Source: Undaria pinnatifida (lineage: Eukaryota; Sar; Phaeophyceae; Laminariales; Alariaceae). Taken from it: 64,000 nt of DNA. A program made the position numbers and the translations under genes. The notes below the pieces were generated by a model, which was given only the letters and a program-made list of their open reading frames with translations, was not told the DNA's origin and ran no database searches. Where the stretch lies: positions 7,460,994 through 7,524,993 of the forward strand of contig JABAKD010000019.1 of NCBI GenBank assembly GCA_012845835.1. Reading direction: 5' to 3'. Below, in pieces: positions 1 to 64,000 of this stretch (positions are counted from its first letter, which is position 1; each line of letters opens with the position of its first letter).

Positions 1-381
1 CAGTGAGTGATATGGAGCCGGTCGCCCCGGTGGTCTAGTGGGGTTACACTCGAATACTACTACTAATAATACCAGCGTTGGTCCTTGAGTTCAATAACCA
101 CCGTTGTGAGCTTTGTTGGCTTTATTTATTTGCAGAAATAAATGGGAAATACATGATCAACTAACTGCTGAAATCGCCTAGCAGCGTGGGTAGGTACAAA
201 TCGACGCGAATCGACGAGGCAAGAAAATGCTGAATTTCTTCTCGCGATAAAAATTAGGGGAGGTATCGTAGTGGGGAGGGGGGAGGGGAGCCCGCTATAT
301 GACCCCGGATCTAAGTTATTCTATTGGGAGGGCTTGAGAGTAATGCGAGTATCACAATAAATGGGATGAGAAAAAGAAAAG
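1..381 (+). mobile_element. tRNA-derived SINE, copy 1
   Basis: A ~365-bp sequence found three times in the window (here, 42872-43238 on plus and 60152-60486 on minus). The 5' part is tRNA-like: a TGGTCTAGTGG box resembles the RNA polymerase III A box, and GAGTTCAATAACC about 50 bases later resembles the B box (GAGTTCGATTCCC in the best copy). The body contains a shared CTAGCAGCGTGGGTAGG segment and a G-rich stretch, and ends near AATAAATGG followed by an A-rich tail. There is no ORF. The three copies differ at many positions, so the insertions are not recent. The window edge may cut the 5' end. Confidence 0.7.
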
Positions 382-559
382 AAGTGAAGTGTATTAGTGC
401 TGCTATAATAATACGATACCCAAGCAAGTTGCTCTGATCGACTCGATCTGGACTGACTGCTGTTGTATTATACAATTGGTCCATGTACAACTTCTCTAAT
501 CACACGCAGCGGACATGGCCAGTCACGTTACTGGCCCCAGATGCTTGATTGCGTAAAGC

Positions 560-872
560 TACCATGAGGAACGCACTCGGCAAGTTTCGTCGCCAGACTA
601 AAGAGTCAGTCGGCGTGTGCTCGGATTTATCCGATCGAAATCTGATTAATAAAGCTCGGAATCGGATTCACTTCGAAAACGGTAGTAGTACATTGTTATG
701 ATTGTTAGTCTATATCGAACTCTCGGCATTACCTTACATACTGTACACGCAGACTATGATTGTGTGTATAGACTTTTTCTACTCTACCAAGTATTGTGAA
801 TCGAACAATTCGAAGCGCTGCCCTGCCCTACCCGAAGCATGGGTGCCGGCGAATGCTATGGGAGCCCTTGTA
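560..872 (+). mobile_element. Hairpin-ended element, copy a (long form)
   Basis: Aligns over about 300 bp with 46620-46863: both share AACGCACTCG, AGTCAGTC, CGGAATCGGATTCAC, a CTCTCGGCATTAC-like box and the end GGAGCCCTTGTA. The final 35 bases correspond to the GCATGGGTGCCGGC hairpin that is intact at 24419 and 41630, but here the 3' arm is damaged. The 63-codon ORF inside is not conserved in the other copies and is not a gene. Confidence 0.55.
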
Positions 873-1097
873 TGCCTAACTAATTACCTGTGAACGTTCC
901 CGTGCAAGCGGGGCAATTCGACCTACTCTCAAAACAGTACTCTTGCAACTCTCCGCTCTACCGCTCGCCACCCGGTCCCTAGCGACCGCACGCCCGTGCC
1001 ACGCCGGCCCCACTCATCAGCCCTCGGTGTCCCCGGCAACGAAACGGCCGACGAGTCCCAACTCCGCGAGCGGGGGGCATGAAAAGCCTCTCCTGGG

Positions 1098-1973
1098 GAC
1101 TGCTCGCGCACTCCCCCGGAAGGTGGAGAATAGTAAGAAAGTGCAAATCCCACCCAGCTCCTGGCGTACCACAGATTCACAGGTGTACTGCTGTGGTGCG
1201 TACTGCCGTACTGATGTGCTGCCGTTGTGGATTGGTTGGTACGTACTGCTCCACTACTGTTGTACTGCTGTGGTGGTGTGTTAGTCAGTGGGTGGGCGGT
1301 GGGTGGTGGGTGCTTGGCGGGTGACGGCTCGCGTTCTTCCCCGGAAGATGGAGAATCGTAAGAAAGTACAAATAAACCCCACCCAGCTCCTGGCGTGCCA
1401 CAGGTGTACAGCTGTGGTGCGTACTGCCATACTGGTGTGCTGCCTTTGTGGATTGGTCGGTACTTACTACTCCACAATTGTTGTACTGCTGTGGTGGTGG
1501 GTTGGTCAGTGGGTGGGTGGTGGGTTGTCGGTGGGTCTTTGGTGAGCTGCGGCGCACGCTCTCCCCCGGAAGGTGGAGAATCGTAAGAAAGTGCAAACTA
1601 ATCCCACTCAGCTCCTGGCGTACCACAGGTGTACCGCTGTGGTGCATATTGCCGTACTGCTCTGCTGCCGTTGTGGATTGGTCGGTACGTATTACTCCAC
1701 TGCTGTTGTACTGCTGTGGTGGTGGGTTGGTCGGTGGGTGGGTGGTGCGTGGTGGGTGGTGGGTGGTGGGTGTGCTTGGTGGGTAACAGCTCGCGCTCTC
1801 CCCCGGAAGGTGGAGAATCGCAAGAAAATGCAAATCCCACCCAGCCCCGGGCGTACGACAGGTGTACCGCCGTGGTGCGTATTACCATACTGGTGTGCTG
1901 CCGTTGTGGATTGGTCGGTACGAACTGCTCCACTGCTGTTGTACTGCTGTGGTAGTGGTTTGGTCTGTTGGTT
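1098..1973. repeat. Minisatellite, ~225-237-bp unit, four copies
   Basis: Four head-to-tail units start near 1111, 1335, 1561 and 1798, each opening with CTCCCCCGGAAGGTGGAGAA or a close variant. Each unit carries a CACAGGTGTAC segment, a TGCTGCCGTTGTGGATTGG segment and a GT-rich tail of GGGTGGGTGG type. Long ORFs run through the array in several frames on both strands because unit lengths are near multiples of three. Their products are low-complexity repeats and show no protein family. Confidence 0.9.
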
Positions 1974-2037
1974 ATATAGCACTACCCACTGAACCACGTA
2001 GTCACGTGACTACGTGGGCCAGTGGGTAGTTCTATAT
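1974..2037. repeat. 64-bp near-perfect palindrome
   Basis: The arms pair in the order ATATAG, ACTACCCACTG, CCACGTAGT, around a CACGTG centre at 2003-2008. The only unpaired positions are C/T at 1980/2031 and AA/GC at 1992-1993/2018-2019. A degenerate relative with the same ACCCACTGAACCACG and TGACTACGTGG blocks lies at 4690-4750. The palindrome sits exactly between the minisatellite and the decayed copia region. Confidence 0.9.
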
Positions 2038-2039
2038 GA

Positions 2040-3480
2040 CCAACGAAATATATGATTGCGAGTCCGCCAATTGACTCTCACCGACTTCGTCACAGGGATC
2101 TCCGGGGCTCTCCCCTCGCCTTCACCACCTTTACCTGCCCAGATGCATGACTCCCTGTCCCAGGAGGAGGGGGGGTCCGAGGCCGACGAAGAGAGCACGT
2201 CAGATCGAGGTGGGGGGGGGGAGTATGGACGAGCAGGACGAAGGTCTGGCTCGCCTGACCGACCTCGACGTGACGTAGGGGTTTGATCTGCACGCGTTCT
2301 GGCGGGAGCGCTCACAGGAGACACCTGCTGCCGGCGATGCTGGCAATCTGCACGCGTGCTTGCAGGAGCGCTCACAGGAGGCACCTGTCGCCGGCGATGC
2401 TGGCGACGGAACAGCCGAGACGATGGACTCGTCTCAAGAGGGCGTGGTGGACGCCTCCTCGGTCCCGGCAGGGAGGGCCGAAACAGTCGAGACGATGGGT
2501 TTGTCTCAATGGGGCGCGGTGGATGCCTCCTCGGTCCTGGCAGGGAGAGACAAAAGCGACTCAGGCGCATCAACAGCCTCCGGCACCGACCAAGGGAACG
2601 GCGATGATCCCCCCGCGGTTCTGTCGGGGAGGGCAGCTCAAGAGTTCAGTTGCTGGGGACGGCTGCCCCCGACAATAAGCGGCCGGACCCGGAGTCAGAG
2701 TCAACGCCTGCAAGGTGAATCTGCTCAATTTCAGCGTGTGATCGAGGACGCGATGTCGTACTGCGAAAAGTGGACGGAGTTTGAGAGTATTCTGAACGAC
2801 GGAGACCGCAATGGCCATGATGGCTGGAGGACCTGCTGTGGAAGACAATAAAGGGGAGTCAAACGTGTGCATGCCGAGTGGTTTTCCAGAAGATGTAGAA
2901 CCACCCCCGCAATTCGTAGCTGATGTAGAGTGTTCCCAATACAAAGCGGCGTGGCGTAAGGCCATGAATAATGAATTGGACGGTCACAAAACGACCGGTA
3001 CATACGAAGCTGCGACTTCGCCGCGAGGGCGGAAACTTGTAGGTGCAAAATGGGTATTCTCGTACAAGACTGACAAAGATGGTGTAATAGCGAAGACGAA
3101 AGCAAGACTTGCGGCTAAGGGCGTTAGCCAGGTGCAAGACGTAGATTACTTCCAAACGCTTGCACCAACCCCATCGTCAGCGTCAATCAAAATTCTAGCG
3201 GCCGTTGCAAATTAGCAAGGTCTGAAGATTTTCCCATTTATTTAGATGTAGCATGAAACTACCCGATGAGTGTGGTGACATGTCAGGAAATATTGTTCGC
3301 CTTAACAGATCACCATATGATCTAAAACAGAGTGGACGGTAGTGGGCCGGACTACTGGTAGAGACCGTGGTAGAATTCGGCATGGAGCAGGAAAAAAAAG
3401 GAAATAACGTCTTTGCGAGCGTGCGCGCTGGAGACGTGAATGGTTACGATAGTTTGCTCCTGAGTACTACGGTAATGCGT
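2040..3480 (+). pseudogene. Decayed Ty1/copia pol fragment (linker and start of reverse transcriptase)
   Basis: The frame at 2811-3215 encodes the start of an RVT_2 reverse transcriptase: AWRKAMNNEL, then LVGAKWVFSYKTDKDG, KARLAAKGVSQ and VDYFQTLAPTPSS, as in copia-type elements. Upstream, 2360-2851 in another frame is an acidic Ser/Gly/Arg-rich linker of the kind found between integrase and RT, containing a 60-bp (2287-2406) and a 72-bp (about 2420-2563) tandem duplication. After the stop near 3215, further RT motifs (GNIVRLNRSPYDLKQ) continue to about 3480 through stops and frameshifts. No LTR, integrase, active-site aspartates or RNase H is visible. It is a different lineage from the complete element at 16471. 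Confidence 0.85.
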
Positions 3481-3563
3481 GGCGAGTGAAGGGCCCCATT
3501 TGATCGCTGTTACGACGTCGGTCAGAGTCAATTAACGGACTCGCAAACATATATTTTGTTGGT

Positions 3564-3652
3564 TACAAGGGGCTACGCCGGCGGCCTGGACGGCCGCCGG
3601 TCGCAGCGCAGGATAGTAAATATTAAGAGGGTAAGAAGTAATGCCAAGAGTT
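3564..3652 (-). mobile_element. Hairpin-ended element, copy h
   Basis: Read on the minus strand it begins with an AACTCTTGGCATT box (complement of 3640-3652) and ends with a hairpin of arms CCGGCGGCC / GGCCGCCGG around a 5-nt loop, then CGTAGCCCCTTGTA. Related hairpin sequences occur at 59948 and, with changes in one arm, at 62024 and 62142. The overall architecture matches the copies ending GGAGCCCTTGTA elsewhere in the window. Confidence 0.6.
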
Positions 3653-3734
3653 AGACGAAGTTTGTTAATTCATATATGGGAGATACTGGAAAGGGAAAAT
3701 GCCGACAAATTTTTCCCGATTTCCCGTGTGCGGC

Positions 3735-4275
3735 GGAACAATGCGAGAAGGCAGCCTGGAAATTATGGGAGAGCATGGCGGTTCACCCCAGCTGGGTGAC
3801 GCTCTGCGTTGCTACGCAGAAAGGCGCGGCCACAGCTGCTGCTGTGCATATACCATTTGTAGCTTCGTGATGCTGCTGTGCATATACCATTTGTAGCTTC
3901 GTGATGCTGCTGTGCATATACCATTTGTAGCTTCGTCATGCTGCAGGCTCATCATAGCTTCAGCTACTGCTGTACATCATGTACATGTACGTGCTGCTGT
4001 AGACTACCGGGGGTTCAAAAATATTGAGAGTTCGCAGTTCTCCACGACGCCTAGCTGCTGCTGTGCATATACCATTTGTAGCTTCGTGATTCTGCTGTGC
4101 ATATACCATTTGTAGCTTCGTGATGCTGCTGTGCATATACCATTTGTAGCTTCGTCATGCTGCAGGCTCATCATGGCTTCAGCTACTGCTGTACATCATG
4201 TACATGTATACGTGCTGCTGTAGACTACCGGGGGTTCAAAAATATTGAGAGTTCGCAGTTCTCCACTACGCCTGG
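3735..4275. repeat. Two-level tandem repeat (219-bp block made of 34-bp units)
   Basis: A block of about 219 bp starting at 3834 is repeated from 4053. Each block opens with three 34-bp copies of GCTGCTGTGCATATACCATT plus GTAGCTTCGT, followed by a TACATCATGTACATGTA segment and a shared GGGTTCAAAAATATTGAG tail. The lead-in (GCGGAACAATGCGAGAAGG ... CACAGCTGCTGCTG) resembles 61335-61410. Short ORFs in both strands are by-products of the repetition. Confidence 0.9.
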
Positions 4276-4690
4276 GTGGCATGTGTTCTCGGGGATTACG
4301 AACTTTTCTTCCCCAGATCCTAGCACAAACCTCGCTTAGTGGCCTTTAGAGTGGCGACGCCGGCCAGGTAATCGACCCCTCCCCGTGTGTCGGAGGTCAG
4401 AGAACACGTACCGAAGAAATAACGCGAAGAAATTAGCCCTGTGTGCAGACTACGCACCAAACGTCTCACAGGGCACGATTTTTCGGAAATCTCGTCGTAG
4501 ATCTCGACGTCGAGGCCTCGCGCGCGCGCTACGGCGCCGAGCGGGCGGATCAGCTGAGCCGGTGGTTGCAGGCGAGGCGGGGGCACGCCTCAGCGAAGAA
4601 ACCGCGCGGAAAGGCGGTCAGAGGCGGGAGATATCCGCAGACGCAAGGATGTGCATATGTGAAAAGCGAACTAAGATATATAGATCTATA
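4276..4690. other. No gene seen
   Basis: A G+C-rich stretch with CTCGCGCGCGCGCTACGG near its centre. Overlapping ORFs of 80-112 codons exist on both strands, but none shows a recognisable motif or splice context. It ends at the degenerate palindrome. Confidence 0.4.
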
Positions 4691-4750
4691 AAGCATTACC
4701 CACTGAACCACGCGGCCACGTGACTACGTGGCGAGTTGGTAGTTCTATAT
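4690..4750. repeat. Degenerate relative of the 64-bp palindrome
   Basis: Shares TACCCACTGAACCACG, CACGTGACTACGTGG and GGTAGTTCTATAT with 1981-2037, but the arms no longer match fully (CGCGGC against ACTACGTGG and TTGGTAGT). It also directly precedes a dispersed repeat. Confidence 0.7.
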
Positions 4751-4756
4751 ATCCAA

Positions 4757-5443
4757 CACGGTCGCCTATGGGCCCAATTCTGTAGATTTTGTTTCCAGAA
4801 TTGCTGAAAAAACGATTTCTCGATGCGATCGTGGATTGGACGCGCCGAAATTTCGTGTTCTCCTCACACTTCATTCGACGAAATCAACAACGGCGTCGTA
4901 ATCTCTGAACGTGGCGAGTTCGTTGGGGGCTCCGATCCCCCCTTGGTGCACAGTGCTCACTCTACGGCCGGTGATTTGTGGCGGGCGCCGATCAGGCTTC
5001 TCTTCAAAAAAATTTCGTGTTCTCCTCACACTTCATTCGACGAAATCAACAACGGCGTCGTAATCTCTGAACGTGGCGAGTTCGTTGGGGGCTCCGATCC
5101 CCCCTTGGTGCACAGTGCTCACTCTACGGCCGGTGATTTGTGGCGGGCGCCGATCAGGCTTCTCTTAAAAACACATTTGGCGGCTGGTGTGTAGAAAACT
5201 GAGACAAAAACTCTATCGTCTCCCAACGGGCGAAAAACAGAATTTTGAGAGGATGTGACGGAAGGCCACAGGACAACACAAGCAACCTCTTACGCCCTAG
5301 TAGGGCATGGATCGAGATGAACTCTTCAGCGCTGTCACCTACTCTCATGTGACCTCGGAGCGAAGAGCAGTGACCATGGGTTGTCTCTATGTCGAGATCG
5401 AAGGTCAATCGTGTTTGTTGGACAATGTTGATCATGGCTGTTT
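4757..5443 (+). repeat. Dispersed repeat R1, copy A with internal 160-bp duplication
   Basis: Matches 33672-34405 and 34460-35182. Shared landmarks are GAAATTTCGTGTTCTCC, CGACGAAATCAACAAC, CGGTGATTTGTGGCGGGCGCC, GCATGGATCGAGATGAACTC and CCATGGGTTGTC. In this copy only, the segment 4849-5008 is repeated almost exactly at 5009-5168. No reading frame is conserved among the three copies, and no terminal repeats were found, so its class is unknown. Confidence 0.85.
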
Positions 5444-5461
5444 GCGCTTTTTTTTTATAAA

Positions 5462-5532
5462 AATTGAAAAACGTCAGCTGCGAATACAGTCGATTGAATG
5501 GTAGACATTCAACTTTGCAAGCTGCGTGGTAC
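5462..5532 (-). repeat. Short dispersed module R2, copy A
   Basis: About 70 bp complementary to 35828-35902: both contain GCAGCTTGCAAAG, a CATTCAATCG segment and CAGCTGACGTTTTTCAA or a close variant. Related modules are at 25793 (minus), 60627 and 60873 (plus). It lies between repeat R1 and the foldback element. Confidence 0.75.
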
Positions 5533-6839
5533 ATGGTTTTTAAATTTTAGATAAAAATATTGAGCGATGGCCGAAATCGGGTACACCCGATTGACCTATG
5601 GCCGTTATCGGGTACGCCTTGAACACACTGTCCCACAACGACTCAGGACGACATCTCATTGGTCGAAACCACACCGCATCCGAACGCAGCCGCATGTCCA
5701 TCGGGTGTACCCGATTATGGCTGAACAAGTCCTCGACGTGTACCCGACTCGCATACAAGCTACCCGATTATGGCCGGACTACTCGACCACCAGCCCACAC
5801 GCACACACGCACGCGCAGCGGGCGCGAACTCGCGCCACGTCAGGAGGCGGGGCATTGTTTGCTCCTCCGTCTCGGAGCTCTTTTTTTCCGGACATCTTTT
5901 TCCGGAGCTCTTTTTTGTGGACCTTGAAGTCGCAGTTAGGCCATTTCTTACGCAGTCGGATACCGCCAGTCGAAAACGGCCCTTTTCGACTGGATTCTTC
6001 TGGTACTTCTTCTTAACGTCTGTCGAGCCGATTTCTTATTCTTATCATCAGTCGAGCCGACTTTATAGTTATGGTGCTCTTCCTAGAGGCGGTTGGTGTG
6101 AGGGAGTACTGCTGTACAGCAGTCGAAATCGGTTGGCAGCTCTGCGCTTCGCGCTTTCTTCGCGAGCAACGGCTCGACGAACCCTCGTCCCAGCGAGTTG
6201 GTGACTTTGGGCTTATTTAGCCGAAAGCCGCCAAAGAAAGCCACGTTCGTGGAGTTGCACTCAGCCGAGAGCCGCCAAAGCTACAGCAGCCGCAGCGGTT
6301 GTTGGCAGCATGGGATCGAGACGCGCGCTGCTGCCGTCGTGTGATACACGCTGCTGGCGAGCAAAACTAGGAATGCGCCACGCTGACTTGCTGCGAGAAG
6401 CAACAGCTGGGATAGCGAAGCCAGCGTCAACGCCTTGTATGGTACTGCAGTGTGGTACCTGGTATGGGTGTGTGGCCGTGTGGGTGTGTGTTTGGTGGTG
6501 GGATGAGCGATGCGATCGGTTCAAAAAACACGTAAAAACTTTTTCGACTGAGACTTTTGACTGGAGTATCCAGTCGGAATTCTCAGTCGAAAACAGTTTA
6601 GTCAAAAAAGCCCTTGTTCGACTGCGTGTGTGTGTGTGTGTGTTCTTCACATTAAACCGTTTTTCTACTCGTCGACATCCAGCACACCCATTGTCCGTAC
6701 TGATTCTTCACCCTAGAAAGATCAGCTCTGTGGTCACAAGCCACGACACAGAGATAATGCATCGTAATGCATTCGACAACGCAATGTCATGCCCTAGTAC
6801 TGGGTACGACAGGCACAACATACATACGTCAGCAACAGA

Positions 6840-7870
6840 AATACATTGGAAGAGAGAAATACGAAATAAACAAAAACAAAAACAAAAACAAAAAACAAAA
6901 ACAAAATAAGAAAACAAATAAAAACAAAGATAAAAATAAAACAAAAAATGAAACAAACAAAACGAAGGGGAAATCGAAGAAACAACCCAACCGGAGAGGA
7001 GAGCCAAAGCTCGGAAAAGAAACACAATAAAATGAAATAAAATAAATTAAAGTAAAACCAAAAAAAGATAATCCGAACACGAGCCAAAAACCTGGACACG
7101 CAAGGAGGGAACAAAGGGGAAAAAAATACCCCAGAAAAAGACGAAAAGTGCTATGTACCTACTAGTCGGCCTGGTACCTTGCTACCCTGTCTGCCATCTC
7201 CTTCCTGCCTTCGTCCACCGCGGTCTCCCTTCTATTCCTCCTGTTGCCCCCCCTGCCCCCATTCCCTTGGACGGCTTTCCTTCTACTCCTCCTGTTTCCC
7301 CCCCTCCCCCCTTTGTGTTCTTCTCATTAAACCAAAATACCTTGTAAAAGAGAGAAACAACGAAAGAAACCAAGACAAAATAAATAAATAAATAAATAAA
7401 AAGGGGAGCCAAAGCACGGGAGATAGAAACATACCCCGAGCATGAGCCAAAATGGACATGCAAGGGGGAAAGAAAGGAAAAAAATACCCCGGAAAAAAGA
7501 AACAAGTAAAAGAAGGAAGACTGGGAGGGCCAAATAAAACAGGCTCGTCACCTACCCGCCATGCAAGACTCCCTTCATAAGGATAAGAAGGGGAAAGAAA
7601 AAAAAGAAGAAAAAGAAAAAAAATAAATTCACGGAAAAATCAAAGTACCAAGACATCACATTCCGAGCAGCCGCAGCAGTTGGCGGTACGAGTGGCATAG
7701 ATAGAAAGGTTCCACCTACTAGTCGGCCTGGTACCTTGCTACCCTGTCTGCGGTCTCCTTCCTACTTTCATCTACCGCGGTTTCCCTTCTACTCCTCCTG
7801 TCCCCCCCCCTGCCCCCATACCCTTGTGCGGTGTTCCTTCTACCCCTCCTGCTGCCCCCCCTCCCCCCGT
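6840..7870. repeat. Direct repeats of A-rich and C/T-rich segments
   Basis: Roughly 6985-7330 is repeated at 7400-7870. Each copy has a long A-rich plus-strand stretch (AGGGGAGCCAAAGC, then an AAAAATACCCC segment) followed by CTACTAGTCGGCCTGGTACC and a C/T-rich stretch of the type CTCCTGTTCCCCCCCTCCCCC. The result is strong alternating strand asymmetry over 1 kb. ORFs here are lysine- or proline-rich artefacts of composition. Confidence 0.8.
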
Positions 7871-8225
7871 TCCCTTCGACACCACCCACGGCGGATGCGC
7901 GGCGCTGTCTACTCAGCTTTGCCTCATCCTCGTGCCACCTGCCCATGAACCGTTCAGCTGCTTCGAGGACCCCCCGGTACCACTTGCCCACCTTTTTGGC
8001 TGCAGTGGGCCACAGCGCGGTCCCAACTCCAAAAACTAAGGGGGAGTGTTCCGTTGATCCCTCGTTGGCTTTGAACACCCTAAGGTCCTCAGCTATGGCT
8101 CTAGGCCAAGTCTTGAGTTGTCCGCCTGGTTTCGGGTTCTCCCCACCAGCGATCGTCCCGAACATCAACCGACGGGGCAGTCGCCCCTTGTGTTGTCGCA
8201 CCAGGTAAGAAAGCTCGATTTGGGC
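7719..8225 (-). pseudogene. C-terminal fragment of a LINE-type (non-LTR) reverse transcriptase protein
   Basis: The minus-strand frame ending at 7719 contains GRLPRRLMFGTIAGG followed by a KTWPRAIAEDLRVF segment and ANEGSTE. This is the arrangement found at the far C-terminus of many LINE ORF2 proteins, after the reverse transcriptase domain (R-L-P-R/K-x-x-x-F/Y-G ... W-x-x-x-x-x-x-D-L). Downstream the frame becomes Arg/Gly-rich where it crosses the C/T-rich repeat, so that part is probably not original coding sequence. The first 15 residues of the open frame lie at the junction with the inverted arm. No RT motifs or endonuclease remain, so this is a dead 5'-truncated fragment. Confidence 0.65.
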
Positions 8226-8857
8226 TTCAGTCGAAAACACATCCGACTGCATAAGAAATGGCCTTAGCACCCCTTGACCTCTCGACTGCTGTACAGCAGT
8301 ACTCCCTCACACCAACCGCCTCTAGGAAGAGCACCAAAACTATAAAGTCGGCTCGACTGACGATAAGAATAAGAAATCGGCTCGACAGACGTTAAGAAGA
8401 AGTACCAGAAGAATCCAGTCGAAGAGGGCCGTTTTCGACTGGCGGTATCCGACTGCGTAAGAAATGGCCTAACTGCGACTTCAAGGTCCACAAAAAAGAG
8501 CTCCGGAAAAAGATGTCCGGAAAAAAAAAGCTCCGAGACGGAGGAACAAACAATGCCCCGCCTCCTGACGTGGCGCGAGTTCGCGCCCGCTGCGCGTGCG
8601 TGTGTGCGTGTGGGCTGGTGGTCGAGTAGTCCGGCCATAATCGGGTAGCTTGTATGCGAGTCGGGTACATGTCGAGGACTTGTTCAGCCATAATCGGGTA
8701 CACCCGATGGACATGCGGCTGCGTTCGGATGCGGTGTGGTTTCGACCAATGAGATGTCGTCCTGAGTCGTTGTGGGACAGTGTGTTCAAGGGGTACCCGA
8801 TAACGGCCATAGGTCAATCGGGTGTACCCGATTTCGGCCATCGCTCAAAAATATTCT

Positions 8858-10050
8858 TCAAATTTACGTAAATTTGCATTAAATTTGAAAGGCAAAACTA
8901 CGAGCCACCAAAATATACATATCTGGTAAAACCGCACGCATCACATCTCAATGAACTGATACACAACACAACAACAGCGCACATTGACATCTCCCCCTGG
9001 CAAACTGCACGACGTGCAGAAGATAGCCACCGAATGCGCGCCACTCGGTCTTCGTGGCTGCTTTCTCTCGTGCTCTCTCGTGCCTCGTGGTCCTGGGACC
9101 AAAAATGGCCGAGCATGTACAACAGCAGTGTTCCCCCACGATGCCCTCGGCAACGCAGCAATCGACGCCGATGTAAGCCCTCTCACGCACCACGCACCAC
9201 CCAACACCGCAAGCAGGAGACAGCAGCAGCAACAGAATCATATATGGGTGGTACCATGGTGGTAGTAGCTGGTAGCACCTACTACTAGCACGCGTGCGTG
9301 TTGCGCCATCACCCGTAGCGAGCTGCCGACTCCACGGTGTACAAAATCTTAGTCGAGCCACTTGATCGCCACCAAAAACCTAGGTGACATGACTGCATGA
9401 TGTCATATGAATTTACGGGTACGAATAAAAACCTGTTTTCGTGTTTTTTGGCTTGCCGCGACGAGAGGAACCCACACAACAGAAGCAGCAGCAGCAGCAG
9501 TAGCACTGGCAGTTGCGCGAGCCGCAACGACACCAAAGACCTGGCCTCAACTCCGAAGATCACCGAGACAGACGATGCATCGCGCGGCGCCTCTCCTCGG
9601 GAGATCCAAATTGCATCCTTTTTTTCCTCGTCCGACTCATCTGTTTTTGGCCCGACGGATGCTCTGCTGGCACAGGTTGGTCTGTTTTTGTCAGTTTTTC
9701 CGAGCAGGCGTCGTTACTGCGTTTAATGTTCCATCTTTTTACATATTCCTTGCTAACCAAAGCGCAGTGAGTCAGCCGCACCCGACGAAAGGCGCTGAAA
9801 CATACTGCTGCATACAGGCTGGGGGAATCCTCGCTGCTGCTGAAGTGAGCTGTGCGGGGTGCACACCGCTCTGTGCTCGTCGTTGTGCACGCCACTTGTT
9901 CGCGATGTTAGTTGTTCCCTTTTTGTCTTTGTCTTGACTGTTCTCTTTCAACGGCCACGTGATTTTCCTCGTGATGCTACTGCTGCTGCTGCTGCTGCCG
10001 TAACTGGGTGTAGTTCTCGTATGTACCTCAACATGAAACCCGAGTCTTTC
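8858..10050. other. No gene recognised; CAG and CTG tracts
   Basis: Overlapping ORFs of 84-176 codons lie on both strands, none with a recognisable domain. A (CAG)n-type tract lies at about 9481-9505 and a (CTG)n tract at about 9977-10000. The 176-codon plus-strand ORF at 9407-9937 owes its alanine run to the CAG tract. I see no splice-site pattern that would join these frames. Confidence 0.4.
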
Positions 10051-10054
10051 GGAC

Positions 10055-10690
10055 AAAGTCAGATGCCAATAATGTCGTATTTTCCCCACAGCAACCTGTC
10101 TTTTTGGGAGCGACAAATTGCATGAGAACGCGTGACAAACCCGCACGCGTTCGTTCATGGTTCACGGGGTGGCATTCAACGGAGCACGAACGGCGAGGGG
10201 CGTTCAAGTCGATCCTCTCGCCACAGCAACACCGTGAAATGTAGAGTACACCTACCGTTAATAGTCACTCGAGGGTGGACCGCGAAGCAACATGGACAGC
10301 GAGTCTTCGGAGCAGCAATGCTAAGGGCTGACAAAATGTGATACCTACCACTGCAATTATTATTTCAAAAAGTTACCCCTTTGTATTTATTTGCGCAGTA
10401 CCACCCCCCCCTGTCAAGATTCGAAAAAATGCTCGAGCATGCCACACCAAATCCAAGATCGTGACTATTTCTCGCTTATCTCTCTCAGCCCCCGCACGCA
10501 TTCACGGCAAGATAAGCAGGGGGAACGACGGGCGAGGGGTGTTGAAGCCGATCCTCGAAGAGAACGCTCGAAGAAATAAGAGAAAACTCGAGATATTGAA
10601 GTGTCGAGATTCCGATACTGAGGCCGACACGGTAAAAATTATTGCCAACGCTTGGCCTAGGATTTGCCATACATTATTATATACATATAT
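10055..10690 (+). repeat. Dispersed repeat R3, copy 1 (includes left arm of a long hairpin)
   Basis: Aligns over about 630 bp with 35185-35810. Shared segments include CAACCTGTCTTTTTGGGAGC, CGCCACAGCAACAC, AGCAACATGGACAGCGA, GAGCATGCCAC and GATTCCGATACTGAGGCCG. There are many substitutions and small indels, and no conserved frame. The last 160 bp form the left arm of the hairpin described next. Confidence 0.85.
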
Positions 10691-10905
10691 ATAAAATCCT
10701 TCTTTGGTGTCAGGGATTTGGTCAGGAGTTTTTCGTCTCGGCCGAAGTATGCGATTCGCGGAATTGGAATTCTCGGTCGAATATAGCTTCGTTCGAGCGC
10801 CGCCTTCGGGGGGCGGCTCCAACGCCCCTCGCCCTGCCATGTCCGTTCCGCACATGACATCGACGTGAACGCGGACGGATGCCGAGCGAGAAAAGCCAGA
10901 AGTTG
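10490..10905. repeat. Long imperfect hairpin with ~170-bp arms
   Basis: Positions 10490-10650 (GCACGCATTCACGGCA ... GGCGAGGGGTGTTGAAGCCG ... GCTCGAA) pair imperfectly with the reverse complement of 10725-10905 (GAGGGGCGTTGGAGCCG ... GCGCTCGAACGAAG). The loop is AT-rich and holds ATACATATATATAAAA. The left arm alone recurs near 35620-35770 and the right arm alone near 41840-42030, so the arms also move or persist separately. A MITE or foldback origin is likely. Confidence 0.7.
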
Positions 10906-10909
10906 CAAA

Positions 10910-11269
10910 AATACCGCATGTCGAGGAGGAATTTCAAAATTTTGGTTGAATCTTAATGTCTGCAACGCCTGGATGATTTACAAAAAAATTGGCATCATTT
11001 CCAAACGGTACTTGATAATGTTTGGAATTTAGCGGTGGCATGTGCAACTTATTATTGTTTGGTCACAGATTGTGCACCAGGTGTTTAATTGCACGCGCCT
11101 GTTCCAAACTGTACTTGATAATGTTTCCGCAAATACAACTTATTATTGTTTGGTCACAGATTGTGCACCACTTTGTGTTGTCCATAAAACCGAATATGGC
11201 GTTTTCTCCACACTCGTGTCATCAAGGGCCCAAGACTCGAGTCGAGACGAAGCAAGGTTATTTGCCCCG
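10910..11269. repeat. ~105-bp tandem duplication in otherwise empty DNA
   Basis: The segment from CCAAACGGTACTTGATAATG at about 10998 through TTGTTTGGTCACAGATTGTG is repeated from about 11104 to 11172, with an insertion between. Nothing else is recognised before the LTR at 11270. Confidence 0.75.
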
Positions 11270-11607
11270 TGTGGACAGTGGAGCACCAGAGAGTGTGTAG
11301 TGTTGTTGGTAAGACACGACAGTTGACCTTCTTGTTGGTGATTGACTGTTGAGGATCTGATCTGGTGTGTGGACGTCATCTAGATCTGAAGACAACTACT
11401 GTAGTAGGGGTTTCTATTTATCCTCTTCTGGATTCTGATATAGGGATTCGGGGATGAAGTTAAGATCGCTTGCTTTCTTGTGTTCGGAGCTAATACAACA
11501 ACTTCCCTCTCCTTTCTTAGCACCTGAATGGTGCTGACCAGCCCCCCTTAGGCCAAGGGGGGATACTTTCTGGTCAGTAGACCTTGCCTAGCTTAGGCGT
11601 GTCTACA
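11270..11607 (+). repeat. 5' LTR of the non-autonomous element
   Basis: 338 bp, TG...CA ends. Contains a short hairpin near its 3' end, CCCCCCTTAGG / CCAAGGGGGG, followed by a TAGACCTTGCCTAGC segment. Immediately downstream, ATTATCGATAATTCAGG should hold the primer-binding site, but it does not match the usual initiator-tRNA-Met complement that I know. Confidence 0.92.
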
Positions 11608-14120
11608 ATTATCGATAATTCAGGTTGAACACACCGACGTTAGTCAGGGATTTTTTCTGGTACGATTGCGACAGCGGCACGCAGGTATGGATTGGGCCGC
11701 GTTTCGGCAGGAAGCCCTCGACCCGATGAGGGCGGTGTCCATATGCTGCATCAGGACTCCGAACGAGGTTGGCTGTGGTCGTACGAGGAGCCGCTAGAGG
11801 CGGTGTCCCAGCATCGCACCCGGCGTGGAGGGTCTGCAGCAGCAGGCTCCACATCTGATGATGGTGAGGTTCGAATCGGGTTGATTCACTTGGTTCTGTG
11901 AAATCTCGCAGTATAGGCACGACTTTGATCCGCTGAAGGTTCAACTCGGGCAGCAAAGACACACCCGCCGATCACGAGGGCTCAAGGCTTTCGGGGGGCA
12001 TGCTGACGAGGTGAACACACTAAAATGCGGTGATTCAGCGGTGCCGACTGCGGGCTGTCGCGTCGCGCGTCCCGAGGGGGAAGGCGCGACATCACGTGCG
12101 AAGCGTGTGATTGTGCCCACCGCGGCGAGATCAATCTCCCCACCTGCGCTTCTAAATCGTCGCGAGGATATCCACTTCGGGAGGCGGAGTGAGGAGTGAG
12201 GAAATCACACGTGCATACAGCCGTTCGAGAAGGCGGCTGCGCTTTGTATTTCAGAATAGGAGGAGCTGGAGTGCCGCTGAAAGGTGGTGTTTGATAACTC
12301 CAATGCTTCCAGGCGCTGAGAGCTTGGCTCTTGTTTTGCGAAGGCTATGTGCTGACTTGGCCTCCAACATGAAGCCCGCGCACGTCTTGATTTAAAGGTG
12401 TGAGTTTGATTTGTTTTTAAAGATACTGCTGTAGACTATCTGTAGTGTTTGTCGCGTGCTTTGTCGCGTCGTGTATTTGAGCTATTAATAGGGGCAAGTG
12501 TGCTTCGTGCTTTGCTTGTTAAAATCATACCCCGTCTAGGTCTGTGTTGTGTTGATTGCCTACAGCAGTGTGTGGCATAATACAACGCGTGCTTTGCGAC
12601 TGGTGTCAATCTGTTTTGAGTGCTTGTGTGTAGCAAAATAATCTTGTCGCGAAAATTAATGCATTATGCTACGAGTACATGCTGCATGCCTCTGTACAGA
12701 GCGAGAGTCTCGTCGTAGCTGCTGAAGGTTTATTGGAAAGGGGGGTTATTGAATGCGTGGTGCATGCCGATGGCCTCTGCACGAGAACAATTATGTCCAC
12801 GTATTGCCGCAAAGAACCTGGTACTTGCTTTCCCCGCTGCATATGGACGAGTCAGCCTGAAGGAGCTCGTGTTCCAAATCGTATGAAACCGTAATTTGCG
12901 TTCGAAGATTTATACACACATGTGCGTTATGAGCATATCGTTTTCACAGGGTTGAAGCGAGCGCGTGGGGTTTCGTGGCGCGTCCGCAAATCGGATGCAA
13001 AACCTATACTGGTATTGCCGTGCGCCGTTGTATTGAGTGTTTTTCCACACACATTGAGTGCAGAGTGACGTATGCACGGAGTGTTTTCTGCACCGTGTAG
13101 GAAACGAAACGAACCGTTGATTGCGTTTGACGGAATAGCGTGTTTCTTAGGCAGACTTGTGTTGTTTCTGATGAACAGACAGGAGCAGCATGAGAGTCTA
13201 TCGCTATGTACATTCCGATGTATTCTTGGTGAAAAATTAAGGAACCTTTCCAGTTGAAGGAAACTGCTTAGGGGCCAACCGTTTAGCAACAGAACCCGAT
13301 GTTCAAGTTTGCTATACAGTAGTGGTACATATGTGCTTGTTGTGTGTACGAGTAGTAGACATTTGTGTCTTCCGTATTTTCTTGTATCGGTCACTTTGGT
13401 AGGGTCATTTGTGCCATCTGTTTTTGGGCGCATGAGACGAATGTCTCGTTCTATCGTAGTACAATGAGTGTTCTCATGTATCGCTGCTGTTTTTTGTCTC
13501 CAAACAAGCGAGGCTTGCTTGCTGAATGCGGAATGCATGTTCGTGTGATGAGGTTGAATGCGTATATGGACAAACCTGAAGCATCAATGTGGTATTACGC
13601 TGTAATTTTCTGCGGTTTCCGCATGACTTTGAGCGAAAATCGTCCTGGAATGTTCTTACGGTGTTATTTTGCTGATTGCATGAGTTGTGGTATAATTGTG
13701 GATGAAAGCGGATGATACTAATAATATTCGTCTAGTCGTAAAAGGGTTTATACGATGTTTATCTTTTGGTCGGCGGATGTTTATTTGGGTTTCCGTTTGG
13801 CTTGCTACTTTTACAAGTATGTTTTGTAAAGTTTGCGTGTGAAAATATATACCAATTAATGTACCTGGTAGTGTTTGTTGGTGATATTGCTATGTTTTAA
13901 TGCATGATTTGTGCCTGGTGATCGTGTGTGCATGTTTTTGTGAAGCATTGCAATGTTTCATGGCTCGTAATCATTGGGTATGGTATCTAGATGTATGTGG
14001 TCGTTTATCATTCAAAAACGACGTGTATGTTTTCTCTGATGTTTTTGTGTAGCAGGTGCTCACTTTTGATCAAAGCTTGTTCATGAACTACTTTGAGTAG
14101 GAACGCGCTTTTGGGGGCAT
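11608..14120 (+). other. Internal region of the non-autonomous LTR element
   Basis: The first ~750 bp are G/C-balanced, with a 69-codon plus-strand ORF at 11692-11901. From about 12390 to 14100 the plus strand is distinctly rich in G and T. ORFs at 12679-12894, 13072-13257 and 13365-13715 on plus are Cys-rich and do not match a family I recognise. The antisense 203-codon ORF owes its length partly to this skew. Whether any of this is a captured host sequence cannot be told from the window. Confidence 0.6.
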
Positions 14121-14458
14121 TGTGGACAGTGGAGCACCAGAGAGTGTGTAGTGTTGTTGGTAAGACACGACAGTTGACCTTCTTGTTGGTGATTGACTGT
14201 TGAGGATCTGATCTGGTGTGTGGACGTCATCTAGATCTGAAGACAACTACTGTAGTAGGGGTTTCTATTTATCCTCTTCTGGATTCTGATATAGGGATTC
14301 GGGGATGAAGTTAAGATCGCTTGCTTTCTTGTGTTCGGAGCTAATACAACAACTTCCCTCTCCTTTCTTAGCACCTGAATGGTGCTGACCAGCCCCCCTT
14401 AGGCCAAGGGGGGATACTTTCTGGTCAGTAGACCTTGCCTAGCTTAGGCGTGTCTACA
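14121..14458 (+). repeat. 3' LTR of the non-autonomous element
   Basis: Read as identical to 11270-11607 over 338 bp. Preceded by the polypurine run at 14110-14120 and followed by the target duplication CCCG. Confidence 0.92.
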
Positions 14459-14749
14459 CCCGTCCCGTCCGAGACCCAGAGCAGCGTAGGGCACCAGCTA
14501 CCAGAGGTGTGAGACGAGGCATGCACGGCATGGGCTAGAAAACGTTGCCTGCAACAACTGCCCGCCACAGTATAAACGCGCGGAAGCCGCCATGGGTCAT
14601 GTTTTGAGTTTGCTTTACGTGGTTGCTGCTGTTGGGGTAGCTTGGGATAGACACAATCTAAAAGCGATCGATGCCGAGGAACGAACGCAGGCAAGGGGGT
14701 TGACACAACAAAGGAATAACTGACTGCTGTGCTCCAGCTAGCTACTGCT

Positions 14750-15712
14750 GTGGAGTGCCCTCATCAACTGAAACCCAGCAACAGACACACATCTTGCCCG
14801 GCTCGAGAGCAGGGGCGCCGGTCTGTCAAAGGGCTAATCCAGCCGTCGCGGTCATTTGTTATTCATGGTGCTGCGCTGTAGGCTTCATACGTGCAGCGGT
14901 TGGTTGTGTGTGTGCTTTTGGGCTGTCATGTGCTGTGTGCGTGCTGGCCATTTGGCTGCAGGTGTGGCTGCAAGACGACACATGATACGTCCAGAAGAAC
15001 GCGTGGTATACCAGTAGTAGATCGCTCTAATAATTCGCCTTTTACACTATTGCGTTTGGTGCTTCTGCAGTGGAGTGCCCTCATCAACTGAAACCAAGCA
15101 ACAGACACATCTTGCCCGGCTCGAGAGCAGGGGCGCCGGTCTGTTAAAGGGCTAATCCAGCCGTCGCGGTCGTTTGTTATTGGTGGTGCTGCGCTGTAGG
15201 CTTCATACGTGCAGCGGTTGGTTGCGTGTGTGATGTTGGGCTGTTATGTGCTGTGTGCGTGCTGGTCATGTGGCTGCAGGTGTGGCTGCAAGACGACACA
15301 TGATACGTCCAGAAGAACGCGTGTTATACCAGTAGTAGATCGCTCTATTAAGTCGCCTTTTTACATTATTGCGTTTGGTGCTACTGCAGTGGAGTGCCCT
15401 CATCAACTGAAACCCAGCAACAGACACACATCTTGCCCGGGCTCGAGAGCAGGGGCGCCGGTCTGTCAAAGGGCTAATCCAGCCGTCACGGTCGTTCGTT
15501 ATTGGTGGTGCTGCGCTGTAGGCTTCATACGTGCAGCGGTTGGTTACGTGTGTGCTGTTGGGCTGTCATGTGCTGTGTGCGTGCTGGCCATGTGGCTGAA
15601 GGTGTGGCTGCAAGACGACACATGATACGTCCAGAAGAACGCGTGGTATACCAGTAGTAGATCGCTCTAATCATTCGCCTTTTTACATTATCGCGTTTGG
15701 TGCTGTTGGAGT
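14750..15712 (+). repeat. Tandem repeat, 320-bp unit, copies 1-3
   Basis: Units begin at 14750, 15070 and 15389, each with GTGGAGTGCCCTCATCAACT, then a GAGCAGGGGCGCCGGTCTGT segment, a GTGCAGCGGTTGGTTG segment and ATTGCGTTTGGTGCT. A fourth partial unit (16177-16470) follows a 460-bp spacer, and a fifth (22848-23180) follows the copia element. ORFs through the array (138 codons at 15209-15625) only follow the repeat and carry no domain. Confidence 0.93.
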
Positions 15713-16176
15713 GTTCAGCATTTTGAGCGTGCTTGGTCTGCAGATACAGATAGGCTCAAACCGTTCCTTTGCGCGACGCTACGCAAAAACATTCTGCAGG
15801 AGGAGTTACTGTATGAAGAATGTGTATAACTTCGCCGGGTGAATACGCACATGAAAAAATTACATCTACTACAGCCCGATAAGATATTAGTACAACAACG
15901 ACGGACAACCTACAAAAAGAAATAAACAAATATCGCGTGAGCGATGGCGTGCGTTTCGTAGACGAATGTGCATACTACGACATCTGCGAAAGGTTTCCTA
16001 CGGCCAGCAACGAAAGCGGGAATGCAATTTTATTAGAGAGCAAAATCAGACGGACACCCTTCACAAACAAAAAAAAACCCCTAGACAACGTACATGACGC
16101 AAATGACCAGCCGAATTGCGACCAAGCAAATAATTGCAATGTTGGAGTTTGCAAGGTTCGACCCAATAGGCCAAGA
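15713..16176. other. Spacer within the tandem array; no gene seen
   Basis: Begins with GAGTGTTCAGCATTTTGAGC, which also follows the last unit at about 23180 and, diverged, appears at 43893-43930. The remainder is unique AT-rich sequence with a 98-codon ORF (15937-16233) of no recognisable type. Confidence 0.5.
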
Positions 16177-16470
16177 CAGACACACATCTTGCCCGGGCTC
16201 GAGAGCAAGGGCGCCGGTCTGTCAAAGGGCTAATCCAGCCGTCGCGGTCATTTGTTATTGATGGTGCCACGCTGTAGGCTTCATACGTGTAGCGGTTGTT
16301 TGCGTGTGTGCTGTTGGGCTGTCATGTGCTGTGTGCGTGCTGGCCATGTGGCTGCAGGTGTGGCTGCAAGACGACAGATGATACGTCCAGAAGAACGCGT
16401 GTTATACCAGTAGTAGATCGCTCTAATAATTCGCCTTTTATATTATTGCGTTTGGTGCTTCTGCAGTGGA
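16177..16470 (+). repeat. Tandem repeat, partial unit 4
   Basis: Starts inside the unit at AGACACACATCTTGCCCGG and runs to the normal unit end at CTTCTGCAGTGGA, where the copia LTR begins. The last five bases, GTGGA (16466-16470), are the target duplication. Confidence 0.9.
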
Positions 16471-16985
16471 TGTTCGTGATAGCGGCATGTATGTATCAAC
16501 TGTACTGCGGTGAAACTCTGATTGGTTGGTTTGAATAGCAGAACTGTTGATTGTATGTTGTTGTACCAGAATACTCTTCTTGTGGTGCTACGGTACTTCG
16601 GTAGATTGTACATGTGCACGAGTTATACATCGGACCGTAGTGGTGTGTCGGTACGTTGGAAACATTGACGAATAGGAACATTCCTGTAGTGTTGCTAACA
16701 CGATATAGCTTGTCTCAACGAACAGCCTAGCAATAAGTTACAGTTACATACGTTGTGTCACGGAGGTAAGTTACAGGGATCGTCTCGTGGTATCACCCAC
16801 GAGCAGTCCCACGGGTATGTACGAGTAGGCACTATGCGAGGAGGTTAAGGTATTCGACTACGAGCGGTTGTTACTGGGCTGTGGAGAGTTGGCCCACATG
16901 ACCCACTCCACTTTCTGACCTGTCTCTCCAGACATTGGTCTCTCTAATATAATACCTTTCTCCAGAAGCCACTGATTTATCAACA
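16471..16985 (+). repeat. 5' LTR of the copia element
   Basis: 515 bp. Differs from the 3' LTR at about 16636 (C against T in ATCGGACCGTAG) and at the penultimate block (TTATCAACA against TTACCAACA). The following sequence, CGCTATAGCGCTATCGG, is where a primer-binding site would lie; it does not resemble the usual initiator-Met site. Confidence 0.95.
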
Positions 16986-17073
16986 CGCTATAGCGCTATC
17001 GGTCGACTGCTGTACGTCCCCCTGGACTGTGTTCGACGAGACTGTGAGGGCGGCTTGATCAACCGGCCTCGTT

Positions 17074-18557
17074 ATGGCTGAACAGGAGGGAGGTGACCCT
17101 GCGGCAAACCAACAGGGTGACCCGCAGGGCTTTGGTGAGAGAATGGATTCCTTAGAGTCTCGAGTGTCTCAAATGCTGGATATGTTTTCTAACCAGCAGC
17201 AGATGCTCCAGACAGTTGTTGAGACACACCAGAGGGAGAATGTGAAGTCCTCTAGTTCGCGTGCTGCGCCGCGAGGCATCGAACTAGAGTCTGGTGTGCA
17301 CCAATCGGGTGCTGCCGGTAGGACCGCGGGGAGTACGGGAGGCGATACCCTAGGCTTTGGCGTGTCCGACATGAGGGTTGGGAGTAGGGGTGTTGTAGAC
17401 TCAGGCTTGAACCCGCGTGTTTCTGATGAGAATCGTTCCTCTGTTCCTGCAGTAAACTTTGGTTCGGTTGACGGGACTGTTGGTGGGGCTTTAGGTAGCC
17501 AGTCCTCTGTTCCGCCCACTACCTCAGCAAGTGAGTGGTGGGGAAAAGTCGCTAGTGGGAACACACTGATCCCAGCGGCTGACAGTAGTTCGGGGGAGAG
17601 CTTGGGTGGGGGTCTTTTCAAGAAAGTTCCCAAGGCTCCTGAATTTATCGGTACTGATGTATCGTATCCTTCATGGTCGCAGAATTTTCTGCTCAAAGCT
17701 CGTCACTACAATCTCAGCGAGCCGTTCACCTGTGATATCGACATTAAAATCGCCGACGTTAATTTCGACTTGACCCCTTGGGTAGAGAAGGGATACAGCG
17801 TTGGTGTACTGCGTCAGCATGAGATTGCTTGGTGGTTTCTGTTCGACTGCTTGAAGAAAGACAGCCACAAAAACATGGCAAGGCAAGCTGGTTCCCCGTA
17901 TAAGGCTTTTCGCGCGCTCAAGGATCACTTTCTACCGTTGAGTCAGAGTCAAATTCGAATGCAGGAAGAAAAACTGAAGTCTCTGTGCATGCGTCCCCAC
18001 GAGAATCCCACAATTTCTTTTCATCCATCAGAGAGACGCTTGGTGTGTTGACCATGCTTGAAGTAACGAAGGATGATCGTGAAGTGTGCAATCTCATGCT
18101 GGAAGGACTGTCCCCCGAGTACAAGACTTTACGTGAGACTCTTGTGGTGTTCTGTTCGAATGACCCCTCTTTCATCGAGACCAAAGTGCGTGAGCGGTAC
18201 CTAGACTTGCAAGCACAGGGTGGTTCTAAAAAGCAGAATAGCGTTGCTCTGGTGTCTAGGCCTGCGAAGAAGAAGAGTAACTTCAAAAAGCACAACAAGC
18301 AGAAGTCTAACTCTGAGTCTGATTCCTCGAAGAAGTCTTTTCAGGGGAGGTGTTACAAGTGTGGGGAGGTGGGTCACATGAAGCTCGACTGCAAGGCTCG
18401 CATCATCCCTCATCCTTCCCAGACTGGAAAGCCCGAGGCCGACGAGAATGAGAGCGGTGAGCAGTGTGCTATTCCTGATTCGGATCTGGTGTGCAGAAAT
18501 GGTAGTTACCGCATGAGTGATGACTGCCAAAAAGGTGTTGCTTGCAGCATGTCGTAA
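17074..18557 (+). pseudogene. gag: Copia gag polyprotein region, frameshifted
   Basis: Starts at ATG 17074, the first ATG of a long open frame about 90 bases after the LTR. Residues 1-60 are Gln-rich and could form a coiled coil, followed by a Ser/Gly-rich spacer. A capsid-like domain begins around FKKVPKAPEFIGTDVSYPSW (17617-17676). The frame from 17074 turns to nonsense at about 18012 and ends at 18051. The sense continues one frame over with NFFSSIRETLG and LEGLSPEYKTLRETL, so one base appears to be missing near 18010-18014. A nucleocapsid zinc knuckle, CYKCGEVGHMKLDC (CX2CX4HX4C), is at 18351-18392. This frame stops at 18557, overlapping the pol frame. Gag would package the RNA in virus-like particles. 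Confidence 0.9.
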
Positions 18558-21500
18558 GGAAGTGGTCTTGAAGGCGTGTGATGATTTGAGTAGGATGTGG
18601 TATGATGTCTCTGGTCTGAAGCGTCTGATGACGTCCCGTGATGATCTGATTATGAGCGCCGTCAGTAATGATATGATCCTGAAAGCTGTCAACAAGGCTA
18701 GATATGTCGAGGATTGGTATGCTGACACAGGCACTTCATATCACATGACTGATTCCCTGTCTTGCATGAGAGACTTGAAGCCTTGCCACAGAAGTGTGAA
18801 TGGAATTGGTGGCGTGTCTTGTGAAGTAGCTTACTCCGGAACGCTAGACTTGGTATTTGTGACTGCTGACAGTGAGTTCTCCGTGGAATTGAAGAACGTA
18901 TTGTACTCTCCCAACTTGGGGTATAATCTCTTTTCTCCGAGTGCAGAGTTTGATGGTGAGTCATGGAATGGTCTTGGTGGTCCTAATGGTGTTATGACTG
19001 CATTCAATGGACAAGTAACTTTTCAGAACTTCGATGGCATGCTGATTGCGTCTGCGTATCGCCTAGGAGAAGCCTCTGTTGGTACGGTGTTGGCTGCTTT
19101 CACTCCCGCCAACCCCAAGCATGAAACTACGATGGATATCAACGATTTCCACAATATTTATGCACATTCGCACGAGGGTCTGCTTCGCACTACTGCAAAG
19201 CGATTAGATACCAAGTTGGTTGGTGACATGCATGCTTGTTCAGGGTGTTCGATGTCGAAGGCTATTCGGAAAGGAATCGTTCGGGAGACTAAAACTCGAT
19301 CGGATAAAAAGTTGGGCAGAGTTTTTGTTGACCTGGGAGGAAGGAAGGACATTGCGTCCGTAGGGGGAAAACATTACCCCATGATTGTGAAGGATGATTT
19401 CACGAGACGTGCATGGCTGTATTTTTTGAAAAATAAATCAGACGCTGGCAGTGCTTTCCGGAGTTTTCTTGCGAGTGTGCGTGCTGATGGTGTCCCGTCA
19501 TTGGTTGAGATTGTTAGGTCTGACAATGGTGGGGAGTTTTTCGGGGGGGAGTTTGCATCTGTGTGCAACGAGCTTTTGATCAAACAAGAGTTCACACCGG
19601 CTTATAGTCCGCAATATAATGGTGTTGCAGAGCGTGGGCTGGGATTGATAGAGGAGGCCGCGATGGCGGCTCGTATTCAAGCTAAAGTTCTTTTTGGGCA
19701 TGTACAGTTACCTAAGACTGATAAACTCTGGGCTGAGGCTATGCACTGGGCTTGCAAAGCGATGAACCACACGTGTTCTGCTAACCCTGAATCCAAATCG
19801 CCGTATGAAATGTGGTATGGTGAACCTCGTCCCGCTAGACCGTATCCGTTTTTGAAGCCCGCCTACTGTAGGTGGCAGCGACCGTCAAAGCTGCTGCCGA
19901 AGGGTGAGAGTTGTTTCTATGTCGGTCCTTCGAGAGACCACCCGCGTGATTGTCATAGAGTACTTACGAGGGCTGGTACTATTCAAGAAACGAGGGATGT
20001 GACGTGGGAGGTGCTGCCGTCACAGCTCCCTCCGCTGCAACCTTCTTTGCCGATAGAGGTAGCAGAGGAGGGAGGGGAGGATAGTGACGACGATGTTGAA
20101 ACCGAGATATGGCCGCTTGTGGGAAGAGGAGTCGCTCACACACTTTTGAAACGTGATGCCGTGCCCTCTGGTGCGGGAGTCGAGGAGGTTGAGAGTGTTG
20201 GCGCAGGTAGTATAGGCCCGTTATTTTCTGTTCCATCTTCCCCTGCTGAACCGTCTGCCCCCGTGAACATTTCTTCTGGTAGTGTAGCTCCTTCTGTGTC
20301 TTCGCCTGTGAATGACGGGGAGGGCCAGGGAGGGCAGGAATCAGGAGAGGTAGAGATGGGGGATCTGGGAGGGGATGATGAGGTAGAGTCGATGGGGCAG
20401 GGAGGGCATGATGATGAAGAGTCGATTGGATCGGGAGGACTGGTAGAGGCGGAGGCATCCCCTCCAGCCGCTCGTCGTCCGCGGCATGTGGCCGAGCTTG
20501 CTGACTCTAATACTTCCGCGCGTGAAAATGATGAAGTGAGAGAAGGTAGGACTCGCGCGCAAACTCGTGCAGTCAACCAGCAGAGTGTACCCGGCCTCAT
20601 GGCCACCCTAGGACCCATCTTCGCGACAGAGGTCGTGTACTCATTGTTGTCGGAGCAGAGAGCAGGTGATGAGACGGAATTGCCGAAATAACTGGTTCAG
20701 GATGTAGAATCGGAGCCTGGTAGTTATCAGGAAGCCCAGCGTTCGAAGTACGCTAAGATTTGGGAAGGAGCCAGGTCTGCCGAAATTGAAGGCTTGATAA
20801 GAGCAGGAACGTTCACGTTGGCAGTAAAAGTCCCGATAGGCTGTAATGTGATTGATGCTAGATGGGTTTTCAAGTGGAAAGCAGACGAAACAGGAAAGAT
20901 AGTGAAGGCCAAGGCTAGGCTTGTAGCGAAGGGCTTCAAGCAGAAGTATGGTGTGGATTATCTTGAGACATTCTCGCCTACCGCAAATGCTGCATCTTTA
21001 CGATTGCTGATAGTGTTGGCGTGTTTGTACAATTTGGAATTACTCCACTGGGATATTGAGCAAGCATTTGTTCAGTCGGAATTGGATCACGAGGTGTTCA
21101 TGAAGTTGCCTCCTGGCTGCGGGTCGATGTCAGGAAAGGTTGTCCGTTTGAACAAGAGTTTGTACGGATTGAAGCAGGCTACTAGGACATTTTACAAGAG
21201 GCTGGTGTCGGAACTGAAGAGGATTGGTTTTGAGCAGTCAATGTCTGACCCCTGTGTCCTGCGTTTCATGATGGGAGACGAGGTATTGGGGATGGTCGCG
21301 ATCCACGTGGATGACATTCTGTATGCAGGAAGTAAGAGCCTTGCCAAGGTGGTTGTGGAAGCACTAGGTGACTCTCTTCCTACGAAGGACTTGGGGGAGG
21401 TCAAGTTCTTTCTAGGTTGTGAATATATTCGCGACCGTGAGGCTGGTACGATTGAGATTTCTTAGGAAAGTTATATCAGGAGTGTTCTCGAGAGATTCAA

Positions 21501-22257
21501 TATATGTCGCACCAGCTCGATCCCTGCTTCTCTTGCCAATGGTAGCAGGTCCGTGATGGAGGATGAGGGGGCAGGAGATGTGCCGTTCCGAGAGGTGGTG
21601 GGGAGCCTGATGTGGATCGCCAGCCAGACAAGGCCCGACATCGCGAATGCTGTGCGGGCGGTGGCGAGGCACTCTCACGAACCAAAGAGACCCCACTGGA
21701 AGGCAGCTCAGAAGATTCTCAATTATCTTCTGGAAACGGCGCATCTGACTTTGAAGTTCAAGCAGGATAGTTCGGTAGACGCAGGCACGTTGGTGTATGT
21801 AGATGCTGACTTTGCAAGTAGGGCCACTGACCGTAGATCAGTTTCGGGTGCGATGGTTTTCGTGGCGGCGATGCTTGTAGTTTGGATTTCTAGGACGCAG
21901 AAATGCGTTTCACAGTCAACTTCAGAAGCAGAGTATCTTGCGATGGGAGATGGTGTAAAGGAGGCTCTGTTTGTAAACGGAATGCTTCAGCTCCTGAGGC
22001 CTAGTGCGAAGCCTCGTAAGATAGATGTCCTTGAAGACAACGAGGGGGCGATTGCGCTCGCAGAGAACCCGCTGAGCTCGAGTAGGAGTAAGCACATCGA
22101 TGTGAGGCACCACTTTCTCAGGAATCTGACCGAGGAGGGTGTGATCGAAGTCACCCACGTCCCCAGCGAGAAACAACACGCGGACATCCTCACGAAGGCG
22201 TTGCCGAGAGATCTTTTTGAAGTTCACCGCGACTTTGCACTTGGTATCAAGAAGTAG
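18517..22257 (+). pseudogene. pol: Copia pol region: protease, integrase, RT, RNase H, with two in-frame stops
   Basis: One frame from about 18517 to the TAG at 22255-22257, interrupted by TAA at 20689-20691 and TAG at 21463-21465. Protease: WYADTGTSYHMTDS, catalytic Asp at 18724. Integrase: an H-H/C-C zinc site at 19150-19250, then a DDE core with VFVDLGG, VRSDNGGEFF and the final Glu in YNGVAERGLG. An acidic linker follows. RT: DARWVFKWKADETG, ARLVAKGFKQKYGVDYLETF, DIEQAFVQSELD, LYGLKQA and the active site IHVDDILYAG. RNase H: VDADFASR, SEAEYLAM, LEDNEGAIAL and the end HADILTKALP. The TAG falls where copia proteins normally have Gln (S-Q-x-x-Y-I). The element cannot make an intact polyprotein as sequenced. 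Confidence 0.95.
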
Positions 22258-22332
22258 AAGTCTGAGTCGTTTTGTTTTTGTTGTTGTTTGATATGTATTT
22301 GGTCTGGTAGATACAACAGCCCCTAGGGAGGG
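22258..22332 (+). other. Copia 3' untranslated leader to LTR with polypurine tract
   Basis: A T/G-rich stretch ends in CCCCTAGGGAGGG directly before the LTR TGTTCG. The AGGGAGGG run is in the expected place for the plus-strand primer. Confidence 0.7.
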
Positions 22333-22847
22333 TGTTCGTGATAGCGGCATGTATGTATCAACTGTACTGCGGTGAAACTCTGATTGGTTGGTTTGAATAG
22401 CAGAACTGTTGATTGTATGTTGTTGTACCAGAATACTCTTCTTGTGGTGCTACGGTACTTCGGTAGATTGTACATGTGCACGAGTTATACATCGGATCGT
22501 AGTGGTGTGTCGGTACGTTGGAAACATTGACGAATAGGAACATTCCTGTAGTGTTGCTAACACGATATAGCTTGTCTCAACGAACAGCCTAGCAATAAGT
22601 TACAGTTACATACGTTGTGTCACGGAGGTAAGTTACAGGGATCGTCTCGTGGTATCACCCACGAGCAGTCCCACGGGTATGTACGAGTAGGCACTATGCG
22701 AGGAGGTTAAGGTATTCGACTACGAGCGGTTGTTACTGGGCTGTGGAGAGTTGGCCCACATGACCCACTCCACTTTCTGACCTGTCTCTCCAGACATTGG
22801 TCTCTCTAATATAATACCTTTCTCCAGAAGCCACTGATTTACCAACA
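22333..22847 (+). repeat. 3' LTR of the copia element
   Basis: 515 bp matching the 5' LTR except for two C/T differences. Followed by the GTGGA target duplication and resumption of the tandem repeat. Confidence 0.95.
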
Positions 22848-23180
22848 GTGGAGTGCCCTCATCAACTGAAACCAAGCAACAGACAGACACACATCTTGCC
22901 CGGGCTCGAGAGCAGGGGCGCCGGTCTGTCAAAGGGCTAATCCAGCCGTCGCGGTCGTTCGTTATTGGTGGTGCCGCGCAGTAGGCTTCATACGTGCAGC
23001 GGTCGGTTGCGTGTGTGCTGTTGGGCTGTCATGTGCTGTGTGCGTGCTGGCCATGTGGCTGAAGGTGTGGCCGCAAGACGACACATACATGATACGTCCA
23101 GAAGAACGCGTGTTATACCAGTAGTAGATCGCTCTAATCATTCGCCTTTTTACATTATTGCGTTTGGTGCTACTGCAGTG
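22848..23180 (+). repeat. Tandem repeat, unit 5
   Basis: A full unit from GTGGAGTGCCCTCATCAACT to GTTTGGTGCTACTGCAGTGG, then the same GAGTGTTCAGCATTTTGAGC exit sequence seen at 15706. It directly continues unit 4 once the copia element is removed. Confidence 0.9.
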
Positions 23181-24160
23181 GAGTGTTCAGCATTTTGAGC
23201 GTGCTTGGTCTGCAATAGGCTCAAACCTGAACAGTCATACGTATTAAGTTGTTTTGGGGCCTACCTTCCACAGAGTCGGGGGCTGTTAGTGATAGTGGTA
23301 CGATTTCATACCGGTCTAGGATTGTTGTTCTATGTCCCCTTTAGGGCTTCTCTCTAAGTGAGTTCTTCGTACATTGTGCAAGTAAGCCCGGAGGACCTAT
23401 CGTGTATCTCACGCCGAGTCGGAGAGCTGTTTTGTGACTATGGTACGATCAAATACTGATCTGTCATACGGATTAAGTTGTTTTATACCTTCCACAGAGT
23501 CGGGGACTGTCAGTGATAGTGGTACGATTTCATACCGGTCTAGGATTATTTTGTTTGTCTTGTGTGAGGCTTGATTATCCCCCTTTTCCCCTTTAGCTTG
23601 CCATTTCTCTGTTCTCTGTGTTGAAAGTACCAAATGGATCGAGGACATTTCTATATCCCCTTAATTGAATCGAGGGCATTATACGTCCCCTTTAGCGCCC
23701 CTCTCTAAGTCTGCATAATAATTCGTTTTTAATTTTTGTATATCTTCACCAGTGTAAGTGCCGCGTACATTGAAGTAGCTAATTGAGGGCATGCAGTGTC
23801 GTCTTTTTTAGTTCTGTTCTGTGAGTGAGTTCTTCGTATATTTTGGAAACAAGCATGGTAAGTTCTTCCTCTACTGTGGAAGTAAACACCGAGGGGTTTT
23901 CCAAGGCACAATCAACGGCGCCTTCTTTTTTCTCTTTAGTAAATTAAACATTTTCAACCATTCATTCCGTCCGATACCATTTTTACTGATGACATGTCCT
24001 TTTTCCTTTCGCCTCGAAGCCTCGAAGCGAAGCAGGTTCTCAAATTCTCCTTTCGGCATTTCTGGCCTACTTTTACTTGGCGGCGGTTTTAATAACAACA
24101 GTGTTTCGCCTATGCTTGCTTCCTTCGTTTATATGTTTTTCTTCCATCAAAGTAAACCTT
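23181..24160. repeat. Direct repeats of ~100 bp; no gene seen
   Basis: The segment ACCTTCCACAGAGTCGGGG ... GATAGTGGTACGATTTCATA ... CCGGTCTAGGATT occurs at about 23262-23325 and again at about 23487-23548. AGTGAGTTCTTCGTA-type phrases also recur at 23355 and 23823. The 126-codon ORF at 23821-24201 is Phe-rich and unrecognised. Confidence 0.65.
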
Positions 24161-24462
24161 TAGAACCTCATGTTCGTATTAAACTCTTGGCATTACTTTA
24201 AGCTTCAATTTCTTTATTACTACAACTTATTTCGTCAAGTAAGTGCTACCCTTCCTCACCCAAAGAATGGGCGCCATGGAATGTCAAAATTATTATCTTT
24301 AGAACCTCATATTCGTATTACACACTCGGCACTACTTTAAACTTCCAACAATGTCGAATCGAACAGCTACAACTTTTTCCCCTTTTCCTCGTCCGAGTGC
24401 CGCCCTGCCCTACCCGAAGCATGGGTGCCGGCGAATGCCGGCGCCCATGCGGAGCCCTTGTA
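24160..24462 (+). mobile_element. Hairpin-ended element, copy b
   Basis: AACTCTTGGCATTACTTTA at 24182 and ACACTCGGCACTACTTTA at about 24321 are two copies of the upstream box, the second part of a ~45-bp direct repeat (TTTAGAACCTCAT, TTCGTATTA). The element ends with the hairpin GCATGGGTGCCGGC - GAAT - GCCGGCGCCCATGC (one G.T pair) and GGAGCCCTTGTA. The hairpin loop and arms match 41630-41662. Confidence 0.65.
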
Positions 24463-25200
24463 TATACATAAAATGAATACCGCACAAGGCTTCTGCGCTG
24501 ACGCGCAACGACGAGCTAACATGGTCCCAAGACCATTGGACAATGGCAGGGTTAGTCGAAGCGAATGCATTGTTTGGTCACTATACTAATCGTCAAAATG
24601 ATTCTTACGTACCTAAAAGGGCTGATGCCGGAAGGCAACATTACTACATGCAAGCGTCTCCCCGAATCCCGAACGGTATCATATTTATTAACCAACTCGT
24701 CTTTGTCTCTCCCTAAAAGCAAAACTACTCCCCAATACGCACTCGCCTTTAATCCCGGAAATAATATGATAAATTGTAGTCTAGTAGTAGCATTAGTCTA
24801 CTGTTTGTGCGATTCGACAATGAATGCGCAGCGTGAACCACCTGCAAAAATGACAAAGGTACTGGGGAGTAAGATAGCCGCATGATACGAAAATAGCGTA
24901 CGACACGAGTAACCATACAATAATAGGACAACCCAAAAGTTGTTAAACAGTTTCACAAAAAGCACGCCCTCCAAAAACAAAAAACAACTTCACACTCAAT
25001 AGTCCTAGCCCTTGTTGCACATCCGTCGAACTACAAACCAACCCCCCCCACCCCGCAAATACTTCCACAGTAGCATTGAGCCAAAAAAAACTGTCAATTG
25101 AAAGGCTAATGCAGCGTTTTGTCGGGATTCCGACGAAAGGAATGCTCTGTTTCCAGCGAAAATATCGCCAGCGGGTGCATCGATCTTTATTTATATCAAG
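24463..25200. other. No gene seen
   Basis: Mixed-composition DNA with a 106-codon plus-strand ORF (24565-24885) and shorter minus-strand ORFs, none recognisable. Ends in runs of C and A near 25035-25090. Confidence 0.4.
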
Positions 25201-25238
25201 CATAATATAGTTCTAAGTGGGGGGCATACGTCCCCAAG

Positions 25239-25514
25239 TTATGATCGAAATAGAGATGTTTCTGCATCCTCCTGCACCACGGTGCCGTCAGCCTCAATAA
25301 CGTACCCGAAAAAAAAACGTAGTTTGAGGAAGAAGCGAAAGTCAGCTGCTGCTCTGACCCAATCGTACATGAGGTATCTGAGCACGCCCTCTCGTGCCCG
25401 TTTGTGCGCCGAATTATAATCAGGATTCTGTGCGAAACAATTGGCCAATGCGGACGATGGGCCTGCCGCACGAGTGACTTCATGTGCCCCAGGTACGACT
25501 TTGACTGTAGGCAC
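25239..25514 (-). pseudogene. Possible decayed copia RNase H-proximal fragment
   Basis: The minus-strand frame contains CFAQNPDYNSAHKRAREGVL followed by RYL. It resembles the copia stretch S-x-F-x-x-N-P-x-x-x-H-x-x-A-x-x-R-x-L-R-Y-L that precedes RNase H. The rest shows no clear match. It could equally be an exon of an unrelated gene; a profile search against RVT_2/RNase H copia models would decide. Confidence 0.3.
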
Positions 25515-25792
25515 GAAACGTGCAAATTGTCGCTCGACTTTGCACGAAACGTGAAAAAATAACGTTCCTTCACGCTGGATTTAATATACGACACACCCTA
25601 CCTCACCTAACAATTTCGGCCCAGGATAAGAATCGCGTACTGTATTGATACAAGTGCCACTCCTCACAGCAGTCTACAAAACGCTTACGATACGTGGTAA
25701 AAAACGTTGAAAATGAATGCAGCGAAAGAAGATGGGAGCTTAGCGCAGTATTTGCGGCCAACATATTTGTATGAATTTCTAAATTCTTCTAT

Positions 25793-25872
25793 ACGCGTCA
25801 GCTGTGAGTTCGATAAATTTAGAGTCGATACTCATATATATTTGCAACCTGCGTAATACACCGACCGCTCGT
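25793..25872 (-). repeat. Short dispersed module R2, copy B
   Basis: The minus strand reads CGGTGTATTACGCAGGTTGC and then CTCTAAATTT and GAACTCACAGCTGACGCG, closely matching 60843-60945 and 60610-60690 on the plus strand. Confidence 0.75.
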
Positions 25873-26400
25873 TCGTTCTACGGATGGATGTTGTCAGGGT
25901 GAACATCAACAGCAATTGTTATAATGTTAGCTTCTACTACTTAAACGCACTTTTTCCCAAGGTAGTAAGATGTTATGATTCAGTGTTGACAGCTATATAT
26001 TAAATACATACCGTATTAAACACTATCAACGACAATAACGGTACTACCAACACGTACACCATTAGAACATACAGCAGTAATAAAACCTTTGGTCAATAGA
26101 GTTACTGGTGCCAGCAATACATGTATCACCTCAAACAGTGAACATAAACCTGCAATGAAACATGGTAATAACTTTACTTAGCATATTAATATTATAGATA
26201 ACATGAAAACAAGACAGCAGTGTCCCATGCATCACGAACAGATAATGATGTACATCTCCTGTGAAGATAACATGGCGAATACAATGGAGTAAAAGACACA
26301 CGCCGTGCATGAAAAAATGTGGAAGCATGCTGAACTTAAGACTTTATTTTTCATCTAAGCCATCATTCATTATTTTTGAATGTGAGTGACAACTGCTGCG
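25873..26400. other. AT-rich, no gene seen
   Basis: About 530 bp of AT-rich DNA with only a 65-codon unrecognised ORF. It probably contains the 3' end and terminator of the minus-strand gene that begins above it, but no polyadenylation signal can be assigned with confidence. Confidence 0.4.
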
Positions 26401-26529
26401 TTATTTGAGAACGCTTGGACTGTCGTAGACGGCAAGATCGCTGATCTTATCTCGGTGAGGTACGTTTGAAAACAGGAAACCCGGAATGCTTGTATCCATG
26501 AGCACGCACGCCAGAACTGCCGTGATTAC
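26401..26529 (-). CDS. Candidate last exon of an unidentified minus-strand gene
   Basis: The acceptor TTTATTTCCAG precedes 26529, and the frame then runs 42 codons to TAA at 26401-26403. It begins with a hydrophobic segment (VITAVLACVLMDTSIPGFLF) that could be membrane-embedded, followed by a polar tail ending SPSVLK. The splice site has a proper pyrimidine stretch. I do not recognise the protein, and the upstream exons are not joined with certainty. Confidence 0.4.
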   Translation of the reverse strand, partial: VITAVLACVLMDTSIPGFLFSNVPHRDKISDLAVYDSPSVLK

Positions 26530-26837
26530 CTGGAAATAAACAATGGCAGAATTCGTTGAAGTTCTGTCAGCAGTCCTTACGCCCAATATATTCCAGCTTG
26601 CGTCCACAAGGTGTATTTCCCTTTGGGCCCGTTGCCCCTGCTATGAGACGGTGTAGCCCTGCTATTAACACCTCTGTTGGGCGTTCGTAAATAACACCGT
26701 TCGTGAGCGCTTTCAGATTCTCCAGTTACGCGCAAGCGCCGAGCTTACAAATAATGCCGACAGCATTCTCTCGTTGCTTTCCCGAAAAGCAGCAAGAAAA
26801 CAAAACACGTTTTGCAATTTTATTCTACGGCCGAGCT

Positions 26838-26922
26838 TCGAGTCGATGCTGGCGCATATGCAATGAAAGTCGACGCTGGCCCACATGCAATGAAAGTCGA
26901 TGCTGGCGCATATGCAATGAAA
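26838..26922. repeat. 27-bp tandem repeat, three copies
   Basis: Three copies of GATGCTGGCGCATATGCAAT plus GAAAGTC with few changes. The length is a multiple of three, so a 9-residue repeat appears in the plus-strand frame, but nothing shows that it is translated. Confidence 0.85.
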
Positions 26923-27739
26923 GATAAAATTGCCGCTCGAGACCCTTACACCAAAAATGCTGACCGTCTTGAAGGCAACCGCACGACACTGTAGTACAGC
27001 TGCTGTTCAACGAGCAATCCGGAACGACCATCTGTTCACTGCGCAATTGCTTCCAGGTACGAGTACAACAAGCATGAAGTGCTTCATCGGGGAAAGGGCG
27101 ACTGCAGCAAAGCGATGAGGTTGTGGCAGCCCGAGACAATACCATCCCTGCTGGCGTCATTGTCTTTAGTTTTACAGTGGTTGTGGTATGCGCAGTAGGC
27201 TGCAGTGATCAAGGAAGGTGTGAAGGAGAATGCACTCCGCTTGTTGCCTGCGCGATGTGCAAACATCGGCCTCGATGTTGAGACCGCAAACGGCAATGGC
27301 AACGGGTTCCATGGGGGCACTGCGCTGGGCCAGGCGTGGGAGTGAATCATCACCCGCATTCCGCACTTTCGATAATGTTGACCGACTACTAGACTGAAGA
27401 ATGAAGCACAATTGAATTATGCGAAGTGATCTTGGATACAATCAGTCGCCTCACTGTCGTGAAGAGGAATCCACGAGATCCTTAGGCTCTGTACATGAAC
27501 AGACTCACGTTTGGTGAACTTAAAAAATAATTCGAGGCGGGCTGTCGTGCGCTGTCAACACGTCTGTACACGCCAAGGTCAAAATAATGACGCAAACGCT
27601 TGCAATCACACGAATCCAGAATCCGTAACTAGAGTCCATGAGGTCGAAGTTGCCAATAGCCATATATTGATAGCTCTCGTCCAGGATCAAAACATCACCG
27701 CCATACCCCGTAGCTCTACAAGTATGCACTTGTATCATT

Positions 27740-27944
27740 TGATACAGCCTGGTAACGAGCGCACCGCCACCACCACCGCTCCTTTATGGAATTGGGTTCG
27801 CTCAGACATCCTTTGCGCTGGCCGAAGATTGAGCCTGACCGCCCTCAGACGTATGCGCCTGAAATCAGGGATACACATTTGGTTGGAGCACGATGCGGAT
27901 AAGCTTGCTTCCCACTCGTACACATCTGTACGTTGTGTTTCCTG
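27740..27944 (-). CDS. Candidate internal exon of the unidentified minus-strand gene
   Basis: Acceptor GATTCAATTTCAG precedes 27944. The frame then reads QETQRTDVYEWEASLSASC and remains open to a TGA at 27735. It is in phase 0, compatible with the exon at 28269-28498. The donor is not certain: GT dinucleotides near 27745-27770 are possible. Another open stretch with a hydrophobic segment lies at 27520-27738 in a different frame. The family is unknown. Confidence 0.3.
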
Positions 27945-28217
27945 CTGAAATTGAATCAAAGCTACAGTAGGGGTAGCACAGAAACTTTCTGCGGTTCTTC
28001 GGTTGAGGAGCCCACCAAAAACCTTTTGTAACGACAAATGAACACTAACCCGACGAACAATTCCATGGCCTAGGTATAGAACAAATACCATTAAACGCAA
28101 ACGGGATTGTAGCTATTCTAGCTAATCTGGGCAGTTCCTCAGTTGAGGAACCCTGTAGTCGGGAACGTTCTAGCCAAAAAGTGCTACCCCTATCGTAGCA
28201 CGCGCCTAAAACGACGG

Positions 28218-28251
28218 GTAATCAAGGGTAATCAAGGGTAATCAAGGGTAC
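28218..28251. repeat. 10-bp tandem repeat (TAATCAAGGG)
   Basis: Three full copies and a partial one, directly beside the donor site of the candidate exon at 28269 and therefore probably intronic. Confidence 0.85.
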
Positions 28252-28268
28252 ACAAGGACGATACTCAC

Positions 28269-28498
28269 ATCTGCTAGACCACGTGATGCCTTATGCGCCC
28301 CGCCAACAGCGGGGGGCGATGGGGGCGCCTTAGCCCATGGCGGGCGAGTTGGGACTCCCCCTGCAGTATTTTGGGGATATCCGGTTGCCCGTTCATAAAA
28401 AGTTAGAAACGCCTCACGCGAAACACGCACAGCAGTAGACACGACGGTGGCACAATGCACACGGGACCAGATACCGCCACCTTCCGTTGAATCCAAGA
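28269..28498 (-). CDS. Candidate exon of the unidentified minus-strand gene
   Basis: Bounded by acceptor CTTAATTTTAG (before 28498) and a strong donor GTGAGT (28268-28263). One frame is open across all 230 nt: LDSTEGGGIWSRVHCATVV, then VSREAFLTFYERATGYPQN, and a Pro-rich tail. Upstream linkage is ambiguous, because more than one donor between 28560 and 28700 would fit. It starts less than 500 bp below the PTPA stop codon on the same strand, so it belongs to a separate downstream gene. No domain is recognised. Confidence 0.4.
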
Positions 28499-28958
28499 CT
28501 AAAATTAAGCCGAGCGAATTGCGACACAACTGGGTGTGGGCGCAAGCCACCGGTAAACGTTGTAGAGGGAAGGTTTTGTGGGCGATAATGTTTACCAGTG
28601 CATTCCTCTCCATAGATACTTCTAGTTGGAAGGTGTGCATTCGCAGTTCACATCTGCTCCTTTTGCAGAAGCGCCTTGGACAACCAGGATTCTAGAATTA
28701 GATATATTGATAGTATCAGTAGCTGCCTGCGTTCCACCCAAACCGCATCATCTGTACCATATGGGGATACATAGAAGTGTTGTTTCCGGTCATACTAACA
28801 GCGGTCAACACCTCTTTACTAGAGTTAGTCTACGTACGATGTCACACTCAGGCGCTATTGATATGCATGTCGCATGGTTATTCGCGATCTGAAACTCCGA
28901 GCACATTGCTGTGTCCGGTATTAATTGCCTCCGGGGTGCACTCGTAAACACCCTGGAG

Positions 28959-31605
28959 CTACTGCAAAACAGAACAGCTAGATGCCATCGTTAAATGTTC
29001 ACCTGGAATGTTGACGATGGGTGCAGCGCTAGGCTCCCATGTGCATGGTAGTAAGGATCCGAAAAGGAAGTGCTGTATGACCGGCATTTTGCCCAAGACA
29101 TCCCCTGCAGCGAACACAAGTTTGCGCACGCATTAGAAAAGCCGTTGTGCTACCGAAAAGCAGTACATAGTACTCCAGGTGTGCTTGGAGTCATGTCTGT
29201 GCAACCAAAAAGCCAGTCTGATGTCAAGTTAGACAAACATCGAGATGGCGAAACCTTGCGCTCCTGAAGTGATGCATTTCCCCCCCAAATAGTTTGAGCG
29301 ACAGACGGGTCTTCGCACTAGTAGTAAGCACGATGCGAAGCACGATGCGTACCCTAACTACCTTCGTAGAGGCGCTGCATGCCTTTATTGACTTTGCTCC
29401 AGGAAGGTAGCTGCGAAATGTCGTTCAACATTGGGCAGCATTCTCCGAATGCAGCGCCCTTCTTGAGACTCTTGACGAATGAGATGGCGGCCAGATAAAG
29501 GTAGTCGCCTTTTCCTGGTATTCGGGCGGGTCAAGGAGCAATCGAAGGAGCGTAAAAAGCATTCCGTGAAAGAGTGCAACTACGCCGTTCGTGCGAAAAG
29601 CAAACATCATGACATGGCCACAACGCCTACGAAACAAAAGACAAATGCGGAGCGATTGCGCGATCGTTTTCGCGTCTGAACACCTGACAGTAGAAATACC
29701 TTCTCTTAAAACATCATCATCGAGCACATCGTGCGGTCTGATTGATGGATGATCGATGAGCTGCGCACTCCCCCACAAGAAGGGGAGACAGTGGTAGTCG
29801 TCCAGGCCCCACACTCCGTGCGACCCCGCAGGTTCAAGCATGTAGATGGTTTGGAGTCTTCGCATCACCTCCAGATAGCTGCAAACCTCATGACGAGCAG
29901 TGGCATGAAGAGTGGTGATAATGGCGCTCGCTGGCATGCCCGTGTAATTAGAATATGTAATATCCGACCCCTAAACCCTAACGCTTGAATACTAACCTCC
30001 TGCTGCCATTCGGTTCGGCCCCTGCCTCACCTAGAGAAGATCTGAAGCACTGCCGGTGCCAAGTCATTCTTGGTGAGCGAGCCCAGTTTGAACAGGCAAC
30101 CTGCGGACGAACGACCCCCAAATAAATTAATCGCACATTCTGCTCAACGCACGCACAATGGTAGATTACCATCGCAAGCGGTCAGCCCAATTCGCGCAGG
30201 AGTCTCTAGCTACGCGTCATGTGAGCAAAGCTGCAACTATTTATACCAGTATCGAACATCACATCCCAAAACCAGGGTGGAGCTGACAAGCGACAGGCAC
30301 GTGGGGCCATGTCGGGATATGGTGCAAGAGCGCGAGAGACTGACTCACAAAGAAACACAACGAACGTAGTTTCGTGGCCTGTCCCATAGTCGATCCTGCT
30401 CGGATGCCCAAAAGACGCCAGTATATACGGCACAAGCTCCACGGCGGCCTCCTGGAAGGGAAGATGGCCAGCGATCGGGCCACAGCGCGATAAAAGATCG
30501 ATCAGTTTGCATCTGCAACCATTCCGTCTAGAAAGGAAAACACGGACCCGACCCCTACTAGGCAGGACAGTAAGTGAGGTGACTTCAAGAAAAAATGAAA
30601 CTACAACTATACCAGACGTTCAACGGGACAAAACAAGATCGAATCGCACCTGATGCTCGGTATCTCGTAGAATAGCGTCCACCATACCGCCAGCTTCCTC
30701 CTCGAGCTTCCGATGCCAAATTCTGCACGCAGGCGAAATAACACGTTCGGCATCTTTGACACTTGGGCGCTCGCTCACCAGGTGCACATCATGCCAAAGC
30801 TAACAGACTCAAAATCGATATCGGTCTTGTAAAGTAACCAACAAAAATACATGCACCAAAACTGCAGTATGGCAACCCTTTTAATCACCATCAAACACTG
30901 AATATTGTGTTTGTAGAGCGCGTGGAGGAGCACATGGCGATAGCTAGCCCCGTTCGTGTCGGAAGGCGCGACTCTTGGTGAAGTGAACACTCCGAACATG
31001 TGCGGGATTACTTACGCCCCATACGAGAGTAGGAAACAACCACTCTTGTTCCTTCCAGACATATCTAATCAGTTGCCTCGGTGCCCCTCTGAAGCTCAAA
31101 TATATGGGGGGCGTCAACGTTGAGCGGGCCAGCCCCCACCGGTTTTGTTTCTGCTCGGCATATGTGCTCATCGAGAGCTGTTGCGTTTCTAAGGTGGCCG
31201 CCGTGGCAAGCGAGCTGCGTAGATCTTGGATAACGTATTTTGCGGTCTGTGGTTTGTGGTTGCGGTGTGTGTTGTGCACTTTTGCTTTTCGCCAAAGTAG
31301 CAGGAGGGGTGGGTGCGCTCTTTGGGCTTGGTCGCCGAGAAGTCGCGAACGTGTTTTATGATTCGAACAGCACGCAATAACCGCATTCATCACAAAATTT
31401 ACCTGAAGGCGTTGTTGCCGAACCTCATTGGTTCATCTATCGGAGGGATGTCGTCTACCCAGCTTGCCATCTGCTGTAACATGCCCACGATAAGCCCGAT
31501 CGTATCACTACCTGCACCGGCAGGCTTTGGCTGTAGGGATGAAGCTCGCACCCCCGTGACAGCCTCGTTGCACAAGCGGATAAATGTCATGAACTCCTTG
31601 TACGT
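28959..31605 (-). CDS. PTPA: PTPA / PPP2R4-family activator of protein phosphatase 2A (multi-exon, N-terminus not found)
   Basis: PTPA is an ATP-dependent chaperone-like activator of the PP2A catalytic subunit (Rrd1/Rrd2 in yeast), cytosolic and nuclear. Seven exons read on the minus strand: 31605-31403, 30722-30650, 30451-30349, 30100-30031, 29878-29700, 29514-29362 and 29104-28959. All introns are GT-AG and every junction keeps phase, giving 308 codons. Family motifs in order: [135 protein letters not shown]. The first ~30-60 residues of the family are absent: the first exon seen starts at an acceptor, so an upstream exon lies beyond 31606. The stop is TAG at 28959-28961. An optional 41-nt intron just before it would give a slightly different tail. 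Nothing suggests decay. Confidence 0.95.
30723..31402 (-). other. Largest visible PTPA intron
   Basis: 680 nt from donor GTAAAT (31402) to acceptor GTGCAG (30723). ORFs inside, including a 149-codon frame at 30944-31393, have no recognisable product and are not needed for the gene. The other introns are 198, 248, 152, 185 and 257 nt. Confidence 0.85.
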
Positions 31606-32300
31606 CTGTCAAATCCGCAGAGATCAGCGAACAGGAGAGTCTGGATGTCAGATGGCAACATACCCAACAACGAAAACGAAGTTTATAGCTCTCTGCAATC
31701 TAAAGTCTGCACCAACCCTGGTACCTCCGATTCAGAAACCTACAGGCTATTTTAGCCACCCTACCCCGGATTGGGAGATACACTGGACCCCTTTCGACTT
31801 GAAGGCCGACAGGATCAAGTGGGCCACCAACCCAACCATCCAGGGGTTGCGTTCGAACCACAAGTGCCTGATCATAAGGCGCTCGAACGCATTGGCAAAG
31901 TTCACAACGCACGCGCTCACCTTTAATGAGGCGCGCGAAGCGCGCAGCGCGATCTTATTTAGTGGTTTTCCAAGGAAAAAAGCCTCTTCATATCGGATCG
32001 CATACGACGGTAGGGTGCCTTTAACGACTTTCTCTGTTTGTGTGCATGTTTGTGTCAAGTTTTTCGGCCACGTTTGTCCACCGCACTCAGCGTACCCGGC
32101 ACCAAGGCCAGTTCCGACGGGTCCTGTCTACGCACATAAACAGACAACTCTTCTCGTGCTGGTTTCACTGTAAGTCGTTGAGAGTTGTCGAGACAGGTGC
32201 GGCAACGTGTGATTTCACAGGGACTAAAACTGGGTTTCTATCACATGTTTTTCGAGTTTAAAAAAAGAAGTAATAATAAAACGGCATTCATTTTATAAAA
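31606..32300. other. Upstream of visible PTPA exons; no assigned gene
   Basis: Should contain or lead to the missing first PTPA exon(s), but I found no segment matching the family's N-terminal start. A minus-strand open stretch near 32070-32175 (KPAREELSVYVRRQDPSELA), preceded by the acceptor-like CGACTTACAG, is a possible exon of unknown nature. GC-rich CGCGCGAAGCGCGCAGCGCG lies near 31930. Confidence 0.35.
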
Positions 32301-32393
32301 TACAAGGGCTCCGTATGGGTAGGGCAGGGAAGGAGTTGGAATTGTTCCATCCGACACAAACAAAAATTGAAATTGAAAGGAATGCCAAGAGTT
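32301..32393 (-). mobile_element. Hairpin-ended element, copy e (hairpin degenerate)
   Basis: The minus strand starts AACTCTTGGCATTCCTTT and ends with CTGCCCTACCCATACGGAGC followed by CCTTGTA. It shares the CTGCCCTACCC block with copies at 820 and 24406, but lacks a good hairpin. Confidence 0.55.
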
Positions 32394-32616
32394 TCATCCG
32401 AAATTAATAGTTTGGCAGGCGTGCGGTACAGCAGTACATCAAAATGATAGAAAAATAACGCTTGCACTGACTACGGGTAGTCTTGTACATACGTATACAC
32501 TCGTATAATATGTGCGCTCGCGTGACTGCCGGGTGTGCAGCTTGTTTCAGAAATGTATCCCCTCGTTTCAACCATTCATCCATTCTTCACATATATGTGT
32601 GCCATTTTCCGGCACC

Positions 32617-33575
32617 TTTTTAGTAGGGGTGCACCCGTGGGCTAAGAAAAAGAAAACAAAAGAAATTGCAAGTCTTTGCGTTTTCCACACGGGAGCAGGG
32701 GCCTACTCGCGAGTCTGCCGGCAGAACGAAATTTCACGTGATTTTTCGACGGTCTACGGACGACTTCCGATACACCCACCAAAGCACGGACTGCCGGCCA
32801 ATTGCGCGATCGACAGCTGGCATAGTTGTCACGTGTCTCTGCGTTGGGGGCCCCTGTGCCCTGAGCTCTTGGTCGCTCTTGTTTATGTAAAACCTGCCGT
32901 GTGTTCGATGGTCTCGCGGCAGCAGCACGCCAGAACGCCCGCTCGTACGACGCTTGTGATATTTTCGGACAGAGTGATGCCAGTACGACTAAACTTGCCA
33001 ACGGCACTCCTATACTGCAACTCGAGCCATCTGCTGTGGTTCGTGTTGCCGCCCCTGCTGGTTGCTGCAGCATGTATTAGAAGGTTCACCCGACGGCTAC
33101 TGCTGCTGCACCTGACGTGTGTTTGCCTATGTCGTCGGTTGGCGTTCATGCTCGTCGTACATACTGCTGCTGTTCTCACCCCGTACGTACGGGTTTTCTC
33201 GTACCTTAACGTGCGAGGACGAGCAAAAGAAGGAAGGTGACACGAAATGACATGGAATATGGCCACAAAGCAGTGAGCACAGCGGAATAGTTCGCCATGG
33301 ATCAACCGCGCTCGTCCTTACCTGCAGCAGAGGCTGCCTGAGTGTCAGCGGTCGTGGTAATGCCAGCGCCAAAGGCCGAAGAGACGGGTCTACTGTTTAG
33401 TTTTGTCTCGAGATTCCGCTATGATACGTGAAAAAAATATAATGTTTTGGGAGTTTTTTGTCACGAAACGCCTTGCCGTCGGCAATTTGTGTCACGAAGT
33501 TGTTGTATGTCGTCGGTAATTTGTGTCCCGTTTTTGGTGCACCCACACTAGAAAATCGCCTGTGCAAAAGTAAAA
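32617..33575 (+). repeat. Dispersed repeat R4, copy 1
   Basis: About 950 bp matching 50148-51222. Landmarks: AGTAGGGGTGCAC, TTTTTCGACGGTCTAC, CGGACTGCCGGCCAATT, GTCACGTGTCTCTGCGTTGG, GGTCTCGCGGCAGCAGCAC and a GTCACGAAACGCCTTGCCGT end. A 242-codon ORF runs through most of this copy on plus, but frameshifts and stops break it in the other copy, so coding is unlikely. No terminal repeats were identified. Confidence 0.85.
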
Positions 33576-33671
33576 AAATCCGGTGCATTATTAGTAGGTA
33601 TCGTTATATGCTGCATACATACGCTGCAAGAATAAAATAAAACAAAACGGGATAGACCAACTATATTACGG

Positions 33672-34405
33672 GAAATTTTGACAATGGAAGGCGAAAAGTT
33701 TGAAATTCCCAAAGATACCAGCCAAACTTTGCCTGGACGGTCGCTTATGAGCCCAATTTTGTGGAATTTGTTTTTGAAACTTTCCAGAATTCCTGAAAAA
33801 AACGATTTCTCGCGGCGATCTTGGCCAACATCTGCAGATCTTGGATTAGACGCACCGTAAATTCGTGTTCTCCACACACTTCGTTCGACGAAATCAACAA
33901 CAGCGTCGTCAACTCTGAACGTCGCGAGCTCGTTAGGGGCTCCGACCCCCCTTGGGGTACAGCGCTCCCTCTACGGACGGTGATTTGTGGCGGACGCCGA
34001 TCAGGCTTCTGTTAAAAACACATTTGGCGGCCGGTGTGTAGAAAACTGAGACAAAAACTCTATCGTCTCCAAACGTGCGAAAGACAGAATTTTGAGAGGA
34101 TGTGACGTGAGACCACAGGACAACACAAGAAACCTCTCACGCCCTAGGGCATGGATCGAGATGAACTCTTCAGCGCTGTCACCTACACTCATGTGACGTT
34201 GTCCGGGGCGAACAGTAGTAGCGACCATGGGTTGTCCCTATCTCGAGATCGAAGGTCGACCGTGTTTGTTGGACAACGTTGATCAAGGCTTGATGACAAA
34301 TAGACATATTGACCTGTTGGACTGGCTGCTGGACCGCATGACCAAAGAAAGAACCAGAAAATTAACATTTTAATCGTTTTCCCCCCATAGCCACGTTACC
34401 CGGAA
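33672..34405 (+). repeat. Dispersed repeat R1, copy B
   Basis: Begins around GAAGGCGAAAAGTTTGAAAT and CAGCCAAACTTTGCCTGGAC, contains the R1 core (CGACGAAATCAACAAC, GCATGGATCGAGATGAACTC) and ends near CATAGCCACGTTACCCGGAA. It lies head-to-tail with copy C. Its core has the single-copy form of the segment duplicated in copy A. Confidence 0.85.
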
Positions 34406-34459
34406 TATTTCAGCAAATAACTCAAAAAAAAGTTTGGAAACTTTGGCCAAACTATGGGC

Positions 34460-35182
34460 TTTCATTGTCATCGGTCTTAAGACCGGTGAAGAGTTTTAAA
34501 TTCCCGAAGATCCCAGCCAAACTGTGCCTGGACGGCCGCCTACGGGTCCAATTTTGTGAAATTTATTTTTGGAACTTTCCGGGATTCCGGAAAAATTCGA
34601 TTTCTCGCGGCGATCTTGGCCAACAGCAGATCTTGGATTAGACGCGCCGAAATTTCGTGTTCTCCACACACTTCGTTCGACGAAATCAACAACAGCGTCG
34701 TGAACTCTGAACGTGGCGAGTTCGTTAGGGGCTCCGACCCCCCCTTGGTGTAAAGCGCTCACTCTACGGCCGGTGATTTGTGGCGGGCGCCGATCAGGCT
34801 TGTGTTACAAACACATTTGGCGGCTGGTGTGTAGAAAGCTGAGTCAAAAACTCTATCGTCTCCCAACGGGCGAAAAAACAGAACTTTGAGAGGATATGAC
34901 GGAAGACCACAGGACAACACAAGCAATCTCACGCCCTAGGGCATGGATCGAGATGAACTCTCCAGCGCGGCCATCTACACTCATGTGACCTCGTCCGGAA
35001 CGAAGAGCAGTGACCATGGGTTGTCTCTATATCGACATCGAACGTCAATCGCGTTTGTTGGACAATGTTGATCAAGGCTTGATGAAAAATAGACAAATTG
35101 GCCTGGTGGACCGCATGACCGAAGAAAGAGCCAGAAAAAAATGTTGAAATAATTTTCCCTCATAGCGACGTTACCCGGAATC
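34460..35182 (+). repeat. Dispersed repeat R1, copy C
   Basis: Same order of landmarks as copy B, from CAGCCAAACTGTGCCTGGAC to CATAGCGACGTTACCCGGAA. Its core is closer to copy A than to copy B over the GTGCACAGTGCTCAC-equivalent segment. It abuts repeat R3 directly. Confidence 0.85.
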
Positions 35183-35184
35183 TT

Positions 35185-35810
35185 ATGTTCTCCTCGTGAT
35201 GCTACTGTAAATAGCTAACGTCAGATGTCAATGTCATTTTTCCCCCCAGCAACCTGTCCTTTTGGGAGCGACACATTTTATGAGGACGCTTGACAATCCG
35301 CACGCACTCACGGTTCACGGGGCGCGGAGCACGAAGGGCGAGGGGCGTTCAAGTCGATCTTCTCGCCACAGCAACACTGTGAATGAAATGTAGAGTGCAT
35401 GTACCGTAAACACTCACTCGACGATGGGCCGCAAAGCAACATGGACAGCGACTCTTCGGAGCAGCAATGCAAAGGGCTGAAAAAATGTGATTCCTACTAC
35501 TGCAAAAAATAGTTGTCATTTTGTATTTGCGCACAACAACTCCCCCTGTCATGATTCAAAGAAATGCTAGAGCATGCCACCCAAAATCCAAGGTCGTGCC
35601 TATTTCTCGCTTGTCTCTCTCGGCCCCTGCACGCGTTCACGGCGAGGTAAGCAGGGGGAACGAAGGGCAAGAGGCATTGAAGCCGATCCTCGAAGAGGGC
35701 GCGCGAACAAAAAAAAATCTCGAGAAGGAGTGTCGAGATTCCGATACTGAGGCCGACACGGTAAAAAAAAACTCATAATTGTATGACCTAGGATTTGTCA
35801 AACATCATTT
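35185..35810 (+). repeat. Dispersed repeat R3, copy 2
   Basis: Matches 10055-10690 from CCTCGTGATGCTACTG to ATTCCGATACTGAGGCCGAC, then stops where copy 1 enters the hairpin loop. The right hairpin arm is absent here. Confidence 0.85.
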
Positions 35811-35827
35811 TAAATATATCTATAGAT

Positions 35828-35902
35828 GCACCACGCAGCTTGCAAAGTTGAGTTTCAACCATTCAATCGGTAGTATTCACAGCTGACGTTTTCAATTAAA
35901 AA
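35828..35902 (+). repeat. Short dispersed module R2, copy C
   Basis: Contains CACGCAGCTTGCAAAG, TTCAACCATTCAATCG and CAGCTGACGTTTTCAATT. It is the inverted counterpart of 5462-5532. Confidence 0.75.
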
Positions 35903-36254
35903 ATAAAATAAAAAGGCATTGTTTTCTTTTTGGAAAATCAGTTTCACCGAGCGAACCAAGTGTGTCTGTGCCCACATTACCATTTGGGCTCGTGTCCCTG
36001 AGACTTGCTGCAAAATATATGGCCAGGGCCACCGTACGGATAGGAGGACCGAGAAGCTCTGCTATAGATACCACGGTGGTGCCTAGAGTACGCACCTCCG
36101 ATGTTGGATGTGTTTCGATTATGGGGGATAGATGCAGATTGTTCGCCTTCAAGAATTAAACCGAAAAACAAACAAACTACTGTTGCACGTCGCAATTTTC
36201 AAGTGTCTGATCGAAGAGACGCATGCACCACGACGCTGACCCGGCCCTGGTCTC
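35903..36254. other. Ambiguous open frames, no assigned gene
   Basis: Three frames are open here (plus 35962-36159; minus 35892-36152 and 35977-36195) with ordinary amino-acid composition, so an exon is possible. I cannot tell strand or family, and no matching pair of splice sites is evident. Confidence 0.3.
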
Positions 36255-36355
36255 GTGTGCCCTGCTGCTGCTGTTGTTACTACCGCTGCTACTCCTTCTG
36301 ATTCCGCTGTTGCTGCTGCTGCTGCTGCTACGAGTACGATAGCAGCAGCACTACG
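36255..36355. repeat. CTG/CAG triplet tract
   Basis: CTGCTGCTGTTGTTACTACC followed by more TGCTGCTGCTGCTGCTGCTA and then AGCAGCAGCA in the opposite sense. Imperfect triplet microsatellite. Confidence 0.9.
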
Positions 36356-37380
36356 TGTACCGAGTTTTTTTCTCTGCCTGAGAACAGAACGAAAATATTG
36401 AACAGCGTTCGTAGATGTTCGTAAGGTTGTTTTTTTGTTCAATGCGCATCTACCACATGACCAGGTATCTTTCGCTTGCTGCTCTGCCTCATCAGTATTT
36501 TCCGTAGTCACATCCAGCATCGCAGATTGAACTACTGCAGGTATTTAGGCCGCGCGCCTCATTATTTACCGATTACTAGTACTTGATTTTGTCGCCGCAT
36601 TCAACTACATACTCGAGTTTCGCGAGGCGGCGCTAACGGCATAACTGAGTTCCTGCCCAGCCTGCTGCGAGATTCCACCGACTTGAGCACGAAAAGCCAG
36701 GCAAGGTGTTTGGGAGAATTTTGAAATGTTCTTTGGGGCGTCAAAAAGACAAAAGTAGGAGTAGTCCTCTGTACCTGGTATAATACAATAGGCATATTAC
36801 TTTCATCCCTGCGTTTTCCGAGCCCCAACTCCATTGGCCGAGGGATCCCCCCCCGCCCTTCCGCGGCCAATCAGCAGAGGCGCGCGCGGCGGGAGATTCC
36901 CCTCGGGGATACCCCCCAGTCCCGCCGTACACGTTCAGCAAGTTCAGTGACTACCATGTCATCATACTCATTAATAGAGTGGATGCACATGTAATTGCTT
37001 GCTGACTTCAGCGCAACTTAATTATCGAACAGCACAAACCTACCGCACAACATCAGCGCTCGGCAGCAAGGAAATGAAGCAACACAGAGCACAACCACCG
37101 CACCAACACGACATCCGCTCCCAGGTCACCGACAAAATTACCACCCACGTACCGCACGACACGTCCACCCACCGACCAAGCCATCCACTCACCAACCAAT
37201 CCACCCCCAATGCTATAATACCAGTACAAACGCAAACGGATGCGTTATTTCGTACTCGATCTTCGCCAGAGAAGGCAGCTTATACAGCGGAGAGAACAAA
37301 CTACTGCTGTTGTACCAAAGACATTAACAACAGCTCCACCTTCCACAGGCAGGAAAGCACTCACCTACGCACGAAACGAC
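36356..37380. other. No gene seen
   Basis: Includes a C-rich run at about 36848-36860, a GCGCGCGGCGGG patch near 36882, and then sequence rich in CACC/CCAC. The 161-codon plus-strand ORF at 36999-37484 is Thr/Pro/His-rich and follows this composition. Confidence 0.4.
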
Positions 37381-37430
37381 CGCCACCCACCCACCCAACC
37401 AACCAACCAACCAACCAACCGCCAACTGAC
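37381..37430. repeat. (CCAA)n microsatellite
   Basis: About eight CCAA units with a CACC lead-in. Surrounding sequence resembles, in inverse orientation, the GGTTGGTGGG parts of the minisatellite at 1098-1973. Confidence 0.9.
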
Positions 37431-38775
37431 CAACCCATCTTACCACCACTCCAACCAATATGTGCTACAGCAGTACAGCAGTAAAGAAGCACGTCCAGCT
37501 GGTATAGCACGTACACCAACAACCAGAGGCGATTGGTCCGTACTTGATTTTTCATCTTGAAAAAAACACAATCATGGGTACTTTGCACCTCCAGCGGAGC
37601 ACAATAACGTGTCAACCACCCATTCTCACCCACCCACCGACCCACAACCCACCCACGAACCGGTACCGGTACTTACTGCTGCATGCCGAAGATACACGTA
37701 TCTGCGATTGTAACGCCCATGATCAGCACAAAGCACCCTCAGTGAGGTTTTACTACGGCGTGGTGGTCCGTTTCAGTTAATTCTTCGCCCAGACCATTCT
37801 CTGGGGTGTTGAAAAAATGAAAAGGCAGCTACGATATTAATAGTCCGCAACCAATGCTACGATGTTCAAGCCGTGATCATTTGTACCAGTCCAGTTGACA
37901 AGGATGCTGCTTGATCGTCGGACGTGTCTATAGTTACAATAATACACCACAACACGAAGCCCGCGCTTTCGTTGACCGGCAAACAGCCCAAACAGCAGCA
38001 TAGCAGACAGGCACGACAGCGACAGCACGCCTTTCACACCTACCAGGCACCAGGTACGTCTAGTAGTGCTCCAACGAGTCTGGGACGAAAGCGGAATATT
38101 TTTTATACAACCATGAATGCAACGGTTTCCGTGGATACCATTTACGACCTGCGCTTGGCGCAGCCCAATAAGAAAAAGGGAAAAAATGAAGCGCACGAAG
38201 CGCGCCGAATTGTAGCGTCACATACTTGAACACCGTTTTGAGATACATGACATCCCAAAAAATACGGCTGGATATCCCAATACTAAAAACGTTAATTACG
38301 AAGCCGGAACTCCTATGTCACGATTCGTCGGTGTGGCGTCCGGTAACGCTTGAAGATGCGCCGGAGCGCTTGAAGATGAGCGGAGCACCCGGTGGGCTGT
38401 GGTTCGATTCTCGGTTGTCAAGGCCTCATCATCGAGGACCTCAAGGTTGCTGTCGGTGTTACAATTGGCAGATTTTTTTTCAATTTCGCTCAGAGCTCCC
38501 AGCTTCCACCCCAAACGCTTACACACGCACACACGCTCGCACCGATCATCCAACATCTCTTCTCCCTACCTCGAGCCTCGTCACGCCCTCTCACTCAGCT
38601 CTCCTTATTCGCACAGCTACACGGTGCGGGGCTACAAGCTAACTATGCTGTGCTCCTCGTGGCTAGGGGCAGGACCTAACCACGCGAAAGGATGATGTGT
38701 GTTGTGTATTGTTTTTTTTTTGTCATTGAGTTCGTACGTAGTATACAGCCGTACTTGTACTCGTATTCATAAAGA
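37431..38775. other. No gene recognised
   Basis: ORFs of 78-138 codons on both strands without recognisable domains. ACGCACACACGCTCGCAC at about 38524 and CTACCAGGCACCAGGTACG at 38040 are local repeats. Confidence 0.4.
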
Positions 38776-39180
38776 GACGACGTTGGAGGCGCGAGCGAAC
38801 GGGGCGGTCTCGGGGGGGAACCGGGCGACGTCGGGAGCGAGCGGGCGATGCCGGAATGCGACGACGGACTCGAGCGAGAGCGGAGCGACGGTCCGAGCAA
38901 ACGGAGCTCGTTCCGCCGCAGTTCAGCTCCTATTTTATCGAGCTCGTGCAGCCAAGAGCGCGACGCTGCGCGACAATGTTTTTCTATGTACTCGTACTGT
39001 TTGTTTTTTACGTATCATACAATGGTTCGTAGAAGAGCATCGTCTGCGAGAGCGAGCAAACGGGGCGACTTCGGGAGCGAACGGGGCCGATGAGAGCGAG
39101 CGGAGCGACGGCCCGAACGAACGGAGCGTGCGGAACGACGGTTGGATGGAGCGAATGGAGCGTGTCGCCCCGCCGTTCAG
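38776..39180. repeat. Degenerate short-period GAGCGAACGG-type repeat
   Basis: Many variants of GAGCGAACGGGGCG, GCGAGCGAACGGAGCG and CGGAGCGACGG, giving Arg/Gly/Ser-rich frames on plus. The 175-codon ORF at 38699-39226 is a product of this. Confidence 0.75.
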
Positions 39181-39765
39181 ATACGTTTTGTCAAACTCGT
39201 GCTGCCGCCGAGCGCGGGCGCCGTGACGATGTGGAATCCCTGTCGCCGACGAATGCCCCGCGCTCCGACCAACATTGTTTTCATTTTTTGTCGTATGTTC
39301 GATTTTAATGTTCTCGCATTTTTTCCCTTCCAAATTTTTCGTTTTTTTTCTGCTGTGAAAAAAATGTGAAAACACATACATGTACTAAACAAGTCGCTCC
39401 TACAAAAAAAAAGTTCTTCACTTTGCTCTTCATTTGTCCAACCACATACCTGAAAACCTACTCTTCTCCTCTCTTCTCCTTTCCTCTTCTCCTACTACTT
39501 TTCTATTTTCCACGTATGCCTGATTTTTGCGCTTGTAATCGTAAGAAACTCCTGTAGTATAGAAATATATACGATAGTGCGCGAACTGCCCCGTGCGAGC
39601 GGAGGCACTTGAGATTGTCCTCGCTTCAGATCGAATTCCGCTCGGAATCCGTTCGGCACCCTCTAGATCGCTTTCTCGCCCGCTCTTCTCGTGGGTCGCG
39701 TTCCTCAGCCTCCGACCTCGAACTGGGCGGACCTTGCGGAGATGGTGAGACATCGAGCGCGCTGA
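39181..39765. other. No gene seen
   Basis: T-rich stretches (TTTTTTCGTTTTTTTTCTG type) and CTCTTCTCCTCTCTTCTCC at about 39464. A 145-codon minus-strand ORF at 39430-39867 is unrecognised and runs into the inverted repeat. Confidence 0.4.
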
Positions 39766-40264
39766 GGAAAATATTTGTGGTGCTGTTGTTGATCCGCGGA
39801 GACGACTCGGTCCCACACTCGTTGCTGGAAACATATGTGGCGCTTGCTGGGCTGTTGGACGGAGCATGCGGTGCTACCTGCTGAGATTTCAAGATCTGGA
39901 CTAAAAACCCTGCTATTATTGTATGGCTGCTATCATTCCTTTAGATTCCCGACTCTTCGAACGAACCGACCCAGCGAACGACTTGTGACCCCCACCGTTA
40001 ACAGTTCTGCAAGATCCTCCAAATGAACTCAGTTCGGAACGACTTGGCACAACCCGCAAATCTTATATTTATACCGCGTCATCAGTAGAAGCGACCTGGC
40101 ATGCGCCTTACAATAGCAGGGTTTTTAGTCCAGATCTTGAAATCTCAGCAGATACCATCGCATGCTCCAACAGCCCAGCAAGCACAACGAAAAACATGTT
40201 TTCCACCAGCGAGTGTAGGGCCGAGTAGTCTCCGCGGATCAACAACAGTACCACAAATATTTTC
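39766..40264. mobile_element. Inverted-repeat element, ~158-bp arms (MITE/foldback-like)
   Basis: 39766-39923 and 40107-40264 are inverted copies: GAAAATATTTGTGGTGCTG, GATCCGCGGAGAC, GGGCTGTTGGA and AGATCTGGACTAAAAACCC in the left arm all recur inverted in the right. The ~180-bp loop is unrelated. Arm identity is roughly 80-85% by eye. No target duplication was established. Confidence 0.75.
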
Positions 40265-40700
40265 AAGAGAGGACTTTTTTATCTCAGCGACAATAAAACC
40301 CCTACAGTACCTCATTCCTCGCCCTTTCTGCGACGAGCTGGTGAAGGGGGATGATTGCCCATCCTGACGTGGGTCACTCGTGATTTCAAAATCTGGCTCA
40401 ACAAAACAGTATAATACTAAGTAATCAGAAAATACCTAATTGCCATATGACAGAGCAAAAAAAACACCACGATAAGACGCCCACGGAACAACTGCGTATG
40501 TTTTTTTTTTGGCCGGTTGAAAATCCACCTTCCGTCCATTATTTATCACTCAAATTTTATCGCGTAAGACGATCGGGCCTTATGGAAGGCTTTTCTGTCT
40601 GGTGAGGAAGATATTTCACGACTGTTCACGGGCCATTTCCTTCAGAATATCTCCTGGGGTTTGGAGGAGGATTTTGCGTAGAGAAGGCGTAGAGAATACT
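40265..40700. other. No gene seen
   Basis: AT-rich sequence with a T10 run near 40501 and short unrecognised ORFs. Confidence 0.4.
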
Positions 40701-41430
40701 GGAATATGTTGGTACTTCACTGAATCTTGAGCATTGCTGTGGGTTTTGCCAGGCCGTTTCTATTAATAGTGCACGGTAAATATAAATTTTGTGGGTTTTG
40801 CCAGGTCGTTTCGGACTGAGCACGTTTGGGTAGATCTTGCGGAGATGCCTCCGTTCTGCTCAATGCTGGACAATATATAATGAGTTCGATCTGTTGATTT
40901 TCGTCGAGCTCGTCACAAAATAATTTTGTGGAAGATTCAAGGGTAAATTATGTCGCAGTACATATATATATGATTGGTATACAGGTATCCGGCATATTAT
41001 TATGGAAAAAAACACCCTTCTACGTGATTGTACCGCTCAATTGTTGGTACTTCACTGAATCTTGAGCGCTGCTGCTGTGGGTCTTGCCAGGTCGTTTCTA
41101 GTGCACGACACATAATATAAAAATTGTGGGTTGTGCCAGGTCGTTCCGGACTAGGCTCGTTTAAGTGGGGATCTTGCGGAGATGCCTCGGTTCTGCTCGA
41201 TGCTGTGGAGATATTGAGTTCGATCTGTTGTTGGCTTATTCAAAAGGGTCGATTCGTTCGCAAGATATATATGAGTGGTATACAGGTATCCGGCATACCA
41301 GGTATGGAACAACACCCTTTTTTACGTGATCTTACTGCTCAATTCGTTAGAGAGTGCTGGTACTTCAATGAATCTTGAGCGCTGGTGTGGGTCTTGCCAG
41401 GTCGTTTCTGCTGCACGGTAAATGCATCTA
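40701..41430. repeat. Tandem repeat, ~310-335-bp unit, 2.3 copies
   Basis: TTGGTACTTCACTGAATCTT recurs at 40709, 41044 and (diverged) 41359, each followed by GTGGGTCTTGCCAGGTCGTT or close variants, ATCTTGCGGAGATGCCTC, GAGTTCGATCTGTTG and GGTATACAGGTATCCGGCAT. The inner GGTTTTGCCAGGTCGTTTC phrase is itself doubled in the first unit. Confidence 0.9.
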
Positions 41431-41534
41431 CTGTTGTTGCAGCACTCCTTTTCTCTCATCGCATTGCATATTTTCTTTGTCAATTCCCTTCAGTCTGTAA
41501 CACTGGGCATTCGCGTCATTATATGCATTACTAC

Positions 41535-41672
41535 AATTTTTGCACACTTGGCATTGCCTTCATTCTACTGACTTACTAAAACCTGATGAATACCAAAGAC
41601 ACTGATGATGTATATTTTCCTATCCGGAGCATGGGTGCCGGCGAATGCCGGCAACCATGCGGAGCCCTTGTA
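41535..41672 (+). mobile_element. Hairpin-ended element, copy c
   Basis: ACACTTGGCATTGCCTTCA upstream box, then hairpin GCATGGGTGCCGGC - GAAT - GCCGGCAACCATGC and GGAGCCCTTGTA. A second, weaker box (ACTGGGCATTCGCGTCATTA) precedes it at about 41502. Followed at 41695-41716 by a fragment of module R2. Confidence 0.65.
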
Positions 41673-41819
41673 ATTTATGACAATATTGTAACGACGTCAG
41701 CTGTGAGTTCGTCCAACCAAATACCTGAAACACTGAACACCTACTCTTCTCTCCTCTCCTTTCCTCTGCTCTACCAGGTACTACTTTTTCTCTTCACATA
41801 CATATATATATATATGATG

Positions 41820-42035
41820 ACTATTGTTTTTGAGGGGACAGGAATTTGGTCAGGTTTTTTTTTCGTCTTGGCCTCAGTATGGGATTCTCGGTACTGGAAT
41901 TTCTCGGTCAAATCGCTTCGTTCGAGCGCTGTCTTCGGGGGGCGGCTCCACCGCCCCTCGCCCTGCCTTATCCGTTCTGCACCTCCACGTGAACGCGGAT
42001 GGACGCTGAGCGAGACAAGCGAGAAGTGCGCGTAA
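41820..42035 (+). repeat. Copy of the right arm of the 10490-10905 hairpin
   Basis: TTGGTCAGGTTTTTTTTTCG, CTGGAATTTCTCGGTC, CTTCGTTCGAGCGCTG, GGGGCGGCTCCACCGCCCCT and CACGTGAACGCGGATGGACG correspond to 10710-10885. The left arm is absent. The GGGGCGGCTCC/ACCGCCCCT element can itself form a small hairpin. Confidence 0.8.
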
Positions 42036-42870
42036 AATTGTATTTTGAACGGTACTCTCCAGTTATTCTCCGGATCTTCATGTACATGGAGAGGTTGATA
42101 CAGTAAAACTTGGCAAGACACTATTTCCAAGTTGACGTCATATTTATCCCAAAACAAATCATATTTACCGTAAAAACAATCCCCATGGTGCCGCGGTAGG
42201 AAGTAGCAGTGCATTAATTATTGAATTTCGGTAGGTGCGTACGTACATGGATATAGACGCGGCAAGCGCACGCATGACTTAACACGAGGTAGTGACACGA
42301 TTACAGCGCTAGAAAAAGCCACATAGCAGCATTTTACGAGTGACTGCGTCCCCGGCCTCGAGGGTGATTGTTCGGGCACATTGACATATTTTGTACTCGT
42401 GCAAGTAATATAGTTACGAGTAAAAGTAAACACATTGACTGATGCTCTTCGTATTGCACACACGCTTTTTGTCTGACTTATAGCATGGATGGGGAGGGTG
42501 TACCAAAAAACAGGGAATAACTTTTCGACACAAAACAAGGGGGAAAATCGTTCCTGTTGTTAATGGCTCCACGCGAAGGTCGTAGTTGTAGTAGTAGACG
42601 GTATCCACGTACGAAACCAGTGGCATGCATTCGTCACGGTATCGCCTCGGCGGGTGGTTCTTTTCCCCTAGAAGACTCTATGGAGAAGTATAGGCGATGT
42701 AGAAGGGGTGTTTTGTTGTTGCTGTGGTGCCTGTCTCTCCGTTGCTGTTTTGGTCATTTGCCGCGGCCAACTGGAAAAGCGGTCGTGTTGGTACGTAACT
42801 GACAAAAAAAAATGTGTTGCTTCCTACTTGACATGCTCCTTGCTGCTGATTGCTGATTGATCATCTGTAG
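42036..42870. other. No gene recognised
   Basis: Short ORFs on both strands (81-106 codons) without motifs. No repeat structure is evident. Confidence 0.4.
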
Positions 42871-42871
42871 T

Positions 42872-43238
42872 CAGTTATATAGAGCCGGTCGCCCCGGTGG
42901 TCTATCTAGTGGTTACCTTCGTATACTATTAGCTTTGGTCCTTGAGTTTATATTATCACCGTTGTGAGATTTTTTACCTTATTTGCAGAAATGCGAAAAT
43001 AGTATCAACTAACTACTGCTGAGAACGCCTAGCAGCGTGGGTAGGTGCAAGTCGACGCGAATCGACGAGGGAAGAAATTGCTGAATTCTTCTCGCGATAA
43101 GAATTAAGGCATGTACCGTACGTAGTGGGGAGGGGGCAGGACGGCCCGTTATGTGACCCCTCTGATCTGAGTTATACTACTACTGGGAGGGAGGGCGAGA
43201 GTAGTGCAAAGACAATAAATGGGATGGAAAAAAAAATC
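42872..43238 (+). mobile_element. tRNA-derived SINE, copy 2
   Basis: Aligns throughout with 1-381: GAGCCGGTCGCCCCGGTGGT at the 5' end, GGTCCTTGAGTTTATATTAT at the B-box position, CGCCTAGCAGCGTGGGTAGG in the body, AATAAATGGGATGG and an A-run at the 3' end. It has a short insertion in the A-box region compared with copy 1. Confidence 0.7.
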
Positions 43239-44135
43239 GAGAACAGCTTTTCAGACAAGCTACTCCAACAAGAAATCACAGCAGTACAGTGGGGGTTTCC
43301 GATTCAAAATCACCCTGTGGCAAGTCGGAGCAGGCGCTCATTGCTCTTATTTGAGTTGTTGGCGATATATGGCTGTTGTATGCCGGGACATGGCGATTTG
43401 ACCGTTCTTATGATATCCCGAATGGCTTTATCTTTGACGCCCTGGGTACCAACTGTATAGATTCATCCTGAGGTCGAGCGTTTTGTACGAATTGCGGTCG
43501 CAATTTTAGCCCTACTCGAGTAGTGTGCAATACAAACCCGCGAAAATATTAGCGAGCTTAGTTAGGTTTTACGCAACAAGCGAATGAAAACGGGATTTCA
43601 GCATATGTTTTCAGTGTCGCATAAACGACAGAAACGTGATTATACTATTCCATGATTATTTGACCACTATTACGCGAGTCAAACATGCAGTGCGTCGGCC
43701 TCATTTGAGGCTTTTTTCAACGTTATTATGCTCGAGTTGTGCCAGTGTTTTAGTTCTATTTATTATGTCGTTTTGATTTGAACACCTCTTTTTTGTTTCA
43801 AATTGTGCTTATACCCGGGGGGCCGTGAATCCTGGATACAAATCGCTCTATAGTACGTCCATTCACATTGCGTTTGATGCTGTTGTTGCTGTTCAAGTGT
43901 TTCTCTCATCCTCATTTTGAGCGTGCTTGCTCGGCACGCCAACCTGATATAGGCTTACAATCGCTGTTTTGTGCGACCTATCATGCAAATAGCTGGTCGA
44001 GTTGCGCTCGCATCGCAACTGTTTGCCGTATACGGAAGTATGCGAGAAAACCCGAGTCGGTTGAAGCAATTGTGAGCTCATTGGGTCAAAGCCTACCAGC
44101 CAATCACGAATAAGTCAGTTGGGTCGGGGTTGACA
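43239..44135. other. No gene recognised
   Basis: A 111-codon ORF (43125-43460) begins inside the SINE and is not conserved in the other copies. At 43860-43935, GCGTTTGATGCTGTTG and CATTTTGAGCGTGCTTG recall the exit sequence of the 320-bp tandem repeat, so a diverged relic of that family may lie here. Confidence 0.4.
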
Positions 44136-44139
44136 CGCC

Positions 44140-44690
44140 GGGCGGGGAGGTATCGACCCGGGAGATCATCGTTATAGTTCCCGCGTTGATGGAGTTGTAG
44201 ATATTCGGAGGATTTCTGAACCGGGGATGGGGCTCTATCTCCCCCGTGTGTGACGGAACTGCCCTCCATTGGTTAGTGAGCCTCTATCATCCTCCTAGGG
44301 TGGGGCGGCGTCGTGGAGCTCGAACCAATCAGCGATTTTAGCCAACGGAGTTGGGGTTTGTACACCGTGAGGGGTGGTGACGACCCGAGAGAACTCGGTT
44401 TTATTCCCCGGTTTGTCTAACTTTTAGAAATATCATAATGACCTCCGTACCGGGGGTGGGACCCTATCGTCCCCGGGTGGAGCTGGCTCTATCATATACG
44501 ACCCCAGCCAATCAGAGATCGGCCGGTAGGTGGGTTTGGGGATTATTCCACACTGTGCGGGGAGGTATCAATCCTGGTGATATCCGTGTTCGTTCCCGGG
44601 TTGTCGGAGTTGTATATGTATGTGTGGATGGATTATGATCGTATGACGGGACCCTTTCGCCCCCAGAAGACGGTAAAATTCTGTACGATC
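44140..44690. repeat. Degenerate tandem repeat, ~205-bp unit, about 2.5 copies
   Basis: Phrases GGGGAGGTATCGACCCGGGA / GGGGTGGTGACGACCCGAGA / CGGGGAGGTATCAATCCTGG recur at about 44157, 44370 and 44563. Between them, GGGACCCTATCGTCCCCGGG-type and CAGCCAATCAGAGAT-type segments also recur. Confidence 0.7.
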
Positions 44691-44765
44691 CCGGCCAAGG
44701 AGCGACCAGCGATCAGACAAAAAGGCCATACCAGGAAATATGTGTTTGTTTGTTTTTTCGTCTAA

Positions 44766-45538
44766 GGCCAATTATTATGGGAAATATTTAGAGCGATTAT
44801 TTCTCTCTTTAACAGGGATCTCCGACGCCAAAAATAAAAACCATCAACTATGGGACCAGAAATCATCGTTATTTCTGGATTCAGAAATAATCGAGGCCAG
44901 AAATCAGCGGATCTGGTGATTTCTGAGCCCAGAAATAACAGCTCTTCCAACCTCTCAGAACTGGGAGTATATGACTTTTGGATACTACCTCGTACCAAGT
45001 ATCACATGTCACCACTGCCTACTCTGTACCTGGTATGATACCCTACTCTGTACCTGGTATGATACCCTACTCTGTACCTGGAATGATACCCGTCTGCTGT
45101 ACACGTCACCCATCACCCATAACAAATAATCACACACCTACTACAGCACACCGCGTTTGTTGTGTGCGAGACAGAGCTTCGTCCTCACACAAACGCGCAA
45201 GCAGCAGCACCACCATCAAAACCACCACCGCAGCACCACAGCAGCACCACAGCAGCACCACAGCAGCACCACAGCAGCACCACAGCAGCACCACAGCAGC
45301 ACCACAGCAGCAGAGGCGGTGGTGACCTAACGTCGCCGGCCACAGCGTACGTGCCAGATTAAAAAAAAAAAAGGCAAACGGGAAAACAAGACCTACCAAT
45401 TCAAAATAAAACCACTTTCCAAAAACCAGAAGCCATAATGGACGCCACTTATTTCTGATGCAGTTATTTCTGGAGCCTCAAAACTAGAAAAATAATCGCC
45501 AAAAATAATTGCTCAATTTTTTCCACAATAGTAGGTCC
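44766..45538 (+). mobile_element. MITE-like element R5, intact copy
   Basis: 773 bp with imperfect terminal inverted repeats: GGCCAATTATTATGGGAAAT at the left, and GGACCTACTATTGTGGAAAA read inward from the right, both followed by a GCGATTATTT segment. Contains several AGAAATAA/TTATTTCT pieces that can pair with each other, and a CAGCACCAC minisatellite. A second copy is split at 53773-55558 and an inverted copy lies at 53226-53800. No transposase is encoded. Confidence 0.75.
45230..45311. repeat. 11-bp minisatellite GCAGCACCACA
   Basis: About 7.5 perfect or near-perfect copies in element R5. Because 11 is not a multiple of three, Gln/His-rich frames appear in more than one phase. They are not genes. 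Confidence 0.95.
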
Positions 45539-46618
45539 AAAACTCGAGCCTGCAATTATGTCGACTGCCAAATTTTTAGTGCAGTGCTATCGCGTACCAC
45601 TAACACTCTATCTACCAGATAGCAACAAGTAGCAGCATCATAATACCATTCGAGGAATTGAATTACGAAGGGAGCGACACCATGTTTCACGCCTAGAATA
45701 CCGTCAGCAAGTAAGTCTCTCCAAGATCAGACTATTCACACAGACAGTCGGTCTGCGAGCATCGGATCTAGATACTATTATGCATGGTGTAGCAGAAGCT
45801 GGCTCAGTGCGCGCCTTCCAGTCGCTAGGTAGAGAACATGCCGCATACATGGCCACCCCCTTGCTGGCCCTGGATGCTTGGTTGAAAGCCATTTCTAAGG
45901 ACATTTTCTTGGCAAGTTTCTTGCCAATTTGGCAAGTTTTAGGAAATTTGGACTTGCCAAATAGCAAAAAACTTGCCAAAGTTAGTTTTGGATATTTCCG
46001 TTCTGCTTCGTTGGCAAGTTTTTGGAAAGTGAGATTTGCCATTTCATTTGCCATTTTAGCCAATAACGCCAGCGCAAGGTTGTCCAAACCAGACCACCCC
46101 ACGACGCCCGATGCTAGACTTGCTCTAACTTCTTTAGTAGCGGGAGGTACGTAGGATACACGGTGTCATTGGCAGCAGCCACAATAGGGCTGGCGACACT
46201 GGCCGTGAGGCCCGCGTGCATGCCACATGGGCGTCGTTTTGAGCGGGTGCTAATCACAAGCAAACAGCAGCCGCCCCAGCTTTTCGCAGGCGAATTTGAC
46301 CGGGCTGGAAGGACTGCCAACCTCTGAGGTACATGGGCTGTGCCTGGAGTCATTTCTGCGCCAGCATTTACTCCATAGAGAGCATCGGCGTGCCGTTGGC
46401 TCCCTGCTGCTACTGCTGTGAGGGGTTTGAATAAAATCTGGGGCGTTATGATGACAAAACGAGCCAAATGTCCAAAACCTTGCCAAATGCGCAGTGTTTC
46501 GCGTTAGAAAGTTTTGCCGTGTTTTTGGAAATTGTTGCCAATTTTTTCTTGCTAAAATAGCAAGTTTTTGGAAATTTGGTTTGGTCGTTAGAAACGACTC
46601 TTGGAAACGACTCTGAGT
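45539..46618. other. Open frames of uncertain meaning; no assigned gene
   Basis: Repeated TTGGCAAGTTT/AACTTGCCAA phrases at 45905-46030 and TTGGAAATT phrases at 46520-46580 give long frames on both strands. Minus-strand frame 46114-46467 has ordinary composition (VNAGAEMTPGTAHVPQRLAV) preceded by a CTCACAGCAG acceptor-like site and may be an exon, but no family is recognised. Confidence 0.35.
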
Positions 46619-46863
46619 CAAAACATCTACGAGGAAACGCACTCGAAACGTCTCTTCGTGGTCAGACTAGAGGGTCAGTCTGCGTGGGCTCGGAATCGGA
46701 TTCACGCAAGAAGCGGCAGAAGTGAGTAGTCCACTGTTAGTCTATATCGATCTCTTGGCATTACTTTACATTCTACACGCGTAGACTATGTGTTGTACGG
46801 TAACGGTATTGAATCGAACAAGTCGAAGTGCTGCCGTGCCCTACCCGGTGCGGAGCCCTTGTA
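46619..46863 (+). mobile_element. Hairpin-ended element, copy d (hairpin lost)
   Basis: Long-form relative of 560-872 (GAGGGTCAGTCTGCGTGGGC, CGGAATCGGATTCACG, GATCTCTTGGCATTACTTTA) ending CGGAGCCCTTGTA. The hairpin region is reduced to CTACCCGGTGCGGAGC. Confidence 0.55.
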
Positions 46864-47569
46864 GTCCTGATGTTTGCACTTGTAATCGTAAGAAATTCCT
46901 GTACTGCTGCTTTAACACGATCTCTGTGCACAGATGACTACCCCGAGCGGGCATTTCAACAAGTGAGCGAGTATGGCTACTGCTGTAGCACCCTGCGTAG
47001 GTACCGAGCGCAATAGGTCTAGGCTGCATCAGGAATCTCTCTACTCTCTACAGCCACCGACATACCAGCAGGCTGCAGCGCAGGTTGAACATTTGAAAGT
47101 CACTTCAGAGTATTGTGTCATCCGCATCCTCAAGCAGAAACATTTCGGATTCTCACCTCTGATTGCTTGAACTGATTCAAATCCACTACAGTGCGTATCG
47201 CCCGTACGGGGGGTTTGAAAGTCATGTTGCTGAAGATGTGGAAAAGCACTGCTACCACTCCTGCAGGCCGACCTCTGGACCTTGGACCACATGACCACAC
47301 GCACAGAACAAAACGCGCACCCGGTGCCCCGATATGTACATTTTATAAAAAATTGTACAACTCCCTGGACCTGGAACCAACAGGATAGCAGGATACGATA
47401 TTTTGAGCGATATTTGTGCTGGTGTGAAGCTCTGCGTTGGTTAGGACCGCATTACCCTTCTTCCCATATGATCGCTGTGGTGGGATAGGGAAGGCGCCGG
47501 GAAACGCAAGCGCGCAAGAGGCATTGCTTAACCGCACCGTGCAATATTTGCCGTCAACTCGAAACACAG
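46864..47569. other. Upstream of kinase exons; no assigned exon
   Basis: Should hold earlier exons or the promoter of the kinase gene. The plus-strand open stretches 46973-47170 and 47191-47388 are possible exons, but nothing in them is recognisable and no phase-compatible splice chain to 47570 was found. Confidence 0.35.
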
Positions 47570-48190
47570 GGGCACAGAGAGTGAGCAGAAGAAGGGCGAG
47601 AGGTACAAGGAAACCCGTGCGGCAGGGTTGGCCACTATGGTGGAGGAAGCAGGTCTGCAATTACCCGACTTCGAGGAGAGCGACTTCTACGTGGAGCAAG
47701 AGCAAGTGAGACCCAGTACAACCGATAGGGGTTCGTTCTTCATTTGATGATGTGGGACGATTGTGATGTCTGAAATTCAAGCACAACGTTGGAAACCATC
47801 ACTATTAATAGGCAGGGGCGATGCGATACGCGGTACGTGTAGCTCGTCCTATATTTATACCTGGAAGTTACGGTTACTTTGCTGTACGACTGCTCTGTAC
47901 TGGACTGGTGCTGGCGTGTGACTTGCAGAAGACGTTTGCTGTGCGACGGGAGGGGTGTATGAACATGTTCGCCGTACTGCTGTATGCCCGCGTCTTGTCT
48001 TGCTGCAGGTGACGATCGGGCCTGCTGTTGGCGAGGGGGCCTTCTCCACAGTGTACATAGGGAAGTACTTCGGGGATGTGGTTGCCGTGAAGAAACAAAC
48101 ACGGCAGGGGCGAGACTTGGAAAAGTATCTCCTGCGGGAGCTGTCGGTGCTGAAGTATATTCGGCACCAGAATATGCTGGAGTACATCGG
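47570..48190 (+). CDS. TKL-type protein kinase, two exons seen (N-terminal flank and N-lobe), partial
   Basis: Exon A ends at 47705 (donor GTGAGA); the frame is open back to 47532 and an acceptor near 47569 is my best guess. It reads KKGERYKETRAAGLATMVEE and LQLPDFEESDFYVEQEQ. Exon B is 48009-48190, between acceptor TTGTCTTGCTGCAG and donor GTGAGA, and the junction is phase 0. Exon B encodes a kinase N-lobe: the ATP-binding glycine-rich loop GEGAFSTVY, VAVKKQ with the conserved Lys, RELSVLK with the alpha-C Glu, and a RHQNMLEYIG strand. These residues fit tyrosine-kinase-like Ser/Thr kinases. The catalytic HRD and DFG motifs were not found downstream, so either the remaining exons lie beyond long introns or the gene is truncated by the repeats that follow. 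An ATG at 47637 is in frame but need not be the start. Confidence 0.8.
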
Positions 48191-48383
48191 GTGAGACATA
48201 CCAGGTATTAATAGTGCGAGTGCTCTAGATATTAATCACCTCATACCAGTATACCGAGCATATACTCCTGTCATAGACCAGATCATATCATGCTCCTGCG
48301 TACCTTTGAGGCCAACGACCTGCTATTAATACCTCGTAAAAGTACGAATCATATCCATATCCTCCTGTCAAACGTATCGTAAT

Positions 48384-48525
48384 TACAAGGGCTCCGCTCC
48401 GCGGGCGGCTGACGCCGCCCGCTTCGCTCGCGCAAGGAAGAATACAACTAAAACATGTAAAGGGGGCAGAAAGAAGAGGCCCATGACTTGGTGCGACTAC
48501 GTAGCGAATTGATAATACCAAGAGC
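48384..48525 (-). mobile_element. Hairpin-ended element, copy f
   Basis: The minus strand begins AGCTCTTGGTATTATCAATT, continues with a CTTCTTTCTGCCCCCTT block, and ends in the hairpin GCGGGCGGC - GTCA - GCCGCCCGC followed by GGAGCGGAGCCCTTGTAA. It aligns with 56699-56822. Its hairpin differs completely in sequence from copies b and c while the terminal box is the same. Confidence 0.65.
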
Positions 48526-48835
48526 TGCTTGTGGAGAGCTATTAATAGTGGCCCTGTGCTGTACACTCTGCTGTGTGCTTGTTGGCGATATCACGCTCTG
48601 ATCGGCAGTATGTGTAATTTGCGGGGGGGGGGGGACAGGGACCGAGAGAACAATCAACCGAAGAAATCAAGAAGACGAGTACACAACACTTACGTCCCGG
48701 TACCTGGTACCTGGTACTTCGCCTCGTAAACCTGGTACTGCTGTATGTTCGAAAGAAAGCACAGCACAGCACGAAACTGCACCGCACCGCAAGGCAAGGC
48801 ACCGCACGGTGCTGCGCTGCTGAGCTATATAGATA
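48515..48835 (-). repeat. Compound repeat R6, copy 1
   Basis: On the minus strand: a GCACGGTGCC/GCACAGCAC-type GC-rich segment, CAGGTACCAGGTACC, a TGTGTACTCGTCTTCTTGAT-like segment, CTCTCGGTCCCTGTCCCCCC and ATTACACATACTGCCGATCA. These correspond to 56210-56415 and 56500-56710 on plus. A run of 13 G lies at about 48627. Confidence 0.7.
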
Positions 48836-48839
48836 TAGT

Positions 48840-49950
48840 TACTTTTATATCTCTGCTGAAAGCGCTCGGTTGGTGCGCGAGCAATTTTTCAGTAGCGGCG
48901 CATATCTAAAAATTATTTAAAAAAAAAAAAAGATTTCCAAGTATTTTCCGGACGTTTCTGCCCGGGGCTGCGGAGGTACCCCTAGTATCGTAGCTGATGA
49001 GACGTGATGGCGTCCTGGTCTTGGCGGCGCACTGCGGTGAGGGCGCTTTCTGCGTGTGCTACGCAAACACAAGCGTCACAGTCCGAGTTGGAGCTGCTTA
49101 TTGCGCATGTCATACCATATCTGGTGTCAGATTACACGTGTCCCCGTGCCGCTTTCCATCGCCGCTTCTCTGTGCTCTGTGTCGTGTGTAACCTCTGCTG
49201 TGTGGGCTTTCGGTGGTGTTTATCAACAAATTTGCTGTGAAGGCACTATTTCGCCCTGACGGACGTCCGTAACTCTCCTTACAAAAGTTAGCATGTCCAA
49301 GTCTTCGTATACATTGACGGGTCAACACTTCTTCGGAAGTCCGTCGTCAACAGATATTTGGTGTGTAAAAAAGTGCTACGAGTACGAGTATCAGGTGCGG
49401 GCATGTATGTCGAGCGCTGCCGCTGCCACTGCCGCTGTTGCTGCTGCTGCCGCTGCTACTACCCGAGTCAACTACATACTGCAACTGTTTTGGGATAGCC
49501 GACGAGTCCGCCACCCTGTCTACTTCTGGTGCTCATGCCAAGCTCGCAACAGGGACACGATGGTACCCGTTTTCTCCCATCTTCTGTATGCAAAATCAAG
49601 AACACTGCTCTAGTGGTCCCTATATAGTGCTGTTTGAGTAGTGCTGGTTACCCATTATAGTGCCTGTTAAAAACCTTAGCAAAGTTGGAGTATTGGGAAT
49701 ATGCGGAGTAACGCAGGCATTTCCCGCTGGTACTATATATATTGCACACTTCTACTTTCCAGTTTCTGGACAAGCCGTGGTCACAGGTGTCGTCCCTTCT
49801 TCCCCCCGGTTCTTGCCTTCAATTTTTATCGCGCATAGGGTTCAGCAATCCCACTGCTCGTCGATTTTTCATTGAGTGTTGCTAACTCGCGCTCTCTCGC
49901 GCTTTCCGCAAGTCGATTTGTGCACAAGAAAAAGTCCCCACGAATTTATA
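48840..49950. other. No gene recognised
   Basis: If the kinase gene is intact, part of this may be intron. A GCTGCCGCTGCC-type triplet tract lies at 49416-49462. ORFs of 60-106 codons show no kinase C-lobe motifs. Confidence 0.4.
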
Positions 49951-49954
49951 CGAG

Positions 49955-50047
49955 TATGCACTCGGGGGGATTTGAACTCACGAAACTGACCTATACCAGG
50001 CTCGAGGATAACCTGATACGCCACCCGGGCGACCGGTGGGCCACGAC
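49955..50047 (-). other. tRNA-like sequence (possible SINE head)
   Basis: The minus strand reads TCGCCCGGGTGGCGTATCAG, then CCTGGTATAGGTC, then GTGAGTTCAAATCCCCCCGA. The last part resembles a B box (GGTTCGAATCC) and the first an A box. The acceptor-stem ends do not pair, so a functional tRNA is unlikely. The sequence differs from the three SINE copies. Confidence 0.35.
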
Positions 50048-50147
50048 GATTCAAGTTAAAAAAAAGCCACACGAACCGACGAAAACAGCGACACGAACCG
50101 ATGAACCTTCGTGCTCCGATGTTGAGGAAATGTTGCCTATCCCCGCC

Positions 50148-51222
50148 AATCTTTCAGTAGGGGTGCACGGGGCCAAGAAAAAGAAAAGGAAAATAATTTC
50201 GGGGGTCTACTGGCGAGTCTGCCACCAGAACGAAGTGTCACGTGGTTTTTCGACGGTCTACAGCAGTACTACGAACGACTTCCGATACACCCACCGAAGC
50301 ACGGACTACCGGCCAATTACGCGATCGATAGCTGGCCGTGGTTGTCACGTGTCTCTGTGTTGGGGGCCCCTGTGCCCTGCCTCTTGCTCGGTCTTGTTTA
50401 TGTAAAATCTGCGGTGTGCTCGATGGTCTCACGGCAGCAGCACACCAGAACGTCCGCTCGTACGACGTATCATTTTACAGGAAATGTAATATTCTTTTGT
50501 TCATCAATATGAACATAAAACGGTCGTTTTATATTGGACAGAGTGATGCGAGTACCACTAAACTTGTCAACGGCACTCGTACTGCACTTTGAGCTATCTG
50601 CTGTGGTTCTGGTTGCTACTAGTTGCTGCAGTATGTGCTAGAAGTTTCGCCCTTCGGCTACTGCTGCAACACCTGCTGTTGTGTGTTTGCCAATGGCGTC
50701 AGTTGGCGTTCATGCTCGTCGTGCATACTGCTGTTCTCACCCCGTTCGTACTGGTTTCCTTGTACCTCAACCGTACGACGACGAGCTAATACAGAAGGAA
50801 GGTGACATGAAATGTCATGGACAATGGCCACATAAAAGCGAGCACAGCGGAATAGTTCGCTGCGGGTCAACCGCACTCGTTCATGCCTACAGCAGAGGCT
50901 GCCTGAGTGTCAGCGGCCGTGCTAAAGCCAGCGCCAAAGGCCGAAGAGACGGCTCTACCTGCTTGGTTTTGTCTCGAGATTATGTTACGTGAAAATATCA
51001 TCATGATTTGGGAGTTACTTTGTCACGAAACGCCTTCCCGTCGGTAATTTGTGTCACGAAGTTGTTGGATATCGTCGGTAATTTGTGTCACGTTTTTGTA
51101 TGATCATGATTTGGGAGTTACTTTGTCACGAAACGTCTTGCCGTCGGTAATTTGTGTCACGAAGTTGTTGGATATCGTCGGTGATTTGTGTCACGTTTTT
51201 GGTGAACCCACACTAAAAAATT
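50148..51222 (+). repeat. Dispersed repeat R4, copy 2
   Basis: Matches 32617-33575 along its length. It has a ~70-bp replacement near 50465-50535 and a 107-bp tandem duplication at the 3' end, where GGGAGTTACTTTGTCACGAA occurs at about 51010 and 51114. A 177-codon ORF at its start is not matched in copy 1. Confidence 0.85.
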
Positions 51223-52770
51223 GCCTTTTCCCCTGGCATCTCCGGGAGTCCCACTTCGACACCGCCTCCGTGCATTACTTGCGGAACGGTTCAGCTTTTC
51301 TTTGATTTCTTGCTCCGCCTTATTATTTTTGTTTTTGCTCGTTTTGCCAGTTGTTTGTTGACTTTTCAGCTGCTTCCTGCAAATTTGGTTTTTCTGCCAA
51401 CACAATTTTGAACTTTTTCGCGATTTTTTCTTCCTTTTTGTGTAGTAGAGATACAAGGTTCCCCTTCGGGATGCGGGTAACGTGAAATCCCGGGGGCGTC
51501 GCAAGGCAAAAAGGGAGACACCGGTAGCACGCGTATAAATATTTTTCCACCTGTAATGGTGTTACGCGTACAAACATAGATAAACCAAACTGCTCTTCTT
51601 AGAGGAAACGTGTGGCATGAGCTAGTAGTGCCTTGCTCCAAAAAGAGAGTAGTATTCAGCGGGAAGAGTGCGATAGCGATGGTTGCACGTTGTACTGATG
51701 TACGCGCAAACGAATTGTTTGTGGTCAGGGGATGCTGTGTACATTACGTGGAATAGTGCTCGTTGCTATATATTACGTCACATGTGTTTGCACTTGGTAA
51801 TGGATAGGGTTGACCAGCTAATGTCAGTCGCTCTTGGATGTTGTACAATAATTAATTGGTTGGCGGCAACAAGTTATTTCAATATGTGTGGCGTACGTGG
51901 CAGGATTTTCCATGAGTTGGAGGTAGTGTTCAACGCTTTGGTACTGTGTTTGAGGGGAACCGAAACCTTGTACTCCTCTTTCATCCCCGTAGAAAGTAGA
52001 GCTAGATCGATAGTGTTCCCGCCTGACCCCGCCACTACTTGATGTATGTGGTCAGAACTGTATGTGCGTATAATATGTATGTACGATAATAGCAACAGAC
52101 CTAGAACCGATCCACCCAGCCAATCAGATGGCGTCCTGGGCGCGTGGCGAACGCTGAAATAGAACTGTACCCGATTTTGGCCACAGCAGCACCGTGTATA
52201 TACCTGATTTTGGCTATCGTTAATAAGGAGTTACGATATATCCTTGAACCCTACCCATGGTTCCACTCTGCCCAAATATGTTTTTTTGGCCTGGTCAAGA
52301 CTCGCATGCATGCTGCGCTCGCGATGCCTGCCACCCTCGCCGCGCTCGGCGCCATCTTCCAAGCTTTCCCCGCTCTATGTCCCTGTGAGCCCCATCTCCC
52401 GCGCGGAGAAATGCAAGCCGTGCCCTGTGGCGCTCGTTGCAACACTCGGCTGCTCCCAGCCTCTATACCTCCCAGCCTCCTCCTGCTGGCATCGCTCTGT
52501 CGGGAAATATAATTGCGGCATATGTCTTTTGTTCAAGTAAAAACTGTCCTTACATTCGGACACGTCTAGTTACCCAGCAAGAGAAAAATAAACAACCGGG
52601 TCAACCACGTCCACAGACACTTTCGCTCCTGCCTCGACAAGCGGCCGCCCTCGCGACGGGAGAGCGCAGGCCGGTTTACCCTTGTTTGCACCCATGCCCA
52701 CGCACCCACGTCGAGATCCGGGGCCGAAACGGCCCAGGGCGGCGCCCCCCCAAACCCCACACAAATCCGA
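51223..52770. other. No gene recognised
   Basis: Plus-strand ORFs of 119-127 codons (51683-52042, 52144-52512, 52437-52820) and minus-strand ORFs at 51157-51641 have no recognised domain. CTGTACCCGATTTTGGCCAC at 52166 recalls the start of the foldback arm. Exons of the kinase or another gene cannot be excluded. Confidence 0.35.
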
Positions 52771-52905
52771 TCCACATGTGTACTGCTGCTACTGCTGCTG
52801 TATGTTGCTGCTACTACTGATATTGTGCTGCTGCTGAGGTTAATTTAGTCCGGGCGGTTGCTGCTACTGCTGCCGTGCTGCTGCTGAGGTTCGTTGAGTA
52901 GCGGG
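52771..52905. repeat. CTG/CTA triplet tract, partly duplicated
   Basis: TACTGCTGCTACTGCTGCTG, then two copies of GTGCTGCTGCTGAGGTT about 55 bp apart. Confidence 0.85.
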
Positions 52906-53225
52906 ACATTTTTTTACGAACAAAACAACAACGATGAACAAAAAATTGTAAAAGTTTATCAATATATCAAAATTTGAAAACAATTTGGGGTGTTCCAAGT
53001 GACCTGCTCGTCTCAGGGAGGCGGAAGGCAATCCCTTGCCAAATAGAGCCAGCTAAGCGACGTTTAATGCGCCGAGCGCCGCCACAGAGCTTGGCCGAGA
53101 TCCAGACATGCTTCATAATGTCCCATGGCAGGCTAGCTTGCCCCGCGACCGAAAATGCGAGAAGAAACACCTGGCCGCCGGAGAGCAGCGGGCCAAAAAA
53201 AACGAAGACCATATTTTACATTTAA
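52906..53225. other. No gene assigned
   Basis: Frames on both strands are open for about 80 codons (minus 52967-53212, plus 52974-53225) with normal composition. No family is recognised and no splice sites are convincing. Confidence 0.35.
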
Positions 53226-53800
53226 TATTTTTGTAGTTTGGAGGCTCCAGAAGCAACTGCATGAGAAATAAGGAGCGTCCATTATAGCTTGGGATTTTTG
53301 GAAAGTGGGTTTATATTGAATTGGTAGGTCTTGTTTTTCCGTTTGCTTTTTTTTTTAAATCTGGCACGTACACTGTCGCCGGCGACGTTAGGTCAGGTCA
53401 CCACCGCCTCTGCTGCTGTCTCTGCTGCTGTGCTGCTGCTGTGCTGCTGCTGTGGTGGTTTTGATGGTGCTGCTGCTGCTGTCGCGTTTGTGTGAGGACG
53501 AAGCTCTGTCTCGCACACAACAAGCGCGGTGTGCTGTAGTAGGTGTGTTTGTGATTATTTGTTATGGGTGATGGGTGACGTGTGCAGCCGACAGGTATCA
53601 TACGAGTACCAGGTACAGAGTAGGCAATGGTGACATGTGATACTTGGTACGAGGTAGTATCCACAAGTCAAATAATCCCAGTTCTGAGAGGAGGGAAGAG
53701 CTGTTATTTCTGGGCTCAGAAATCACCAGATCCGCTGATTATGGCCTCGAATATTTCTGAACCCAGAAATGAGACCGACTATTATGGGAAATATTTTCAG
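53226..53800 (-). mobile_element. MITE-like element R5, inverted copy
   Basis: Reverse-complement match to the R5 right half, CAG/CAC tract and left half, in order. It lies head to head with the next copy, so 53226-54612 is a large imperfect palindrome. The terminal segment on the 53226 side is shortened. Confidence 0.75.
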
Positions 53801-54613
53801 CGATTATTTCTCTCTTTAACGGAGATCTCCGACGCCAAAAATAAAAACCATCCACTATGGGACCAGAAATCATCGTCATTTCTGGGTTCAGAAATAAACG
53901 AGGCCAGAAATCAGCGTATCTGGTTATTTATGAGCCCAGAAATAACAGCTCTTCCAACCTCTCAGAACTGGGATTATTTGACTATTGGATACTACCTCGT
54001 ACCAAGTATGTCACCACTGCCTATACTGTACCTGGTATGATACCTGTCTGCTGTATAAGTCGCCCATCACCCACAGCAAAGAATCAGAAACACACCTACG
54101 ACAGCATGCCGCGCTTGTTGTGTGCGAGACAGAGCTTCGTCCTCACACAAACGCGACAGCAGCAGCAGCACCACCATCGAAACCACAGGCACACCACACC
54201 AGCGCCACAGCAGCAGCATAGCAGCAGCATAGCAGCAGTACCTGGTATGATACCTGTCTGCTGTGTACGTCACCATCACCCACAACAAAGAATCACAAAC
54301 ACACCTACGACAGCATACCGCGCTTGTGTACGAGACAGAGCTTAGTCCTCACACAAACGCGACAGCAGCAGCAACACCCCCATCGAAACCACCACAGGCA
54401 CACCACACCAGCACCACACCAGCACCACACCAGCAGCACAGCAGCAGAGACAGCAGCAGAGGCGGTGGTGACCTAACGTCGCCGGCGACAGTGTACGTGC
54501 CAGATTTCAAAAATAAAGGCAAACGGCAAAACAAGACCTACCAATTCAATATAAAACCACTTTCCAAAAATCAGACGCCAAAATGGACGCCCCTTATTTC
54601 TGATGCAGTTATT

Positions 54614-55486
54614 CGAGCGAAGCGAGTTTCTAATCTACGCCTGGGCCTCGAAATATAGGCTCCCATGAAAAAAAAATAGTTTGCGTACGTGTCTTCGACT
54701 AAACTTGATTTTAGTGTGGGATCATTTGATTTTAGACTGCAGGTGGAGGCAGACCACCACGGAGCAACAAAACACACACAGTAGACCACACACAGCAGAC
54801 CACACGGGCAAAAACAGCAGCCCACACCGCTCACACAGCCGGCACACAGCGCTCACACAGCGGGCAGCACACAGACAACGGGCGCAGCGGGCGACAATAG
54901 TGGCCAGCGGAGAGCGGGCATGGAGAGTGTGTGCCCGCTAGGGGTGTGTCCGCTGAGTGTATCTGCTGCTGTCTCGTGGTGAGAGTAGGCCATCATGGAG
55001 AGACGTCCGTTGGGGGCGATTGATCCACACTCGGTCCGTGCGCCAACGCCAGAAGGGCGACAGCAGACACGGCGGAGGGGCTTGAGAGGGATCTCTACCT
55101 AGCTAAGGGAGCCAAGGTCATGCTCACGAAGAACCTGTACCAACAAGTTGGCTAAAAGACTAGCGGACCTCATGGTAGAGCCAATGAGTTTCGACAGGAT
55201 AGGCAAGCTTGGAAACTCCGACACCATGAAGGCTAGGTTGCGGGAGGAGGTTAGGCTGGTGAACTTAGCACAAAGCACGCGGGGTAGGTACACAGGCATG
55301 GGCGTCTTCAACGCCGTCGCGGCCAACTAATGACCACATCAATTGCAATACAACAAAGGTCACATCGGCTCTATTCCACCTGTGGTGCCCCTCGCAATCA
55401 CACGAACCAATGGCCCGTGGACGCACACATCTGACGACAGTTACATCTATCAGCTGTCGCTCGTTTTAGCGACAGCTATTGTATAT
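54614..55486 (+). mobile_element. Insertion in R5: Helitron-like element with PIF1 helicase remnants
   Basis: About 873 bp bounded by R5 sequence on both sides. It begins CGAGCGAAGCGAG, carries CACACAGCAGACCACAC-type repeats and two helicase pieces (next entry), and ends with a perfect hairpin AGCTGTCGCT - CGTTTT - AGCGACAGCT (55452-55477) followed by ATTGTATA. A 3' hairpin a few bases from the end and a PIF1 helicase are both Helitron hallmarks. A 5' TC and 3' CTRR could not be fixed, so the class is provisional. Confidence 0.5.
55078..55330 (+). pseudogene. PIF1-type helicase, two fragments with the middle deleted
   Basis: The frame at about 55080-55152 reads LERDLYLAKGAKVMLTKNLY and stops. 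This is the family segment L-x-x-G-A-x-V-M-L-T-x-N-L that precedes G-L-x-N-G in PIF1/Helitron helicases. A second frame (55148-55330) reads RLADLMVEPMSFDRIGKLGN and then LREEVRLVNLAQST, resembling the far C-terminus that follows the A-L-S-R-V motif in many PIF1-like proteins. The conserved block between them is missing, as are the Walker motifs, so no activity is possible. Confidence 0.55.
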
Positions 55487-55558
55487 TTTCTGGAGGCTCA
55501 AAACTACAAAAATAATCGCCAGAAACAATCGCTCAAAGTTTTTCCATAATAGTAGGCC

Positions 55559-55850
55559 TAACGATGATTTCTGATCCCACGATGGATGGTTTTTATTTTT
55601 GGCGTCGGAGATCCCTGTTGAAGAGAGAAATTATCGCTCTAAACATTTGCCGTAAGGGTCGGTCTAAGTTGAACTTCCTACCATTTGCCGCTAATTTGCC
55701 GCCTGCGCATGACTTGCGGAACGGTCAAACTTTTTTTATTTCCACCATGTGTTTTGTACTTGGACAAAGTTTCACCATATATCAGCTGAGATCTTGGCTT
55801 GGCTCATCATCTCAACCCAGCTCCGCCCAGCACCCCACCGCAGCTCTATA
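55559..55850 (-). repeat. Inverted fragment of R5 and unassigned sequence
   Basis: 55560-55650 read on minus gives AACAGGGATCTCCGACGCC, AAAAATAAAAACCATCCATC and TGGGATCAGAAATCATCGTT, matching the left part of R5. The rest is unassigned up to GC-rich repeats. Confidence 0.65.
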
Positions 55851-56710
55851 GCTCAGCAGCGTAGCGTCGTGCAGTGCCGTGCCCTGTGATGCCCTGCCGT
55901 GCCCTGCAGCTCAGCAGCGCTAGCTCAGCAGAGCGCAGCGCCGTGCGGTGCCGTGCTTTGCCGTGCTGCGTGCTTTGCTGTACTTTTACTAGTTCGGACA
56001 TGCCAGTAACATTCCAAATATCATACGACGTACGCGTACTATTGATACCACACCAGATTCGTACATATTACGTTGTTGGATCACAAACAATGCACCTCCA
56101 GCTCAGGTCAGCCCGGCAATATATAGCTCAGCAGCGCAACGTAGCGCAGCACAGTGCGGTGCTGTGTCGTGCGGCGCTGTTCGTTATTTTACACATACAG
56201 CAGTAGTACCAGGTATGATACAGGTACCAAGTACCATCATGTGCGTGTTGTGTACTCGTCTTTTTGCTTCCTTCAGTTATGATTGCCCTCTCTCGGTCCC
56301 CGTGTTTCCACGCCCCCGCAAATACCACACGTACTGCCGTTCAGAACGTGACATCAACAAGCACACCGCACAGCGCAGAGCAATTAGCTCTGCACAAGCA
56401 CCTCTTGGAATCTAATTTACGTGTTTCAGTTGCAGTCTTACTTGCGCGAGCGTCCACGGAGCGGAACCCTGTGCGTTCTTTGGAACACACAAAGTACCAC
56501 CAGGTATTATGCGAAGTACCAGGTACCAGGTACCGGTAGTACGTGTGTATTCGTCTTTTTGCTTTCGTCGTTTTTTGTCTTCCATCTATCTCGGTCCTCT
56601 TCGCGTTTATTTCGCAAATTACACCCGAACTACTGACGATCAGAACGTGACATCAACATACAGCACAGCACAGACAGGGCAATCAGCTCCGCACAAGTAG
56701 CTCTTGGCTT
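55851..56710 (+). repeat. Compound repeat R6, two direct copies with GC-rich head
   Basis: 55851-55985 is built of GTGCCGTGCCCTG / GCAGCGCC-type units (inverse of GGCACAGCACGGC). It is followed by two ~205-bp direct copies at about 56210-56415 and 56500-56710, sharing a GTACTCGTCTTTTTGCTT-like segment, TCTCTCGGTCC, CAGAACGTGACATCAACA and CACAAGTAGCTCTTGG. A third copy is inverted at 48515-48835. Confidence 0.75.
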
Positions 56711-56822
56711 TATCAAATCGCTAGTTGCACTAAATCATGAGCCTCTTCTTTCTGCCCCCTTCACATTTAGTTAGAATCTTCCTTACGCCAGCGTAGCGGG
56801 CGGCTGAGCGGAGCCCTTATAG
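56699..56822 (+). mobile_element. Hairpin-ended element, copy g
   Basis: AGCTCTTGGCTTTATCAAAT box, CTTCTTTCTGCCCCCTTCAC block, GCGTAGCGGGCGGCTGAGCG and end GGAGCCCTTATAG. Aligns with copy f, but the hairpin loop and second arm are deleted. Confidence 0.6.
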
Positions 56823-57640
56823 ATATGCTTCGAAATATATAAATAGCTGTGGACTTAGCTGAGCTGGGGGTGCATTTATTGTGATTCAACAAAATGTAGT
56901 ATGTACAAACCTTGTGTTGTTGTACAGTGGTAACCCATTTTAAGGCGTACCGGTTTAAGACCATATTAGAGATAGGACCAGAAAAATCGGCTGGTCACGA
57001 CAAAGAAAACAGACAAGACCAAATTGCCCCTTATCCCCTGACTCGGTCCTAGGGCCCAGATTAACGAAGAGCACGGAAAATCGTAATTCGATTATTTTTT
57101 TAATTTCATGAAAAATACAAGAAAAAATCGACTCTGCTTCTCATCAAGGAATGGCGTAGTGCGCTCTAGAATTAAGAAACGCGAAAGGGTCAACGAACAC
57201 CCGTGGGCAACGACCGAGGCGAGCGATGGCTTGCGTCCCCCCCGGAGCGCCGCGGTTAGCGGCAGATTGTTTTCGCAGGCAGCGGCTAGGAGGCTATGGC
57301 TCTAGGCGTCTCTTGGTTGGACTGGCGCCGCCCCGCCGCCCCACACGGGCAGCAGCGACGGGGATATAGCGGTCGAATTTCTGAGCGAAGTCGTGATGTG
57401 GTAGTTGGTCGTGTAACATTCGAAGTGCAAGGCGACGAAAATCTGGGTTTGTGGCTGTCTCGGTTGTTTTCGAAGCGTCGCAGGCGGTCTGGGCTGTGCT
57501 AAGGGCCGTCGGAAGCCGCGCTGCAGCTGCTCCGTCCTACCTCTCGCAATTGTGGCTTTTCGCCTCTCAATCAGCCGACGACATGGCACCAATTCGCGTG
57601 GGCGGCTTCGGTTACATGGAACATGCCATGCCTAGGTGCA

Positions 57641-57830
57641 CAAACTCCCCAAATTGAATTTCGATTTTCGACTAAGTTCGACCCAATAAGTATTTTTTTT
57701 TACTTCTTTGTTGAATTTGATTTTTCGTAATGTTCATGAGAATGCCTGCTCGGTGATTCATTTTTTGACTAATCAGATGCATATTACATCCAATTCTACG
57801 AAAAAATCGAATTTCGATTTGGCAAGTTCC
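57641..57830. mobile_element. Small MITE, ~190 bp
   Basis: CCCCAAATTGAATTTCGATT at the left and TTGCCAAATCGAAATTCGAT read inward from the right give ~30-bp imperfect terminal inverted repeats. AT-rich and non-coding. Lies just upstream of the Harbinger-type MITE. Confidence 0.55.
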
Positions 57831-57849
57831 TCGTTATTCTGGGCCCTTA

Positions 57850-58591
57850 GGGCCCCGTCCAAACGAGGAACAAAAAACGAAAAAAAAACGATAAATGGAA
57901 GATCCCTTCGTTTTTTTATAAAAAAGCATGTTCATTCCAAACGACATCCAATAATATCTTCTAAAAAAACTGAAAATTATCATCTTCCACGCTAAAACCC
58001 CCCGTGCAACTTGACAGAATAATTCAACCACCACAGCACACCGATTTGCGGCAAATGCACCTAACGACACAGCTGAACACACCCAACTCGCACACCCGAG
58101 GCTCCCCTGAGAGTAAGCGGTGCTCGTGATCCAACCCACTCCCCCGGGAGTGCTCTAGAAGTTGTATTTGGTCATGGTTGTTTGTCGGCAGCCGTTGGAT
58201 TAGCGAGTGGCACCCTCATCGAAGAATATATTGCCACAGCCACGTCATGACCCTCTGGTTTCTTGCATAGCCACCGCTTGGTCATGCCCTACCCATATAT
58301 GCTGGCTTCGACGGCGGGCAAACACTGTGGCAACCGCACGCACTACCCCGCCCACCGTGCGCCTGCGAACCGGTCACCCTATGTTCCTCTTCGCGCTGTT
58401 TATCCCATATTCCGTAATTTTTTAGCCCATTTCGCTTGTGTTAAATGGTTTTGGGATGAAGAAAACGAAAAAGCAAAACGGGTTTATCGGGATCTCTACT
58501 GCTAGTTTCTGCTACCTGACCAATGAACTCGGCTATTCTTTAATTCTGCTTTTCGTTTTTTTCGTAATTTTTTCCTCGTTTGGACGGGTCC
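57850..58591. mobile_element. PIF/Harbinger (Tourist-like) MITE
   Basis: Terminal inverted repeats GGGCCCCGTCCAAACGAGG (57850-57868) and, inward from the right, GGACCCGTCCAAACGAGG (58574-58591), flanked by the 3-bp duplication TTA on both sides (57847-57849, 58592-58594). A TWA target site and GGGCC-type termini are typical of PIF/Harbinger. The 742-bp interior has only short ORFs, so the element is non-autonomous. Confidence 0.85.
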
Positions 58592-58839
58592 TTAATTCGG
58601 GAAAATAATGCCTGTGCACGTTATTTAAGACCCCTAGCTTGACCCAAGACAGCCCAAAAGCAATCGCGAGCATGTCGTTTTCCTCCTATATGAGACCGTT
58701 TTCGGAGATAAGACCAGGTGTATTGGCTTGTCACGAGGTGGTCTTAAAATGGGTAAACCGCTGCTGTGGTAGTACCGGTACGTGGTACAGTATGATACTT
58801 CGAGCGATACTGGCATGTACAAAAGAGCACGTATACGGC

Positions 58840-58945
58840 AAAGCACGCAGCACGGCAAAGCACGGCACAGCACCGCACAGTATTGCTCCGCACGGCAGGG
58901 CAAGGCAACTCACGGCACCGCACGGCGGTGCGTTTGCTGAACTGA
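58840..58945. repeat. GC-rich compound repeat (GGCACAGCACGGC type), copy 1
   Basis: AGCACGCAGCACGGCAAAGC followed by CACAGCACCGCACAG and CACGGCAGGGCAAGGC. The same type recurs at 59070-59180, 59240-59360 and 61685-61810, and inverted at 55851-55985. Confidence 0.85.
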
Positions 58946-59069
58946 GCTGATCTAATGTGCCAAGCTGAAGTCAGCTGGGACCTGGTATGATCATACTTGT
59001 GGATCTAAAAAAAAGGGTGAAGGAAATCACAGAAAGAAAGCTGGACCTACGGTAGGAAGAAGTGTACAT

Positions 59070-59370
59070 GTAGGTACAGCAAAGCAGCACGGCACAGTAG
59101 CACCGCACAGCGCCGCATGGCGCTGCGCTCTGCTGAGCTAGCGCTTTGTTGCGCTGCTGAGCTGAGCTGAGCTGAGCTGACGAGCCAAGCTGAGCCAAGC
59201 TGGGGCCTGATATGATGATACTACATGCACGAAGGATTAGGTACAGCACGGCACAGCACGGCACAGCACCGCGCAGCATGGCACAGTACCGCACCGCACG
59301 CCACGGCACGCCAGGGAACGGCACTGCACGGCGCTGCGCTGCTGAGCTAGCCCTGCGGTGCGCTACTGGG
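59070..59370. repeat. GC-rich compound repeat, copies 2 and 3
   Basis: Two blocks of GGCACAGCACGGC-type units, each ending GGCGCTGCGCTGCTGAGCTA or a variant. Between them is an (AGCTG)n run, CTGAGCTGAGCTGAGCTGA at 59158-59178, and CCAAGCTGAGCCAAGCTGG. Long minus-strand frames here are Ala/Cys-rich artefacts. Confidence 0.85.
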
Positions 59371-59947
59371 AGGAGCTGAGCTGATGATGTGCATTTCTCG
59401 CAGTACTCCTCGATCGCTTTCTCCGAGGATTTGCGGGGGCGCGACGCTACCGCCCCTGCATCCGTCCTGGGTGGGTTTCCTCGCACGTCTTTCCGAATCG
59501 TACACTTCTTGATGAAACCGGCGAGCTCTTGCAGTCTCTTCCCCGAAATATTGCCGGAGATACATGAGCCAAGCTGAGATCATCAGCCGGGACCTCTGGT
59601 ATATGAAGCTCGTGCAACTACAAAAAAAATTGTAGGAAGAAACCAAAGAAAAGCTGGACCGTTCCGCAAGTAACGAAAGGAGGCGGTGTCCAGGTAATAT
59701 GTGGTATTCCCAAAAAACAGGAGTTTTGAACTTAAGGGAAGCAAAAAAGTTCCGGAAGACGTTCAGCTTCCCGAAAAAAAGGCCTTTTAAACTCGAATTT
59801 GAAACAAAAATCAAAATCCAAGCGCTGAGAAGCACTGTTTCAGGCATCCGCCCGCTCAGCTGTTCCGAGAGGAGAATATATTAAAAGTTAGTGTGGGAAG
59901 CGAAAAAAATGGAGGCCGCTCCGGAAATCGATATTTGTAAGTAGTTC
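59371..59947. other. Possible captured exon and unassigned sequence
   Basis: The minus-strand frame about 59560-59370 reads ISGKRLQELAGFIKKCTIRK and then SSEKAIEEYCEKCTSS, with normal composition, between GC-rich repeats. It may be a captured gene fragment, but no family is recognised. 59830-59947 matches 61900-62023 (GTTTCAGGCATC, AAATGGAGGCC, AATCGATATTTGTAAGTAGT), upstream of another hairpin-ended copy. Confidence 0.35.
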
Positions 59948-60062
59948 TACAAGGGGCTTCGCCGGCGGCCTGGACGGCCGCCCGTCGCCGCCTTGCGTAA
60001 TACCTAGATTGTTAGCAGCATTGTGGCTGAGGATGGGGACCAGACATATTGCCAAGAGTTGA
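59948..60062 (-). mobile_element. Hairpin-ended element, copy i
   Basis: The minus strand starts AACTCTTGGCAATATG and ends with hairpin arms GGCGGCC / GGCCGCC (as at 3564) followed by GCGAAGCCCCTTGTA. Also part of a ~66-bp tandem duplication (GTTAGCAGCATTGTGG / GTTAACAGCATGGTGG) extending to about 60140. Confidence 0.6.
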
Positions 60063-60151
60063 GAGCGCTCTACACATGTTAACAGCATGGTGGCGAAGGA
60101 TGAAGATCAGACGTACTGCCAAGAGTTGAGAGAGCTCTACGCGCTGTCCAC

Positions 60152-60486
60152 GTTTTCTTTTTTTTACCTCACGCCATTTATTATCCTCACATTAATCTCG
60201 CGCTCCTTCCCAGTCGTAGTAACTTAGATTCGGGGTCACATAGCGGGCCCTCCTCTCCCCTCCCCACTGCGGTACGTGCCTTCATTTTTTCCGCTAGAAG
60301 AATTCAGCATATTTGTTCCCTCGTCGACTCGCGTCGAATTGTGCCTACCCACGCTGCTGGGCGTTATCAGCAGTTGACCCTTTTTTTTGCAAACAAATTC
60401 AAAATTTCGCCACGGTGGGAATCGAACTCAAGGACCAACGCTAGTAGTATTCGGGGGTAAGCTACTAGACCACCGGGGTGCCGTAG
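60152..60486 (-). mobile_element. tRNA-derived SINE, copy 3 (best-preserved promoter boxes)
   Basis: The minus strand reads GGCACCCCGGTGGTCTAGTA, then a GCGTTGGTCCTTGAGTTCGA segment running into TTCCCACC, matching tRNA A and B boxes. The body and end (CCCAGCAGCGTGGGTAGGC, GTGACCCCGAATC, AATAAATGG) match copies 1 and 2. Confidence 0.75.
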
Positions 60487-60592
60487 TAAAAGTGACGCTG
60501 CTGCTGTACAGACTGATGTTACCAATCGAGCACTTGGTCGTGAATGATAAGTATTGTAACACAATGTCATCTTATATTAGGTTTTGAACTAA

Positions 60593-60960
60593 TGAAAACT
60601 TACTAAAAACGGGCGACCGGTGTAGTACGCAGCTTGCAAAGATGACTGTCGGCCCTAAATTCGTCGAACTCACAGTTGACGTTGGTAGAATAATTTAATA
60701 AAATTAGTGTGACATTATCTATTTCTTACCTCAATGGAAAATAATGTTCATGTCACTTAACACGCCAATGTGATCGTCATGGTTCATTGCAGCCTTCATG
60801 TTCATTATTACTATTGATTGCCTGATAGGTTTTGACTCATCACAACTTACTAAAAACGGGCGACCGGTGTATTACGCAGCTTGCAAAGACGACTATCTAC
60901 TCTAAATTTGCCGAACTCATGGTTGACGTTGTCAGAATAATTTTATATTTATTAAATACG
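60593..60960 (+). repeat. Module R2, copies D and E as a direct repeat
   Basis: CTTACTAAAAACGGGCGACC, GGTGTAGTACGCAGCTTGCA and GAACTCACAGTTGACGTT at 60597-60690 recur at 60846-60945 with few changes, period about 246 bp. Between them, 60700-60840 is AT-rich and unassigned. Confidence 0.85.
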
Positions 60961-61210
60961 CATGTACTCGAATCTTGGTCACAACCCTGATACCTGCATT
61001 GTATGCTGTTCAGCTCTGCCTACTCCATGCGAGAGGCTCGACCGCACCTACATACCTTCGAAACAGACGCGCAACGACAACAACAGAACGCTAACTGCTG
61101 TACTGATACGTGATACCTGGTATCATACGTGATACGCTTGTGTGTGTCTTGCTAATCTTGGACACTGGTCACACAGATCCAACCCGCATTGCTTAAGGCT
61201 GCTCACAGCT
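60961..61210 (+). repeat. Direct repeat R7, copy 1
   Basis: GTACTCGAATCTTGGTCACA, CATTGTATGCTGTTCAGC and CACTGGTCACACAGATCC recur in the same order at 62428-62690 (copy 2). Confidence 0.85.
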
Positions 61211-61334
61211 GGTGATAACTACTATTGTTGTGTGTTCTGGTAGCATATGGAGGATGGCGATGCGAGAAGGTGCAGGTAGGGAGTATGACGTGTTGCAGGT
61301 GGGAGCGTCTTTACTTCAAAGCGAATATATGCGG

Positions 61335-61560
61335 CGGAATGCGAGAAGGCGATCTATCACTAGCAATGTGACGCGATGACCTACAGCGTAGCGCCGTAGA
61401 AAACCCCATCACAGCTGCTGCTGTATACCTCTGCAGCCACGTTGACAGTAGATACGTGCGGTAACTCCATCACAGCTGCTGCTGTAGATAACATTCGTGT
61501 AGATTACTGCTGTACATACCACACGTGCTGCTGTAGAATATATGCGCGCAGCCCTCTAAT
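61335..61560. repeat. CAGCTGCTGCTG-rich block
   Basis: Three CACAGCTGCTGCTGTA-type units spaced by GTAACTCCAT and similar sequence. Related blocks are at 3735-4275 and 63775-63930. Confidence 0.75.
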
Positions 61561-62023
61561 CTCTCGGATTAACGAAGCCTGGATGGCAAATATTTTGTGG
61601 GCGTTCCAATTACATCCTAGATTGTACCTCGGTACTGCTGGATGATACTTCGTCGAATGAGACCTGGCATGTACGAAAGAATAAGTACGGAACAGCACGC
61701 AGCACGGCACAGCACCGTACCGCACGGCAGGGCACGGCACTGCGCGGCGCTCTGCTGGGTTAGCGCTGCGGTGCGTTACTGAGCTGAGCTGAGCTGAGCT
61801 GAGCTGGGACCCGGTATTACGATACTTCGTAAACAAAGTAACACAAAGAGAAGCCGGGTTTGAACGTGCAAAACACGGCGCTTTTCAGATGAAAACGCGC
61901 TGAGGAGTTCTGTTTCAGGCATCTGAGCCCGCTCAGCGGTCCGGAAAGGAGAACATCTTGATGTTAGTGTGTGAAAGGAAAAAAATGGAGGCCACTCAGG
62001 AAATCGATATTTGTAAGTAGTTC
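61561..62023. repeat. GC-rich compound repeat, copy 4, and flanking shared sequence
   Basis: 61685-61810 holds AGCACGGCACAGCACC-type units and a (GAGCT)n run, CTGAGCTGAGCTGAGCTGAG. 61900-62023 matches 59830-59947. Confidence 0.8.
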
Positions 62024-62245
62024 TACAAGGGGCTTCGCCGACAACCTGTGCGGCCGCCGGTCGCAGACTCAATGCCAAGACATTGAGAGCGTGCGCTGCG
62101 CACTCCACTCTGAGAAGTGTGTGGTGTGTAAATAGTTCATCAAGGGGCTTCGCCGACGACCTGTGCGGCCGCCGGTCGCAAACTCAATGGCAAGACATTG
62201 AGAGCGTGCGCTGCGCATTCCACTCTGAGAAGTGTATGATGAACT
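62024..62245 (-). repeat. Hairpin-ended element, copies j and k as a ~113-bp tandem duplication
   Basis: CAAGGGGCTTCGCCGACAAC/GACC, GTGCGGCCGCCGGTCGCA, CAAGACATTGAGAGCGTGCG and CACTCTGAGAAGTGT each occur twice in order. The hairpin arms are mismatched (CCGACGACC against GGCCGCCGG), unlike the clean arms at 3577. Confidence 0.8.
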
Positions 62246-62425
62246 TGATTTGTATCTGGTACGAGTATGTCTTCACAGTCTGTTGTTGAGCAATAACGGA
62301 ATTCCTCAGGTAAGACGAACTTGCTGCATCCTCGGCACACGCACCCCGGGCGCATTATGTATAAGTCGACTTGCTCTTCATTCAGAACGTTCCCGAAAAT
62401 AAAACGACCGTAAGATACATACGCG
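62246..62425 (-). other. Possible Cys-rich exon
   Basis: The minus-strand frame reads RFIFGNVLNEEQVDLYIMRP followed by GCVCRGCSKFVLPEEFRYC and TTDCED, a C-x-C-x2-C ... C-x4-C pattern like a small zinc-binding fold. It lies between two repeats, and no clear splice sites were assigned. Unrecognised. Confidence 0.3.
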
Positions 62426-62427
62426 TG

Positions 62428-62690
62428 TACTCGAGTCTTGGTCACAACCCTGACACCCGCATTGTATGCTGTACAGCGCTGCCTACTCCGTGCGAGAGGT
62501 TCAACGGCACCTCCTATGACATACCTTCGAGACTGACGCACAACTCAATAACAGAAAGCTAACAGCTGCGGTACCTGATAAATACGTGATACAACGTGCC
62601 GCCGGTACGACTTAGCTGTCTTTTAGGTGTGTGTATCTTGGATACTGGTCACACAGATCCAACCCGCGTAGTATATGACTGCTCACAGCT
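62428..62690 (+). repeat. Direct repeat R7, copy 2
   Basis: See 60961-61210. Divergence is about 10-15% by eye. Confidence 0.85.
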
Positions 62691-63770
62691 TGTGATAGGT
62701 ACTTTGTATGTATTGAATCATGATACATAGTACTGTACGTATCTTCAATACGTAGCCGACGCACGCATGCTGCTGCTGTATCTACGCGCATCCTGACCGG
62801 TCTCAGGAGAACAAAAGGCGATAAAAAAGCTTAGTCCCGCGTGCATGTGCCATTTTTTTATTTCGAAACCCTCAACTGGCTGTCTACCATGTGATCGAGA
62901 ATCGAGAACTTGCTGATGATCCATCTTCTTGAACAACAAAGGAAGGATGTGTTGATATTGCAACACGCACGGCAGCGTTGAACCTGCAGACAGGATTCTG
63001 ACCGCCATGTCCCGGTTACAAATAGCTGCAGCTGTATTCTATGACCTGAAGGTTTGGCGGTCATCGTACTCATGGTATGTTGACTCTACCTCGTGAAAGC
63101 GGGAGAATGCTAGCGTTTCCTTGCCGATTACCCGAAAAGCGTACATACGCGGCGAAAAATGTTAAGGCGGCCTAACTAGCTCCTCAGGCCACTGTTTATG
63201 GTACGCCGATATAGGCCATGGTTCTTGATCTTTACAAGATTCGCCTGAAGTAAGATCTATGTACACTGCATGGTGGAGACGAATATTGGTTCTGACAATT
63301 TCCATGATCGAAAAGTCCACCGAAAAGGAGTGTCCCGTCCCGATCTCAGGCTGAGATCGGGACAAGGTAGTTCTTCTCCACATGTTGTCTCGAGTATAGT
63401 CCGCAATTTTGCCCCCACGCGCACATACGCATGGAACAGCAGTAATTCGCGAAGATGCAGCAGCCCTGTGGGCCATTTGCCGAGCAGCTGCTGCTTGACC
63501 CTCGTGCATCTCGACCGCCATGGTCTGTAGTGTTTTGTGGCGCTGCGGCGCGTTTGTGTGTGATTCGGCTTTTCGAAATCGCACAACCACACGTCTAAAA
63601 AATGCCAACGAATATATTGAACATTGCTGCTAGCTTCTGCATCTAGAGTCGTTTTTACCATACACAGTTTGTAAATCTCATGTCGGCATCCTGATCTTTA
63701 GGCGGCGAAACGAATGTCAGGAACATCTGTGACCTGGGTCGGGGTACCATAAACAATGGCCTCAGCTCCG
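62691..63770. other. Open minus-strand frames; no assigned gene
   Basis: Minus-strand frames of 71-148 codons (62745-63073, 63162-63661) have ordinary composition and may be exons. GTTGAGGGTTTCGAAATAAA ends one of them. No family was recognised. A 27-bp palindrome at 63337-63363 lies within. Confidence 0.35.
63337..63363. repeat. Perfect 27-bp palindrome
   Basis: Arms GTCCCGATCTCAG / CTGAGATCGGGAC around a single G. Confidence 0.95.
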
Positions 63771-63774
63771 TAGA

Positions 63775-63930
63775 ACGGTGCCATCACAGCTGCTGCTGTT
63801 CAACTGCGCAGCAACGTGGTACATGGATGAAACTGCTGCTGTAGCTCCGCCACAGCTGCTGCTGTACATATGCGGCATATGACGTGTAGATTGCTGTACA
63901 TGCTACACGTGCTGCTGCTGTAGTAGGTTA
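63775..63930. repeat. CAGCTGCTGCTG-rich block
   Basis: CATCACAGCTGCTGCTGTTC, CCACAGCTGCTGCTGTACAT and ACGTGCTGCTGCTGTAG. Same family as 61335-61560. Confidence 0.8.
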
Positions 63931-63965
63931 CATGCGTATTAGAGCCTGGTATAGGGTAAAAACCT

Positions 63966-63996
63966 GGGGGGTATATGATATTGATATACACCCCCC
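63966..63996. repeat. Hairpin at the window edge
   Basis: GGGGGGTATAT and ATATACACCCCCC pair with one bulged A around GATATTG. The window ends four bases later, so it may be part of a larger structure. Confidence 0.8.
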
Positions 63997-64000
63997 GAAA

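Follow-up and report, generated by a model that had tools for sequence, protein, structure and literature searches.

The ends of bacterial single-strand transposons of the IS200/IS605 type carry hairpins on both sides, shortly inside the cut end, and these elements insert 3' of a short target and have no inverted repeats. Canonical Helitrons are described as having a 3' hairpin 10–12 nt from the end (PMC5148889), and the definition of Helitron1, as summarized in PMC5148889 and PMC4067079, combines unlike ends with a hairpin near the 3' terminus and the lack of a long target duplication. The Helitron2/Helentron/HINE group (DINE-1 type) is characterized by non-CTRR ends, a 3' hairpin, short non-autonomous copies and AT- or T-rich targets, as outlined in PMC3627910 and PMC4067079. 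In the brown alga Ectocarpus, the summary in PMC12477816 gives as the most abundant single family a non-autonomous element of ∼600 bp with its 3' end conserved with RTE-X LINEs. We analysed a window of 64,000 nt from Undaria pinnatifida (GCA_012845835.1, contig JABAKD010000019.1, 7,460,994–7,524,993, forward strand), which contains ten loci, plus decayed tandem copies, with an internal box and a fixed 3' end in common.

The loci form at least three subfamilies (A, B and C), with element lengths of ∼240 to 1,120 bp where the end is placeable. Only two cis signals were found to be common to the subfamilies: the CTCTTGGCATT box and, at the 3' end, a GC-rich hairpin with GAGCCC(C)TTGTA following 12–17 nt later. 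Sites with at most one mismatch to CTCTTGGCATT number 11 in the window, against 1.3 expected by chance, and each of the 11 is followed on the same strand by a (G)GAGCCC(C)TTGTA-type end, at distances spanning almost five-fold (58–279 nt); random placement of the boxes (10,000 trials) coupled at most four of 11 to a terminus. The coupling of box and end is thereby demonstrated, and the family of at least ten sites with box and TTGTA end that a preliminary description had proposed is confirmed with ten loci. Eight termini match one of the two forms of the end exactly (872, 24462, 41672 and 46863 on the plus strand; 48384, 32301, 59948 and 62024 on the minus strand), as that description had placed them, and two have one mismatch: 3564 on the minus strand (GTAGCCCCTTGTA) and 56821 on the plus strand (GGAGCCCTTATA), the latter misplaced earlier at 56812. 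A site formerly listed at 62142 on the minus strand is a decayed tandem copy ending in TTGAT at 62139. The final letters of all ten main termini are TTGTA or TTATA, in agreement with the reported lack of a CTRR terminus, and the first base of the 3' flank is T in three, A in three and G in four. In a paired-motif scan with a model trained on these same ten copies, the loci scored 29.5–41.3, with 17.5 for the locus ranking next. Among 30 Markov-sampled windows the top score was 28.9, which the 62024 copy (29.5) barely surpasses. Conservation of box and end versus body was 24/25 versus 154/213 in an A pair; the first C pair gave 11/12 (end) and 9/13 (box) versus 238/321, and the second 7/12 and 12/13 versus 247/316. 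A box–gap–end pattern, a narrow probe that recovers just one of the ten loci within the window itself, matched one viral and ten prokaryote contigs in sequence collections, which is about the chance level by our estimate, and none of these showed the family hairpin by eye. Three longer patterns gave no matches among viral contigs, and a word search of the literature with the sequences of end, box and stems returned nothing related at the level of titles and abstracts.

Within subfamily A, A1 (549–872, plus strand; 5' end approximate, from homology with the 46863 copy) has its box at 720–730, retains just one hairpin arm, the left, and terminates in GGAGCCCTTGTA. A2 (24147–24462, plus strand) is a head-to-tail dimer in which 24158–24206 is repeated at 24297–24345; its boxes are located at 24184 and, in decayed form, at 24323, and the hairpin (24419–24450) precedes the end at 24462. 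A3 (41545–41672, plus strand; hairpin 41629–41660) and A5 (32301–32391, minus strand; hairpin lost) are delimited from box to end only. A4 (46623–46863, plus strand; 5' end approximate) has its box at 46752–46762 and has lost the A-type hairpin; its 3' flank aligns with another repeat (39514–39600), starting 2 nt before the end, and the hairpin is absent there. C1 (48384–48825, minus strand) contains a box (48514–48524), a hairpin (48401–48422) and the 3' terminus GGAGCGGAGCCCTTGTA. Homology with C2 puts its 5' end at GCTCAGCAGCGC, which is preceded by CTATATA; if that placement is right, the element is 442 bp long. C2 (56126–56821, plus strand) is also a head-to-tail dimer, and its left boundary follows from a surrounding inverted repeat Q (56047–56920; arms 56047–56125 and 56838–56920), the left arm of which ends at 56125. 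Unit 1 (56126–56470) has lost its hairpin and has a decayed terminus; unit 2 (∼56471–56821) contains the box (56701–56711), lacks the right hairpin arm and ends in CCCTTATA.

In subfamily B, B2 (59948–60125, minus strand) is delimited from box to end; the box lies in a 67-bp stretch present as two tandem copies, which start at 60125 and 60058, and the hairpin is at 59962–59984. The box, hairpin and end of B3 (62024–62241, minus strand) lie in a 115-bp tandem duplication with termini at 62024 and, decayed, at 62139. B1 (3564–4686, minus strand; 1,123 bp) is complete by the empty-site test, runs from GATCTATATATC (4686) to TAGCCCCTTGTA (3564) and contains a box (3640–3650), a hairpin (3578–3600) and an internal 226-bp tandem duplication (3834–4278). 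Its 5' flank is a copy of a palindromic repeat P (4687–4757; 86% identity to 1973–2044), with TTTATA directly before B1. When joined, the B1 flanks align, gap-free at the junction, to 1966–2120 on the plus strand, where P and its right flank are uninterrupted. Because the joined flanks rebuild this uninterrupted relative, the ten loci are interpreted as insertions. This exact empty site, the one both-sided case, is located in another locus (a paralogue), and it demonstrates insertion with 0 bp duplicated, except for a possible TA; under looser scoring the flank match extends 12 nt into the element. The fixed order of box and hairpin on one strand would also be expected of immobile functional hairpins, for instance at the conserved 3' ends of host transcripts, a reading contradicted for one copy by the empty site and disfavoured by insertion inside other repeats, and we regard it as most improbable. 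That no Rfam family reached the gathering score also speaks against it, and an RNA gene or transcript end was dropped on that ground.

Ten copy pairs have an alignment over the 3' end, and the boundary is demonstrably sharp in most: in six, homology ends with TTGTA or 1 nt beyond it, and in one at +3. Homology running past TTGTA, which the preliminary description had named as refuting its proposal if seen in copies genome-wide, is absent beyond +3 from seven of the in-window pairs and present in three, namely 59948/62024 (B2 and B3; ∼127 nt) and 24462/32301 and 872/46863 (∼20 nt each). The three copies with placed 5' ends start with GATC or GCTC, and their 5' flanks all end in TATA. By our reading, no duplication beyond a possible TA occurs between the flanks at these three ends, and a scan of 11 ends for target duplications of at least 9 nt up to 6 kb upstream gave no match at any placed 5' end. 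The same scan returned 9–12 nt matches with one mismatch upstream of several ends, which we take as chance or local duplication. Such marks can survive in this window, since a Copia element in it, as we read the sequence, retains a 5-bp duplication (GTGGA).

At both B1 junctions, a 2-bp target duplication is an equally good reading of the TA. The final TA would then be a target duplication or crossover core, the element would end in ...CCCTTG, and the enzyme would be a DDE transposase acting on unlike ends or a serine or tyrosine recombinase. The TATA immediately 5' of three copies and the TA closing all ten main termini agree with such a system, whereas the paralogue (1966–2120) has TG at the insertion point, and a comparison of the first 30 nt of five elements with their last 120 nt found no terminal inverted repeats. 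The best inverted 5'/3' match was no better than shuffles in four of the five, and that in C56821 (p 0.03) was one of ten tests; of the five 5' ends used, two are approximate. None of these enzymes is known to need a subterminal hairpin, and we consider this explanation quite unlikely.

Alternatively, box, hairpin and TTGTA could together form the 3' tail of a LINE not seen here, whose reverse transcriptase would start there on any RNA with the tail, leaving 5' parts free to differ. Conservation across subfamilies is indeed one-sided, at the 3' end only, and the ∼600-bp Ectocarpus element sharing its 3' end with RTE-X LINEs provides a precedent in the account of PMC12477816. Compared by description rather than sequence, RTEX-N1 of Ectocarpus resembles the Undaria elements in its common 3' end and differing bodies (PMC12477816). 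Apparently in contrast to LINE-tail families of this type, the Undaria elements gave, in the three copies with a placed 5' end, no sign of a target duplication other than the possible TA; the junction at the single empty site is 0 bp, and by eye there is no poly-A or short-repeat tail. The distance from box to end varies from 58 to 279 nt, and no LINE reverse transcriptase was found among 113 window ORFs, the RVT_2 match there being of the Copia type. This SINE-like explanation is somewhat unlikely; together with the TA-target systems it remains a real rival to mobilization by a single-strand nuclease. A tRNA-derived SINE was dropped as a candidate, no tRNA having been found by a search in bacterial mode.

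The preliminary description compared the 3' ends with those of Helitrons and suggested a divergent Helitron group or else an undescribed class of short element. That the element is mobile and has a fixed hairpin end is upheld by the empty site and the six of ten pairs stopping at 0 or +1, but Helitron membership is not. As in Helitron1, the Undaria elements have a subterminal 3' hairpin (five clear and one weak of ten, only the A stem at 12 nt), unlike ends and no long target duplication; in contrast to Helitron1, they have no 5'-TC (GATC or GCTC in three copies), no CTRR (ten ends TTGTA or TTATA) and no A^T target (5' flank A in 3/3, 3' flank T in only 3/10), and they possess a 12-nt common end and an extra internal box. 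With Helitron2/Helentron/HINE elements they share non-CTRR ends, a 3' hairpin, short copies and an AT-rich target, but neither asymmetric or subterminal inverted repeats nor a 5' hairpin were found (z −0.4 to 0.4 at three placed 5' ends), the box, 58–279 nt away from the end, lacks an inverted partner, and the target ends in TATA rather than TT or TTTT. Among 113 of the 131 window ORFs, no Rep-helicase and, Copia apart, no transposase was recognized. Derivation from canonical or Helitron2/Helentron-type elements (HINE-like) with eroded ends would account for the subterminal hairpin, the lack of a long target duplication and the A on the 5' side; the other group-defining end features tested are all absent, and we judge it very unlikely. 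In literature searched for unusual algal Helitron ends, the only relevant work among the records retrieved concerns Fusarium.

Our tentative interpretation, for which we would claim slightly less than an even chance, is that the ten loci represent short mobile elements that are non-autonomous and depend for movement on a rolling-circle-like nuclease acting on single strands. A nicking-and-joining enzyme of the HUH/rolling-circle kind, encoded elsewhere, would recognize the single-stranded box and hairpin, cut just 3' of TTGTA and join the strand to an AT-rich target itself cut after a similar TA (TATA^), so that the copy would arrive without inverted terminal repeats or the usual 5–20 bp target duplication. 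The 11/11 coupling, the gap-free 3564 empty site, sharp ends in 6/10 pairs, absence of duplication beyond TA, a hairpin 12–17 nt from the end, TATA 5' flanks and deletions between CCC runs all favour such a nuclease. Against it stand the lack of a recognized enzyme, the absence of 5'-TC, CTRR, A^T and asymmetric inverted repeats, the three pairs continuing past the end, the almost five-fold range of box-to-end distance and the single empty site. No convincing shared 5' motif emerged among the words listed (at most 45 per list), a few of which occurred in five of the ten upstream stretches; the missing 5' motif and hairpin also count against the nuclease, since rolling-circle elements need a recognized start. 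By general description, IS200/IS605 elements are similar in the hairpin near the cut end, the short target 5' of the insertion and the lack of inverted repeats, and differ in that the hairpin here is at one end and no TnpA-like gene was recognized in the window. It is conceivable, though unlikely, that the family represents an undescribed eukaryotic class of single-strand transposon whose enzyme would read a signal in two parts from just one end (a box at free distance; hairpin plus GAGCCC(C)TTGTA), cut after TA and accept almost any sequence as the other end, so that unrelated DNA could become mobile by gaining one end. If genome-wide data agree, the group would be abundant (ten loci per 64 kb) and should escape detectors that rely on TC...CTRR or inverted terminal repeats. 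An autonomous partner would reveal either a second eukaryotic rolling-circle/single-strand system beside Helitrons or a LINE tail working at variable distance from an internal box.

Under the nuclease interpretation, the inserted hairpin, being a palindrome, would often be deleted afterwards. A hairpin before the terminal box had been reported for six sites; it is clear in five of ten copies and weak in a sixth (62024), with a spacing to the end of 12 nt for A stems, 14 for B and 17 for C. Folded as DNA and z-scored against shuffles, the hairpins of 24462 (−5.7), 41672 (−5.2) and 3564 (−4.7) stand out, while those of 59948 (−1.9) and 48384 (−1.2) have plain stems but GC-rich shuffles that fold too; that of 62024 (+0.4), with three G.T pairs in its stem, is no better than shuffles. 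The full hairpin is wholly or partly lost in 4/10 copies, so that hairpin-less copies, which would have told against the proposed element had they predominated, form no majority within the window. Single arms are retained at 872 and 56821, none of the A stem is present at 32301, and 46863 has lost the A stem and may form a different stem, which is weak (z −1.6) and stops 7 nt short of the end. Variable stems remain, but the stated presence of three unrelated stem sequences holds only in part: by our reading the CCGGCGGCC and GCGGGCGGC stems can both be written as GGCGGC(C)GTC(C)AG(G)CCGCC, are not clearly unrelated and may be related. The view that structure is kept while the stem is replaced likewise stands as far as the stems differ, but part of the variation is palindrome loss inside a subfamily. 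Stem swapping was dropped as the main process, loss suiting several copies better; as we read it, a deletion between CCC runs explains the hairpin-less copies at 32301 (with one later change) and 46863 (with two).

The sequence (G)GAGCCC(C)TTGTA, either exact or with one base changed, terminates ten loci in the 64 kb window from which all of the evidence for the family is drawn; the loci are named here by the position of this 3' end. All 11 sites matching the internal box CTCTTGGCATT with at most one mismatch lie 58–279 nt upstream of such an end on the same strand, whereas random placement of the boxes coupled a maximum of 4 of 11 in 10 000 trials, which upholds the family of box and fixed end proposed in the preliminary description. 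In a paired-motif scan, with the motif trained on the same ten copies that it scores, the loci reached 29.5–41.3 and the next-ranking locus 17.5; the top score in 30 Markov-sampled windows was 28.9, slightly below the weakest locus. Ten of the sites originally listed are retained, with that at 56812 extended by nine bases to end at 56821, and the site at 62142 is not a separate locus but a tandem duplicate of 62024 in a decayed state. The narrow family patterns matched the prokaryote and viral collections at chance level only, and Rfam gave no match at gathering score in the window.

The copies fall into subfamilies A (872, 24462, 41672, 46863 and 32301), B (3564, 59948 and 62024) and C (48384 and 56821, plus a decayed tandem partner of the latter at 56470), for which no common features were found beyond box and end. 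In a word search of the 2500 nt upstream of the ten ends, box and end words rank highest, and none of the other listed words makes a convincing third motif. Arrays of GCTCAGC/GCACGGC-like units (55851–56138, 58840–59380 and 61640–61800) resemble the 5' part of subfamily C; the terminus search matched no family terminus within them.

Ten alignments among the 45 possible copy pairs cover the end, stopping 0 or +1 nt past it in six pairs and +3 in one. Homology continues to about +20 in 24462/32301 and 872/46863 and to about +127 in 59948/62024, which may be a duplicated locus. The flanks directly after two A ends (24463–24482 and 32282–32300) have the stretch ATAAAATGAATRCCG in common and then diverge. 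The right flank of 3564 (3481–3563) and the palindrome on its other side (4687–4757) have contiguous relatives at 1966–2120 in the same order and orientation; once joined, the flanks align to this segment without a gap across the junction, thus delimiting an element of 1123 bp (4686..3564, minus strand). With looser scoring the flank match extends 12 nt inside the element. The palindrome, a short near-perfect TATATAG...CTATATA repeat (1966–2044 and 4687–4757) with the B element at the right edge of one copy, is apparently a small foldback element. The left edge of the C head-to-tail dimer (56126–56821) was set where an inverted-repeat arm (56047–56125) stops; the matching arm resumes at 56838, 16 nt past the dimer end. 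The 46863 flank matches 39514–39600, where the hairpin is absent, from 2 nt before the end onwards. The 41672 flank, the start of which resembles three other repeat copies, was left out as insertion evidence because the matching repeat may itself begin there.

The three placed 5' ends, that of 48384 by homology with the other C copy, are preceded by TTTATA, CTATATA and ATATATA and begin with GATC, GCTC and GCTC. They show no 5' hairpin and no target duplication beyond a possible TA. No inverted partner of a 5' end was found near the 3' end, apart from a weak candidate with p = 0.03 among ten tests. A duplication scan of 11 ends (at least 9 nt) gave scattered 9–12 nt one-mismatch matches and the common flank of 59948/62024, with none at the placed 5' ends. 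For comparison, the 5 bp duplication GTGGA of a Copia element in the window is read directly off its flanks. The terminal TA of the element is indistinguishable from a 2 bp target duplication. Movement by a recombinase with TA as its target appears improbable.

When folded as DNA, the hairpins of 24462, 41672 and 3564 far exceed shuffles in stability (z = −5.7, −5.2 and −4.7). Plain stems at 59948 (z = −1.9) and 48384 (z = −1.2) are equalled in 11 and 24 of 200 shuffles, and a possible stem with three G·T pairs at 62024 (z = +0.4) is no better than shuffles. The stem of the respective subfamily does not form in 872, 32301 or 56821, and it is also lost in 56470 and in 46863, where a weak alternative (z = −1.6) ends 7 nt before the end. 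In the A alignment, hairpin-bearing 24462 reads CCCTACCC[hairpin]...CCCATGCGGAGCCC, and hairpin-less 32301 and 46863 read CCCTACCC+ATACGGAGCCC and CCCTACCC+GGTGCGGAGCCC; on our reading, these would match the product expected from deletion between two CCC runs, with one and two later changes, respectively. Since 56470 is also stemless, part of the stem variation, described earlier as replacement of the stem sequence, is attributed to loss of an unstable palindrome (32301, 46863 and 56470); the genuine sequence difference is that between the A stem and the B/C stems.

We tentatively propose that the elements are moved in a rolling-circle-like manner by a single-strand HUH-type nuclease supplied in trans, because the hairpin lies 12–17 nt inside the cut, inverted repeats and a long duplication are lacking and the junction is gap-free. 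The putative nuclease, coming from elsewhere, would recognize the sole constant end, cut after TTGTA and join it to a target cut after TATA. The weak point of this proposal is the unconserved 5' end, which is better accounted for if the elements depend on a LINE through a common 3' tail, as in the family described as the most abundant in Ectocarpus in PMC12477816; this we consider rather unlikely, and the junctions and the variable box distance argue against it. Compared with Helitron1, Helitron2 and Helentron as defined in PMC5148889, PMC4067079 and PMC3627910, the family shares the subterminal hairpin and likewise shows no long duplication. The end sequences, A^T target, asymmetric repeats and 5' hairpin of Helitrons are not matched, so the family is not assigned to them and at best resembles a Helitron in its mode of working.

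The window is eukaryotic and repeat-rich. Of the 131 ORFs with 110 aa or more, 113 were included in the protein scan, and most Copia ORFs were scanned separately; Copia apart, no enzyme able to move the elements, and hence no autonomous partner, was recognized among the scanned ORFs. A tRNA search in bacterial mode found none. The single Copia retrotransposon (16471–22847; Pfam RVT_2 and rve), with LTRs that are 99.4% identical (16468–16985/22330–22847), is inserted in a repeat of ∼320 bp with copies at 14741–15713, 16176–16470 and 22846–23185. Two inverted copies of a 586 bp sequence (5541–6126 and 8282–8866), 97.8% identical and separated by ∼2.2 kb, have the appearance of a recent foldback or long-inverted-repeat element. 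Identical direct repeats of 338 bp (11270–11607 and 14121–14458; 100% identity), whose starts are 2.85 kb apart, may represent the LTRs of a young element, for which the ORF protein scan recognized no coding sequence. A PTPA gene is split in two on the minus strand, with exon-like ORFs at 29428–29970 (E = 5.5e-27) and 30209–30619 (E = 7.7e-11) and an FGNNAFR motif at 31422; it is a host gene, apparently with introns, on the same strand as and downstream of the A copy at 32301..32391.
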